The notes beneath the pieces were generated by a model, which was not told the origin of the DNA, made no database searches, and worked only from the letters and a program-made list of their open reading frames with translations. The position numbers were made by a program, and so were the translations under genes. A stretch of DNA of 64,000 nt, from the NCBI GenBank assembly GCA_903813345.2, contig CAIIXF020000002.1:2272001-2336000 (forward strand), read 5' to 3'. Each line of letters begins with the position of its first letter. The first letter of the stretch is position 1. Shown here in pieces: positions 1-64,000 of the stretch. The stretch is from Owenia fusiformis (Eukaryota; Annelida; Polychaeta; Sabellida; Oweniidae).

Positions 1-2850
1 TTGGATGGATGCTATAACTTTTGAAATAAGGGAGATACAGGTCTCATTTTTTCCGTTCTTCGTAAATGGCTGGTTTTTAGTATTGTATCATACTTTGGGA
101 GCTGGTATATGATTGGTTGCCATGGTAACCAGGGTTTTAGGGAAATTCTGACCCCCTCATTGGATGGATGCTATAACTTTTGAAATAAGGGTAATGCATG
201 TCTCATTTTTTCAGATCTTAGACAATGATTGATTTTAAGTATTAAATCAGACTTTGATAGCTGAAATTTGATTGGTTACCATGGTAACTAGGGTTTTATT
301 AAAATTCAGACCTCCACAATTGATAAATGTTATAACTTTTGAATTCAAGCAGTTACAGACATCAGCTTTTCAGAACTTAAAAGATAATTAGACTTGTGTA
401 TTGTGTCAGACTTTGGAGGTTACAAATATTCTACTCCCTAACTTGTTTTTACTCATCATTATAGTTTTCATCTTCCACAATGGTCTCTTAATTTAAAATA
501 TCAACAATTTCAACAAGGAAGGATTCTTTTGACCATTGGGGTGTTAAGGATTCCTTGGGGAATTCATCCATGCAGTGTTTGGCTTGGTAGAGCTGGGTTT
601 AGGCTGGCGGGAATGTTTCCATACACAGGTTTGATAATTCCCCCTCTTCAAATGTGAAAGAGTTGAAATGTCAACACCTTCATAAGTGAGGGCAGCACTG
701 TTCTGTTTTTGAGAATACTAGTATAGTATCTCATTGAAACAGCTCATCTAGTAATCTATTAGTGGAAGTTATTGTTTTGTAATTCAGCTGTACTTTTGCA
801 GGTGAACAATTCAACTTTGGAATTTATGGTATCAGGAATTTCTATATTGTTTCCTATTGAAGAAAACAACTTTAAGAATTGTTTGTCTTCAGTTTCAGTT
901 GATTTATTTTACTTTGGTTCAGATCCAGTAACAATAAAATCCAAAGTTGAATTGTTCACCTGCAAAAGAACAGCAGAATTACAAAAATACATTTGAAACT
1001 GCATCAATAAACTACGATATGAGCTGTTCCACATAAGATATTCTCCAAAACACTACTGCCCTCATCATTCAGATCCAGTAACACATTGAAGGCCAATATA
1101 GCTTTGCACAGTACTTCGTTCTAAGTTTGCAGCTACAGAGGTTTGGTTGAGCTTCTGACATTGAATGGGACAGAGTTCACATCAGTTGAGGTTCTTAAAG
1201 TTGTTTTCTTCATGATAGAAAACAATATTTGAAGAGGATGAATGACTAATCCTAAATGTTGGGAGTGAGCAATCATTACAAGGTGGAAGATATTCTACAT
1301 AGCAGCTAATATAATGCAATGAATTACTTTGGAGCCAATGATGAACTCTTTACAAAAAAGGTTCTACAAACCCACGTTTTAATAATTTGAGAATAATATA
1401 TCTCTGAATTCACATCATTTCTAAAAGTATTTTAAAGTTTCATGATGATCACTTCCAGAATAAAATAGTTGTGTGCTTCTAAAAAGCTCTCCATAGTGAC
1501 CCTTCTCCCTTTAAGATCTGATATGAGAATGCAATCCAAATTATGAGGTGTTGCAATGGTCCGGCCGATTTTTCCACTTACTGGTATGAGAATGGTCTTG
1601 GAAAATATGTTACCCCTCACTTGTGGTGTTACATTGGTCGAGTATATATCCTTTATAATGTGAAGTTGTTTTGGGTTGTTTTCCTCAAAGGTCTGCCTTT
1701 TTCTCGGGGCATTGGACATTTTGAATGGCCATGTTTTTATATCTGGATATTTGATATTGCATTGATTCTATATTTGGGCATTTGGTATGACTTTTGGGCA
1801 TTACTTTGGTTGGTATGGAAATACATTCAAATTTAACAGATTGGTATGGGCATATATTGATATCTGAGGGTTCAGCCTAGGACCCCAGCCAAATTTTATA
1901 TACAGTGAACCCCCGGGACCAGTTTTAACCCATTCTGCCAAGCCCAATACTGCATGAATGTACTAAATCCCCTGAGGATCCTCAACTCCAGAATGGTCAA
2001 AACAAGACTTCATTCCAACAGAAACAGTTGATATTTAAATCAAGAGGCAATTGTGCAAAATGAAAACAGTAATGATGAGTAAACATGAACAAGTTAGGAG
2101 TCAGAATATTTGTGAGAACTAGTAGTATGGAATAGGGCAATATTGTCAGATATAAATATACATGTATTGTTTACCTATAGTATTTGATATTTTATAAGCC
2201 AAACAATTTTTGCCTCTCTAGTATTAATGAGTCATGAGCATGTAAATCATATAAAATAGAAAAATTCCAAAAATTTAAAATAAAATGGCAATTTGGTATT
2301 TTATATCATGTATTGACATATATAGAATGAAGGTGAATCTAAAAACAAAAACGGTAGTTACCATGAAAATGAAACATGGTTACCATGGCAAGCAAGTAAA
2401 TCCTAACTTCCAAAGTCTAATACAATATACACATTTTATTATTATCTTATATTTGAAAAGATGATATTTGAAAGATGATATATGCCTGTATAAGTATAGC
2501 GTTTATCAATTTTGGAGGTCTGAATTTCAACAAAACCCTGATTACCATGGTAACCAATCAAATACCAGCTCCCAAAGTCTGAATCAATCCTTAAAATCAA
2601 TCATTGTCTAAGATCTGAAAAAATGAGACACGTATATCCCTTATTCCAAAAGTTATAGCATCCATCCAATGTGGGGGTCCGAATTTCCATAGAACCTTGG
2701 TTACCATAGCAACCGATCACCTACCAGCTCCCAAAGTATGATACAACACTTAAAACCAACCATTTATGAAGATCCGAAAAAATGAGACTTGTATATCCAT
2801 TATTTCAAAAGTTATAGCATCCATCTAATGTGGGGGCTCGAGTGTGTGAA
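1..2850. repeat. Foldback repeat with three-unit arms
   Basis: The left arm holds three related units of about 160 bp, beginning near 1, 158 and 318. Each contains a 'ggatgctataacttttga'-like core and a 'ggttaccatggtaacc' palindrome. Inverted copies lie at about 2490-2540, 2640-2690 and 2800-2845. Further inward, 425-463 is inverted at 2073-2115, and 510-555 is inverted at 1970-2012. The left edge runs off the window. No coding sequence is convincing. The pattern suggests a non-autonomous foldback element or nested MITEs. Confidence 0.7.
660..1075. repeat. Nested imperfect palindrome
   Basis: A separate hairpin is centred near 885. The segment around 770-830 ('gcaggtgaacaattcaac') returns inverted at about 940-990. 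The flanks at 680-760 ('gagggcagcactgtt', 'gaaacagctcat') return inverted at 1018-1065. It sits inside the larger inverted repeat and is probably an independent nested insertion. The small open frame over it (772-996) is a by-product of the palindrome. Confidence 0.6.
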
Positions 2851-4110
2851 ATAGACCCCTGTATAAATCATGGACCCATATAAGGCCAAAATCTGAAATC
2901 CTGTGGACTAATCTTTATATAAGATTGTTGCTAATATATTATAAATGTTTTCTATTCATACTTTAACCCTTCCTAACACAATGGTGACAAAATATGCATG
3001 AAATGACTCTATCATTTCTGAAAAATGGCCTGAAAATCAACACCTGAAGGGTATGTTTTTTCTGTTTTCATGGCAACCGCTTAACCATGTGACATTAAAT
3101 TTTTATCATATATTCATTTAGCCCATATCAATATTTTCAAGTAATTTGGATACATTCCACTGAGTATTTTTGGAGTTCTTGCCTAATTTTATAGTAGGGG
3201 TCCAAATTATAGCCCATGGGGGTTAAAATGGCCACAAAATCTTAAAGCTGAAAAACTAGGATCTAATAATTCATACAAATATGTGAAATCATACTAGCAA
3301 CATGAAAAATTATGTCCCGTAAAATCCCTCTGAACGCATGCATTTAGGCTCATTCTGACTGAACTATTAGGTTTCAACATGTTTATTGTGATCACAAACA
3401 CAGACAGCCAGACATAGACACAGAGCCTGTAAAAGTACAAATTACAACATTTGTGGGTATGGATAAAATTACCAATGCAGAAAAAGAATACATAACATAT
3501 CATCCCTGAATCAACACACAATTACATAAAAGTGGTTATAAATAGCTTAGATATTTGGCATTGAACATTGTGCATATGCGCATTTCAAACAACAATGTGC
3601 ATTCCAATGACCATCTACATTATGTAGAGTAAGCTAAAAAATATATACCATTATAGATTACATAAATGACCAAATGTATCCTGTGAATACAACAGAAGCA
3701 ATAACGCTTATATGAGCAAATGAGAAAAACGATATAAATGCAATCTTCACAGTGAAATGCATATTCTCTAAAATGTATGTGCTTACCCTATTGGCTAACT
3801 GTATAAAGCTGTGGTTGATTGGATTTTGTATGTATCTGCTACCCAAAATGTAAATGTCTGTTTACAAAATATAGATTTTGTTCACAAAGTTGACAAGTTT
3901 CTAAAATTACAATTTTAAGTTCATATTTCTAAAACATCTAATATTTTATATGTAGTTGAACCTTACTTAATGAATATATATGTGATTAATCTCTAGGGCT
4001 ATTATATCTATTAGAAATATTACAAAATGTGGGATAATTTCTTACCAAGTCTTTCTCCATTATGTGTTTATCCAACCAACAAATCTGATTGGTTGAAAAA
4101 TAAAAAGGTC
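2851..4110. other. Gene-free AT-rich stretch
   Basis: No exon with family resemblance, no RNA gene and no clear repeat structure was seen. Short open frames on both strands have AT-rich, low-complexity translations. A 5' exon of the ITIH-like gene could lie here but cannot be identified. Confidence 0.4.
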
Positions 4111-4115
4111 GGAAA

Positions 4116-4232
4116 AAAGTATGCCAAATTATTAGGGAGCATACATTATTACATAATAATTAATTAGAGCAATATGCAAAAAAGGGTACGCCAAATTATT
4201 AGGGAGCATACACTATTGTAAAGTTAATGAGA
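4116..4232 (+). repeat. Two-copy direct repeat
   Basis: A segment containing 'gccaaattattagggagcat' occurs twice about 70 bp apart, each copy followed by a similar 'gagcaat' tail. It is a short tandem duplication with no coding content. Confidence 0.65.
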
Positions 4233-4794
4233 GCAATTGATGCTTGAAAATGAACAGTTAAATACCCTATTTACAACTCTGTATACCAGTCTGCACAATT
4301 CGAGGTTGAGTCTTTGAAAATACCTATATTTAAGCCAGTCGTCCAACTTGATAACGCCCCTGCACGCAAGTCAGCATTAAAGACCACTGCAGCTATAGAG
4401 AAATAAGGTATTGAGGTGTAAAACCATGCACCATACATTTTTGGTCATGCAATATCTAATTTGTCTGAGAAAACCAGCTTTAAAACGTTCAATGGCATGT
4501 AACATGCTCCTGTGTATTCTAAGCAAACACTGAAGTTGAGCGGTTATTAAGAGGGTTACGATAAGCGTTCCGTATAAAAATAAAATGGCGGCTCCAGGCG
4601 AGTCTACTGGATCAGTTTATTTCTGGAAATTAGATAAGTTTTATAAATTCCAGTTTAGTGTAATCGTCTGGAAGATAAAATAATTGGTTTACAATGATTC
4701 TGTAAACATAGGGAGAATGATGCATGTGCACCACCCAATATAAATCCTTGAACTAATCCAAACTGCCTTGTTTTATAGTAGCCCAGACAAAATT

Positions 4795-5716
4795 GTTGAA
4801 GGGTCACTTTTTCTTTAATAACTTTTTTTAATTTTCAGCATTATCAAAATCTGATTACATATTTAAAATCTGGAGTGAAATGCTGACGCACAAATAAAAG
4901 ATTAACGGAACATCTCTTGATTTATTGGTATTATAGGCATTCATAGTATGAGTGACGCAAAAACATAATTCACCATTTTGTCCCATATTTGTTCAAATAT
5001 GGCGGCATGTTTTGTGGATTTAAATGTTCAGTTGAAAGTTAATATTTAAGAAATGTCATAGGCCTACGAAGTCATGTAGACTGCTGCTTTGGTATGAGGT
5101 AAAAACTGCATTTTAAACCTTTCATTTTGAGTTGACGTGTATGTATACCAGTAATAAAAAGGCTCGTACATTGTATGTACAGTATATTGGTAAGGTCGCA
5201 TGACTTAAAGTATTTGGCCATTCCATTGTTGGATAAACAACCCTGGTTCATTTAACCGGTGCAACTATAGGGTCATTCTGCAAAAGTCTTTCCCAGTCAC
5301 ACGCCTCTTAACCCATCCTTGGCATGCATTTGAATTGTTGTTCAGCTTTTCAATGGCCTCTAAGATGGCTATTTGGAGTTCTTGATAGGATTGAGGACCT
5401 ACTCTGAACCACGAACATTTCGATAGAGTTGAGTTCATATACCCTTTGAGGGAGTTGACTTATATTAATATCAACTTTCAACTAAACATTCAAATTCACG
5501 CCATATGCCACCATTTTGAACAAAAATGAGGCAAAATGATGAATTGTGTATTTGCCTCAGTCATACAAGGAACGCATATAATATCAATAAATCAAGAGAT
5601 GTTCTTTAAATATTTTTTTGTATTTTTGTATTTTTACTCTAGTTTTCAAATATATAATCAGATTTTGATAATACTGAAAATCAAAAAGGTGATTTAAGAA
5701 AAAGTGACCCTTGAAC
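4795..5716. mobile_element. MITE-like inverted-repeat element
   Basis: The left arm (4795-5050) starts 'TTGAAGGGTCACTTTTTC'. It is inverted at 5460-5716, which ends 'GTGACCCTTGAAC'. The arms are about 260 bp and clearly diverged. A related, partly rearranged copy is at 7713-8270. No transposase frame is visible, so this is a non-autonomous family present at least twice within 4 kb. Confidence 0.7.
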
Positions 5717-6206
5717 TATTCTGTTCTATTCTCTGCTATTTTATAGGATCATTTCATAAGGCCAAACTATTTGCAAATACATGATGGGTAAATCTAGATG
5801 TAATTGTTCCTATTAAACACAGATAGAAGATCTTGAAACCTTACCCATAAATTGTGAAATTGATTTGTCAACATAGAAAGCTCTCTTTTATTAATGTGTG
5901 ACTATCCTTACTATAATATTCCTTCAATAATAGGCAGAGTTTTTTTTGCAATGACTCTTACCTGTTATCCTTAAGTAATATTCTGGGATTGTCCCTTCTA
6001 TACTAAAAGATGAGCAACACCAAATACGAGCGTTCGATTTGCTAAACGATATTTATTACCCTTTAATTCGAAAACTATATACATTTGTTAATGGGCGATT
6101 GATACGTATACGTTGTCATTTCGATGTTCAGTTCAGTTCAGTATCTTTATTTGTTCCACATAAGTGAGGATTTAAACATTATCTATGGTCAGAGCAATAC
6201 CAGGTA

Positions 6207-6886
6207 TACAGGGTGTCTCAAAAAATGTTCCCAAAACTATATCAAGAGCACAGATAAACCAATCACTATTTTCAGATATTTTTTGCATGGTCATGTAGCC
6301 AAAACATGAAAGTTTTCTCCCAAATATACCATTTTTATTTCAGTCTTGTCTTTTTGATGCTTAACTCTTTACCTTTTACACCACATAATCGATGTAACCT
6401 CGTATTTCGATGAAAGTCTGTATCCTTACTGCTACATTGTTCATCACATTTGATAATACTTCCAGTGAAATGTTTTGGATTTCTCTTTGGATGTTGCCTT
6501 TAAGTTGTTCTAGGTCTTTTTGCTTGGAATGAGCATTAAAACACTCCTTCAAATAGCCACAGCGAAGGATGTTTGAGGAAGACGATGGCAGAACAAACAC
6601 AGATAATCAGGTCAATTATCGGCAAATGATTCAGAGTTAGGCAGGTTGGCCTGGAGACCAACTGATATCCAAATGAAAACAAAGTGGTCTCAAATTGATA
6701 CACACAACAAAGGCAACATTAGAATCCCATCCAATGCAGTTTCTTGAACCTGAATTAGGAACTGTGTATAGGGGAAAAAACTTTCATCTTTTATCTACAA
6801 GATCATGCAAAAAGTGTCTGAAAATATTGATTAGTTTGTCTATGCTGTTGATATACTTTTGAGTACATTTTTTTAGACACCCTATA
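6207..6886 (-). mobile_element. Decayed Tc1/mariner-like element
   Basis: The terminal inverted repeats read 'ATACAGGGTGTCTCAAAAAA' on the left and the complement of 'TTTTTTTAGACACCCTAT' on the right, next to TA dinucleotides. On the - strand a remnant at about 6376-6600 resembles the C-terminal part of an IS630/Tc1/mariner transposase: a 'GYLKE' block, then 'LEQLKGNIQREIQNIS', then 'RIQTFIEIRGYIDYV'. Upstream on the same strand is a broken stretch reading like the region before that block ('SWSPGQPA'). Stops and frame breaks show it is inactive. Confidence 0.75.
6376..6600 (-). pseudogene. Transposase C-terminal remnant
   Basis: This open frame matches only the end of an IS630/Tc1/mariner-type transposase: the GYLK motif after the last catalytic region, then the helical tail. 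The upstream catalytic part is disrupted. It is a fossil within the inverted-repeat element at 6207-6886 and not a host gene. Confidence 0.65.
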
Positions 6887-7519
6887 TAATAGCAAGTGAT
6901 AAATCACATATTTGGAAAGGAATGATATCAGTGATGATATTGGAATGAGGTTTGATATCGATATCATCCCGCTTATTCTGATACCATCCCGTTCAGGGAA
7001 ATCGTTTTAGACTTCGTTTCATTATTTTCACATTCACATCATTTATCAGTTAGATTACTAATATCCAAACGACATGTTTATGTTTTGACAGTAATAATAT
7101 GAAATTCAAGTAACGTCAATGTTTCCAAAATTAATCTTTATTGTTTTTTCATCAAACAGATGACTTTTTAGGTAGATATATATAAGTTATTTACTGGGAT
7201 GGATTGAATATGGGTTTTATTCCGAGGGACAATATGATATTGACCGAAGGGTAATATGATATTGACCGAGGGAGCACAGTTACATGCATTGCTATGAAAC
7301 AGCTACATGCATTTATAAATTGGCGATTGATATGTGTACGTGTATACATACATGGAGTTTAAATGTTATATACAAGCTTAAACTCTCTAGTGTCAAATTC
7401 GATCTAAATTATATTGACTAATGGCTGATGCCTGACTCATTTTTCTTCGATTTATATCGGCCGGCGCCCAGCCGATTGAGCATTTTGTCCTGTTATATTT
7501 ATTTCCTTGTTTCATTTAG

Positions 7520-10500
7520 GAGTATGCTACAATATCAATTGTGACTTCGTTTGGACTTGCAAGCAAACGTTTCCTACAGTATCACCCGTTTGTCTCTCAA
7601 CCAGGGATGCAAGTGGATGTTGCGAGGGTTGTGCGAGGGGTGAGTAATAGCAAAACTCAAAATACGTTTTCTGAAATATTCAGCTATAAATAGTATCCCG
7701 GATAGAATTGTCCAAGGGTCACTTTTTCTTGAATAACTTTTTTAATTTTCAGTATTATCAAAATCTGATTATATATTTGAAACTAGAGTAAAATTCTGAC
7801 ATACAAAAAAATATTAAGGAACAACTCTAAATGTATTAATATTATAGGCGTTCATATAATGAGTGACGCAAATACCTATCACACCATTTTGTCTCACATT
7901 TGTTCAAATATGGCAGCATGTATTGTGAATTTGAATGATCAGTTGAAAGTTGATATTTAAACATATGAAGTCATGTAGACTGATGTTTTTAGTATAAGGT
8001 AATGATTACATTCAAAAATCTCTTTTGAAGAAGTTCATACATTTTGTATGTAAAGTATGGTATGGTTGACTGTCTTTTGCTTTCCATTGTAACCCGTATT
8101 GGATTAGCAGCTTTAGTTTGTTTAACCCATGGAACTATACGGCCATACTGCTACTATAATGTGGGGAGCCACTTTTTCATATAACTCTCAAAATATTCAA
8201 AGTCAACAAATATGAGGCAAAATGGTGAATTATTTTTTTGCGTCATTCAAACAAGGGCGAACGTAATCGCAAATTGGCGTTCGGTTTTTTACCGCATCCG
8301 ATTTGAATTAGCCAATAAATGATCTTATACACGATTGTCTAATGAAGACCAAACAAAGCCCCGGATGTCGTGTCGTTTCTCGTTTCGTTTGGTACACAAC
8401 TATGCCCCGGGTATTAAATAAGCCCTTGATTCAAACTTACACGTCGCACGAAACTGGGGACAATTAGCGTAACATTATGGCGTCAAAAAACCAAACCAAA
8501 ACAACGAGCAGTATAGGGCGCAAACAGCCTTACAACGTCAAAAACGACAAGCGTCACATTTTTTCCAAGTTTAGTCATCGTAAAAATAAAATACTTTAAC
8601 CTTATCTAATCATGACAAAATTCACAGGGAAGCAAGATCTCGAGAAAAATATATCGAAAATGTTTTTGAATTTTGAAAAACGGTCAAGAAATCCACTTGG
8701 GGCGTTAGTAAAAACAAATATGTATGGAATCTGGGGTAAAAATAGATGCGTCACAATTTTTCAAGTCTCGAAAACATACTGGTTATGGTTTTGTAAATTT
8801 CGCCATGTCAATATTGTGCAGTTAATTTCATTTTCGAATGATACCTAAATTAGAAGGTTAAATGAAGGTAAACTTATTGTTCGTCCCATTCGCATTCCAA
8901 ACTTTACAGAATTTTGAAAATTTTAAAAGCGTCGTATGTAAGATAATTTGAATTGTAGCCGTTAAGCAATCGTGACGTCATAAATGTACATGTTCCATTG
9001 AATAAATTGTGAAATTATCCCAATTTCAACGAGCCCTGTAAGCGTAAAATGTTACGTTTTGCAGTGTTTTTGACGATTTCGGGGTATATTTAACTTTGAA
9101 ACTATGTTGGATCCCATCAAATTAATGAAATGACTGACATGCGAATATAAGATACTTCAAAATGATATAAAACACATAGTTAGCTTTTTTGAATAAGGCT
9201 GGGATTAACGCTCAAAGCTGAGATCAGCCTGTTTTTCCAAATTGTCCCCAGGTCCGTGCACGTCATAACTTTAAACACCTATAATATGATACATTAAAGT
9301 GCGTTCCTTAAATAATTTTTGTGGATGTCAGAATTTTACTCTAGAATGCACGATGCATTGTAATTTTGACCTAACCCGACAATCGGGTAGGCCATTCTAA
9401 AAATATGTCAGACAACTCCAAATCGACCTACAATTTGTAGATCGGCTGACGTATAAGTCGATCCCTGGATTCATTAATTGTAAAAAATATAAAATAGTTT
9501 GCATTTTATTTTGAATTATTTTAAATCATTTTTTCTTATATCTGTAGGTCTTATTGATGCCAGTGACAGTTTTGTTGCCACATATAATGACGCGAGAACT
9601 ATTCTAGATAGAATTGCAACATTTACTCCTACTGAACAAGGACTTATCAACAGCTTGTTTGTTGGTCCTCTTAATTCTACCAAAGATGCATTTTTACTCT
9701 CAAACATGGTGGCATTATTTGACATGCTATTCGATGATGGTTTAGACCCTTGTACATTTGGAAAGAGTGTTGCAACTGGGGTATGGAATATTCATGATAC
9801 TGCCGTGTCATTGTTGGCCTTGCTAGATGATCCCACACACCCTCAATTGAATGATCCGGAAGATCGAAAAAGAATCGATGAATATCGAAAGAAAATGTTG
9901 TGGATCAAAACTTGCATGCTTCCAAAATGTAGGAAATCTTCTATCTAATATTTACCTCTGCAATTTTTTTGTTTTGCCAAATACCCTTTTTATTTTAAGC
10001 TCCATGTCAATCGACAGTCCATTGCATGGTTCCTTAAAAATATATTTCGAAGTCGGTTCAAATATAAAGTATTCAAATGTACAGGTTACATACAGACCAA
10101 AATCACCTGAATATATTTTCTTCATATTTAGCCCCTAGCAAACACAACATACTATCACTGTCTCATGTATGCTTATCACTGTATAGTTTGGAAATTCATA
10201 TTATAACCATTTCACAACTTAACCTGAACCTTAAATATCGATCTCGACTTCACAAAGTGTTACCATGAAATGATAGGTTTATTGTGCATAGCATATGATA
10301 ATATTTCAATTTATTAAATAGTTCTTGAGCGCAAAGGCTTAAAGTGCTTCAAAGACGATGACTGCAGTGGCGGTGTCTGTAAGGATGATTGCTCAGCTTG
10401 TGTACAGTGTAGAACTAATAATGACTGCACCGACCCGATTAAGCCAAACTGTAGAAACAACGGAGCGGGTATAATGGTCTGTGGGGACCCTCATATCTCT

Positions 10501-12378
10501 CAGACTATTCAGGGTGCGGATCACAGACGACTTTGCTATGACTTTGTTGGGAAACCTGGATCAGAGTACCTCTTCCTTAGGGATCATGAGATTGGTAGGA
10601 ATACTATATTTTAGACAGATACGGATAATGCGTTTTCATCATATCAATCACTATGCTGGTAAGAACAATATGCGTCCCAATTATAAAAAAATATAAAATA
10701 TGTCGAGGGAAAGTACGTAGCCACTGTGAGATAATGAACATTTCAGAAAGTGATACTGCCAAAGAACTTTCAAATGATAAAAATAATTTTCCATTAAGAT
10801 TTTGACATAAATACACGGTTCTACGTTTTCCTAAGAAATCATATAATAAGAATGGTTTGTGTACTACAATTACTATCTTTAAGAACAATGACAGCCTGGA
10901 AAATTTTAAGTATAATTGAGCGTGAAGTATCAACTTTAAACATTGTATTTTACCTTTTATGTATACTGTTATTTTATCTTTATATGCAGACTTCTGCACA
11001 TTTTTATCTTAAATGTTTTAATTGCTCCGATTACACTTTCTAGAATATAATTTTGACAGACTAATTTCAGATATCAAAGCAACGTTCGTAGAAGATGAGG
11101 ACGTCAACCATGGTGTCTTCGTTGATTACGTCGGTAACATTGTTGTGGCCAGAAAGGGTATCTCTGTGTCGATATCCCCTGATAAAGTGGTAGTAGAAAC
11201 ATCAAAGGGGGAAACTAATTACAGCTGGAAGGATGAAAGTGTTGAACTTGATGGCGCATGGATGACAGTCAAAAGAAAGCAAATACAAATTTTCATCGAT
11301 AATGGCGAAACTACACTTGTAGTCACACGTAAAGGACGCGCGAAGGGCTCGCCATTTCTTAACTTTGGTGTTACAGAAAAGACGGGCTTATCAGGATACG
11401 CCGGTGGAATAATGGGTACGTTAAAATGAAGTCATTAATCGCCCGTCGTGGATTATCCTTAAGTTACTACATAGACCTTTATTTCAAAATTTTTGAGGAT
11501 AGACTTCAATGATTCCCCAGTCACTTTTCATCTACAATCTACGGCAATCGTACGATGACCATAGTTTTCCAAAATCGAATTTAAAGGGATCAGTACGATG
11601 TCGATTTTCAATATCGATTTTCTGAAGCTACGACCGCTGTAGAGCAAATGTGACTCAACCGGTTTAAATGTTCATGACATCATATATTGATTCTTCATTA
11701 TTTCTATTTTGATTTACATCGACGTGAATTTTCTAGGATGGATTGGTAACGAAGCTATTTTTAATGATGAAGGCTCTGATTCTGGCCACATAACGTTCGG
11801 CAACATCACGATCCCTGTGTACGACGGCAGAGATGGCTGCCTGAGAATTGATGAAGCATATTTGAACAAATTCAGCTCTATTCTCCAGATGTTCAAAATA
11901 TAATAATGTGGACAGTAATAATGAAACAATAATGTAGCTGTTCCTTTTTGAGGAAACTGTCTTCAATGTACTATGTATATGATGACAGTATTGATTTCAT
12001 CAAAAGGAAAGCATACAACAATGATATACACGTTCCGTGAATTTAGGGTAGACACGCATTTCAAAATGTTTCTTCTTATCTATTATATAGCATTTCCACT
12101 AGTCATTCTCAGTCAACGTTTAGTGCTGCCATCTTTAATGGTTTGCAAATAGGTGTTGGAACGTTTGCCTTTCATTTTGTATAAGTTCCAGTATTTGAGG
12201 GAGTTTTTTCTCTTCCTTCAGCAGAGTGTTAGATCGGGGGGAACATAGAACATCATATTTAACATCTCATTAGACTTGCCCTTATTCTTTTCTTTATGCT
12301 GAAGACGTATGAAGAGTGAAGAATGTAAATACATGTCTGTATGTAATTGTATATGGTTACTCTTTTATTTGGAATAAA
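7520..12378 (+). CDS. ITIH C-terminal domain protein, 5' partial
   Basis: Coding exons are inferred at 7520-7639, 9548-9928, 10322-10594, 11071-11415 and 11737-11903 (stop included). The phases agree at every junction. Exon 1 here is Cys-rich (VCYNINCDF... GCCEGCAR) and ends at a GTGAGT donor. Exon 2 is helical with no recognised domain. Exon 3 has a Cys-rich part (LKCFKDDDCSGGVC), then CGDPHI and LCYDFVGKPG. Exons 4 and 5 carry the ITIH C-terminal fold (NYSWKDESVELDG, FLNFGVTEKTGLSGYAGG, then WIGNEAIF). The start codon, signal peptide and the VIT and vWA domains of classical ITIH chains are not seen, so either the 5' part lies elsewhere or this is a short ITIH-C protein. The Cys content suggests secretion. 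The exon 2 donor (AAAT|GTAGGA) is weak. Introns carry MITEs. The ITIH-C assignment is good; the 7520 exon is less certain. Confidence 0.72.
7713..8270. mobile_element. Second copy of the GGGTCAC inverted-repeat MITE
   Basis: From 'CAAGGGTCACTTTTTCTTG' this follows the left arm of the 4795-5716 element in the same orientation to about 7960. It then carries pieces of the other arm near 8180-8270 ('aatatgaggcaaaatggtgaa'). It lies in the first visible intron of the ITIH-like gene and is non-coding. Confidence 0.6.
8437..9265. mobile_element. Putative MITE in ITIH-like intron
   Basis: Inverted ends are visible: 'acgtcgcacgaaactgggg' followed by 'acaatt' near 8441-8465 returns inverted as 'aattgtccccagg' plus 'tccgtgcacgtc' near 9240-9264. 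The interior is AT-rich with a small open frame (8612-8848) of no recognisable family. Target duplication was not resolved. Confidence 0.5.
12373..12378 (+). terminator. Polyadenylation signal AATAAA
   Basis: A canonical AATAAA lies about 470 bp after the stop codon at 11903 and is the best candidate 3' end signal for the ITIH-like gene. The 3' UTR between them shows no special structure. Confidence 0.55.
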
Positions 12379-12419
12379 GAACAGTGTTATGAGTATATTA
12401 TTTCTGCGTTAATCTTCTC

Positions 12420-14020
12420 TTTTATACAATTACAAGTCTTAGACCAATCCATTTCATTTTATGAAGAACCCACATAGCTATATCCAAAAGATACAAAGCT
12501 CGAGGCTTCAATTAGAAAAAATTATAAATACATTTTCTCTATATTGTTTTAGGAAACACACCAGACAATTCTTTGTTCTTGGTATCATATGTTCAGAATG
12601 AAATGAAATATCTATCCGAACCTCATTGGAACAAAATGACATAAACACGACGTGTTTAGGTCTCTCAATATTGTAATTGTACAACGGAAAGTTTGGTTGA
12701 TTTAAAAAACGAAAAAAAAATTATTTTATTATTATTATTATCTTAATTTTTTAGAGTTGTTCTTTGAATTTGTTGAATACTTTTTTTTATCAATCAACCA
12801 AATTTTCCATTGCATAACTTTAATATTGAGAGGTATAAGAAAATATTCTATGTGCTATTTTGTTTCAACAAGGTTAGGAAAGATATTTTATTTTGTTCTC
12901 AAGAAATGGTAGAAAGGAAAAAATCAATTGAACTAAAAATAAAAAAACAGTTAATATATAAAATATGTATAATTTTCGCATTAAATTGTTGTCAACCAGA
13001 TAAGGACTGTGTTTTTACAGAATGTTTTCAATAATTGGTTTAAGAGAAAAACATTGTTGAATTCAATTCACCATATCGATACCAATCCTTTTAAAAGGGA
13101 AGTACACGAAATAAAGTTATGTTGCATCTAATTTTATATTATTCGTTTTTGTCAACAATTGAATTTTATTTCGTTTTTAAGTCAACAAAAGTGTTGACAT
13201 ATTGTTAAAGCTTCAACTTTTTTAAACAGTGTTAGGCTGTTGGTGTTTGGAATCCGGCGTATTTTGACCGGTGTGTTTTGCGTCTGTGTCCCAAAGGACA
13301 AAACTATATACATGCTAAGGTCAAATGCAAGACAGCAAATGGACAAAAGAGCCAATGAAACTTTGGTATCGTCATGAGGCGACTGTATCGGCAAAATTAA
13401 TGAGAAATTTTAATGCAGACATTTTTTCATTTAAATCGAAGTACCATTATTGTGACATCTGACTCAATATTTGCCTCATTTGCCTTATCTATTTATATTT
13501 GCTTCGCCTATTTATATATTGTAACCAAGCCTATTGCTAAATCTTGGTTACGCCCCTTAGTACATACAGCATATAGAAAAGCACAAATAACTATTGTGAA
13601 AACTAACATAAGTTTCATATTAACATTAATCATTTTATTCTACAAAATATCATAACAAGTAAAATATAAAGTTTCAACTCCTGCACCCGTTTGTACAAAT
13701 TGTAACAACCTGAATAACACATGGTGTCACTACAATACAATGTTACTTGTATGTATAAATAGAATATCAATTGGACATTGGTTGCCACGCTAGTTTCGAT
13801 ATGCTGATGAATTCCTTCAATTTATAATTGGATAAAAAGACCTTCCATAGGCTCTCTTATATAAAATTAAATTAAATAATGAACCAAGTTTATAATCGTA
13901 CATTTGTCGTATGGCGACATTTTAAACATTTTGTTTACCCCGTGGATTTCAGGCCGTGTATGACTTTCATTCAACCACAGGACTTGACTTTTTGTTAATT
14001 CTTGGATAACGCCTGGCTCA
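12420..14020. other. Intergenic spacer between convergent genes
   Basis: No coding exon was recognised. The stretch contains an ATT microsatellite-like run near 12720-12745 and AT-rich short open frames without family resemblance. It separates the 3' ends of the ITIH-like gene (+) and ZP-A (-). Confidence 0.5.
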
Positions 14021-14026
14021 TTTATT
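14021..14026 (-). terminator. Polyadenylation signal for ZP-A
   Basis: The + strand TTTATT reads AATAAA on the - strand, about 170 bp beyond the ZP-A stop codon at 14195-14197. The distance fits a short 3' UTR. Confidence 0.5.
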
Positions 14027-14194
14027 TCACTAAAACGAACAATCAGATTACGTTACGATCACGTCGTGATCATTATAAACATGGTTGAATATTGAGTTTT
14101 GAACACAGGCATGAAACGTGTACTTTTTGATTTTACATGAGCGTGCGCTCCGTTACCCTCACTGGTGGTCGCAGCAGGGATAAAGGTATCAAGT

Positions 14195-17100
14195 TCAAGG
14201 TTTTTGATCTTGGGCCCTTACAGAGCGGAACTTCAAGATTACAATAACACCGACTGCTACACAAATTGCACATAATGCCCCGACTGTACCAAGTACAATG
14301 AACATAACCTGTGGACTACCATGAGCCGAACCTAAAACAAAAATTAAACTTTTCGTTATTATGTTTTATTTAATGGCCGATGTTGTATTGTTTTCGGTAG
14401 TTTCCTTAGTCAGGGCTTATTTGAAATGGACATTGGAATTTCGAAAGCTTAAGATAATCGCTTTCAAGCATGATCAAGAACAAAATATTGCATAATATAG
14501 TAGAGGAATGATGGAGAGTATCGCCCCACATTTTCTTTAAATTGAACTTATCTGCATACCATTTCCTCCATTCTGACCATTCGCTCCTGCTGAACCACTT
14601 GCTGAGATATCTGCCACAAACTTCAAGACCGTCTCACCGGAATACGTCGCTTCTCGTTTGTGGAGAGATCTACGCCTTCTAGATGTATCGGTCGGGCAGT
14701 TTTTCTGTAATACCAATCGAAATACATCGTATCGTTATGAGAAAACCCCCTTCATATCAAATTATAGTTCTGGAAAATCATATTTAAATCATCTTTATAT
14801 ACACATATCACAAAACAGTTCAAAACACATGACAATAGGGCTTTTAATTTATTCTGTAGTAATTACAATTACGTATACGTTGCAGAACAAATTAGTTTTT
14901 CTACTGCCCCAACGGCCATCGAGTTAGTATAAATTATTTGCTCCCCTCAATATTCTGGCGACCGGAAGTCCACTATTTTGATCACCTCTCAGAGCCTGTT
15001 TATGTTTGCTGTGTTTTAAATTTATAAATAATAACGTTATAAATGTCCGAACTATTGTGAATAAATTAAGGGACAAATGAATAGTCTACTCCTGGTTGTC
15101 AGACTATTGGAGGGTAGCCTGCTTACTCACCCCATTACAACTAGCTCGGCACACTCACTCCATTACAACTAGCTCGGCATACTCACTCCATTACAACTAG
15201 CTCGGCATACTCACTCCATTACAATTAGCATGCTCACCCCATTGCAACTAGCTCGGCATACTCACTCCATTACAACTAGCTCGGCATACTCACTCCATTA
15301 CAACTAGCATACTCACCCCATTACAACTAGCTCGGCATACTCACTCCATTACAACTAGCTCGGCACACTCACTCCATTACAACTAGCTCGGCACACTCAC
15401 TCCATTACAACTAGCTCGGCACACTCACTCCATTACAACTAGCTCGGCACACTCACTCCATTACAACTAGCATACTCACCCCATTGCAACTAGCATACTC
15501 ACCCCATTGCAACTAGCATACTCACCCCATTGCAACTAGCATACTCACCCCATTGCAACTAGCACACTCACTCCATTACAACTAGCTCGGCACACTCACT
15601 CCATTACAACTAGCATACTCACCCCATTGCAACTAGCATACTCACCCCATTGCAACTAGCACACTCACTCCATTACAACTAGCTCGGCATACTCACTCCA
15701 TTACAACTAGCATGCTCACCCCATTACAACTAGCATACTCACCCCATTACAACTAGCTCAGCATACTCACTCCATTACAACTAGCATACTCACCCCATTA
15801 CAACTAGCTCGGCATATTCACTCCATTACAACTAGCTCGGCACACTCACTCCATTACAACTAGCTCGGCACACTCACTCCATTACAACTAGCTCGGCACA
15901 CTCACTCCATTACAACTAGCATACTCACCCCATTGCAACTAGCATACTCACCCCATTGCAACTAGCATACTCACCCCATTGCAACTAGCACACTCACTCC
16001 ATTACAACTAGCTCGGCACACTCACTCCATTACAACTAGCATACTCACCCCATTACAACTAGCATACTCACCCCATTGCAACTAGCACACTCACCCCATT
16101 ACAACTAGCTTGGCACACTCACTCCATTACAACTAGCTCGGCATACTCAGCCCATTACAACTAGCATACTCACCCCATTACAACTAGCATACTCACCCCA
16201 TTGCAACTAGCACACTCACTCCATTACAACTAGCATACTCACCCCATTACAACTAGCTCGGCATACTCACTCCATTACAACTAGCTCGGCACACTCACTC
16301 CATTACAACTAGCATACTCACCCCATTGCAACTAGCACACTCACTCCATTACAACTAGCATACTCACCCCATTACAACTAGCTCGGCAGACTTCGACATA
16401 GCACTCAAACTGAACCTTTGCCGTATCTCCACCGCCAATTCCAAACATGGTGAACTTTGGTCCGTACGCTTGGAGGCTCGTTGTTTCAAACCCTAATGTT
16501 AACTGTCCAAAGGAATCAGGCCACGTGACAATGCCTTCAACTGTACACCTATATGCATGAGAGGGGATCAAAGTTGTAATAAAACATTTCAGAGGATATA
16601 GATTATAGTTATGCTACGTGACTCGTTGAATGCCACGCCAAACGTTCTTTGTGCTAGAGGTGTCAAGTATTAACCGGTTAACCGGTTAACCGCCGATAAT
16701 GTCTTGACCGGTCTGTGTTTTTATGGGTGGTTAGTTGACCGTGTATAATTCTGTTATTTCCCGCGCTTATATTGCATGCTAATCTGTTTGCTTTTAAAGT
16801 GTCAGTTTCACGTAAGCTACTCATACATGTCATAAGTCCCATAACTCCTTACAAATATCCAATCAGAAACTTTAATCCCTGCCACATTGCTTTCCCGCGC
16901 TTACTTTGCATGTTAATCTGTTTGTTTTTCAAGCGTCAGTTTCATGTGAGCTACTCACATGTGATACATGTAGGTTCAATAACTCCTTACAAACATCCAA
17001 TCAGCAACTTTAATCCCTGCCACATTGCTTTACCGCAATTACTTTGCATGTTAATCTGTTTGTTTTTCAAGTGTCAGCCATGTGTAATCAACTCATAGGC

Positions 17101-20100
17101 CAGATTATTCCTTACAAACTCATTTCATAAATAAATTATATGCATTTTTTAATTCGTCAGTTTTTATATTATTGTTGTCTATCAACGTCGCCAAAATGTC
17201 AAAGGTCAAAGCCTCGCAATTGGTAGTGAGAAAATTAAAATTAGAATAAACACTAATCAGCTGCAATTGTCGTTGTTATGGTGCGTTCGTGGAGATTCCA
17301 AGGGTAAACCAGTGTGGTAAGTAATTTAGAGGTACCAGTAGTCAGGTAGTGTATGAATAGAATAGAGTAAAGCTTGAGGAACGTAAAAAATAAACGCTAA
17401 TATATCATTTTTCCAATTTTTTCAACTTTCAAGATCGAAGATGAAGATTTCATTTTAAATTATCAGTTCAAATTTCCCGCCGGTTAACCGACTTTAACCG
17501 GTAAAAACACCCGGTTAACCGGTTAATGCTCAAGCAGTTAATTGACACCACTACTTTGTGCTAAGTACAAGGTTATTAGAGATTGTGATCGTCGTTGTAT
17601 TACAAATTTAAACTTTTGAAGATCTAGTCGTACTGGCTTTGTACTGTTTGATATGTAAATGGTTGAACGAGTATATATCTATGTAGCCATGGGTTCAGGG
17701 GTTTGTAATAAGAAATCACATAATACACACCAGTCGGAGAGCATTGGTATCACGTTGGTGCCTTTATCGTTAGTGGCTTGGCAGGATTTCACCATCAGTC
17801 CATTCTCGTCACCAGCTATAACAAAAATGAATGTTATACACCCCATTTAGTGTTCATAAGCAACCCATTTGGCTTAATAGTAATGATTATGTTATTTGTT
17901 TTTTATTTGTCTGTTCCTTATGAATGGTTTATCGGAAGACTGTTAGATGTTAATAAGGTACAGGGTGCCTTGAAATTTTAGAATTATGAAGTTCATTCAA
18001 TGTACATTTTGTTCTGAAAGTTTGATGATAATCTATTCATTGTGTCAAAAACTACAGTCCTTTACAAAACATGCTCAAAGTGGGCACTTCTCCTCTCTAT
18101 GCACAAACGAATCCTGCGAACAAAGTTGTTAATGACCCTGACCTTTACACATTAATGTGGATGGTAAATATTGTGGTGGTTATTGTTCGGGGCCTGTCAG
18201 TATACACATTGGCTTTGAGATATCCTCAAAGATAAAAATTTGGGGGATTTAGATCAGGCGAATGAGGTGCCCATATGGTTTGCGTTCTGCAACTGATGAG
18301 CTGACCACCAAAGTATTGCCTAAACCATTTCAGCATATCATTTGCAGTGCTGGGGTGGTATTGGCTTGTTGAAACCACTGCTTATCTCCTTAGATGTCCC
18401 TTCTAGTCCTTAGTGACCTCCAAAACTTGGTGAGAACTTACTGGTCCTTGTTTATGGTGAAAGCACGTCCCCAGTCACCTTCGAACCAAAAGAAACTGAT
18501 GATTCCATGTTTCCTCATTGCCACCCAGGCAGTGCATTGTTCAGAATGCAATGGATTCTGTAACACTTCATCAGAAGGATGTAAGCCCCAGTAGCAATTG
18601 TTCTTGGAACAAACTTGTCCATTCAGAAAGACATGTGTGTAGGAGGATCATCAACAACTTTTTTCGCCGGATTGAATTGTGCATAGAGATGAGAGGTGCA
18701 CATTTGAGGCATGTTTTGTAAGGAGCTGTCGATTTTGACTCAATTGGTACATTATTATCAAACTTTCACAACAAAATTCACATTGAATGAACTAAATAAT
18801 TCTGAGATTTCAAGGCAAAATACCACCCTGTACTTGCAAAAATAAACTAAACAATACAATTAGACAAACAGAGTAGCTAAAATGCATTTCTAGGGTAAGG
18901 TATAGTAGAATGATAAGGCTAGCAACCTGTCATCTCAATTGTTTAATATGTTACTGTATGTTTGAATCTTAGATCTGTTCCTCGAATACACTCTAAATCA
19001 TTTTAACAGCCAGAAGTTACTTCCATTTTGTGTTGATATGAAATGCTGTTTATGTTTGACGATTTAAGAAATTAAAACTGCTCATTTTGGCAGCATACGG
19101 AACCCTGTCAATGTTTGAAACTTAATTTTCCTAAATAACAAATCTTGGTGACAAATTTGATCAATCGTTCGCCAAACCCAAACAGGCTTCGATAAATTAT
19201 CCATAAGAAGACGTCCAGTTGTCACTATGCCTAATGAATATCCCACTCACCCACGGACAATGGTAATCCACCATCATCGTTTCCGAACATCCTCACTCTG
19301 AACTTGACCTCGGTACCAATTGGAATCGCACCTCTGAGTACATCAAGACTTGCTGCATCTACTAGAGTGAGTTCATAGCTTCTGTCCAGTACGTTTGGTG
19401 TCCCCTCGCCAGGTACTACCGTTGGCGAACTGCAATGATTTCGTTAACGGTGTAAGTGATGTTTTTGTTAACATTAACATTTACGCACTCAGCCACGTAT
19501 GCAATATGCGTTACTACTAACGACGAATAAACATTCAATACAGTTATGAATTACTGTATGTGTTACCATGTATGTTTTAATGGCATTTTGAAAAAGTGGT
19601 AAATTGTCGTCTTATGTTGTCTTGGTGCGTGGTGTTAGTGTCCGGTTAAGAATTGTTGCTTTTGCAAAATGTTTTCCCTTTTTTGCGATTGACACTAAAA
19701 GAAAGGAAAATTTCTGAATCACTGTCTATTTAAGACTCTTAAACCAATGTAAATCATAAGGAAATGACCATGGTATAATATTTATGTATATACCTCCGAT
19801 CAAATTGTGGCAGAATAATGACGTTAAATAAAATGCAAAACTGGTACATATAATGTTAATACGTTTTGAACTGAAATGAATAAATATAACAAAAAAAGGT
19901 AAACATATACATAGCACTTACTTAATAATATCATATATATCATATAAACATATGCATAGTACTTACTTTATAATATCTGCAGTCCCTACTGCCCCTAAGT
20001 TTGGTATGGACGATGGTGTATATTTGCATGAAACAGTGAACATTGCATCTTCAGTGTCGAGAATCGCACCCTCTCTAATGACGAAGTCGACCTCCACTGT

Positions 20101-21299
20101 ATCACTAGACTAGCGAGAATAAATTAAGACAATTAATTAACTTATATTTACCGTTTAATTGATAGTGCCCCGTGTAGAATAGTATATAATTTAAAAATAT
20201 TATTTATAAAATTGAAATAGTAGGAGTTGAAAAGTAAAATATTATTTGTAAATTATAGATTTGATGTTTCTAAGCAAATATACAATGGCCATTAAATCAC
20301 GACCATTTAGAATAGACCAATAAAACATCAAAAAAGGCTTAAGGCTTAATTGTTTTAAATATGATTTAAACCCATGCTAAATGACTGAAGAGTAATTAAG
20401 ATTTGTCTGGGCTACATTTTTTGCCTCACTCTGTCCTTACTGTTTGGAGTTGTCCACATGGCCCGGCTGTGCCAATGGTCAGGTTTGCGGTATTGATGAG
20501 TAGCGTATTATTCCATGGGTTGGTGGTAGTGTCTATCGTCTGCGAACAGAAGGTTCCCGCCAATACCTGAAAGCATTCTCTAATAATGTAACAAACAAGC
20601 AACATTGACAGAAACAAGAATTCAGCAATATCCTGGTGATATTTTATGATTTTTTATAAATGGTCACATTGATATTCCACTCAATTCCTTGGTTATTATG
20701 GTATAATAATGATCGAATTCAAATATTTTGAATTGTCATTTTATAAGCGTGCTATTTTGCAAAACATATTTAGGCAGCTTAGGTTAGTACTGTAAGTAAA
20801 TAAATATTTATATCTTGTCCAAGCACATGGTATATTCTGTGTTCTCATTAACCAATAGTTTTGTCGAAACATCTATCAAACCTCCCGAATAATTCTCGAA
20901 ATCGTCCCGTGATAACTCACCGTTGCCTCGTGCCCTTGTGGGAAAACAGTTCCATTCTGTGTCGAGATGTCATCTGGTGTCCAACTAACGCTTATCTCGA
21001 TAGGGCCAAATCCCTCAGTGCGCTCATAACCACATGCTACAGAAACTGGAACAGTATTTCACATTTCGATAGATGGCAGCACATATTGGGTGGAGTAATA
21101 AATTTAAAGATGGTTGCAAGATAATGCTCAGCTTTTGGAGTCCCTACAGTGTCTATATTATTGATTTTATGTTACAGAATTGAAGAAATAACTACCGTAC
21201 TGTAAATGACTTACTTTGTGACGATGTTACAGAGACAACTGCTTGAGTCTCAAGACACAGTGACGCACACAGAACAACTACAAACCATGTGGTCATCAT
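14195..21299 (-). CDS. ZP-domain type I membrane protein (ZP-A)
   Basis: Nine coding exons are inferred (- strand): 21215-21299, 20921-21045, 20441-20566, 19967-20109, 19251-19429, 17731-17815, 16368-16548, 14560-14704 and 14195-14331. They give 401 aa with consistent phases. Residues 1 to about 20 are a signal peptide (TTWFVVVLCASLCLETQA). About 27-310 form a ZP module with ten Cys in all, including VACG, GPCGQ, VSCKY and ECYVEVC. A dibasic cleavage region RRRRSLHKR (317-325) follows, then a transmembrane helix (about 365-389) and a 12-residue tail. ZP proteins polymerise into extracellular matrices after furin-type cleavage; that role here is inferred. An acceptor lies two bases before the ATG, so a 5' exon exists; 21828-21864 carries an in-frame ATG and could add 13 residues. 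It is paralogous to ZP-B at 27674-32544. Intron 7 holds the splice-donor array; intron 6 holds a hAT MITE, and intron 5 a mariner relic. Confidence 0.88.
15128..16390 (-). repeat. Minisatellite of exon 7 end plus 5' splice site
   Basis: About 50 units of 23 or 28 bp fill about three quarters of ZP-A intron 7 and run into exon 7. On the sense (-) strand the common core is 'CTAGTTGTAATGGGGTGAGT', and the 28-bp form adds CCGAG. The authentic exon ends CGAGCTAGTTGTAATGGG|GTGAGT at 16368, so each unit is a copy of the last coding bases (Ala-Ser-Cys-Asn-Gly) and the donor. Nearly every unit keeps GTGAGT. Neither unit length is a multiple of three. Confidence 0.93.
16655..17553. mobile_element. hAT-like MITE
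   Basis: An 8-bp target duplication CTTTGTGC flanks it (16647-16654 and 17554-17561). Ends are TAGAGGTGTCAA and, inverted, TAGTGGTGTCAA. Subterminal 'ttaaccggttaaccgg' blocks lie at both ends (16674-16700, 17480-17525). The interior has three repeats of about 135 bp (from 16758, 16892 and 17031). No transposase is present. The 8-bp duplication and TAG start fit the hAT superfamily. It lies in ZP-A intron 6. Confidence 0.85.
16758..17130 (+). repeat. Three tandem repeats inside the hAT MITE
   Basis: Units of about 135 bp share 'catgttaatctgtttgtttt', 'cagtttca' and 'ataactccttacaaa' blocks. They belong to the internal sequence of the hAT-like element. The 108-residue open frame across them is a repeat artefact. 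Confidence 0.7.
17961..18830 (-). mobile_element. Decayed Tc1/mariner-type element
   Basis: It is flanked by TA (17959-17960 and 18831-18832). Inverted ends are CAGGGTGCCTTGAAATTTTA on the left and the complement of TACCACCCTG on the right. The ends stay similar for about 75 bp, including 'TTCATTCAATGT'. The interior is a broken - strand transposase. It lies in ZP-A intron 5. Confidence 0.8.
18060..18720 (-). pseudogene. Broken IS630/mariner-family transposase
   Basis: Reading the - strand across frames gives blocks in the family order. First is a 'GIISFFWFEGDWG' segment, then 'WFQQA' where the family usually has WFQQDGA, then a 'GHLIRL' stretch. Next comes a degraded PPRSPDL/FLWGYLK-like region and a tail with 'TGPEQ'. 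Many stops and frame shifts are present, so no functional protein is possible. Confidence 0.6.
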
Positions 21300-21827
21300 G
21301 TCTACAAAATCAAAAATATATACAAAATAGAGCTACAGTAGATTAAAAATACCATGTTATAATTGTGTGTTAGAAAACAGTGTGTCTATGTGTTATACGT
21401 GTGGTTGTTTTCAACGAATGTCATTTGATGAGAATTCTTTTTAAGGGAAGTAAATTGCAAAGTATGGTTTTCATCCCTTCTAAACGGATTCTTTTCGAAT
21501 CAATAGGCAAAACAGTACCTCCTGTATAGTTCTAAAATGAGGATGTAGTTTAGAAATCTAGTTCATCGACAGAAGTTTCATGAAATATAGACACATTTGA
21601 AAATATACACTTTCCTTTTCTAAACAAAAGTTAAGAATGGTACACCTATGAATTAAGTGTACACAAATTTTAGATCCGATATATTTTTCATAATTGTCAC
21701 AAAAAGCAACTTTTGGAAGATCAGTGCCTTAATCAAGTTAATAAAAATCTTAAGGGATTTTTCGCATCTAATTAAAAATGTAACATGTCGATAATCTTAT
21801 AAGAGAAAATATTGAACTTTTACGTAC

Positions 21828-21864
21828 CTTTTCGGAGCTTTGAGGGCCGTCCGTCGCTGTTCAT
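21828..21864 (-). CDS. Candidate upstream first exon of ZP-A
   Basis: The - strand has ATG followed by 12 codons plus one base, then a GTACGT donor. Joined to the acceptor at 21302-21303 it continues in frame into MMTTWF. The encoded start MNSDGRPSKLRK is basic and would form an extended n-region before the signal peptide. The alternative is a 5' UTR exon with translation from 21299. The in-frame fit is suggestive but not proof. Confidence 0.4.
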
Positions 21865-21869
21865 TAAAC

Positions 21870-23830
21870 AAAAATCTAAAAAAGTAATCGATTAAAAGAC
21901 CGCGGACAATAGATATATTAGCATGAAAGGCGTGCCCTTTGCCATTCATCAAACATATCGAAGGCCGATTCTAAAACGGAAGCCATGTTAGATAAACACG
22001 TCTGCTCTCGAATTTGTCAAAGAGTGTTTACTGTCCATTGGCCTCCTCATTGGTTCATATATCCCGCCTATAGACTTTCGGTATCATTGATTAAAGTCAG
22101 ATGTCTGTATTCAATAGCAACGACCCATAGCTTGTCTTGATCAAAGTGGCTGACATGATTAGGGCGTTCACAGAGTTAAAATTAGAATGTCTGACACAAT
22201 TTTTGTCAATGTGTCATTTTTAATACTTTTTATATTATTTTTGAAGTGTTTTATGACTGAAACATATTAGCTGTCATGTCATACAGTCAAGTAGCAGCCT
22301 ATTCGTATTAAAATTAATAAAACAAGAAACTAAGCATCATTCAAAGATGAAGAAAACAATTATACAATTAATGTTTAAATAAAATATTATCAGATATTTA
22401 AAAAAAATAGCCGACGTGTTTTATATTATTTCGTTTTGATGTTACAAATTTATCGGAGAGGTATTAAAAATTGATCTTCGAGGCTCTTCTGTATGTAAAT
22501 AGGTTGATCACGATGTAGATGACACCACGGCTTACACTTTGACATTTACGTGATTTATCGTCCATTTCGCAAGGATTGTGAGTAATTGTAGACCTGTACA
22601 TTTCCTCTTTCATTTACCATTTTAGTAGTATCGAATACATGTATGAATCAATACCAATCAAGTACCAATTTCGTATTAAGAAACAAAGATGTTCGAATCC
22701 AGTTTGGAAATATAAGTTCCTAAAAAGTGCATAAAACTGAAACATTATAACACACGTTATCAAAAATCCCAATCATGAAAATTGTAGTGCCAATTGTAAA
22801 TGAAAAACGCGGACATACGAGGGGTATCATAAATTTGTATCTATAAGTGCTTAATCCTAATGTCTACAGGGGGTTCAGATTCCCACCCTAATTTTTTCGA
22901 GAGTACTTTTTGCTAGTTTTATGTGCCTCTGTAACTTTTTTACCTTCAGTCACAGACATGAGATACTTTTTGGCGCAAAAATTCGAGGTGATCGGGGGTA
23001 AAGGGTCAAAGTTATGAAAGTCGAAAAATGAATTACGCGCTATATTGATTCCAATGGATATGTGCATAACTATTAACTTTAGTTCTGGAAAAGCTACTAT
23101 TACCTTGATGTTTATTTGAAAGATAATATATCATTCTTTAATGAAATAATGCATATGTGGCAACAAAAAAATAATTTCAAAGAAAATTCACAAATTTTTA
23201 TATCAATTAGTGTTAATTTTGTTCACCCCTAGGTCACGTTGACCTCGATTTGATCTAAGTTAATCTACTTATTCTGAAAAAATAGTTTTTGAAAAGGTAA
23301 TTAAATATGGTTTTCAACAACACCAACATTACTGAAATCCAACTAAAGTCAAAGTCAATGCATTAGAAATGAGCATTTTTGCTATACTTTGCAATAGAAA
23401 TTGTATGCACAAAACAGCGATATGTTGTTTAGCTAGTTTTTTAGCTTTAAGAATTAATCAACAGAATAAAAAATTACTGAATCACAAAATTTTAATTCTT
23501 TTGGGACGGAGGCATTCCGTTTGCAACATATTGCTGATTTATGGATAGAAAACATATGCTTTTACTTGATAGAAACTGTGTGATATTGCGTCTCATTTAA
23601 TTATGTGGATAAAAATGTTCTTTTATTATGCACTGCAAATATATCTCAGTGGTCAGTATCTCTCAACATGTCCTTTCCAATCCAATTTTTAAATGGATTC
23701 AATTTTTTGCAAGCATGCCCTTGTATCAAATCAATATTATATTGGAACTTGAATAGAGTAGGATTTTATAGACGCTGTCTCTTTTCACTTTGAGACCCTT
23801 ATGGTCTGTGTACTCTTGAATGTTATATTT
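21870..23830. other. Gene-free spacer upstream of ZP-A
   Basis: This is AT-rich intergenic DNA holding the likely ZP-A promoter region and unresolved repeats. No exon with family resemblance was seen on either strand. Confidence 0.4.
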
Positions 23831-23832
23831 TT

Positions 23833-24330
23833 CTAACACCCAAGTCACATTTCCCACGGCCGCCGTGCGGTCTATCATTTCTGCGGCCAGTAGCTTTTCT
23901 ACGCTTGCCGTATAATTTCTGCGCTCTCATACTTTTGCAGTCACATTTCCCACGGCAGTCGCACGGTGAATTTTAAATTTCTGTTGATAAGTAATACTTT
24001 TTTTCATTTTATTTACATCAAGACAGTTTATAAATGTTATTTATAGTGCTAGGATGTAATATCAAATGAAAAGTGATCGTGAAACATTGACAAATAATGA
24101 TTCAATCTTGTTGAGCCAGTTGAGTTCTACTGGGACCTCAGAAATGAACAAATATTATAACTCCGAGTTATAATTTCTACGGCGACCCTGCGGCCTGTAA
24201 AAAACTGGATACGCCGTACGGAGGCCCTAAAGCGAGCGTAGTTTTCCTACGCTCGCCGCAGAAATACACTGATTTAATCGATCTTCGGTCGACGCACGCC
24301 TTCCGTACGACAAATGTGACTGGGGTGTTA
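23833..24330. mobile_element. MITE with TAACACCC ends
   Basis: The left end TAACACCCAAGTCACATTT is inverted at the right end as AAATGTGACTGGGGTGTTA. The GC-rich interior repeats 'gtcacatttcccacggc' at about 23845 and 23940, and holds further inverted pieces (gcggccgc-like and 'tacgctcgccg'). It has no coding capacity and stands out by composition from the AT-rich surroundings. Confidence 0.75.
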
Positions 24331-24985
24331 CTGTGTTATGTGACCGTTTTTGTTTTTGGTACTGTCCCGTTGATACTTGAGCATACATATTTTTATATAT
24401 AGATATATATTTTCCTGATAAATCTCATGTGAAAATGACTAAATTTTGATTTTAAGAAAGTCCCCTGGATGAAAAATAAAAATGATGGACATTGACTCCT
24501 AATTTCTATTTTTAAAGTGTTTAGCATACAGTATAATTGATATGAGCTCAAAAATATAATACTCCAAAATGTGTTTAAGGATAAAAATTAGATGTTGAAT
24601 TTAGATAAGTACCACGCCCACTTTTATTGAAAAGTGACATTTACTTCTCTCTCACCATCCCAAGCATCCAACAAAGTGGAATATTAGAACATGCTTTGGT
24701 AGCCTTTGTAAATTCAACTGACGGCTGACGGTTAAACCATTTAGATATGAATGAAATAGTCCCAGGTACTATTAATATTTGAATGATTTGGCCAAAAAGT
24801 AGTAGATTTATTCGTCGGCTGTCAATCGGAAGATTAATTTACGAATTCTACCCAATTTTCAGTAATACTAGAGAACTTATTTTGTCACCGTTTTTAAATT
24901 TTTCTCTAGCGTGATAGGTAGTAAGTAAAAATGTAGGCTATACGTCTAATAGTTCATCTTTTGTAACATCGTGTAAATAGTAAAT

Positions 24986-25836
24986 AGTAGCCGAGACAAG
25001 TCCCAAGGCTATATATTTTTTCACATTTCTTCACTTTTAAGAGTTAAGTCACCACATTTTGCATGCACATTTCTTGAAGAAATCCTAACATAGAATTTCA
25101 GTGGTTTTTATTATAATTAATTTGTTAAATATAGGGAAACATTTGATTGTGATTGGTTTATCATCAACATGTTCCATTTTGTGCGACAAATGAAACATTT
25201 TGACGTAATTAATTAAAATCCAATTTATAAATGACAGATACAATATGGTGTCTCTATTCTTACTGACAATAACTATCATCCTAGTTATTTTTGCAAGTCA
25301 TCAGATCATGCATTGGAAGTGTACCCCTATGAAATTTGCATTCATTGATTGTGGCAAGTAGTGAATTTATGGGTACCAAATTGAAGCACAAGTTGCGAGC
25401 TTTAAGATGATACCAAATATGTCATCATTTATTTAATTAAAATGGTAACTGGAATAAGCTCAAAAGGTATGCCACTCCCTTACCACATCCATTTTCAGGC
25501 CATTGAAATCTCAAATAATGCAGGCATTTTCAGGGGTCATTTTTGGCCCCGTTTTATTTAAGATATCGTGTTTCTGCATACCATTTTCGGAAATTACCTA
25601 AAACAGTTACACTTGTACTGGATAAGAAAACATTTGGTCATTTTGGAGCTATTGCACAAGATGGCAAATTTTGGTGATAGACCAATCAAGATTTTAACTA
25701 ATAAACTATAATCAAAACCAATAAAATTCCATTTTAGGATTTCTCCAAGGAATATGTATGCAAAATGTGGTGACTCCTAAAAATGAAGAAATTAGAGTAA
25801 ATATACAGACTTGGGATCTGTGTTGCCTCGGCTACT
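24986..25836. mobile_element. Long-arm inverted-repeat MITE
   Basis: The end AGTAGCCGAGACAAGTCCCAAG is matched inverted by 'CTTGGGATCTGTG' plus 'TTGCCTCGGCTACT'. The arms continue for over 200 bp, including the 'caccacattttgcat' and 'gaaatcct' blocks. The interior is AT-rich and non-coding. A 3-bp target duplication is possible but not clear. Confidence 0.7.
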
Positions 25837-26794
25837 AATTAGTTGGCACCATATGGCTGTTCAATTTTAATGTAAATATCAACACTGACCTTCATGGAGG
25901 TGATGAGTGTGAGTATCGTGTTTTATTATGTCCCTTCTTCACCAAAATATATAGAGTTAACCCCTCGAATGCCCCGAATGATAGATACTTCTGTCACAAA
26001 TAAAATTCCTTTGGAACTCAGACGACAGATAATCTGTCAAAGAATTTTTCACTAAAATGCTCTAACGTTGACATTTTCATCCAAACTAAAATCATTTTAA
26101 ATGTATATTGCTAAGTAATGGGTCTATGTTTACTTTTGAATACGTATGTATATTGCACTTATGAAATCATTCATCAAACAGTGCGTTTTTAGATGTTAAT
26201 GTCCAGAAACTGACAAACATGAAAATGCTCTAGTTTCAACCCGTTTTGGAGGCTGGTATTCAAGGGGTTGATGGCATCTTAGGCCTATCAAATCCATCAA
26301 CCGGTTAGTTAGTTAATTAGAATTATTGCCCGGACAAACAGACAGACAGACAGCTTTCCTATGTCCCCCTCAAACTTTGTTCGGTGGGGTAAAAATATAA
26401 GGCATCTGTCTTCTAATGCCAATTTCAACTCACTGCTGGCATTGCGGATTTCAAAACAATATAACAAAATATATAAATGTGCATATCTATAGGCAAAGCA
26501 AAGAATTTTATTAAGTAACACAATATTCAACTGTACAATATTTGAGTCTTGAACAACAATTTCTACAAAGTGATTGTCATGGATTTTGGACAGAAATGCA
26601 TTTTCAACAACATTCATACACAAACATACATACACACTTATTTTTTTGTTCTATCTGAAAAAATATATAAATATTTCACCTCTGTAATACTATTCAGAAG
26701 AAATGTCGAGCCGAAAGTGATATTGCAACGACATTAGCAGCTAGCGACTAAGTGTCCATTTTCATAAGTCCGTGTCATTCATGGGTCAATACAC

Positions 26795-26995
26795 TCCCTT
26801 CTAGTGTGGCAACACTAAAGGGGTCTAAAGTGTGGCAAAACTAAAGGGGTATATGTGTTATATAGCATTGCAACAATGTATCTCACCTCTAAAGTGTGGC
26901 AAAACTAAAGGGGTATATGTGTTATATAGCATTGCAACAATGTATCTCCCCTCTAAAATGTTGCAAAACTAAAGGGGAGTATTTTCTTTATATAT
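26795..26995 (+). repeat. Tandem repeat, about 65-bp unit
   Basis: Two full units and part of a third share 'gtggcaaaactaaaggggta' and 'gcattgcaacaatgtatctc'. A short GACA run (26336-26352) lies upstream. It is non-coding and located downstream of ZP-B. Confidence 0.75.
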
Positions 26996-27673
26996 AGCAG
27001 TGCATCAATACCCTATGTCCCTCTCATGCTCTCCCAAACAATATAAATAGTTAACGAGGACCACATGAACTTCATGCATTGCAATATCTAAGAAACCCTT
27101 TTCGTTATTCGTTTGGGTCATCGTATAAAGATAAAAGATAACAGATAAAGATATCACAGTTCCTTTTCTAAATACCCCAATGACCTGAGTCATATGAGTT
27201 TGAAGAAATACGTTAAAGTAACAGAATTCGAAGGATCAGATAATACATTTTGCATATTATTTTCATATCCCAACCTTTGTCAAATTTGAGTCTGCTCACA
27301 ATTTGATCAACAAAATAGGTTTGTATGTAAATATTTTCAAAAACAGTAAAATACATAAGTAAATAGATAATTATTCAATGTGGCATTTGTTTACATCAAA
27401 TATTCCCAAATGCTTTGGCATTAACGAGTTTGACAATGATTTGGCTGGCCATTTTAGATAAGAGGTGGGGTTATCATTTGAGCCAGTTTTTCATTTAACC
27501 GATTTGTTTTGTATTTCTTGATTTGTTATAGTCATTCCAAATGAATATATTCAAACTGATTATCTGACCTTCGCATAAAGCAATAGTCATTTAGTCTTGA
27601 TCTGTTGGATTCAAAGTGTTTTTAGTGAATATAAATGAGTATTTTTGCATTTAGGTAATATATATACAACGCC

Positions 27674-30600
27674 TTATGCCTTGTATCCGCCATTTGCGTA
27701 ATGCGAGTTGTGATGGTGTTGAATGATCGTCTTCTCGTTGTCATCTTTGTTGTTGCGCATGCGCATGAAAACTATTAGCCCAGCAATGAGACAGAGGAGG
27801 ACTAAACCTCCCACAATTCCAAGTATAATGTACATCAAGTTGCTGTCGCCACTGATTGTGTTTGTATTTGTTCCAGAGTTTGCCCCTGAAGAAAATTGAT
27901 AAATAAAATAGATAATTAAGAACCATAGACTGATCATTTAACATTATTAATTATCTTCATTACAAAGTACAGATGAATCAATCACTTCTCGTGAAAACAT
28001 TCTACTAACGACAGGGCTACTTAAATGAAATGAATCAATCTATATAAATAAATCCATGTTGTGATGAGAATGTATTACCTGCATTGCCAGCATTATCGGA
28101 TTCCTCCGCAACTACGTCAACTTCGAATGTGACGTAAGTAGTTCCGGCTAGTGCATCGGTAGCTTGACGTTTTGCGAGTGCTCTCTTTTTTCGGCTTGCT
28201 GTTTCACAATTTTGCTGGAAGGAATTGTTAACTTACAGTTGAATGGTATTTTGGGATGTTGTTGCTCTTAGTTTTTTGATTTTGTTCTCGAAATGGGGAT
28301 GTTTGGTGGGTATTCCGCACAAAATGATGCACGAAGCGTTTATGTGTACGGCCAACAATAACAGGTAATTCTAAATTATCAGAAAATTCCATGAATAGTT
28401 CAGAGGACTACTTACTAATTGATCACTGAAATTATTTTGAAATGATATTTTACTGAAATTCTGGAACATCTTAAATAAGATGAACTTACCCCATCACACT
28501 GGTCGGCTATTCTGCATACTTCAATTTCGCATGTGAATTTAACTTTTGCACTTTGTCCGCCTCCAATTGTAAACATTTTAAAGTCAGGGCTCCTGCTCAA
28601 TGTTCCGGATGCAACGGTGACAAATCCACTGTCACTTTGGAATTGGGCACCAATACCCAAAACTGGACAACTAAAATATAATTTAAAAAATGTCAATGAT
28701 GCCACAATCACAGACTCGCAACCCCAAAATACTACGAATAAATAATGAGGATACATAAACAGATGCATGCTCGTGGATATAATTTTTATCATCTTGTGGA
28801 TCTTAACAGTTGTTTATTAATTCTGTTCTTTTCGTTGAGTTTTGTTATTGTCTTTGGTGTTTTCCATGTTGGCACCAAGTGTGCTTACATATCAAAAGGT
28901 AGAGCACCAATACACCGCAACCAAAGACGACCGGTGTGAAAGAAATTATGGTCCCCCAAGGGATTATGGTCCCCTTTCTTAACGGTCCTTCTGTCCCTGA
29001 TTGTGTATAAGATAATAAGGGAAAGGGGTCACCATATAAATCAACGAGGAGTAGGACCATAATTTGATAGGACCTCCTACCCGTTTACACCTGGCAAAAT
29101 TCCGAGTCGTCTTTGTGTAGTTAGGGTTTAAGTTATCCCTCAGTCATACTTGATCTACGGCAAATTAAACGTAAATGGCGGCCGTAGCCTCCCATTTTAA
29201 TCGAGAGAAATATGCAGCATAAAATGTAGGGATAAGCAGTACGATATAGAACGTTTATTTATCAATTTTGTGAAGGTACGATCGCCGCATGGCCGTCATA
29301 GATCAAATAAAACTGGGGCTATTTAGGGTTAGGGTTATCTTCGGCCATCTTTCGTTGCGGTTCGGAAATTGTTACCATATTCAAAAGAAGTACTTACTAG
29401 TCTGCGAAAAGACTAAAACAGTTCGCATTTAGATCGTTGCAGGCTGTGCAGGATATGATTCTGATGCTGTTTTCGTCCCCAGCTGAAATTATAGTCATAA
29501 AGAACCATAAATTCTAAATTAGACGTTCCATATCTATAGCTACTGTATTCCATACTAACTGAGGTTCTTTGTGTATGACATTCGGGAATATATAGTGAAT
29601 CTAGGGAGCGGGGTGGATATGTGCATCTCCTTTAATCTCTTCTGTGCTTTGAGAAATACACATATTTTCCTCGGGATAAACCCTAAATCCAATGAATGGA
29701 GTGAATCTTAATATATTTACGTTTGGGAATTATATGAACCAAAGGCTTATTTGTACTTAACATCATAAATATCATCATCATCATCAATTATACTATAATC
29801 CATCAAATAAAATGATTGAACTGACGTACCTATGGCAGGTGGAACAGTTCCGAGGTCCTCGCCGTACATGAGTGCTCTGAGGTAGACCTCCGTGCCGATA
29901 AGAACCTCGCCTCTTGTCACTGTGTTTTCCGAGTCCCCATCTCCGTACATAAGTTGGAGCTCGTATTTGCGGTCAAGGGCGTTGGGTGTTGCAGTAGCGA
30001 CGACATCGTCTGGGTTACTACGAAAAATAGAATACAGATATTGATCATAAGAATATATATAGTATATACAATGGAAGTACGTCATTAGGATACATCAAGC
30101 CCGTAGGTTCGAGCAAAACCTTCCTTTTGGCCAAAACTTCTTTCAAATCATAAAACCATACAGTTTTCACCATTTTGAGCATTTCTCAAGTGATTTGGGG
30201 CCAGAATGGTCAATTATGGCCCCCTCGCCATATTTATGGAGGGGGTGTACCTTATGCACGATAGAGACAAGGAAATTTTCCCCATAAAATATGGAAATCT
30301 TAGCCCCGCGTTGACTTGCTTCGTGTTAAAGTGTATCTTCATTTGATTTGTTATGCAAAAACTGTACGTTTAAACATTCAGGCTGGAAATACAATTCCGA
30401 TTCCAGATTTTTTCTCAACTTTTTACATGACATTGTACATGTATATGTTCTTTACCTTGGAACTCCACCTTCGATGATTTTCCCCAATCCGACCAGATCT
30501 GTTGCCTTGTACACGCATTGGATGTTAAAGTACATATCATCAGAGTTTGCAATGTCTCCCTCTCGAACCACGAGCTCAACTTGGATGGTCTGTGCATCCT

Positions 30601-32544
30601 ACAGATAACAAATCATATATTGGCGTTTTAACGGTTCAATCTTTTCAACTGGCAAGTTAAATTCCTCGGGTCTTGTTTGGAGTCCGACAAGGGTAAAAAA
30701 CTAACATAGGAACGAGTAGATTAGACAAGTGGCATAAAAAGCATTTACTCGATAATAATCTGATGGTCTGAGTCTAAACTTTTCCTGCTAAAATTGAGGG
30801 AAATTCAAATAGTTGAACAAAGACTGATGACCATAACTTTTTTCAATTGTCAACTTTTTCGAAAAAATGTCTCAAACAATTTTTTTAGATCATGACAATT
30901 TGTGTCACAAACCGCGAAATTCAAACCCAAACGTACCAATCTCTCCTGCCCACATGCACCTTCATCTCCCACTGCTAGCGGCGCTTGCTTTATCTCTAAG
31001 GTGTAGTTCCATGGGCTCGCAGAGACATCTATCGTCTCTATGCAATCAACACCAAGATCAACCTATAAAGCAGTAGTTAAAGAACATAAGGAAAAATTAA
31101 CCAGACGTATAAAAACCATGAAAATTCGAAATAAAAGTAGAAAAATATATGTTTTCATCATGCAAAATATCAAATCAAAGGATCTATGTTGAATTGATTT
31201 TTCATGAAAGAAATCTCAATTTAGTCATTGCCGCTGTCCCGTCCCTGCCCTGGCGTCATTCAGCATGGAAAATATGTAAATGAACCATATCACATAGTTC
31301 AAGACAATCTGTCTCGAGTAAATTGTGTCATGTAAAATCACCCATTATGATAAGGAATTTTGGTAACGTAAATACCGTGTGGTTTCTTCGGTATACCTTA
31401 GTTGTGTTTAAATTGAGCATTTCAATTTTAAAATTACCTATTGTAGAGGGTAATTTTACATTTGTACATACGTTAAACGTTGACGTTGTTAACTTACTAC
31501 ATGTTCGTATCCTTGTGGATATACGGTGGCGTTAGAGCCCGTTGTGGAATCCCAGCTCTCGGGGGTGTACATTACGTTGATGATAATTGGACCAAATCCC
31601 AATACACTGTCTTCTGTGCCGCATGATACAGTTACTGTAATTGCCAAATGAAATATTTTATTCCATAATTTAATCGAAATAATTCACCAGGGAAATGATA
31701 ATTGAATGTAAAGATCGTACCATTTTAATAAAATAGATTTTCTGTTCAGAAGTGAATATGGCTTTTATTCATTGTAATAATATTCAAAATAGTGAGATGG
31801 TTATCTTAGTATTGACGTATCGAAATAAAATATGTAAAGTATCAGTTGCGGTCCAGTCTTTGCTATAAATACATATTATTTCCTCTAAAATTACAATCCG
31901 TCCCCTTCTAAAGCCTAACGCAAACTATCTCAGAAGCTATCAATTAAAAAAATGTCAGGCACATGGAACTTTGAAAGGAAAGCTATGAGCATTTCTAAGC
32001 TAAAGATACACAAAATAACATAAAAGGTCGTCTTGAACGCACATCGGAGTACCCACATCTTGTCCCCCTCCCCCTGTAAGAAGCTGTACCCCACTCCCCC
32101 TACAAGAAGTTGTACCCCCCCCCCTCCCACTACAAGAAGTTGTACCCCCCTTCCCCTATAAGAAGCTGTGCCCCCTCCCCCTACAAGAAGTTGTACCCCC
32201 CCCCCCCACTACAAGAAGTTGTACCCCCCTTCCCCTATAAGAAGCTGTACCCCCCTCCCACTACAAGAAGTTGTACCCCCCCCCCCACTACAAGAAGTTG
32301 TACCCCCCTTCCCCTACAAGAAGTTGTACCCCCCCTCCCCCTATAAGAAGTTGTACCCCCCCCCCTCCCCATATAAGAAGTTGTACCCCCCTCCCACTAC
32401 AAGAAGTTGTACCCCCCTCCCACTACAAGAAGTTGTACCCCCCTCCCCCTATAAGAAGTTGTACTCACGGTCGCTTGCTTCGATATCAACCACAGCCTTG
32501 GAGACTCCAACGAGGCAGGCGAGGAAAAGAACTACCAGCTTCAT
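27674..32544 (-). CDS. ZP-domain type I membrane protein (ZP-B)
   Basis: Nine coding exons are inferred (- strand): 32469-32544, 31498-31634, 30937-31062, 30456-30598, 29830-30017, 29398-29482, 28490-28670, 28079-28214 and 27674-27885. They give 427 aa with every phase consistent. The signal peptide is MKLVVLFLACLVGVSKA. The ZP module (about 27-312) has LTVSCG, ACGQERL, IQCVYK, SCTACND and TCEIEVC. A proprotein-convertase-like region RKKRALAKR (320-328) follows, then a Gly/Thr/Asn-rich linker and a transmembrane helix (376-398). The cytoplasmic tail has a His cluster (QHHHNSHY). Exons of 126, 143, 85 and 181 nt match ZP-A exactly, which proves tandem duplication. An acceptor one base before the ATG implies an unlocated 5' UTR exon. 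By family the product is probably cleaved and assembles into an extracellular coat; the tissue is unknown. Confidence 0.9.
28925..29060. repeat. Dispersed repeat in ZP-B intron 6
   Basis: A stretch with 'gggattatggtcccctttct' and 'gataataagggaaag' recurs in the same orientation at 37050-37175. It is a mobile or dispersed repeat of unknown class and is not coding. Confidence 0.6.
30095..30240. repeat. Dispersed repeat in ZP-B intron 4
   Basis: A segment with 'ttctttcaaa', 'attttgagcatttctcaagt' and 'gatttggggcc' resembles 55975-56110 and, more weakly, 48060-48240. All three lie beside 'gtagcca'-like and poly-C/G stretches. The family could not be assigned. Confidence 0.45.
32070..32465 (-). 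repeat. G-rich minisatellite at ZP-B exon 1 donor
   Basis: About 15 units of 26-29 bp ('GTACAACTTCTTGTAG' plus a G-run of 8 or more) lie on the sense strand at the very start of ZP-B intron 1. The authentic donor GTGAGTACAACTTCTTATAG merges into the first unit at intron base 5, so the repeat seems to have grown from the donor-proximal intron. The sense RNA has repeated G runs able to form quadruplexes. Proline-rich open frames on the + strand across it are artefacts. Confidence 0.9.
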
Positions 32545-32599
32545 ACTGAAAGAGACATCGCCTTATTATCAATGAAACCGTATAAATGCATTTTGAAAC

Positions 32600-35500
32600 T
32601 GCTCAGTTCATTAAAAAAACATAATGCACTGTAAAAATGTTTCTGTTCAGATGAGCATATACATTGAATTAATGCACTAGAATACTCTAAACTGATTGGC
32701 TGGGACACGCTTGGCATATTTGCAATGACGTTTATTACAAATAAACCATTGTAATTTCATTCGTCATTGTGTTTACACATTTTTCATCAAAAGTCACAAA
32801 GCTGAATGTAATGTTAGGTGTCAAACCTTGCTCTTGAAAGTGACCTTCGCATTCCTTAAACGTGTAAAAATGGAAGCTTGTTAAAAGTTGAAGGAGATAT
32901 GTTTTAAAAGGGTTGAGTAGGTTAAATATCAAGTTTAGAACCTAAACCATAATCGATCATCGTCAAATATACTCGTCATGTAACCATTTAAAATGCAAAT
33001 TCGGTAGAAAATTATGTTAAATGATTAAACAAAAATGAAACAAAGGTTATAAGGAGAATGCTCCATAGTCCCAAAGGGCCAATGGGAAAGCAGGGAATCT
33101 TCTCAATGTACAAGTGGCCTGAAATGAAACCTCTACTTTTTTAAAAACGACTAAGCTATACTTTTATCTTCTCTTTTTGCACTGCGATTAAAGCGCGTAA
33201 CAGCAGTGTTTTGCTTTTTTATAATTGTCTTAACGACTTAGAGTTTTAGGTATATCACGTTTTTCCACGGCCACTTGTTCACACGCCAAATCCCTCAAAA
33301 ATGCAATTTTTAAAGATGGATTACCTGCCCTGGCCATAGTTTCTGTATTGATATATCGTATCAACCGCCTTGAATAACGTAATGGACAATAATATGAATT
33401 GAATAGCCTAAAGATACATGTACTGTCAAACTTAAAATAGGGGCGCAGTAGCAGCATGTTTGTTAAAATTCAATCTTTTATTGCAAATTTATTGCGAAAC
33501 ACTAGGCATACTCTATACTTGATTGCAAATCTGTTTTATTGCTTATCCATTATCTTTTGAAAAACAACTGTTTTACCTATAAACTGTAGTTAAGATATCA
33601 CAAAATTATTACCGTACTACGGTAACATTACTTTAGATCACATTCTTTGAAAATATGATTTGAATAAACTGTTACGTTTTTTGGTTTTCGGCAAAAAACT
33701 GTAATATTGAATGCAACAAAAGTAAATAATTTTTTAAGTAACTATTCAGCTAAAGCAATCATGACATAAATTTGTTATCTAATAATTAAAAACAATACAG
33801 TAATATCGTTGATGTCTTATTAATCAAAAAATGAAAAGCATCCTTACCTGTGTTAAGGTACCTTCGATTTAAACGAAATGAAGATTTTCTATTTTCTGTG
33901 ACATAAATGTAGGCAGAATGTTGACTTAACTTTCAAAGTGTCGCTACGTAGTCACAGTCTGGGCGTGGTAAAAAAACATCAGTTTCAACATCTAAAAATT
34001 AATAGCGCAAGGCCAGATATTATTTACATAGTAAAATCATACCTCACATATACACGAGTTCATTGCATTCAATGCAGAATGGTCAACCGATTTCTACAGT
34101 TTGCAGAATGTGTTTTTATGGTACTTAAACAAAGCTAGATTTGAAGACTCGTTTACATACAAATCCTTCAAAATTTCGTTATCTAAAAAAGTCATTTCTG
34201 TTAAAGAGAATACTTGGGTATGATTGGTACAGTATGTTATTACACAATAATTATCATCATAAAATAAAACCATCAAGCGATATTTTTTGTAAATGTCAGC
34301 CTCGTAATAATAGCTCGCCTTGTAAGCAGTATTAAAAACTCCAAAATCAAAAAGCTGCAAATTGCGCGATTAATTTCGACAGATAATTTTCAAAATAAAA
34401 TAATGTGTTTTCAAGTTTAAGTTACATACCATCATAATGATTAGAATTTTATATGGAAGGGTAAGATTAATCAGTTCTTGTTTAATCTTAGGGGATTAAG
34501 ATTGTTCTTATTTTCAATGTTCTATTTATATGTCAAGATAGAACAAGACATTAACCTGTTCAGTTCACCAAATGTCACCACCTAGCTTCTCACAATGTTA
34601 TGAGTTCAAGCTTAAGTCAGATTTAAACTTCGTAGACCTTGTAAATGGTGTTGAAAAAATGGTCAATTTGCTTTAAATTGATTTAAAAATACCTTATTGG
34701 CCTTTTTTGGCCTTGAGAAGGTCATTGAAGGTCAAATCTCAAAAGTAAGTCAGATTTGAACTTCTGAGAACTTGTAGATGGTTTTGAAAAAATGGTCAAT
34801 TTGAAGCAAGTTGAAAAAATACATGTCAACTTAAAATCATCGGTGGTGACATAATAACAAAACGGCTAGCCACTTTGCTAGTCGAATTTGGACAATTCTG
34901 TTGTTGGTCAGAATTTTTACCATATTTGATTAATGCGTTTGAAATAGATCATTTGAGATCATAAACTGTTTTAAACATCATTTTGAAGAAATTTGAAATA
35001 CTTGATGTTGCAAATATGCGCTCGCGCATAACGTTTGTTTTGTTTTTTTTAATTTTTCCTCAAAAGTTCAACATACCGAGTGTCAAAGACTTTTGATTGT
35101 GTTTACTCGCAATGTTGGGAATTAATTCGAATCCTTGTAACATGTAAAAAAACACATCTTATTTGTTTTTAAGATTCACGCTGAAATATTAAAATGATAT
35201 CAAAAACACTATGTATTTGCTAACAATTATTGGACTTGATATATACCGTTCTGTCAATATTCGTTGTCTTGGTGATCATAAAAACGTCACCAATCAGAGG
35301 TGCGGTTTATTTACACATGGAGACATTTCAATATACAACACAATAATATTTGTTATCGATCATCACGGTTATTTTTTAGATTTATAAAGTAAAATGATAA
35401 TTTATAGAAAGATGCATCCTGAGCAAAGAAAAATAATTCTGTTTTTAACAGTTCCTTTAAGGAAGTAAATAGATGCAATATAAAGTATTACTATGTTTCC

Positions 35501-37040
35501 ATAAGGAACCAAATTTTGTTTATGAAAAAATTGACATATCTAGAATTGACATATCTGATCAAATATCCAAGTTACTGAATATCAAATATTGTCAGATGAG
35601 CTTAAAGATAGAAGGTGATCCTTGTATAAACTAAAAAAACTTTGGGACTTTTTAGAAGCGACTGCTATCACCAAATTTTATTGAAACAGTAATGTTACAG
35701 ATTACATTTTTATTCAAACGGTGAATACAGTATGATGTCTTATAGAAGCAGCGTATTCTCTTTATCCGTTTGCCATGCCTCACCATGAGTTTTGCCTCAC
35801 CTATTTGCGAGCCCCGGTTAGTGACTTTGCCTCTGATTGTTCGTAATGGTGAGGCAAATATTGTGAAATTGTGACATTTTGTCGAAACTAACTCTCAATT
35901 TGTATCTCAATTTCTACTTCTAATATTTGAATGAATGTGTAAGTAAAATCGACGCTCCTTTCATACTATGTATGAATGTGAGACACTTTTTTAAAAATGT
36001 AAGTCGAAATAAATAAATATTCAAACGCGTGAAAGAGACAGACAATCCCGCTATCTGTCCATCTTTGAAATTTAGAATTAAAGGATTTTAACGGCTTAAC
36101 TGTCCAAATCACTATCGATGAGGGAATCACTGTCCATACCTTTTTATAAATTGCCATACGACCTAGAAAAATCAAAACTTGGATTTTTGCATAATGGACA
36201 TAAATAGTATAAAAAGTGCTATAAACTGCAATGGTTTTGAATTTGAGAAAAACGTAAACTGCAATACTTCTCGTTTTAATTAAACACTTGCCCTCAGATG
36301 ATATTCGACCCCTCCATGCCTCTCACTTATCAAATAATATTAGAGGTTAAAAATGGCGATCGTATGAGATCATTGTTTAAATGTTTTTTCAAGATTTTGA
36401 AATTTCTTGCTTTCAAGACGAATTAAAAATGATATGGTAAACAAAAAATCAATATTCGTTCCGGTCTAACCTTACAACGCAAACACTCAAAGAATACGAC
36501 ATTCCGATAATATGAATTCAACAATTAGAGTATTTATTTTTGGGGTGACAACAGGGGTGACATTAAATAGACATTGTTGACCATAGATTCTTTTAGAATT
36601 ATAGATGAAATAAATTTAATCCAAACGAAAAATATTTGCTGGGAATTGTAAATATGCTAGAGATTTATTTTAGAGTGGACCAGAGAGATAAAAAACAAAT
36701 ATTTGTTATAAGTGGAAGTCCAAATTGTATTCTTTACAGAATCAAGTGATATAAAAACGTCCTCCTCTAATGTCAATAAGGGTTCGCCGACTTAAAGAAG
36801 TTCTTGAATTATCGAAACTAAATATTTTTAATCACGGAGTACATTTCTTTTATTCTTTTTGAGAGAAATAGTGTGAGTCAATAGTAGACCTCTATGATGT
36901 GGTGGACTTTGATGGAAGTTTACCTAGTTTTTACAGTACACTGGACTTTTGAGTCTGCGCTCTCATTCATATAGATGGCGAACTGTATCAAAATTTCCTT
37001 ATTTGCTTCGTGCGGTATTTGTCTAGATGCAAGGATATGA
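32600..37040. other. Gene-free region upstream of ZP-B
   Basis: No exon, RNA gene or complete mobile element was recognised. A two-copy repeat lies at 34616-34680 and 34744-34808 ('gaaaaaatggtcaatttg' in both). A 5' UTR exon of ZP-B must lie somewhere here or closer, but I could not place it. Confidence 0.45.
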
Positions 37041-37049
37041 ATCTTTGGG

Positions 37050-37175
37050 CTACCGGGGTGAAAGAAATAGTCCCCCAGGGATTATGGTCCCCTTTCTAAT
37101 CGGCCCTTACTGGCCTTGATTGTGTATAAGAAGATAATAAGGGAAAGAGTTGTATTTAGGTCACCATTTAAATTT
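37050..37175. repeat. Second copy of the 28925-29060 repeat
   Basis: It shares 'gggattatggtcccctttct', 'ttgattgtgtataag' and 'gataataagggaaag' with the copy in ZP-B intron 6, in the same orientation. It is non-coding. Confidence 0.6.
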
Positions 37176-39060
37176 AGATGACGTTTAACCAGTAAACACT
37201 TTTAAAAATTACTATTAATGTGTAATCTAAGACCAAACACTTTTGATATTGAATTAAACCGTGAATTTTTAATATAAATATTCATAAGGAAAATGACAAT
37301 ATAATATAGCAACTTTGATAAAAAAAAATATATTAAAAAGCAACTTTGATAAGCAATATGACCATAAATGACCCAAGAATAAAGAAAATAAATAAATATC
37401 AAAGAGACATATAGTATATTCATTAAAACCACCTTTTTATTCATATCTCTCAAACCAGTTTTTACATTAAAACCTAAAAAGAACCTCAAATATTTCCTGA
37501 AAAAGACAGACATTAAGAAAGCCTGAATCCATATGTATTTTACAATTTACAGGGTTCACTAATATAAATATTAAGTTGATTTAGTAGGGTGAAATTTATT
37601 TTGCGTTTTTTATCTTATTTGACTTGTACTTATCACATTCTTTTATGCACAGTTTTTTGAAATGATTATATTGATTCGTTCTAAAATGTCGGTACACAAA
37701 GACATTGATATGAGAACATATTTGATGACGGAGACATACCTGAGATAGGCGTGTCAACTACCCACAGGAAAATTTTACGTTTTTCATTTTCATTTTTAGA
37801 CATATTCTGGTCTGAAACTGAAAAATATCTCACACAATGGTATAATATTCTATTTGTTTTGCCAAACCTTTTGCCAAAGTGCAAGTTTTGTCTCATCACA
37901 GTTTTCTTTGGTGTCCCCTTTTTTGGAATCTGACTAAACTGTTGGTGATATATAGCATTATTCAAAGTAAATATACACATGTAATTCACGGTTTGTTTTT
38001 CTGGTAAAAATAATAACAACTCAGTTGATCGACTTTCTTCCAGCTTGATATTGAAAGGACCAAGCATTTTTTCTGGCCTTTAAAATATTAAATTGGCAGT
38101 TTTTCTGTCGAACTAGTCTTTGTTTAAAAGCACATTTCAATCTCATTCTGTAAACATAATCGCTAACATAATCTCTAATTATTTACATTATAATAATAAA
38201 CAACAATTAATAATCTGTTCCGTTGCATATATATGTATATATCAAATGTGTGAACATGTATTGATATTTGCAATATCACAATATAGATATCTGAGGGCAT
38301 ATGTTTCAGATATCACATTTATCACATATCTTTATCACATATCACAGATATCAGATAATATCATTCACTTTTTAAGTTATTTTCACACTTTTCATTACAT
38401 TGTATTACACTTGTTTTTTACACTTGTTTATAATATGTATAATACTTTGTACAGATATCTGGACTACATATCTTGACTAAATATGTTGACTACATCCTAT
38501 TAACAACATATTTATTTTCCAGTTTGTCTTTCAAAAACTTAAGACCTTGGAAATTCAAAATACTTAATATAGAGATTACATTGATTAATAAAATATTTGA
38601 AGTTTAAGGCAGTGGAAAAGTAGTGAAAACAGCCTGTTAACCTTTTGATAAATTGGACTGCCATCTATTTGAGTCCCAGGTACTATTTTCAATGAGCATC
38701 TTAGTTCAATGTTTGCCTTTGAGAAATTGAGATTCATAACTTAACATTCCATACAATAACTAAACATACCGAAGCAACTGAATCTGTAAAGTGAAACACC
38801 TATTAAAATCATAAAAATGTCATACTTTGATTTAACTAAGCAGAACTGTAACATGGGAATTGTTCAAACACTTGATAAAGAATTCTGGAGAGAGTGCTAC
38901 GATGATTGAATCATTCAATGATATAGTATATACTGGTATGGTGTCAGTATTTCAGCAGTGGAAAAATGCAGGCAATATATACATAGTTTGGCTGTTCTCC
39001 AACAACTGTAAACTTTTGAACACCATTTCCTTAAGCCATCAAATTTCACTCTTACTCAAC
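37176..39060. other. Gene-free AT-rich stretch below the CDF gene
   Basis: There are low-complexity 'atatcacat' runs at 38220-38470. The + strand TTTATT at 38511-38516 could be a distal polyadenylation signal for the CDF gene (about 900 bp beyond the stop). The open frames here (for example 37681-38067 and 38120-38476) show no family resemblance. Confidence 0.4.
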
Positions 39061-39074
39061 TAATTCTTCATCCT

Positions 39075-39485
39075 AATCCAAATGTACAAAGGCACGTTCA
39101 ACTTTTACACAACCTTATGTTCCATTGCTTTATCATGTTTAACATCATAATCTAAATGTACAAAGGTATGTTTAACCTCTAAACAACCTTATGTTCCATT
39201 GCTTTGTCATGTTCAACATCATAATCCAAATGTACAAAGGCACGTTCAACCTCTTACACAACCTTATGTTCCATTGCTTTATCATGTTCAACATCATAAT
39301 CAAAATGTACAAAGGCATGCTCAACCTCTTACACAATTTTATACATGTAATATGCTCCTGTTTTACCATGTTCACCATTATAATCTAAATGTACAAAGGT
39401 ATGTTTAACCTCTAAACAACCTTATGTTCCATTGCTTTGTCATGTTCAACATCATAATCCAAATGTACAAAGGCACGCTCAACCT
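39075..39485 (-). repeat. Tandem repeat of the CDF coding end
   Basis: Six units, five of about 74 bp apart and one spaced 84 bp, are marked by 'aatgtacaaagg' at 39081, 39155, 39229, 39304, 39388 and 39462. The last unit is the real 3' end of the CDF reading frame (ERAFVHLDYDVEHDKAMEHK then stop). The others are decayed copies in the 3' UTR. The array therefore starts in coding sequence and spans the stop codon. Confidence 0.85.
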
Positions 39486-42400
39486 CTTCCAACATCTCAA
39501 TCTTACGCTGAAGTGGTTCCCCAATGTCATGCGCCTCTTCCAGTGTCATCTTAGGAGGTAACACTATGTCAACCTCAACAAGAAAATTATTCCCAAAATG
39601 ATACGCCATGACACTTTCGATCATTTCAATGCTTTTGTGGTGATTCACACAAATCCAGGTGATTTTTTTCAGCAGGTCGGGACGCGCCGTGTGGCCTGTG
39701 AGAAGTTTGATCTGGTCCCATCCCGTTAGACTCCAACTAACAATAATGTAAATGCTTATGAGAACTGCTCCTATAGGATCAGCATAGCTCCAGTAGCGTG
39801 TCCCTGAAATAATAATAGTAGAAATCATGCTGCATTAAATCGACAAGGAATTCTTATGAAATATGAACAAAGTCACAACCTGAGGCATTATCCACAATTT
39901 GTAGCATATTATTCTTATTGTGCCAAAGTGCAATCTTGATGTAGCAATAAAATAGCTATAAAATTGAAGCATTACTACACTAGTTGCAATATTTAGTGTA
40001 ACATTATGCCTTTAAGAGTAATGCATTTTGTTTACCAAATCTAACGCCCAGAATAATACTCAATTACTCAGATGCGAGTAGGTAGTTACCAGTTTCGCCA
40101 CCAGGTGGCTGGTTCGGGGAATTAACATGGCAGGGTATTACAAAATTCCCTTAAACTTGAATATGCAACGGTTTGAGTGGTTCAATTTTCATATTACCCT
40201 TATGTATCTGATAGTTATACAAATTAAAATATGTCCAGTAAAAGAAAATATTATCTGCCCAACACAAGAAAAGATATTTCACTTTTGTGGTTTTACAACA
40301 TGGGGTCTATGGGGAATCTCCCCGACCTAGAAGTCACATTTTCAAAGAAAATTAAATTTTCAAAGTTGATAAACTCTTTTCAAAACAACATTTTTAAATG
40401 TAATTTTACATGTAGATTCCAAATATGACATCAGTTTGACTGAATTGTGAATTTTTAATGACGTAAATCAGGATTATTTCTACTCGCATCTGGGATATTG
40501 GTGGCGCTTCAAGATCTTTCATTTCTGTTCAATGGGAAAAATTGATATATTGATTTACCCATCAAATATAAGTACAAAGCATGTTTTTTTAATACTTTAT
40601 TTCAAGGATATCGAGGTCGGAAGTTGTGTCAATTAATGGAAGGATATTTTCTCATGGGTTTTCAATTATCTAGTTGAAAGCCCATGATCTCATGTAAAAT
40701 TTAGACGGATGAATGGCAATGGAATAACTCTCGCCAAACCACTGTAATCACGAGACATTGTAAAACAAAATCATTATGGTGATTGGAGCGGTGAAATGTA
40801 GCTTTCAAGCCCACATATATCTTGTGATATTACCCATTCATTGGATAAGTTTGATAATCATGAGATAGATGTGAAAAACAACAAACAAGTGAATTATACG
40901 TGAACTGCCATGTTTAGAGTCCAGTACCTCATTATATATAAATCCCCTACTATTGTCTGGTTATATTATTATAGGGCACAGTTTGGAAATGCAGTCTGCC
41001 GTAGCTAACTTTCCCCAAGCATTGCATTTGTCTTTATATTTACAACCTTACCAATAAACCCCATCGCAAGAGCTACTAAGTTGGAGAGAACATCATTTCT
41101 GTGGTCCTGGGCCAATGTTTGAATGCTGGGGTTCGCTATTCTACGACACACCTTATTTGGAAAGATGAAAAAAGAAAACGCTTAGTTATCTTTCAAATGT
41201 GTAAATTTTCAAAAGTATTTTATCTCCAATTGAAAAGAATTTCACATTTTCCTATTCAAATTACACATCAGAATGGTAAATATTTAAATATCATAGTGAT
41301 TGCTAAGTAAACAGTTTACTCACCAGAAACAAAACAAGCTTGGTTACTATGGTGAAGCTTAGTATCACAATGGTTGCTATGTCAACAGATGGACCGCTGG
41401 ACTGGTCACCAGCATACTCAATAATCTTTTGGATTGACTCTCTGATCTGCAATAAATTTTTAAACACATAAAAAGCTAAAAAACATCAAAAATGATTGAG
41501 ATTTACAAATTTTTGATTTATTTCTTAATCTTCAAAAATAGTCTAAATAAAACTCAAATCTGAGTTATGCTTTAGACAGATAGAGGGGAGGACTAAATGA
41601 GGACTCCACTTTATCTTTGCCCAACTTAGTTCATTGAGATAACAGATGTCTAAATCCTCAGACTTTTGATGGATTGAATTTAAGCAGCTTTGAATAAACC
41701 AGGCGCTGGCCATGGTGTCAAATCAGCACCTATATGATATTGAATTATTGTTTGGAGGTGTGCAGTGCACTAAAGTAGCTATTTCATAAGACATGTGTTT
41801 TTAAAAGAAACACATCTTTTATTGTTTTACATATTTTTATATTACTGGACTTATTTTCTTATTACCATTTGCACAGAAGCAAGCGCCATGACAACGGATA
41901 TGACAATAATAGCCACAGGTTCCAGTTTTGTCCTTCCCTGGGGGTACAGGTACGGATTCCTCTGTTTCATAGCTCTGCTTGTCCACCATATGATCACCCC
42001 AGAAGCCATGTCAACAGCACTGTCAATCACACTGGAGATCACAGAAAGAGAACCTGCAATAAAGATGCCATATCAACAGCACTGTCAATCACACTAGAGA
42101 TCACGGAAAGAGAACCTGCAATATAGTTGCCATATCAACAGCACTGTCAATCACACTGTCAATTTGAGAAAGAGAACCTGCAATATAGTTGCCATATCAA
42201 CAGCACTGTCAATCACACTGTCAATCAGAGAAAGAGAACCTGCAATATAGATGCCATATCAACAGCACTGTCAATCACACTGTCAATCAGAGAAAGAGAA
42301 CCTGCAATAAAAATGCCATATCAACAGCACTGTCAATCACACTGTCAATCACAGAAAGAGAACCTGCAATATAGTTGCCATATCAACAGCACTGTCAATC

Positions 42401-45400
42401 ACACTGTCAATCAGAGAAAGGGAACCTGCAATATAGATGCCATATCAACAGCACTGTCAATCAGAGAAAGAGAACCTGCAATATAGATGCCATATAGATG
42501 CCATGTCAACAGCACTGTCGATCACACTGGAGATCACAGAAAGAGAACCTGCAATAAAGATGCCATATCAACAGCACTGTCAATCACACTAGAGATCACA
42601 GAAAGAGAACCAGCAATATAGATGCCATATCAACAGCACTGTCAATCACACTGAAGATCACAGAAAGAGAACCTGCAATATAGATGCCATGTTTCATAGC
42701 TCTGCTTGTCCACCATATAATCACCCCAGAAGCCATATCAACAGCACTGTCAATCACACTAGAGATCACAGAAAGAGAACCTGCAATATAGATGCCATGT
42801 CAACAGCACTGTCAATCACACAGGATATCACAGAAAGAGAACCTGCAATATAGATGCCATGTCAACAGCACTGTCCATCACACTGGAGATCAAAGAAAGA
42901 GAACCTACAATATAGATGCCATATCAACTGCACTGTCAATCACACTAGAGATCACAGAAAGAGAACCTGCAATTTAGATGCCATATGAACAGCACTGTGG
43001 AACACATTGGAGATGACAGAAAGAGAACCTGCAATTCAAATGCCATGTCAACAGCACTGTCAATCACACTAGAGATCACAGAAAGAGAACCTGCAACAAA
43101 GATGCCATGTCAACAGCACTGTCGATCACACTAGAGATCACAGAAAGAGAACCTGCAATATAGAGACCATATAAACAGCACTGTCAATCACACTAGAGAT
43201 CACAGAAAGAGAACCTGCAATATAGAGACCATATAAACAGCACTGTCAATCACACTAGAGATCACAGAAAGAGAACCTGCAATATAGATGCCATATCAAC
43301 AGCACTGTCAATCACACTAGAGATCACAGAAAGAGAACCTGCAATATAGATGCCATATCAACACCACTGTCAATCACACTAGAGATCACAGAAAGAGAAC
43401 CTGCAATATAGAGACCATATAAACAGCACTGTCAATCACACTAGAGATCACAGAAAGAGAACCTGCAATTTAGATGCCATATGAACAGCACTGTCAATCA
43501 CACTAGATATCACAGAAAGAGAACCTGCAACAAAGATGCCATGTCAACAGCACTGTCAATCACACTAGAGATCACAGAAAGAGAACCTGCAATTTAGATG
43601 CCATGTCAACAGCACTGTCAATCACACTAGAGATCACAGAAAGAGAATCTGCAACAAAGATGCCATGTCAACACCACTGTCAATCACACTAGAGATCACA
43701 GAAAGAGAACCTGCAATTTAGATGCCATGTCAACAGCACTGTCAATCACACTAGAGATCACAGAAAGAGAACCTGCAATAAAGATACAATGTCAACAGCA
43801 CTGTCAATCACACTAGAGATCACAGAAAGAGAACCTGCAATATAGATGCCATATCAACAGCACTGTCAATCACACTAGAGATCACAGAAAGAGAACCTGC
43901 AATATAGATGCCATATCAACAGCACTGTCAATCACACTAGAGATCACAGAAAGAGAACCTGCAATATAGAGACCATATAAACAGCACTGTCAATCACACT
44001 AGAGATCACAGAAAGAGAACCTGCAATATAGATGCCATATCAACAGCACTGTCAATCACACTAGAGATCACAGAAAGAGAACCTGCAATATAGATGCCAT
44101 GTCAACAGCACTGTCAATCACACTAGAGATCACAGAAAGAGAACCTGCAATATAGATGCCATATCAACAGCAATGTCAATCACACTAGAGATCACAGAAA
44201 GAGAACCTGCAACAAAGATGCCATGTCAACAGCACTATCAATCACACTGTAGATCACAGAAAGAGAACCTGCAATTTAGATGCCATGTCAACAGCACTAT
44301 CAATTACACTGGAGATCACAGAAAGAGAACCTGCAATATAGATGCCATGTCAACACCACTGTCAATCACACTAGAGATCACAGGAAGAGAACCTGCAATT
44401 TAGATGCCATATCAACAGTATTGTCAATCACACTGTAGATCACAGAAAGAGAACCTGCAATTTAGATGCCATGTCAACAGCACTGTCAATCACACTGGAG
44501 ATCACAGAAAGAGAACCGGGAACAAAGATGCCAAATCAACAACACTGTCAATCACACTAGAGATCACAGAAAGAGAACCTGCAATTTAGATGCCATGTCA
44601 ACAGCCCTGTCAATCACACTGGAGATCACAGAAAGAGAACCTGGAACAAAGATGCCAAATCAACAACACTGTCAATCACACTGGAGATCACAGAAAGAGA
44701 ACCTGCAACAAAGATGCCATATCAACAGTATTGTCAATCACACTGTAGATCACAGAAAGAGAACCTGGAACAAAGATGCCATATCAACACCACTGTCAAT
44801 CACACTAGAGATCACAGAAAGAGAACCTGCAATTTAGATGCCATATCAACAGCACTGTCAATCACACTAGAGATCACAGAAAGAGAACCTGCAATTTAGA
44901 TGCCATGTCAACAGCACTGTCGATCACACTAGAGATCACAGAAAGAGAACCTGCAATATAGAGACCATATAAACAGCACTGTCAATCACACTAGAGATCA
45001 CAGAAAGAGAACCTGCAATATAGATGCCATGTCAACACCACTGTCAATCACACTAGAGATCACAGAAAGAGAACCTGCAATTTAGATGCCATGTCAACAC
45101 CACTGTCAATCACACTAGAGATCACAGAAAGAGAACCTGCAATATAGAGACCATATAAACAGCACTGTCAATCACACTAGAGATCACAGAAAGAGAACCT
45201 GCAATTTAGATGCCATGTCAACAGCACTGTCAATCACACAGGATATCACAGAAAGAGAACCTGCAATACCCAATTGAAAGAAATAGTTGTCGAACGAATA
45301 GTTATGAACTTCTGACACAACATTGTAATTACAGTATGAAGATAATCAATTGTGTTTATTTTAAATGATGCAAAATCAATGATCTTATCAGAATGCACTA

Positions 45401-47366
45401 AACTGAGTTCAAATTTGATTGTGAATTATAGTTTGATATGTATGGACTTGGATTTGTTGATGTCATATATAATGCTAAAAATTGGTTACAAAAGTATTTA
45501 CCAGAAATTACTGCGGCAACCACTTTCCCAATGAGAAGTAGCAGGTTTAGGAATAATGACGTTTTAGCCAAGATGTTTGCCATGCGTAAAACTTTCTTTT
45601 TTCGTTCATCACTCTCCTCTTCGTTGAAACTGTCCTGATGGGCCAGCTCAAAGTCTGCCAAGAAAAATACAGAATATAAGTTATTATTGTAAGATACTTA
45701 TGTAATAAGTAGGCAATTGTCTCTGGCCTAAAATAACAGTTGAATTAATAGCATGTACATTTAATCAAATCCAATACTTCAGCACATCACCCTTTCAAAT
45801 ATGTTAATACATGTAACACTATTTTGCCAATGTACAAAAAATCAAGACAATAAATCCTTGCAAGGATTGGGTTATTTCTGTTGAAATTATCAAAGGAAGA
45901 GCTGAGCCAACTATTTTTCTCCAGTTCTGCAATATTGTATTTAAGTGGTAATTTTGCCTAATCATTTAATTTGCCTATTGCTTAATTTTTGCTGGTTCGG
46001 AAAATTACATGTCAGAAATATTTTCTTCATATTGTTATCCAATGGGAAGTTTCTTGTCATTAGGAAAGTTAGAATTAGGAAAATGATAAGATTTGATCAT
46101 TCAGAAAATTAACCACTTGGAATAAATAACACTTATATAGTAATCAATGACAAACTTGACAAACTAAGAACATTCATACTTATTGTAAAAATTGGTGAAC
46201 TTATTAAAATTGCTAAAAAAACTATTAACTTATTGTAAAATCAGTGAACTTATTGTAAAATTGCTAAAAATACTATCAACTAAATGCTATAACTTATTGT
46301 AGAATCGCGATAAACTTATTGTAAAATGATTTCTCTACACACTTGTAATGAGTTCATCCTGCGCTTTATAATAAGCTCTGACACTTTGTGGGAGTTTCTT
46401 GTCTGCTTTCTGCTTCCCGCGTCTCTTAGATGTGAAGACATCCAGGGACATTCGCCATTGGTCGTTTTTAGCTTCTTCTTTATCATCTGGCAAGTCATCA
46501 AGAAAGCTGAAAGACAAATGCTTCAATATTCATCATTTCTTAACCATAGAGGTGCCAGTGAGCTAATGAATCATAAAAGCACATTGATTTTCACAGTATT
46601 TTTATCAATAATGTGCAAAATCATAATTCAACCCATTTTGCTTAAAAATACACCACTAATGTAATATTTCACACTTGATACAGTGTAAACAAATTCTAGA
46701 CAGCATGTTATTTTTAAAGATTTAACAGGATGCAAAAATACAGCACCATTGAAAAATTAGAGCCCCATCCAATCTGATGAATGCTGGTTATGAGCCTAAG
46801 TACATATATGTTATACAGTAAAAATTGTAAAGTGGAACATCTCTGTTACAAAAACACCCCGTAAATCCCATAACTCATTGGCTTGAAATGAACTTTGAAG
46901 TGAGTTAAACACCTTCCAAATGAAACAGCTTGTACAGGTACAATAGGTGTTTCGCTTAATACACAAGTTTTTCTTTATTTTCTATCGGCCATTCTTACCT
47001 TGCTGTGGAGGGCGTTATCTCCAACATAGGGATTCTTCGAGGGCAGTTCATACTGGGACAAATCGCTGCGTTATCACTTGATGAATGTATCATATTCCCA
47101 TTCATAACAAAGCTTCCGGTTGTTTGAAGTTTATTCTTATCTGTTGTATCAGCGGTTAATTTAAATTCCCCGCTACTGTGACATTTACGAAAAGGAGGCA
47201 GTACATGCTGTGGGCTCTCCTGATTGGTTAAAAGTTTTTTGGTCGCATCTGGGCTACCAACGGGTGGAGACACTCCTCTGGCGATACTTTCATCTTCTGA
47301 AGACCCCCCAAGGCTTGTAACATCGAGAAGTATGGGAGATTGCGATCCTCTTGCCTTTTCGGCCAT
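39412..47366 (-). CDS. Mn-type cation diffusion facilitator transporter
   Basis: Seven coding exons are inferred (- strand): 46999-47366, 46343-46506, 45502-45654, 41866-42053, 41324-41446, 41052-41151 and 39412-39803. They give 495 aa with all phases consistent. The ATG at 47366 opens a long Ser-rich cytosolic N-terminus (about 190 aa). The transmembrane core starts near residue 200 (ANILAKTSLFLNLLLLIGK). The metal site reads DSAVD (239-243) in TM2 and DHRND (348-352) in TM5. This double DxxxD is the signature of the manganese branch of the CDF family, known best from plant MTP proteins; zinc members have HxxxD. A C-terminal cytosolic domain (VEVDIVLPPKMTLEEAHDIGE) fits the dimerising CDF tail. 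It probably exports Mn2+ from the cytosol or into organelles; substrate is inferred. Intron 3 is almost wholly a splice-acceptor minisatellite. Confidence 0.92.
40079..40492. mobile_element. Short MITE in CDF intron 6
   Basis: The end CAGATGCGAGTAG at 40079 is inverted at 40480-40492 (CTACTCGCATCTG). A second inverted pair lies just inside or beside it (gccaccaggtggc near 40098; ggtggcgc just outside at 40501). No target duplication was resolved and it is not coding. Confidence 0.55.
42003..45268 (-). repeat. Minisatellite of CDF exon 4 start plus 3' splice site
   Basis: About 52 units of 62 bp fill about 93% of CDF intron 3 and continue into exon 4. On the sense strand each unit reads TATTGCAG|GTTCTCTTTCTG and continues through the first 50 or so exon bases (SLSVISSVIDSAVDMA). 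It thus carries the acceptor and the TM2 metal motif codons. At about 42690-42740 one unit includes an extra piece of exon 4 (coding for GVIIWWTSRAMK), which shows the copies came from the exon. A unit is 62 bp, so reading on from any upstream acceptor shifts frame and meets a TGA in the next unit. Confidence 0.95.
46140..46330. repeat. Repeat near CDF exon 2 donor
   Basis: The motif 'aacttattgtaaaat' and relatives recur about six times, ending about 12 bp inside the intron from the exon 2 donor at 46343. It is short and imperfect and does not include the splice site itself. Confidence 0.6.
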
Positions 47367-47639
47367 TTTGATTTATTTCTTCGCAAAAAGACTAGAATTG
47401 TTTGTATAATGATTATAACAAATGCTAAAAGTTTGCTGTAAAGTTTTTTTATCGAGAATTTTTGACGAACAGTATACAATATACTTTAACGAGTTACTTG
47501 TTTGTTCTACAATAAATAATGCACAACATATATTGTGTACTGTGCTTAATTGATAAGTGCTTTGATTCAGTTGCTTTGCAGTATTCAGTATCCAAGATGA
47601 GTACACAATAATGTTAGAACCCCTTGTTCAAATTCCTGA

Positions 47640-47770
47640 GATTCTAACTGTTTTAGTATTCAAGCATTGAGAATCTGAGTAGAGTATTTGAGTAGAGTTT
47701 CCGAGTAGAGTATTTGAGTAGAGTTTCCGAGTAGAGTATTTGAGTAGAGTTTCTGAGTTGAGTATCCAAT
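47640..47770. repeat. 28-bp minisatellite upstream of the CDF start
   Basis: 'gagtagagtatttgagtaga' and 'gtttccgagtagagta' alternate for about 90 bp (47676-47765), some 310 bp upstream of the CDF ATG. It may lie in the promoter or 5' UTR. No function is evident. Confidence 0.75.
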
Positions 47771-48246
47771 TGTTCAGTATTCATTTACATTCTTGCTGCA
47801 TCCGAATCCTGAAATAAAAATAAAACAAAATTGTACAAATATATCGTGTATGAATTGATAATTCAATAATTTTTAAAAATTTATGTGACACAATCATTTC
47901 CTCTTATGTTTTTATAGTTTAATTCACACATAAAGACATCATTGAAATGTGCCAAGTAATGCAATAAATTGTCCAAAACCTAAAGATAAGATATGCTGGT
48001 CACATTTTGTAAAAAGGTGATCCATGATATCATGATATGTTTGAAAATATTAAATTGAGGTCAGTAGCCAGCTTTTTCCAAGGTGGGTTCAGTTTTTAAA
48101 AACTTCAGGGGGGTTCAAATTTGACAGTTTTGGCCCGATATCACTCAGTGCTAGAAATGGTGAAAAAATGCATGATTTTCAAAAAATTTTGGTCAGGAGG
48201 GGTCACCGGAACTCCCCCTGGCTATGAGCCTGAAGGTGGTGGTGGT

Positions 48247-49082
48247 AAAACTGCCACCATTATACAAAGGATCTTGTACACCTGCCATTATGATCTCCCC
48301 ATGAACAAAAATAAATTCATCTGATTTTTCAAAATAAATATACTGCTTTTATTATTACATTTAAATGTACACTAGTATCTTGTTGACCTATATTCAGCAC
48401 TGTGTTGATGAATGGGCCACTTTTTAGGGCAATATTCAATCATAAAGTGTACAGGCCTACAGGGGTAGAGATGCCAAACCAGGAAGTCTTTTTGTGTCTG
48501 TCAAAATCCATTTGCATCCTACACATCCCTACATCTTATCAAAATATGTTATTAATTAATGAATCATAACAGTATAATCTTTGGATTTACAAAGTTGTAT
48601 GGGATTTCATAAGTGTAAAAGTTGCTTTTGAAGCATTTTTCTATAGCCATTTTGTAGGAAAAAAATGATGAAAAAAATGAATAATCTTTTAATTTGAAGT
48701 ATGACCTGAATCGATTGCAAACTTTATATTTGCACATCTGATCTGAAATACCATTTGTGTCATATTGTGAAATTATTTAATTTGCAATCGATTCAGGTCA
48801 TAGTGTATTTTTGGTATTTTTGTGAAAATCAATAGAAACCAATGGCCTCCATTGGAATCTGTTGGTATCCACATGTTAAGTCAATAGAACACATCCAATG
48901 TCAAGTCAATACACCCTTGCTGAACTTAATGACCCCAACCTCAGCCCATGTGGGGCCAAACGCTTAAATATTTTCCAAAGTATTATGTAACATTGTATTC
49001 TTTATATTACACCTAAAAATGATTCATTTTGTTCATGGGGAGATCATAATGGCAGGTGTACAAGATCCTTTCACCATTTATA
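48247..49082. mobile_element. Inverted-repeat MITE with inner palindrome
   Basis: 'aaggatcttgtacacctgcc' and 'attatgatctccccatgaac' near 48270-48310 return inverted at 49033-49075. A second palindrome lies inside: 'tgacctgaatcgattgcaa' at 48702-48720 and its complement at 48781-48800. It is non-coding. Confidence 0.75.
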
Positions 49083-49092
49083 CCTCTCTAAT

Positions 49093-49185
49093 CCGAAAAA
49101 TCTCTCAATGTGAAATGCTTGAAATGTGAAATGCTTGAAATGTGAAGTGCTTGAAAGGTGAAATGCTTGAAATGTGAATATCTAC
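49093..49185 (+). repeat. 16-bp tandem repeat
   Basis: Four to five imperfect units of 'gaaatgcttgaaatgt' lie next to the preceding inverted-repeat element. This is a simple minisatellite without coding content. Confidence 0.75.
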
Positions 49186-49502
49186 TAATCCAAACACTTT
49201 TGACCAGTCCAAGAAGCATTTGGATTAAAACAGTTTCACATGAATGTTTTTACAAAGAAACATGATATGATAGTCAGGTACATGTACATGTACCTCGTTT
49301 TAACTGAACCCTTTTCCCATATTTCAGAGGATTCAACATGTAAACTAAATTTCAGCAAAATTGTTTTTATCTATACTCTTTGGACAACCCTCGTGCCGGC
49401 ATGAGAAAAACAGTCAAGTCATACAAAGGACAAATTGTAAACATGTTTTATAACATTAATAAGTATAGAAAGAAAATAAATTTATTTTGTGAATAGCTGA
49501 TT

Positions 49503-51339
49503 CACAGGCTGGTATCGAAAAATTTGTCCGCTGTGACGGAGCGTGCTATTTTGCATAGAATCACTAGGAAATCCACACAATTTATTTTTTACTCATATGT
49601 TTTGCTATATCAAAGAAAATTACTGACTCCATGCAATGAATATATCATTTGCGGGTAACTTTAAATTCTGTTTGAAGTCCAACAACGCTATGAGTAAAAG
49701 CTATTGAAAACGGCGTCGGAGTATCATACTCCAAAATGTAGCATTTCTTTTATTTCTTTTTAATGGTACAATATAGCGACACGATAATATTTACATATGT
49801 TTTCAGCATAACTCTGAAGGTATTAATGAGATCTTTATGTATTGGGTATTTTTAATTTTTTTGATAAAAAATAATAATTTTTTTTTTTGTCCGCTGTGAC
49901 GGAGCAGTTTCAAATCTGAAATGCGTTAAGAATTTAGATTCATAATATATTTCTTAACAACTAAACTTTAGAGGAGCGAGCGTGTCAAATCTCTTTCGTA
50001 AAGTATTCTGAAAAATGAAATGTAATAAAAGTACACAATTCAAATTCTGAGATGTATATACGACCACTCTTTAAGCTTCTTTTCTCAGTTTGTACTGCAA
50101 TCCAACTTATGCATGGTAACTCATGAAAATGATAGTCAACTTCCATTTCAGTAAAGGGTATTTGCCTTTCGTAGTGCCCTCTGTCCATGGATCCATCGGC
50201 CTAAAGGTAAGTTGAATGTATCTTGAAATACGAAAATGCAAAATTTGATTTTAAGATCGTTCTTTATTTGACTAAGAGTTATGGCTATCTGATGCAACTC
50301 CAGTAAAACATGTGTACAGTGAACACATATGGAGCCCAAAAATGTGTTCCCAGTTGGTATAGATGTTCACTCCACAGAGGCAATTTCATACAGAAGTCAG
50401 AGGAATATTTGATAAGAAGAGGTGTTCACTAGAGAAAGGTATTCATTGATACAGGTTTTACAGTGCAGCACGTTTACAAAGACTTTTTTTTATAATTTTA
50501 GTCTATGCAAAACGATGAATTTCAAATAATTACAAATTAAATCTGCATTGGGATCATCTTATAAACAGTAATATAATATTATGTGGTAAAAGGTTATACA
50601 TCTGTCGGAATGCATGATGTCTGTGCGCTATTTCGAATAAGTAAATTCATATTAGCCCTATTTACACTACACGTGACATTTCAAGACGTCTAGGCGAAAA
50701 CGTATTAGAAATATTATGTTGAGTTTACATCATGTTGATTCATGTTGATTTCAGTACAAACCTCCGAAAAATGCTAAGAGTGGTCGTTTTTATATCTCAG
50801 ATTTACATTACCCCATATCTCCAAGAGGCTGCTTGTCATTTTTTAGGAAGTGATTTGTGACGTTCTCTCTTCTAAGGGTACTTTTAAAAGATATAATTTG
50901 AATCTTAAATTCTTAACGTAGTTCACAGTTAAAACTGCTCCGTCACAGCTGACAAAAAATGTAAACATTATTTTTTATAAAGAATATTAAAAATACCCAA
51001 TACATCAAGATATCATTAATACCTTCAGAGTTATGCTGAAAACATATGTAAATATTATCGTGTCACTATATTGTACCATTAAAAAGAAATAAAGCAAATG
51101 GTACATTTTGGAGTATGATACCCCGGCGCCGTTTTCAATAGCTTTTACTCTTAGCGTTGTTGGACTTCAAACAAAAGTTAAAATTACCCGCAAATGATAT
51201 ACCCATTGCATGGAGTATGAAATTTTGTTTGGTATAGCGAAACATATGAGTAAAAAAAAAATTGTGTGGGTTTCTTAGTGTTTCTATGCAAAATAGCACG
51301 CTCCGTCACAGCGGACAAATTTTTCGATACCAGCCTGTG
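49503..51339. mobile_element. Foldback DNA transposon with ~450-bp arms
   Basis: A TGATT target duplication flanks it (49498-49502 and 51340-51344). The ends begin CACAGGCTGGTATCG, and the inverted arms (about 49503-49960 and 50895-51339) stay highly similar over most of their length. The block 'GTCCGCTGTGACGGAGC' occurs near both ends and again near the inner edges of the arms. The 930-bp centre has only short, unrecognised open frames. The 5-bp duplication and CAC start resemble Transib-type elements, but no transposase supports that. Confidence 0.85.
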
Positions 51340-52279
51340 TGATTATAACCCTAACAATTATATACATCCTGTGAACTAAGCTTTATTTAACGATCACAAT
51401 TAACATTTATAGGACATTTATGATTAAAGTAACCCTGGGTGATACACGTTTATAGATTTCATTGCTCTGCTATGCACTGCATACTAAAATACTTTTTTTA
51501 TTGAAAGCAGGTGTAATTTCCAAAATGATGGCAAAAAATTAGTGTGATACTAGTGTAAGATTATGAATTGAAGTATTTATTCTACCCCCCCCCCCCATCA
51601 TGGTTCACTTTGCTCCCATTGGTCGAAAGGTTTTTTAGGTTAGAGGGTATCAATTGAGGATACCACATTTTCCCTAGAACTGAACACTAATCATTAATGT
51701 TTACATGTAATGTGATTGAACTTTTATTTGATGATCATAATAAACATTTTATAGGACATTCATTTCGAGTCAGAGTAACCCATGTTACATGTTTTTGCTT
51801 TCACCACTCTGTTTTTGTGTAAATTGGATGAAAATACCACATACCACAACGTATGCTAAAATACTTTGTATTGAATGCAAGTCTGAGGTAATAAATAAAA
51901 AATAAAATTGCTTTGAATAAAATGTTAATTTCTGGAGTACCAATATTATAGCTTGTCATTTCACATCAAGATAAATATGAAAAGAATGTGTTAACAATGA
52001 TTAAAACATAACTATCACATCTGCTTATGGTATTCAGAAACTAGAATATGGTAAAATTGTGACAAACAAAGGGGGCAAGCTAGAGAGGTAATCATGAGGT
52101 CATGTCTGAACATTGGGAGTTTCCTTCTCTTGTATATAATAGGCATAGCATCTTGTTTATCTTATTTTCTTTTATGTGATCTTTTTCTTTTTATCTTGTT
52201 CATACCTCTAAACAAACGTGACTCAAATATATCAATAGATGAAATCACACTTCAAGGTGAATAGTAAAATATACAGTTA

Positions 52280-54464
52280 CATACCTGCCAACCTACCGTA
52301 TTTTTACGGGAATCTACCGTAAATTTTTCGTTTTTCCGTAAAAAAATGACAAACTACCGTAAAAAAATACCATTTTTTCCCGTAAAAACGCCCGTAAAAA
52401 AATCTACCGTATTTTTTTCGTAATCTACCGTAAATTTTCTTTGTAAAAAACTAGTTTATTCCATGAGAACGGCCGTAAAATCTACCGTAAATTTTTGAAA
52501 ATCTACCGTAAATTTTCGAAAATCTACCGTATTTTTGTTCAAACTACCGTAAAATTTCCCGTTATTGTTATTGGGAAATGCTGAAAAATTGAAGTCTTCC
52601 TGTACTGTCCCTGTAATATTCCTTCACCAACCCGGTATCGGCAGGTCTGTGGTTATCAGGTTATTGCGCATTTATCTAAGTAAGCTTGCGTGTAATCAGT
52701 CCAAACACCAACTACCACTAGCTAGAAAGAATTCTTTCTGCCATGATTTTTGTAGTTAACCAAACCCTTTTGTACACGGATCTTTATTCCGAATGCAACA
52801 AAAATATGATTTTAGTTGCGCTTCATCTAAATAAATGAGTGGAAATGCGTATGCATATTTAGCGTATGAAATATGCGTAGTTTGATTTGTTATGATCAGT
52901 AATGAACGACACATATACATTATACATAGTTTAATCAATTTGTGTACAGAACGATAAAATGTTGTATTTTTCATCAGAACACATTATCAGTAACAAATAC
53001 TTAATTAAAAAATAAAGCATTGAGTTCTGGTTTATTATAAAAGTATTGTGATATCCGAATCTGAACGATGTCTCAGGGGAAAGGTTTCGGCAAATGCTCA
53101 TAACAAATTATTTTTGAAAGACAATTGATCTGTACTTATTTTCCATTTGTGCCAGACAAACACATTGATATCATTAGAGACTTGCGAGTGAACAAATCAA
53201 TATTTAATACCATATGATTCCAATGTTATATGAACATTATGTCTGTCATTTCAATTCGTTAAAATGATAGATCATCTAAGATGGTAAGTAAAAACGTGTA
53301 AAATCCATATTTTGTATTTCAGTAAATGTTTCATTCATGGTATTTCAAAACATCCTGATATCTAAAAAAACTGGTTAGAAGGTGAATAAAAGTGGAGATA
53401 TGAATATTGTGTTCGTATTTTGAATCAATCTAGATTTATTGTAAAAAAGTTGTATATGTACATTTTGCTGAAACATTAAAATCCAAAGTTGCTGTCAGTC
53501 CATTGTAGGCATGGTAAATGAAGAATAAAAAGTGTTTAGTCTCTATTTATTCTTGAAAATAGTATATCTATTTTTTCTTGAAAATAATAGTTTTGTATAA
53601 TTCTCAGGTGGTAGTTCTGCTTTACAAACTGTAATTATCAAAATCACTCTTGCAGTAAAATATGTATTCACAATAACAACAACAATATGACCACGTAAAC
53701 ATTGTATTAATATAGAAAACCGCATTGTATAAAGGTTTAACTACCGCATTTCTACCGAAAAATACCTCATTTTGGCAAATCTTCCGCAAAAGTACCAGTT
53801 TTTCAAAAAATTACCGTAAAAACTACTGCAATTTTCAAAATCTACCGTAAAACTACCGCATTTTTTCAAAATCTTCCGCAAAAGTACCGGTATTTCAAAA
53901 AATTACTGTAAAAACTACCGCAATTTTCAAAATCTACCGTAAAACTACCGCATTTTTTCAAAATTTTCAGCAAAACTACCGGTTTTTTCAAAAAACTTCC
54001 GTAAAAACTACCGCATTTTTTCAAAATCTACCGTAAAACTACCGCATTTTTTCAGAATCTTTCGCAAAACTACCGTTTTTTTCAAAAAACTACCGTAAAA
54101 ACAACCGCACTTTTAAAAATCTACCGTAAAACTACCGCATTTTTTCTAAATCTTCCGCAAAACTACCGCTTTTTTCAAATTTCTACCGCAAAATTACACT
54201 TTTTTCAAAAATCTACCCCAAACCTCTGAAACTACTGTATTTTTTGAAAATCTACCGCAAAAACTACCGTATTTTTTAAATCTACCGCAAAAACTACCGT
54301 TTTTTAAAAAATCTACCGCAAAAACTACCGTTTTTTCTTAAATCTACCGCAATTTCGTTGAAAAATACCGCAAAAACTACCGTATTTTGAAAAAATCTAC
54401 CGCAAAAATACAGCAATTTTAAAAAAATCTACCGCAAAATTTTGGTCTTAGGTTGGCAGGTATG
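52280..54464. mobile_element. Element with CTACCG arrays and 15-bp inverted ends
   Basis: It is flanked by AGTTA (52275-52279 and 54465-54469). The 15-bp ends CATACCTGCCAACCT are perfectly inverted. Just inside each end lies an array of 'CTACCGTAAAA' or 'CTACCGCAAAAA' motifs (52294-52560 and 53740-54445), both in the same orientation and at 10-20 bp spacing. The middle (52566-53740) is AT-rich, with no recognisable protein. It is a non-autonomous DNA element of unknown superfamily. Confidence 0.85.
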
Positions 54465-54469
54465 AGTTA

Positions 54470-57080
54470 AAACCCTTCTAATATGTATCACATAATTCTA
54501 TTTAAGAAACAACATTGAAACGTGATGACTTGGTATAATACTTTTGAGTAAACTACCACGGGGCATAGAGCTAAACAAGTTTATTCCTTCAGTTGTATGA
54601 AATTTCTTGATGGATCAGAGGGAAATATTATATTGGCTGCGGAATATATTGTTAAAATGTATACCCCTGCCCTTCTCTCCCATATCAGTGAATATATTTT
54701 GATTGGGCAGCTGGATTTTAATAGAACATATTCCTAGTATTCTGATTGGTTAAGATCAGGGTGCACTTTGATGAAATTTTATGACCATGTGCTATTTTCA
54801 GATAAACATAACTCATTCCACACATCATGTAGTACATCTTTCATTCTTGCACAAAAGATGCATTAGTGTACAGTCCTAGACTATTAATTGATGGTTGATA
54901 ATTCTTCAGAATATTTGAATAACTAGAATATTCAGTGATTTACTTTTCAAAATTGCAAAAAAATTCCAACATGCACCCTGGCACTCAACGTATAGATGAA
55001 GCTCTCTTTTAAGAGACAAAAATCAAACCACTGGAAATGTTAATCTGCTTTGTTACTGATTTGTTAAGATTCTCATAAGATCTGGGATGTTTTTGAAATG
55101 TTTGTTCGCACTGATACAGAGTTTTTAGAATTTATTGGTGTCCAAAAAATGACAGCTCCTCTCTAGCAAAATGAATGATGGTATTCTTTGGGGGAATCCA
55201 CCATTCCAAACATTTCCAATACCTGATAATTTATATTCTATATACTTAGTAGAGGATACCCTAATGTGGTAACGTACATTGTAATGTGGTTGATTGAAAA
55301 CATTAAAATCATTTTAAAAGCACATAATGGTCCAGACTTTATACTGACAGTCAATCAGGCTGTTATATGTCAATTATATATCCGAGTTATCAGGATCTTC
55401 TCCTTGGAAAGGAAAGTTAGATGTACACACATGTATGTGATCTCTTCCCAAACACACCCAGAGATTACAGTATGTTCTATCATAATGACTAGATGAAGCC
55501 CTGAGAGAGGGTGCCCCTAGGAAATGCCAGATACAGACACGGAAATGCTCTGTGTACAGAAGGATAGTGTAAGAGTTACAGATGAGCAGGCCCGTAGCCA
55601 GGTAGTATGTATCCAACAGACTGACAGAAGTCAGTCTGTTATGATGTACTACTTTCCTGTGGAAATTGCAGTGAAATTTTTTGCACAAAATTATCAATTA
55701 GAGGAACCATTTCTTCAATAAAATAAGCATTACAAAATTTCAATTAAGTAGTAAGGTACAATTAAATGCAATAAAAAGTAACACAGCATATTGTCAAGTG
55801 GAAATAAGGCTAGTTGAAGTAAAAATGTGCAAATTAATTTTACCAAATCGGCCATTTTGAATACCACTTCCTATGTAAACAAATATTAAAAATTACCAAC
55901 CTTTAACATAGGTGCCTTATAGTCTGAATATAATTCAGACTAAATAGGATATAGTCTACGTAGCCAGGGGGGTTCGCAGGGTTCGAGTGAACCCCCCCCC
56001 CCCTGGCCAAAAATTCTTTCAAAAGCATGCAGTTTTTGACCATTTGAGCACTTCTCAAGTGATTTTAGCCTAATCTGCGCCAGAATTATCAAATGTGAAC
56101 CCCCCCTGGAATTGAAAATTGAACCCTTGGCAAATCCTGGCTACGGGCCTGGGTGAGTCTCTAGGATTATTCAAAGTGGCTGTGTCAATGCCTATCTAAA
56201 AAAGGAAAACCAAAAAAACAGTCTCCATCATCAATAGCGTACATGATGCAAGTAATTGAAACCAAGCCTCCAAGCCTAACAACCATTTCCTAAAAATTAG
56301 ACTATTTTGAAAAATAAAAAAATAAATTCTCACCTCACTTCAGGATCGTTTGCGCTGTTTTCAAAGAGTCTATATGACTTGAATCTATTATTTTTAGATT
56401 ATTTGCATATCATTTGTTCTCCTTACTCTATGACAGTCTAATTACATCACAATATGTTGTAGAAATATAGTTATTTGTGCGAGCATTCACTGATGCTGCG
56501 ACACAAAAAAAAATATTTCAAAATTTGATTATCGCCCACTAAAATACGCTAAAATTACGAACGAACAATAATTTAAAATCGAATTTAGTTCGGAAAATAG
56601 TTAGCCTTTCTCCATCACGCCTAACCATCGACAAGGTGCAGTTACAAAATATACCGTTGTACACTTTAGATGTACAGTGTCACTATTAACTGATTTGAAG
56701 CAAAAAACTATGATGCAGGTGTGATGTAGGTTTTAAAAAATTAATCTTGGGATTTCATGTTTAATTTCGTAGTCAGTGTTCGTAGTGTGTTCGCTTTGGA
56801 AGTTTTAGCTTTCTGATTACATTAAAGATTTTCGAGCAATGCTCGATTTTTTCGGAGTTAATCTACCCACAAAAATTATCAGTTGGAAAATGTTGAGTTT
56901 TTCACATTTCCTTGGATCATTTTTTACCTGTCGCCAAAGAGTGTCGATTATTTTATTGAGAATATGTTTCTCTTGACCAAAATGAGGAACCTGTATCAAC
57001 ACCTGACAGTTATAGAGCTCTACATAAGAGATAAATAGGGTTATTTCCGGGGTTTGAACACCAATAGATATCACTGTCAG
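54470..57080. other. Gene-free stretch with simple repeats
   Basis: Contains poly-C near 55992-56002 within a dispersed repeat that resembles 30095-30240. The small open frames (for example 55266-55496 and 55374-55697) overlap on both strands and show no family features. No exon is supported. Confidence 0.4.
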
Positions 57081-57084
57081 GTGT

Positions 57085-57480
57085 TTGATTCCCATGCGGG
57101 GCATTGAATTTAGCCGACACTTTCTGTAAATTTTTTTATCTGGCCAGGCTTGTTACACTATACCGTCGTTATTGTCCATTAGTTAGTCATTCCTTTGGGG
57201 CGCCCTTGGATCATTACATTGGTGTCAGATGTGGAATCAAAGCATTGGTTGTATCCTTTGTCCCCCTTGTTATATGGTAGTCACTGCTAGGGAAGCAGGG
57301 CTGACCACGAGGGCGTGGTCCTTTCAAAGGGGAGAAAGTGTAACGACATTTTAAGCATCAGACGGCCCAACGGTCCTAGGTTGATTCCCATGAGGGGCAT
57401 TGAATTTAGCACACTTTCTATCAATTTCTTTATCTGGCTTGTTACACTATCCTCGTTATTAGTTAGTCATTCCATTACAA
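57085..57480 (+). mobile_element. Deleted LTR retrotransposon remnant
   Basis: Two related LTR segments lie at 57085-57225 and 57339-57480, sharing 'ttgattcccatg' and 'ggggcattgaatttagc' blocks. The first ends TTACA and is followed by TTGGTGTCAGATGTGG, which resembles a primer-binding site. The second starts TGTAACGAC directly after a purine tract (aaaggggagaaag) and ends TTACA. The internal region is only about 115 bp, with no gag or pol. The 5' LTR is truncated. It is a TRIM-like or deleted element. Confidence 0.7.
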
Positions 57481-57481
57481 T

Positions 57482-58740
57482 ACTACACACTGATTTAGGA
57501 CGGGTGGGAACAAATAAATATTCAACTATTTATTCATATGAAATGTGCGTTGTCAACTCGAATGTACGTTGTCCCCTGTAATTGAAATTCATGAGATATA
57601 TATGTGGTATTAAACAATGTGATTCATTAAGGTTTTTATGAGTAACAAGTGATCTTCAACGAACATGTTCAAGTATCCTTCTTCAGCGTTTTCATTTTAT
57701 GAAAGTACTGTTGTGGTGGTGGTTAATTTGTGCCCATTTGGAGTTTGCTTCCAGTCTCTTTATTTGGCGTCTGTACCTTACGTTCTGTTAGTTACATTGA
57801 TAGATAGATCTATACTAGCTTATTGAATATGACTTATTAAAATCCCGTTTATGATATATCTGGAAAATTTCAATAGTTCAATCCAATTGAAGTAATTGTT
57901 CTGTTTCAGTTTTAAATGCATCTGACCCCTGTCTGTTAGTGTTATGAAAAATACGTTGCCAGCATTATGGTTAACTGTGAATTGAGTAAGTTTAATGGGA
58001 CAACGTACATTCAAGTTGACAACGTACACGTATGATCTTTTAATAGCCGAAACGTTAATACTTATCAAATCTTCAAAAGACCCTAATTGTGTTCTTTAAA
58101 GAAAAAAATTCTCATAAAAAATATTCGACACACTCTTAGACGACAGGGGAGGAAATGATCAAAGGAAATGTGTAAAAACACAACGTTTTCCAACAGACCA
58201 ATTTTTGGTTGACTATCAAACAAATCGAGCACTCTGTTCGAAAATCTTTTAACGTTATTAAAAAGTTAAATCAGATGTCTTCCTAAACGAATACACAAAA
58301 AATCAAACATGAAATCCTTAATGTATTCCTCATTATTACCCTGCGCGCAGAGTCTAGTCATAAGACGAAGCTCTCTTTTAAGAAGTGAAGTCGAACGAAT
58401 GCAAAGGGTATCAGATTATTTTTATAAAACCTACATCATCAAACCTACATCATTGTCTTTGGTTCAAATCGGTTGAATAGTGACATCGTACATGTAAAGT
58501 ATACTACGGTATATTTTGTCACTGTACCTTAAATGTAACTGTAACGTAAATGGTTAGGCGTGCAGTGTCCATTGGTGTTTGTTGTAACCCGCCTAAGACA
58601 GAACCAATTTAAGGAACTTATTGAAATCAAATGGACATGCAACGTGACCCCGGGACGTCATCTTACTGGGAGGTAATCAGGTAACTGGTGGTACTGAAAC
58701 TGAGTGGGCCGGACTAGGCCTACAGTGTCCTAAATCAGGT
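57482..58740. other. Gene-free stretch
   Basis: No exon, RNA gene or clear element was recognised. Only short AT-rich open frames are present. Confidence 0.4.
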
Positions 58741-58748
58741 TGCTCTAC

Positions 58749-59069
58749 AGCCTGACAACGGTAAAGTCAGATACCGTTGTCACAAATGGCGGACATAACT
58801 GTCGCTTCAACGGCATATGGTAATTACAGTGTCAGTTGTCCCGTATCTCATTTTGATCGGTTACATTAAAGACTTTATTTCGATGATAGAACATTATAAA
58901 TTGTACAATGAGTATTAAAACACTTTGATTGGTTGTTGTTCCAAAGGAATTTAGTCTAGGTGCTCTATTAAACATACAGTTATCATTACAGTTTCATGAA
59001 AATCTAATTGAAGCGACGGTTATGTCCGCCATTTGTGACAACGGTATCTGACTTTACCGTTGTCAGGCT
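58749..59069. mobile_element. MITE with ~60-bp inverted ends
   Basis: AGCCTGACAACGGTAAAGTC at the left end is perfectly inverted at the right end. The arms continue over 'agataccgttgtcac' and 'aaatggcggacataac' to about 58812 and back from about 59007. The interior is about 195 bp and AT-rich. No target duplication was found. Confidence 0.85.
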
Positions 59070-61085
59070 ATTCCGGTGTGAAAGTGTGTTGACATAAAAA
59101 ATGCGAAGGTATATTGTGTTTATAAGATTAGACATGGTTCTAGGATGATAGGCTTTGGGATATAATGTCATCTATTTGAGAATTTATCCATAGCACAATA
59201 CGCATGTCATGTGTACATGTAATAATGAAAATGAGTCGTTCAAATATGCTACAACCGACTAAATGGAGTATGTTTCGGGGGACATCTCAAAAATTGATAC
59301 TAAATCCCACAATGGTCAATTCCATTACCATTTTTCTTGAAACAGACTTGTTCCCAAATATAAATACAGGTTTACATACCTTTGAGTAATAAATCAGACT
59401 TTACTAACCACCAAGTGAACAAATATGAGCAATTTGGTATGAATTTTTGGGGATCATTTGAGACGATGCTTCAAGCTTAACAATCACATTTGCTTTTTAA
59501 TACACGGCGGCTTTTGGTATTAATTTCTGTTTGTCAATTAGTATATGATTTTGATCGTGAGCTTGCGTGAGCACGCGTCAAATAAGTTGATTAAATGGAA
59601 TTAATCGGGAAAATAACTTTGAAAGCTTTAACTTTAATCAAGAATGAACGATAGTCCATGATCCTCGGGAAAAATAGTTTCCACTCAAGATGGCGCTCGC
59701 TTGTATTTGTATTGATACTGCACCCTTCAAACTATTAACAAAACGGGTCCGTTTCGTTAACAAAAAGTGTCGGGAACTCGAAGTTACGATTTTTATTTTT
59801 TCTTATTTCATGAGTTTAGGGCAGACTTTCTATGACATTTTTATCACATACGTGTGTCTGTATCATATCGGAGACATATAAAACAGTTTTATCTCTGATC
59901 AACGTTTGTGAATATATAGTTCAGAAAACGACAGAATCACCGATGATATACCTCACTTTTGTATGACTATTTTACCTGACAATTTGCGACTCAAAATTAT
60001 TGTTTTCAAAACCGATTGCTTTTTACCATATTTTGGCGTCCTTGCATTGTGTCATTAATACAATTTTGAACTGTATGACATCGGTACATTCACTGATTAC
60101 AAATGGTTGTATGATAATAACAATAAAACCACTCCGACTTATTCAGAATTATGATTAAATATAATATGATATCTAATTAAATGAATTGACGGGATAATAT
60201 TACCCGCAACCGAAAATAGTCTAAAACATTGTATATAAAGTGCATGTATTCTCTGCAGATGAACAAATTAGTTCGAACAAGTGATTCTCGACACAGAAAT
60301 GAAAACTTTTACAAATATTCCGTTACCTTCGAACAATGCAAAAGAGAAAAACGTGATATCACAAAAGTGATTTAAGAAATGATGCGTAGAAGTATTATTA
60401 GCCAACGAATTAAGATTTCGGCTCGTTTAAGTTCTTTTATATACTAAGATTGTTATGTATACAACCCTTTTTCTATAAGAGAAGTAATCGTCGTTGACGT
60501 CGACTGTTAATTATGGTAAGTATTTTTTTCAATAATTCAAGTTTAAAAAATGAATTTAGGTTGAAAAAGCCTACTAAACGATGAATTATAGCATACATTA
60601 CATATCATAAAACACGGAAGGCAAGTGGAAACGTTTTAAATGAGTGCATTCGGTGTACAGGCTCCAAGTGTAACCGATTTTTGTTTTTTACTACAGCCTT
60701 GGTAAATGCATTCTTGCTTTATTCGTAATGTCGAATATTTTCCATTTCTTCCATTCTCGGACTACGGATAACATCCAAATGTTCATTGCGTTTGGTAATA
60801 ATTTAAATCTCGAATTCTTAATCTAGGACTTTTTTCACCTAGGGTTGTAAAGATTTGATCCAAATACTAGACTTTATGCAATAATCTATCTTCCATTTTA
60901 AAATTGCCGTTACCATGGTTACTAAAACCGGCTCAATCATTTATAACGATTCCACTTCCACCCGGTGCAAAATACAGAGTTAATAGTGTTACCGTCGTAA
61001 GATAGTAAAACATTTTTTGTCATCAGTCTATCTGAATTTATTTGTAAAGTTCATTGATTGGCATTGCAAAAAAAACATTGTTTTT
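59070..61085. other. Gene-free region before the lectin gene
   Basis: AT-rich sequence with no recognised exon. It must contain the upstream region of the C-type lectin gene, but no promoter element could be defined. Confidence 0.4.
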
Positions 61086-61088
61086 CCG

Positions 61089-61400
61089 AGAGAAGAGGGT
61101 CGATGAAATTTCAGTAGGTATGAATTCATATATATCCTAGAATTAACATTCTATAAAATCATTTTACGAATTCACAATTTTGTTTAAAAGTTGAATTATA
61201 CAGACTGGTTGAATTATTTTTGATTTTGAAGGGTTCAGACGACGACCACACCAATAGAAGAGGGTCGATGAAAATTCAGTATGAATTCACATATCCTAGA
61301 ATGAACATTCTATAAAATCATTTGACGAATTCACAATTTTGTTGTGAAACTGGTTGAATTATTTTTGATTTTGAAGGGTTCAGATGACAACCACACCACG
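61089..61400 (+). repeat. ~165-bp tandem duplication at the lectin 5' end
   Basis: 61089-61250 is repeated at 61257-61400. Both contain 'agaagagggtcgatgaaa', 'cattctataaaatcattt' and 'gattttgaagggttcagac' (the second copy reads cagat). The second copy leads straight into the signal-peptide exon of the lectin gene, so the promoter or 5' UTR has been duplicated. Confidence 0.8.
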
Positions 61401-61418
61401 AGTCCTGTTTTACTGGTG

Positions 61419-63532
61419 ATGTTTTACATCTTCGTTTTGGCAAATCCAATTACGGCGAAAGGTAAGACTGGGAATTATTACTTGAAAGTCAAAAGCTTTA
61501 TAGAACAATTTTACAATGTCGTTTGCTTTGAAAATTCCATGTCATTCCAGTATTCTTATATCTTCTAATTAGCCACAATTCATACCAATCCATAGCATTC
61601 ATCCTCCCATGTTTTTTGCCGAAAAAATTAAGAAAATCGGTTGATAAACAAGTGAGAAATGAACTAATAAGTGCATGAAAATGGTTCTGAGAAAAATGCA
61701 TTTCAAAATTTTAGTTCTCATAGAAACCAATGGTACAATGATATCTAAAACATAATTTATTCTTCCTTTAAACCTGGTTAGACAATCAACATTGGTTTTT
61801 TATGAAAGTCTAGCATATTTAGAAAAGATTGACATCGAAAAAAAAATTCAATTTTTTTCAAAAAGTTTTTGTTACCTTAGTGACATCACTAATGTTTCAA
61901 AATATTTTTGATAAGCTAAAACATTGAAGTGGCCCATTAAATATGACATTTTATTATTGAAATAGTGTGTCTTTTGTTCAATCTTTGCATTGGTGCTAAA
62001 AATATAATCTTTTTTGAAATGCATTAAGAAATATTTGATGATTAAGAAATTTCAACTTTTGAAATCAACGAAATTTGAATATTTGAGAAATGAAATGCTC
62101 ACAACTTTTTTTCAAAACATTTTTTTTTGTTCAAAGTCCTGACAAATAGTAAATGAATGATAAAAAAATATTTTCAAACTTTAGACGGGGACTTTAAGAA
62201 TCAGACAGTTCTAATTTTATTTCAAGACAGCGTTTTTAAATGAACACGATTACGAGTGATATGCAATGTGATTCTCAATAAAATTTCTTTCGTAAATTGC
62301 TAGTGCAAGAATGCAATTAATTGTCACCGGTTGTATACATTTTTACATTAGATTGAAGCACCAATGGCTAGTGCGAGTGTACAGTGAATTATCATTAGTT
62401 ATATACATTTTTATATCAGATTTAAGCACAAATGGCTAGTGAGAGTGTACGAAGAATTATCATTAGTTATATACATTTTTATATCAGATTTAAGCACAAA
62501 TGGCTAGTGAGAGTGTACAGTGAATTATCATTAGTTATATACATTTTTATATCAGATTTAAGCACAAATGGCTAGTGAGAGTGTACAGTGAATTATCATT
62601 AGTTATATACATTTTTATATCAGATTTAAGCACAAATGGCTAGTGAGAGTGTACAGTGAATTATCATTAGTTATATACATTTTTATATCAGATTTAAGCA
62701 CAAATGGCTAGTGAGAGTGTACGAAGAATTGTCATTAGTTATATACATTTTTATATCAGATTGAAACACAAATGACTAGTGCGAGTGTACAAAGAATTGT
62801 CATTAGTTATATACATTTTTATATCAGATTGAAACACAAATGACTAGTGCGATTATACAAGGAATTGTCATTGGTTGTAACATTTTTATTCCAGATTCAT
62901 GCCCAAATGGATAAAATAAGAGTACAGTAAATTGTCATTGGTTGTAAACATTTTTATTTCAGATTAATGCACAAATGGATAAAATAAGAGTACAGTAAAT
63001 TGTCATTGGTTGTAAACATTTTTATTTCAGATTCATGCACAAATGGATAATATAAGAGTACAGAAAATTGTCATTGGTGAATACATTTTTATTTCAGATT
63101 CATGCAGAATGGTTAATGAGAGTGGTCGGGCAAAGTTTTCGATTTTTTTTATTCTTTTCAGAATAATGTCTAATGACCGGTGCGAGTATCCAAGCAAATG
63201 GTTACGGGTACTTCTCGCACTAGCCGTTTGTGCTTCATTCTGATGTAACTTGTTGTTAACGTTTTAGTCTTTTATTTCAGAAGCATGTCCAAATGGCTGG
63301 TACGAATGTAATGGAAGGTGCTATGGGTTGTTTACCAACCAAACCCACAATATGACGTGGGTTGAAGCTAGAGAAATCTGTTGGTCTAAAGATGCCTTCT
63401 TGGCCGCAATAACCAACGATGGTGAATATGGGAGGGAAGAAGAGGCATGCATGAAAGAAACACTGCGCAACTGGAATAATACAGAACCACTCTTGGGTAT
63501 TGAACATGAAGCGCAGCAATCTATATACGCAG
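61419..63532 (+). CDS. Secreted C-type lectin-domain protein, 3' partial
   Basis: Two exons are inferred: about 61419-61461 and 63281-63532, phases consistent. The gene continues past the window. Exon 1 encodes a hydrophobic signal peptide (MFYIFVLANPITA from ATG 61419). In-frame sequence upstream (SPVLLV) is also hydrophobic but lacks an ATG in view, so the true start may be on an earlier exon. Exon 2 opens a CTLD: ACPNGWYECNGRCYGLF, then MTWVEAREICW, FLAAITNDGEY and LLGIEHE where typical lectins have WIGL. The carbohydrate-binding loop lies beyond the window, so sugar binding cannot be judged. Such proteins often act in innate recognition or extracellular matrices. Intron 1 contains the acceptor-derived minisatellite. 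Confidence 0.8.
61575..61920 (+). repeat. Repeat shared by lectin introns 1 and 2
   Basis: This segment of intron 1 ('gcattcatcct', 'gagaaatgaact', 'gcatgaaaatggttc', 'ttttcaaaaagttttt') recurs in the same order at 63550-63870 in intron 2. Each starts soon after a splice donor. The copies are clearly diverged and non-coding. Confidence 0.8.
62310..63175 (+). repeat. Minisatellite of lectin exon 2 start plus 3' splice site
   Basis: About 13 units of about 69 bp end roughly 100 bp before the CTLD exon. Each has 'acatttttatatcag' followed by ATTxATGCACAAATGG or ATTTAAGCACAAATGG-like sequence. The real junction is TTTATTTCAG|AAGCATGTCCAAATGG at 63280/63281, so units copy the acceptor and the first exon bases. 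The copies nearest the gene (62890-63175) are most like the real junction. Copies would meet a TAG or TAA within about seven codons. Confidence 0.88.
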
Positions 63533-63549
63533 GTAAAATTTCAAAATAA

Positions 63550-63870
63550 CATTCACACCAATACAAAGCATTCATCCTAACGTGTCATTTGTCGAGAAAA
63601 TTGATTGTTAAATAAGCGAGAAATGAACTCATCTATGCATGAAAATGGTTCAGAGCGAAATGTATTTTGAAATTTTAGTTATCATAGAAATCAATTGTGC
63701 AGTAATATTTAGAACATAATATTTGCTTCTTTTCAACCTAGTTAGACAATCGATCAACATTGGATTATGTTGAAAATTTAATATATTTAGATAAGATTGA
63801 CATAGACATTTTTTAAATTTTTTCAAAAAGTTTTTACACCCTTAATGACATCATCTTTCGAGTGCTAAAA
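63550..63870 (+). repeat. Second copy of the shared intron repeat
   Basis: This matches 61575-61920 in order and orientation, in the intron after the CTLD exon. It indicates an old segmental duplication at this gene. Confidence 0.75.
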
Positions 63871-64000
63871 CATTTTAGTGGCACATTCAATTTTTTATAT
63901 AAAATTATTTATTCAAAAACATAAACGCAAAATACATAAACACAAACAATACTTGAATCAATAAAACTATGCAAAACGGAACTATACATTATATCCTGGA

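Follow-up and report, generated by a model that had tools for sequence, protein, structure and literature searches.

Minisatellite-like tandem duplications of intron-exon boundaries, which have received little study, are known from amphioxus as "mirages" and have been described in Adh3, the globins BflGb6 and BflGb9, troponin C and PGBD5 (PMC3087553, PMC3902484). According to the accessible text of these papers, mirages occur at either edge, have units of 10-160 bp and in many repeats carry AG/GT signals, and regular splicing is reported to be undisturbed. Tandem genomic duplication is also regarded as a route of intron gain, represented by the AGGT model, the potato RdRp case and 188 events tabulated in a review (PMC3443670, PMC4974935). 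In human segmentally duplicated genes, internal tandem repeats (minisatellites) located at exon-intron boundaries alter the gene structure (PMC2812944). The intronic minisatellites of C. elegans (PMC4039745), considered as a further parallel, are not relevant as far as their accessible description goes. In the literature searched, of which subscription papers were mostly beyond reach, exon-edge arrays as a genome-wide feature were not found outside amphioxus.

In the genome of Owenia fusiformis, exons repeatedly have a few dozen bases of one end (first or last), along with the adjoining splice site or stop codon, copied tandemly into the neighbouring noncoding DNA, in as many as ~50 copies. 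The feature recurs genome-wide in unrelated, conserved genes, MEK, Muted and Rieske among them. The discovery set was a stretch of 64,000 nt (the window), analysed with TRF and by base-by-base reading. The window has a GC content of about 34%, and the assembly comprises 12 contigs of 31.9-62.2 Mb each, 498 Mb in total. All five arrays named in the preliminary description were recovered by TRF. After merging of TRF rows the window contains 13 arrays with a score of at least 100; four of them straddle an exon end (ZP-A donor, CDF acceptor, CDF stop codon and lectin acceptor) and one touches a donor (Table 1). The base-by-base reading agrees with that description in that the four arrays are made of exon ends, and the copies indeed sit on the noncoding side of the exon end (intron or 3'UTR).

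Table 1. Arrays and neighbouring exons in the window (positions counted from its first nucleotide).
Feature	Positions	Strand	Characteristics and evidence
ZP-A donor array	15149..16382	-	50 units of 23 or 28 bp; TRF, sequence, unit census
ZP-A exon, 3' end of which appears to seed the array	16368..16548	-	VERL_C / ZP-C type; Pfam VERL_C E=9.4e-08
ZP-B donor-adjacent array	32064..32464	-	26 bp x 15; TRF, sequence, alignment test
ZP-B first coding exon	32469..32544	-	signal-peptide-like; sequence reading
CDF coding-end array	39069..39487	-	74 bp x 5.5; TRF, sequence, alignment
CDF last coding exon	39412..39803	-	stop codon 39414-39412; spliced model, Pfam ZT_dimer E=7.9e-07
CDF exon 4, body-proximal copy	41866..42053	-	spliced model
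CDF acceptor array	42001..45268	-	62-bp unit, 51 recognisable copies; TRF, sequence
CDF exon 3, upstream of array-filled intron	45502..45654	-	spliced model
Lectin acceptor array	62319..63124	+	68 bp x 11.9, diverged copies of acceptor + ~16 nt exon start
Lectin exon, acceptor resembled by array	63281..63532	+	partial C-type lectin domain; AG 63279-63280

The unit of the CDF acceptor array consists of the intron end TTGCAG and the first 53 nt of exon 4 (TRF puts the copy number at 53.0). The array accounts for about 93% of intron 3 (45501-42054, 3,448 bp), which shows how such arrays enlarge introns. The spliced model of the gene aligns with FieF continuously over residues 206-482 or so. An open frame through exon 4 is obtained from just one of the 51 acceptors, the exon-proximal one; from any of the 50 acceptors upstream of it, the frame runs into a stop before exon 4 is complete. 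The CAG/G junction is nevertheless intact in 47 of the 51 copies, the real site included. Mean divergence among the copies is 5.5% over the whole unit, compared with 2.0% for TTGCAG and 0.65% for the first six exon bases; this lower variation is not predicted by strict neutrality, and shared ancestry of the variants could yield the same pattern. The coding-end array of the same gene repeats the last ~70 nt of the coding sequence including the stop codon and reaches into the 3' side; the CDS end and an array copy are identical at 76 of 77 nt, with an alignment score of 149 against a shuffle maximum of 26.

In each unit of the ZP-A array, roughly 15-20 nt from the 3' end of the exon are followed by GTGAGTR. 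The array holds 46 GTGAGT sites and 14 unit types, and the exon-proximal donor GT is located at 16367-16366 on the minus strand. Read-through from the exon reaches an in-frame stop after only two donors, so use of most distal ZP-A donors, like that of the distal CDF acceptors, would close the frame. Judged from these frames, the CDF protein would have to be produced from the last acceptor and ZP-A from the first or possibly the second donor, which suggests use of the exon-proximal site. Such a choice is what exon definition predicts, not simple first-AG scanning.

The two remaining arrays named in the preliminary description are less clear-cut. The ZP-B array, G-rich on the RNA strand, had been counted among those derived from a boundary. 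It does adjoin the donor (GT at 32468-32467), but it starts at intron position +5 (32464) and holds no exon sequence. Since exon 1 does not match the array (alignment score 11, shuffle mean 13.3) and the intron start does, it is donor-adjacent rather than exon-derived. Of the four exon-end cases, the lectin array is the least well supported. Its similarity to the real acceptor and exon start extends over 27 nt, 16 of them exonic, with 4 mismatches, and scores 34, whereas 500 mononucleotide shuffles reached no more than 26; the alignment test gave no match between the array and the exon middle. The exon itself reaches E=0.0088 for Lectin_C, under the curated cut-off.

Because the genome is very rich in arrays, some overlaps with exon ends are expected by chance. 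The window had served for discovery, and the excess was therefore tested on loci outside it. The independent sample consisted of 140 conserved exons (280 ends), namely lectin and kinase exons, with 60 kinase Pfam hits, and its loci contain 29 arrays with a score of at least 100. Edge arrays were identified at seven of the 280 ends, in six of the 140 exons; (i) at the donor end of L036, L045, L059 and L129; (ii) at the acceptor end of L129 and L138; (iii) at the stop codon of L107, a CDS end included in the seven. L129 thus has arrays at both ends of one exon, and L036 matches MEK1 (E=2.8e-32). The growth of arrays from exon edges in unrelated genes, first noticed in the window, is therefore seen at other loci as well. 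L130 was rejected and counted as non-edge, as its array ends 7 bp before the Pfam hit and the unit is unlike the exon. BLAST of each of the six exons against its own locus, run without TRF, showed edge copies for five (L036, L059, L107, L129 and L138); it returned no row for L045, whose unit overlaps the Pfam hit by only ~11 nt.

The seven edge arrays compare with about 1.75 expected from the density of the other arrays (P = 0.002). With thresholds that, unlike the score of at least 100, were chosen after the data had been seen, the counts are 5 against 0.57 for at least three copies (P = 3e-4) and 8 against 2.83 for a score of at least 50 (P = 0.009; L133 counts as edge only here). Overlapping TRF rows were merged, which leaves L036 as a 246-bp row and hence absent from the counts of at least three copies, its 54-bp row having 3.9 copies. 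Nine of the 60 kinase hits, including L129 and L138, are listed with in-frame stops; in these two the Pfam hit extends into array copies, and hits of this kind may be biased towards loci with arrays. When the nine are left out, the comparison becomes 4 against 1.56 (P = 0.07), or 3 against 0.38 with at least three copies (P = 0.007); lectin exons alone give 3 against 1.19 (P = 0.12) and kinase exons without stops 1 against 0.37. The excess of arrays at exon ends is suggestive, not settled. The earlier judgement that chance would rarely place arrays in this way holds for the full sample and loses ground in the reduced one, as it does in the motif counts given below.

These figures bear on two explanations. 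Arrays may be seeded uniformly, with duplications inside exons purged and those straddling an edge surviving like intronic ones, without any hot spots. The abundance of arrays in the window and in the sampled loci, as well as the reduced comparison (P = 0.07), agree with this account, and its chances are put slightly below even. The full-sample excess, the stricter set with at least three copies and the arrays at both ends of L129 run against it. Alternatively, exon ends could be mutational hot spots owing to events linked to transcription or splicing (R-loops, pausing, microhomology at AG/GT), which would fit the full-sample excess and the exons with both edges duplicated. The numbers are small, however, and the excess is weaker in the stricter set. 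Moreover, there is no splice site at the ends that carry the stop-codon arrays of CDF and L107, and a cause specific to splicing therefore leaves these two unexplained. Transcription- or splicing-linked hot spots are considered rather unlikely, since the drop of the excess without stop-containing hits lowers the weight of hot-spot readings and raises that of uniform seeding with tolerance.

Searches starting from the arrays were also performed. The edges of 12 donor-motif arrays were read for open frames and splice signals, and seven (L141, L142, L143, L148, L150, L151 and L152) start at a likely coding exon end, with an open frame and upstream acceptor-like sequence, ending at the first donor; this count has no scored control. 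Two of the seven exceed Pfam cut-offs (Muted/BLOC1S5, E=5.9e-15; Rieske_4, E=3.4e-08), and the exon calls for L141, L142, L148, L150 and L151 are by-eye readings of open frame and splice signals with no Pfam hit or a sub-cut-off one. L151 also has a duplicated acceptor side, a further point against purely uniform seeding. L144 and L147, both copies of one dispersed repeat, were discarded, and no exon could be clearly made out where the arrays of L145, L146 and L149 end.

Motif counts gave no short-period excess of the donor motif over the reversed control: GTGAGT triples with a period of 16-46 number 3,115 against 4,163 for the reversed pattern, and AGGTRAGT triples 567 against 513, whereas triples with a period of 47-77 number 1,274 against 570. 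Since every match is counted separately and a few large arrays dominate the totals, arrays were counted by eye instead. Among the matches listed, the first 19.35 Mb of contig C1 hold 10 donor-motif arrays, compared with 16 reversed-motif arrays in 89.6 Mb; under a dinucleotide model the reversed motif should occur twice as often. Genuine donors contribute donor motifs of their own in uncertain number, so that these counts give no clean enrichment and may mirror how many true donors there are. From 16 independent neutral-word arrays (period 47-77), picked by eye among the matches listed, the edges of 12 were read; the four left out were two in-frame repeats within coding sequence, a 57-bp satellite family and one other array. 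One of the 12 lies clearly on an exon end (L167, its neighbour exon WD40-like at a sub-cut-off E=0.0005), another probably does (L169, open frame past the last acceptor, no Pfam hit), and no exon edge was seen by eye at the others. Non-edge arrays are also present in introns of SLC6 and homeodomain genes. The lack of motif excess and these intronic arrays both favour uniform seeding with tolerance.

Selection for function, in which splice-site arrays are kept to regulate splicing (dosage, alternative isoforms), would fit the many intact sites in the CDF and ZP-A arrays and in L045 (5/5), the L129 acceptor (4/4) and L138 (5/5, real site included in each). In contrast, sites are largely lost in L059 (5/15 intact) and L036 (2/6), and use of distal sites closes the CDF frame. 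Of 18 unit lengths, 6 are divisible by three, which is the one third expected under neutrality and also fits uniform seeding. Selection thus appears quite improbable. Arrays of this kind are hard to assemble and their copy numbers could be off; an artefact of long-read errors or of collapsed or expanded repeats is nonetheless scarcely credible, given that the copies differ from one another in CDF and ZP-A, the same anatomy occurs at independent loci and the L036 array is broken by a foreign palindromic stretch. A palindromic insert beside the L036 and L045 arrays was rejected as a cause, its core word occurring away from arrays too.

The arrays are probably products of neutral minisatellite growth from duplications spanning exon ends, of the mirage type, which enlarges introns and 3'UTRs. 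On this view, a tandem duplication of some 25-110 bp would arise locally and by chance take in a splice junction or stop codon; splicing or termination would keep to the copy beside the exon body, leaving the protein unaltered; additional copies would turn into intron or 3'UTR, where the array would expand and homogenise as minisatellites do. The copies would be tolerated because splicing would use the exon-proximal site. Under this neutral scheme, exon ends may still be struck somewhat more often than uniform seeding predicts. A stronger version is doubtful but worth stating: splice junctions and stop codons may be true hot spots, at which tandem duplications arise in this lineage several times more often than in the genome on average, with introns and 3'UTRs growing outward from exons and the spliceosome apparently using only the exon-proximal site of up to ~50 near-identical, functional-looking copies. 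If so, the arrays would constitute a standing natural experiment on exon definition. By extrapolation, if the rate of 1.5-2.5% at the sampled ends holds, thousands of introns would be growing by copying their own splice sites. A single species would then allow tests of how introns lengthen, of whether arrays of this kind give rise to new introns, and of the way in which the spliceosome chooses one site among up to ~50 near-identical neighbours.

Compared with the described intron-gain cases, the likeness lies in a duplication that includes splice-site-like sequence (PMC3443670, PMC4974935). In those cases an exonic duplication makes a new intron, whereas here existing introns or 3'UTRs are extended. 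The intron gain suggested in the preliminary description was not met with: no new intron was found among the splice-site arrays examined, each of which lies at an existing exon end and lengthens an intron already present. The human repeats, as far as described, concern recent paralogs, alternative splicing and novel introns (PMC2812944); the present arrays, known from genomic sequence alone, also affect the conserved MEK and Muted genes.

The similarity to mirages is much closer. Boundary-spanning units are found in ZP-A, the CDF acceptor, lectin, L036, L045, L059, L129 and L138, though not in the ZP-B array or the two stop-codon arrays, where there is no intron. The repeats carry the splice signal in CDF and ZP-A, as in mirages, and have largely lost it in L059 and L036. 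With regard to splicing, the corresponding argument here is drawn from the frame that distal CDF acceptors would close. As amphioxus mirages share this structure, the present arrays are not a new kind. In the accessible reports mirages are confined to cephalochordates and stop-codon-spanning arrays are not mentioned (PMC3087553, PMC3902484). To mirages as described there, the annelid arrays add stop-codon arrays, copy numbers up to ~50 and a frequency estimate (7/280 ends).

The preliminary description had traced four tandem arrays to exon ends and placed a fifth next to a donor. All five were present in the TRF output for the window, and reading of the sequence bore out the exon-end origin of the ZP-A donor, CDF acceptor, CDF coding-end and lectin acceptor arrays. 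The ZP-B array does adjoin its donor, but by sequence reading and alignment test it contains no exon sequence and starts at intron position +5. On the RNA strand it presents approximately 15 blocks rich in G immediately 3' of the 5' splice site, a possible G-quadruplex or splicing-enhancer block.

The ZP-A exon matches Pfam VERL_C (E=9.4e-08) and ends in ...GCTAGTTGTAATGGG, followed across the junction by GTGAGTA; a unit census found this junction in 50 tandem units, each 23 or 28 bp long, with 46 GTGAGT sites. The CDF gene model, a 495-aa open frame from seven joined coding exons, encodes a protein matching Cation_efflux (E=2e-32) and ZT_dimer (E=7.9e-07). Its 62-bp acceptor unit corresponds to TTGCAG followed by exon 4 nucleotides 1-53, and 51 recognisable copies occupy about 93% of intron 3; the coding end with the stop codon forms a tandem 74-bp unit in 5.5 copies. 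The units of the lectin array, 68 bp in 11.9 copies, contain a diverged acceptor with some 16 nt of lectin exon; the array's match to the acceptor/exon start beats all 500 mononucleotide shuffles, and in the alignment test the exon middle gave no match to the array. A segment 5' of the lectin exon, with a start codon and a hydrophobic stretch, resembles the same acceptor/exon start (score 27, shuffle maximum 24) and may be an old copy turned putative first exon.

The simplest account of the exon-end arrays would comprise three steps: (i) a tandem duplication spanning the exon end; (ii) its toleration, because the exon-proximal splice site or first stop codon would stay in use; (iii) ordinary minisatellite growth into the intron or 3'UTR. 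When CDF exons 1-3 were joined in turn to each of the 51 acceptors, only the exon-proximal one kept the frame open through exon 4 (1/51), and all of the 11 nearest upstream acceptors led to a stop 74-182 nt past exon 3. The spliced protein aligns with eight FieF sequences (E=1.5e-11 to 2.5e-9, about residues 206-482), in agreement with probable use of the exon-proximal copy. In ZP-A an in-frame stop lies soon downstream, preceded by just the first two donors. From these frame tests, the distal copies in CDF and most of those in ZP-A are predicted to be unable to make the protein.

CAG|G is intact in 47/51 CDF copies, and variability is 2.0% in TTGCAG and 0.65% in the first six exon bases, against 5.5% for the whole unit. 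Identity to the exon showed no trend with distance outwards: 39 of the 46 distal copies listed are at 0.91-0.96, and of the seven below that, six are near the exon (42475-42177) rather than at the far end. One copy, which carries more of exon 4 (through TSRAMK), shows that a second duplication occurred with another breakpoint in the exon.

The surrounding assembly (498 Mb, 525 contigs, 12 of them of 31.9-62.2 Mb) was sampled at 80 Lectin_C exons chosen from 148 matches and 60 protein-kinase exons chosen from 144, mostly partial-domain matches, nine kinase matches carrying in-frame stops; 1,481 bp were taken around each of the 140. An array straddled seven of the 280 ends, in six exons. Edge copies were also recovered by BLAST of the exon against its own locus at L036, L059, L107, L129 and L138; L045, whose unit overlaps the Pfam match by just about 11 nt, gave no BLAST row. 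The L036 exon is MEK and differs little from that of human MEK1 (E=2.8e-32), and the feature therefore extends beyond fast-evolving genes. A palindromic dispersed element with ends GTCACATTT...AAATGTGAC lies in or beside the arrays at L036 and L045 and away from arrays elsewhere (L092, others).

Chance expectation was computed under uniform array seeding, as the sum of non-edge array periods times the number of ends divided by flank length; this null is conservative, since non-edge arrays may include edges of unrecognised exons. At a TRF score of at least 100, seven edge and 22 non-edge arrays were found, with 1.75 edge arrays expected (P = 0.002); a score of at least 200 gave seven against 1.40 (P = 6e-4) and at least three copies five against 0.57 (P = 3e-4), all on small numbers and with several thresholds looked at post hoc. 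Kinase exons alone gave four against 0.56 (P = 0.003), lectin exons alone three against 1.19 (P = 0.12). The claim that boundaries are hit beyond chance is supported in the full sample, but without the nine stop-containing matches it weakens to four against 1.56 (P = 0.07; three against 0.38 with at least three copies, P = 0.007). Motif-based tests were weaker and mixed: short-period donor-motif counts showed no excess, and the long-period count one of 2.2 fold; among the matches listed, donor-motif arrays numbered 10 in 19.35 Mb and reversed-motif arrays 16 in 89.6 Mb, with no correction for how many real donors there are. We judge the excess to be 1-4 fold, a range that includes no excess; the edge-array tests suggest, but do not settle, that exon ends are hot spots of array birth.

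Arrays and repeats by position or locus (bare coordinates, window; G000, the assembly; C, contig; L, sampled locus)
Feature	Position or locus	Unit x copies
ZP-B G-rich array	32064-32464	
Longer exon 4 copy	42599-42799	
Putative lectin first exon	63146-63215	
Donor array	L036	54 bp x 3.9
Donor array	L045	42 bp x 5.1
Donor array	L059	44 bp x 14.7
Donor array	L129	71 bp x 2.0
Acceptor array	L129	86 bp x 3.8
Acceptor array	L138	51 bp x 4.7
Stop-codon array	L107	111 bp x 5.0
Donor-motif arrays starting at a likely exon end	L141, L142, L143, L148, L150, L151, L152	
In-frame repeat	G000:C1:60848229-60851387	48 bp
In-frame repeat	C3:7840365-7841476	69 bp
Dispersed satellite	G000:C1:20003065, C4:26726245, C5:4526913, C5:18972285	57 bp

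Twelve donor-motif arrays on contig C1 (10 from one motif search, two from another) were read from the array side. In seven, an open frame with acceptor-like sequence upstream runs up to the array's first donor. These include Muted/BLOC1S5 (L152, E=5.9e-15), Rieske_4 (L143, E=3.4e-08) and a tetraspanin-like locus under the cut-off (L151, E=0.058), where the acceptor side is duplicated too (120 bp x 2.0); the remaining four had no Pfam match above the cut-off. L144 and L147 belong to the same dispersed repeat, and both have inside them a short tandem run of CAGGTGAGTGATT units with no exon link. Two neutral-word searches yielded, among the matches listed, 12 arrays of period 47-77 whose edges were read: one has a clear exon edge (L167) and one a probable one (L169), and others are intronic, in SLC6 (E=1.2e-17) and homeodomain (E=5.2e-14) genes. 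Splice-site unit lengths in the window and loci, ZP-A being counted with two, are divisible by three in 6/18, which is the neutral expectation.

Other repeats were seen in the genome. The 48-bp array, read by eye as a IDKYRGMMGANSPLTF-like 16-aa repeat in an open frame, apparently encodes a repeat protein; the 69-bp coding repeat (23 aa) is Ser/Thr-rich, and the satellite family, whose unit begins GATACTTCATCCACCAGTCA, occurs on three chromosomes.

Tandem repeats spanning exon-intron boundaries are already known as a kind. Excerpts of PMC3087553 describe them in amphioxus as mirages, in Adh3 (units of 10-72 bp) and the globins BflGb6 and BflGb9, with regular splicing suggested by RT-PCR and with length instability; those of PMC3902484 cover PGBD5 and troponin C mirages. 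Intron gain via tandem duplication is treated in a review (PMC3443670), and PMC2812944 covers minisatellites at the boundaries of duplicated genes in human. Relative to the mirages as described in these excerpts, the Owenia arrays share the boundary-spanning repeat and seem to add a stop-codon class, about 50 copies with mostly intact decoy sites, and a frequency measured in another genome.
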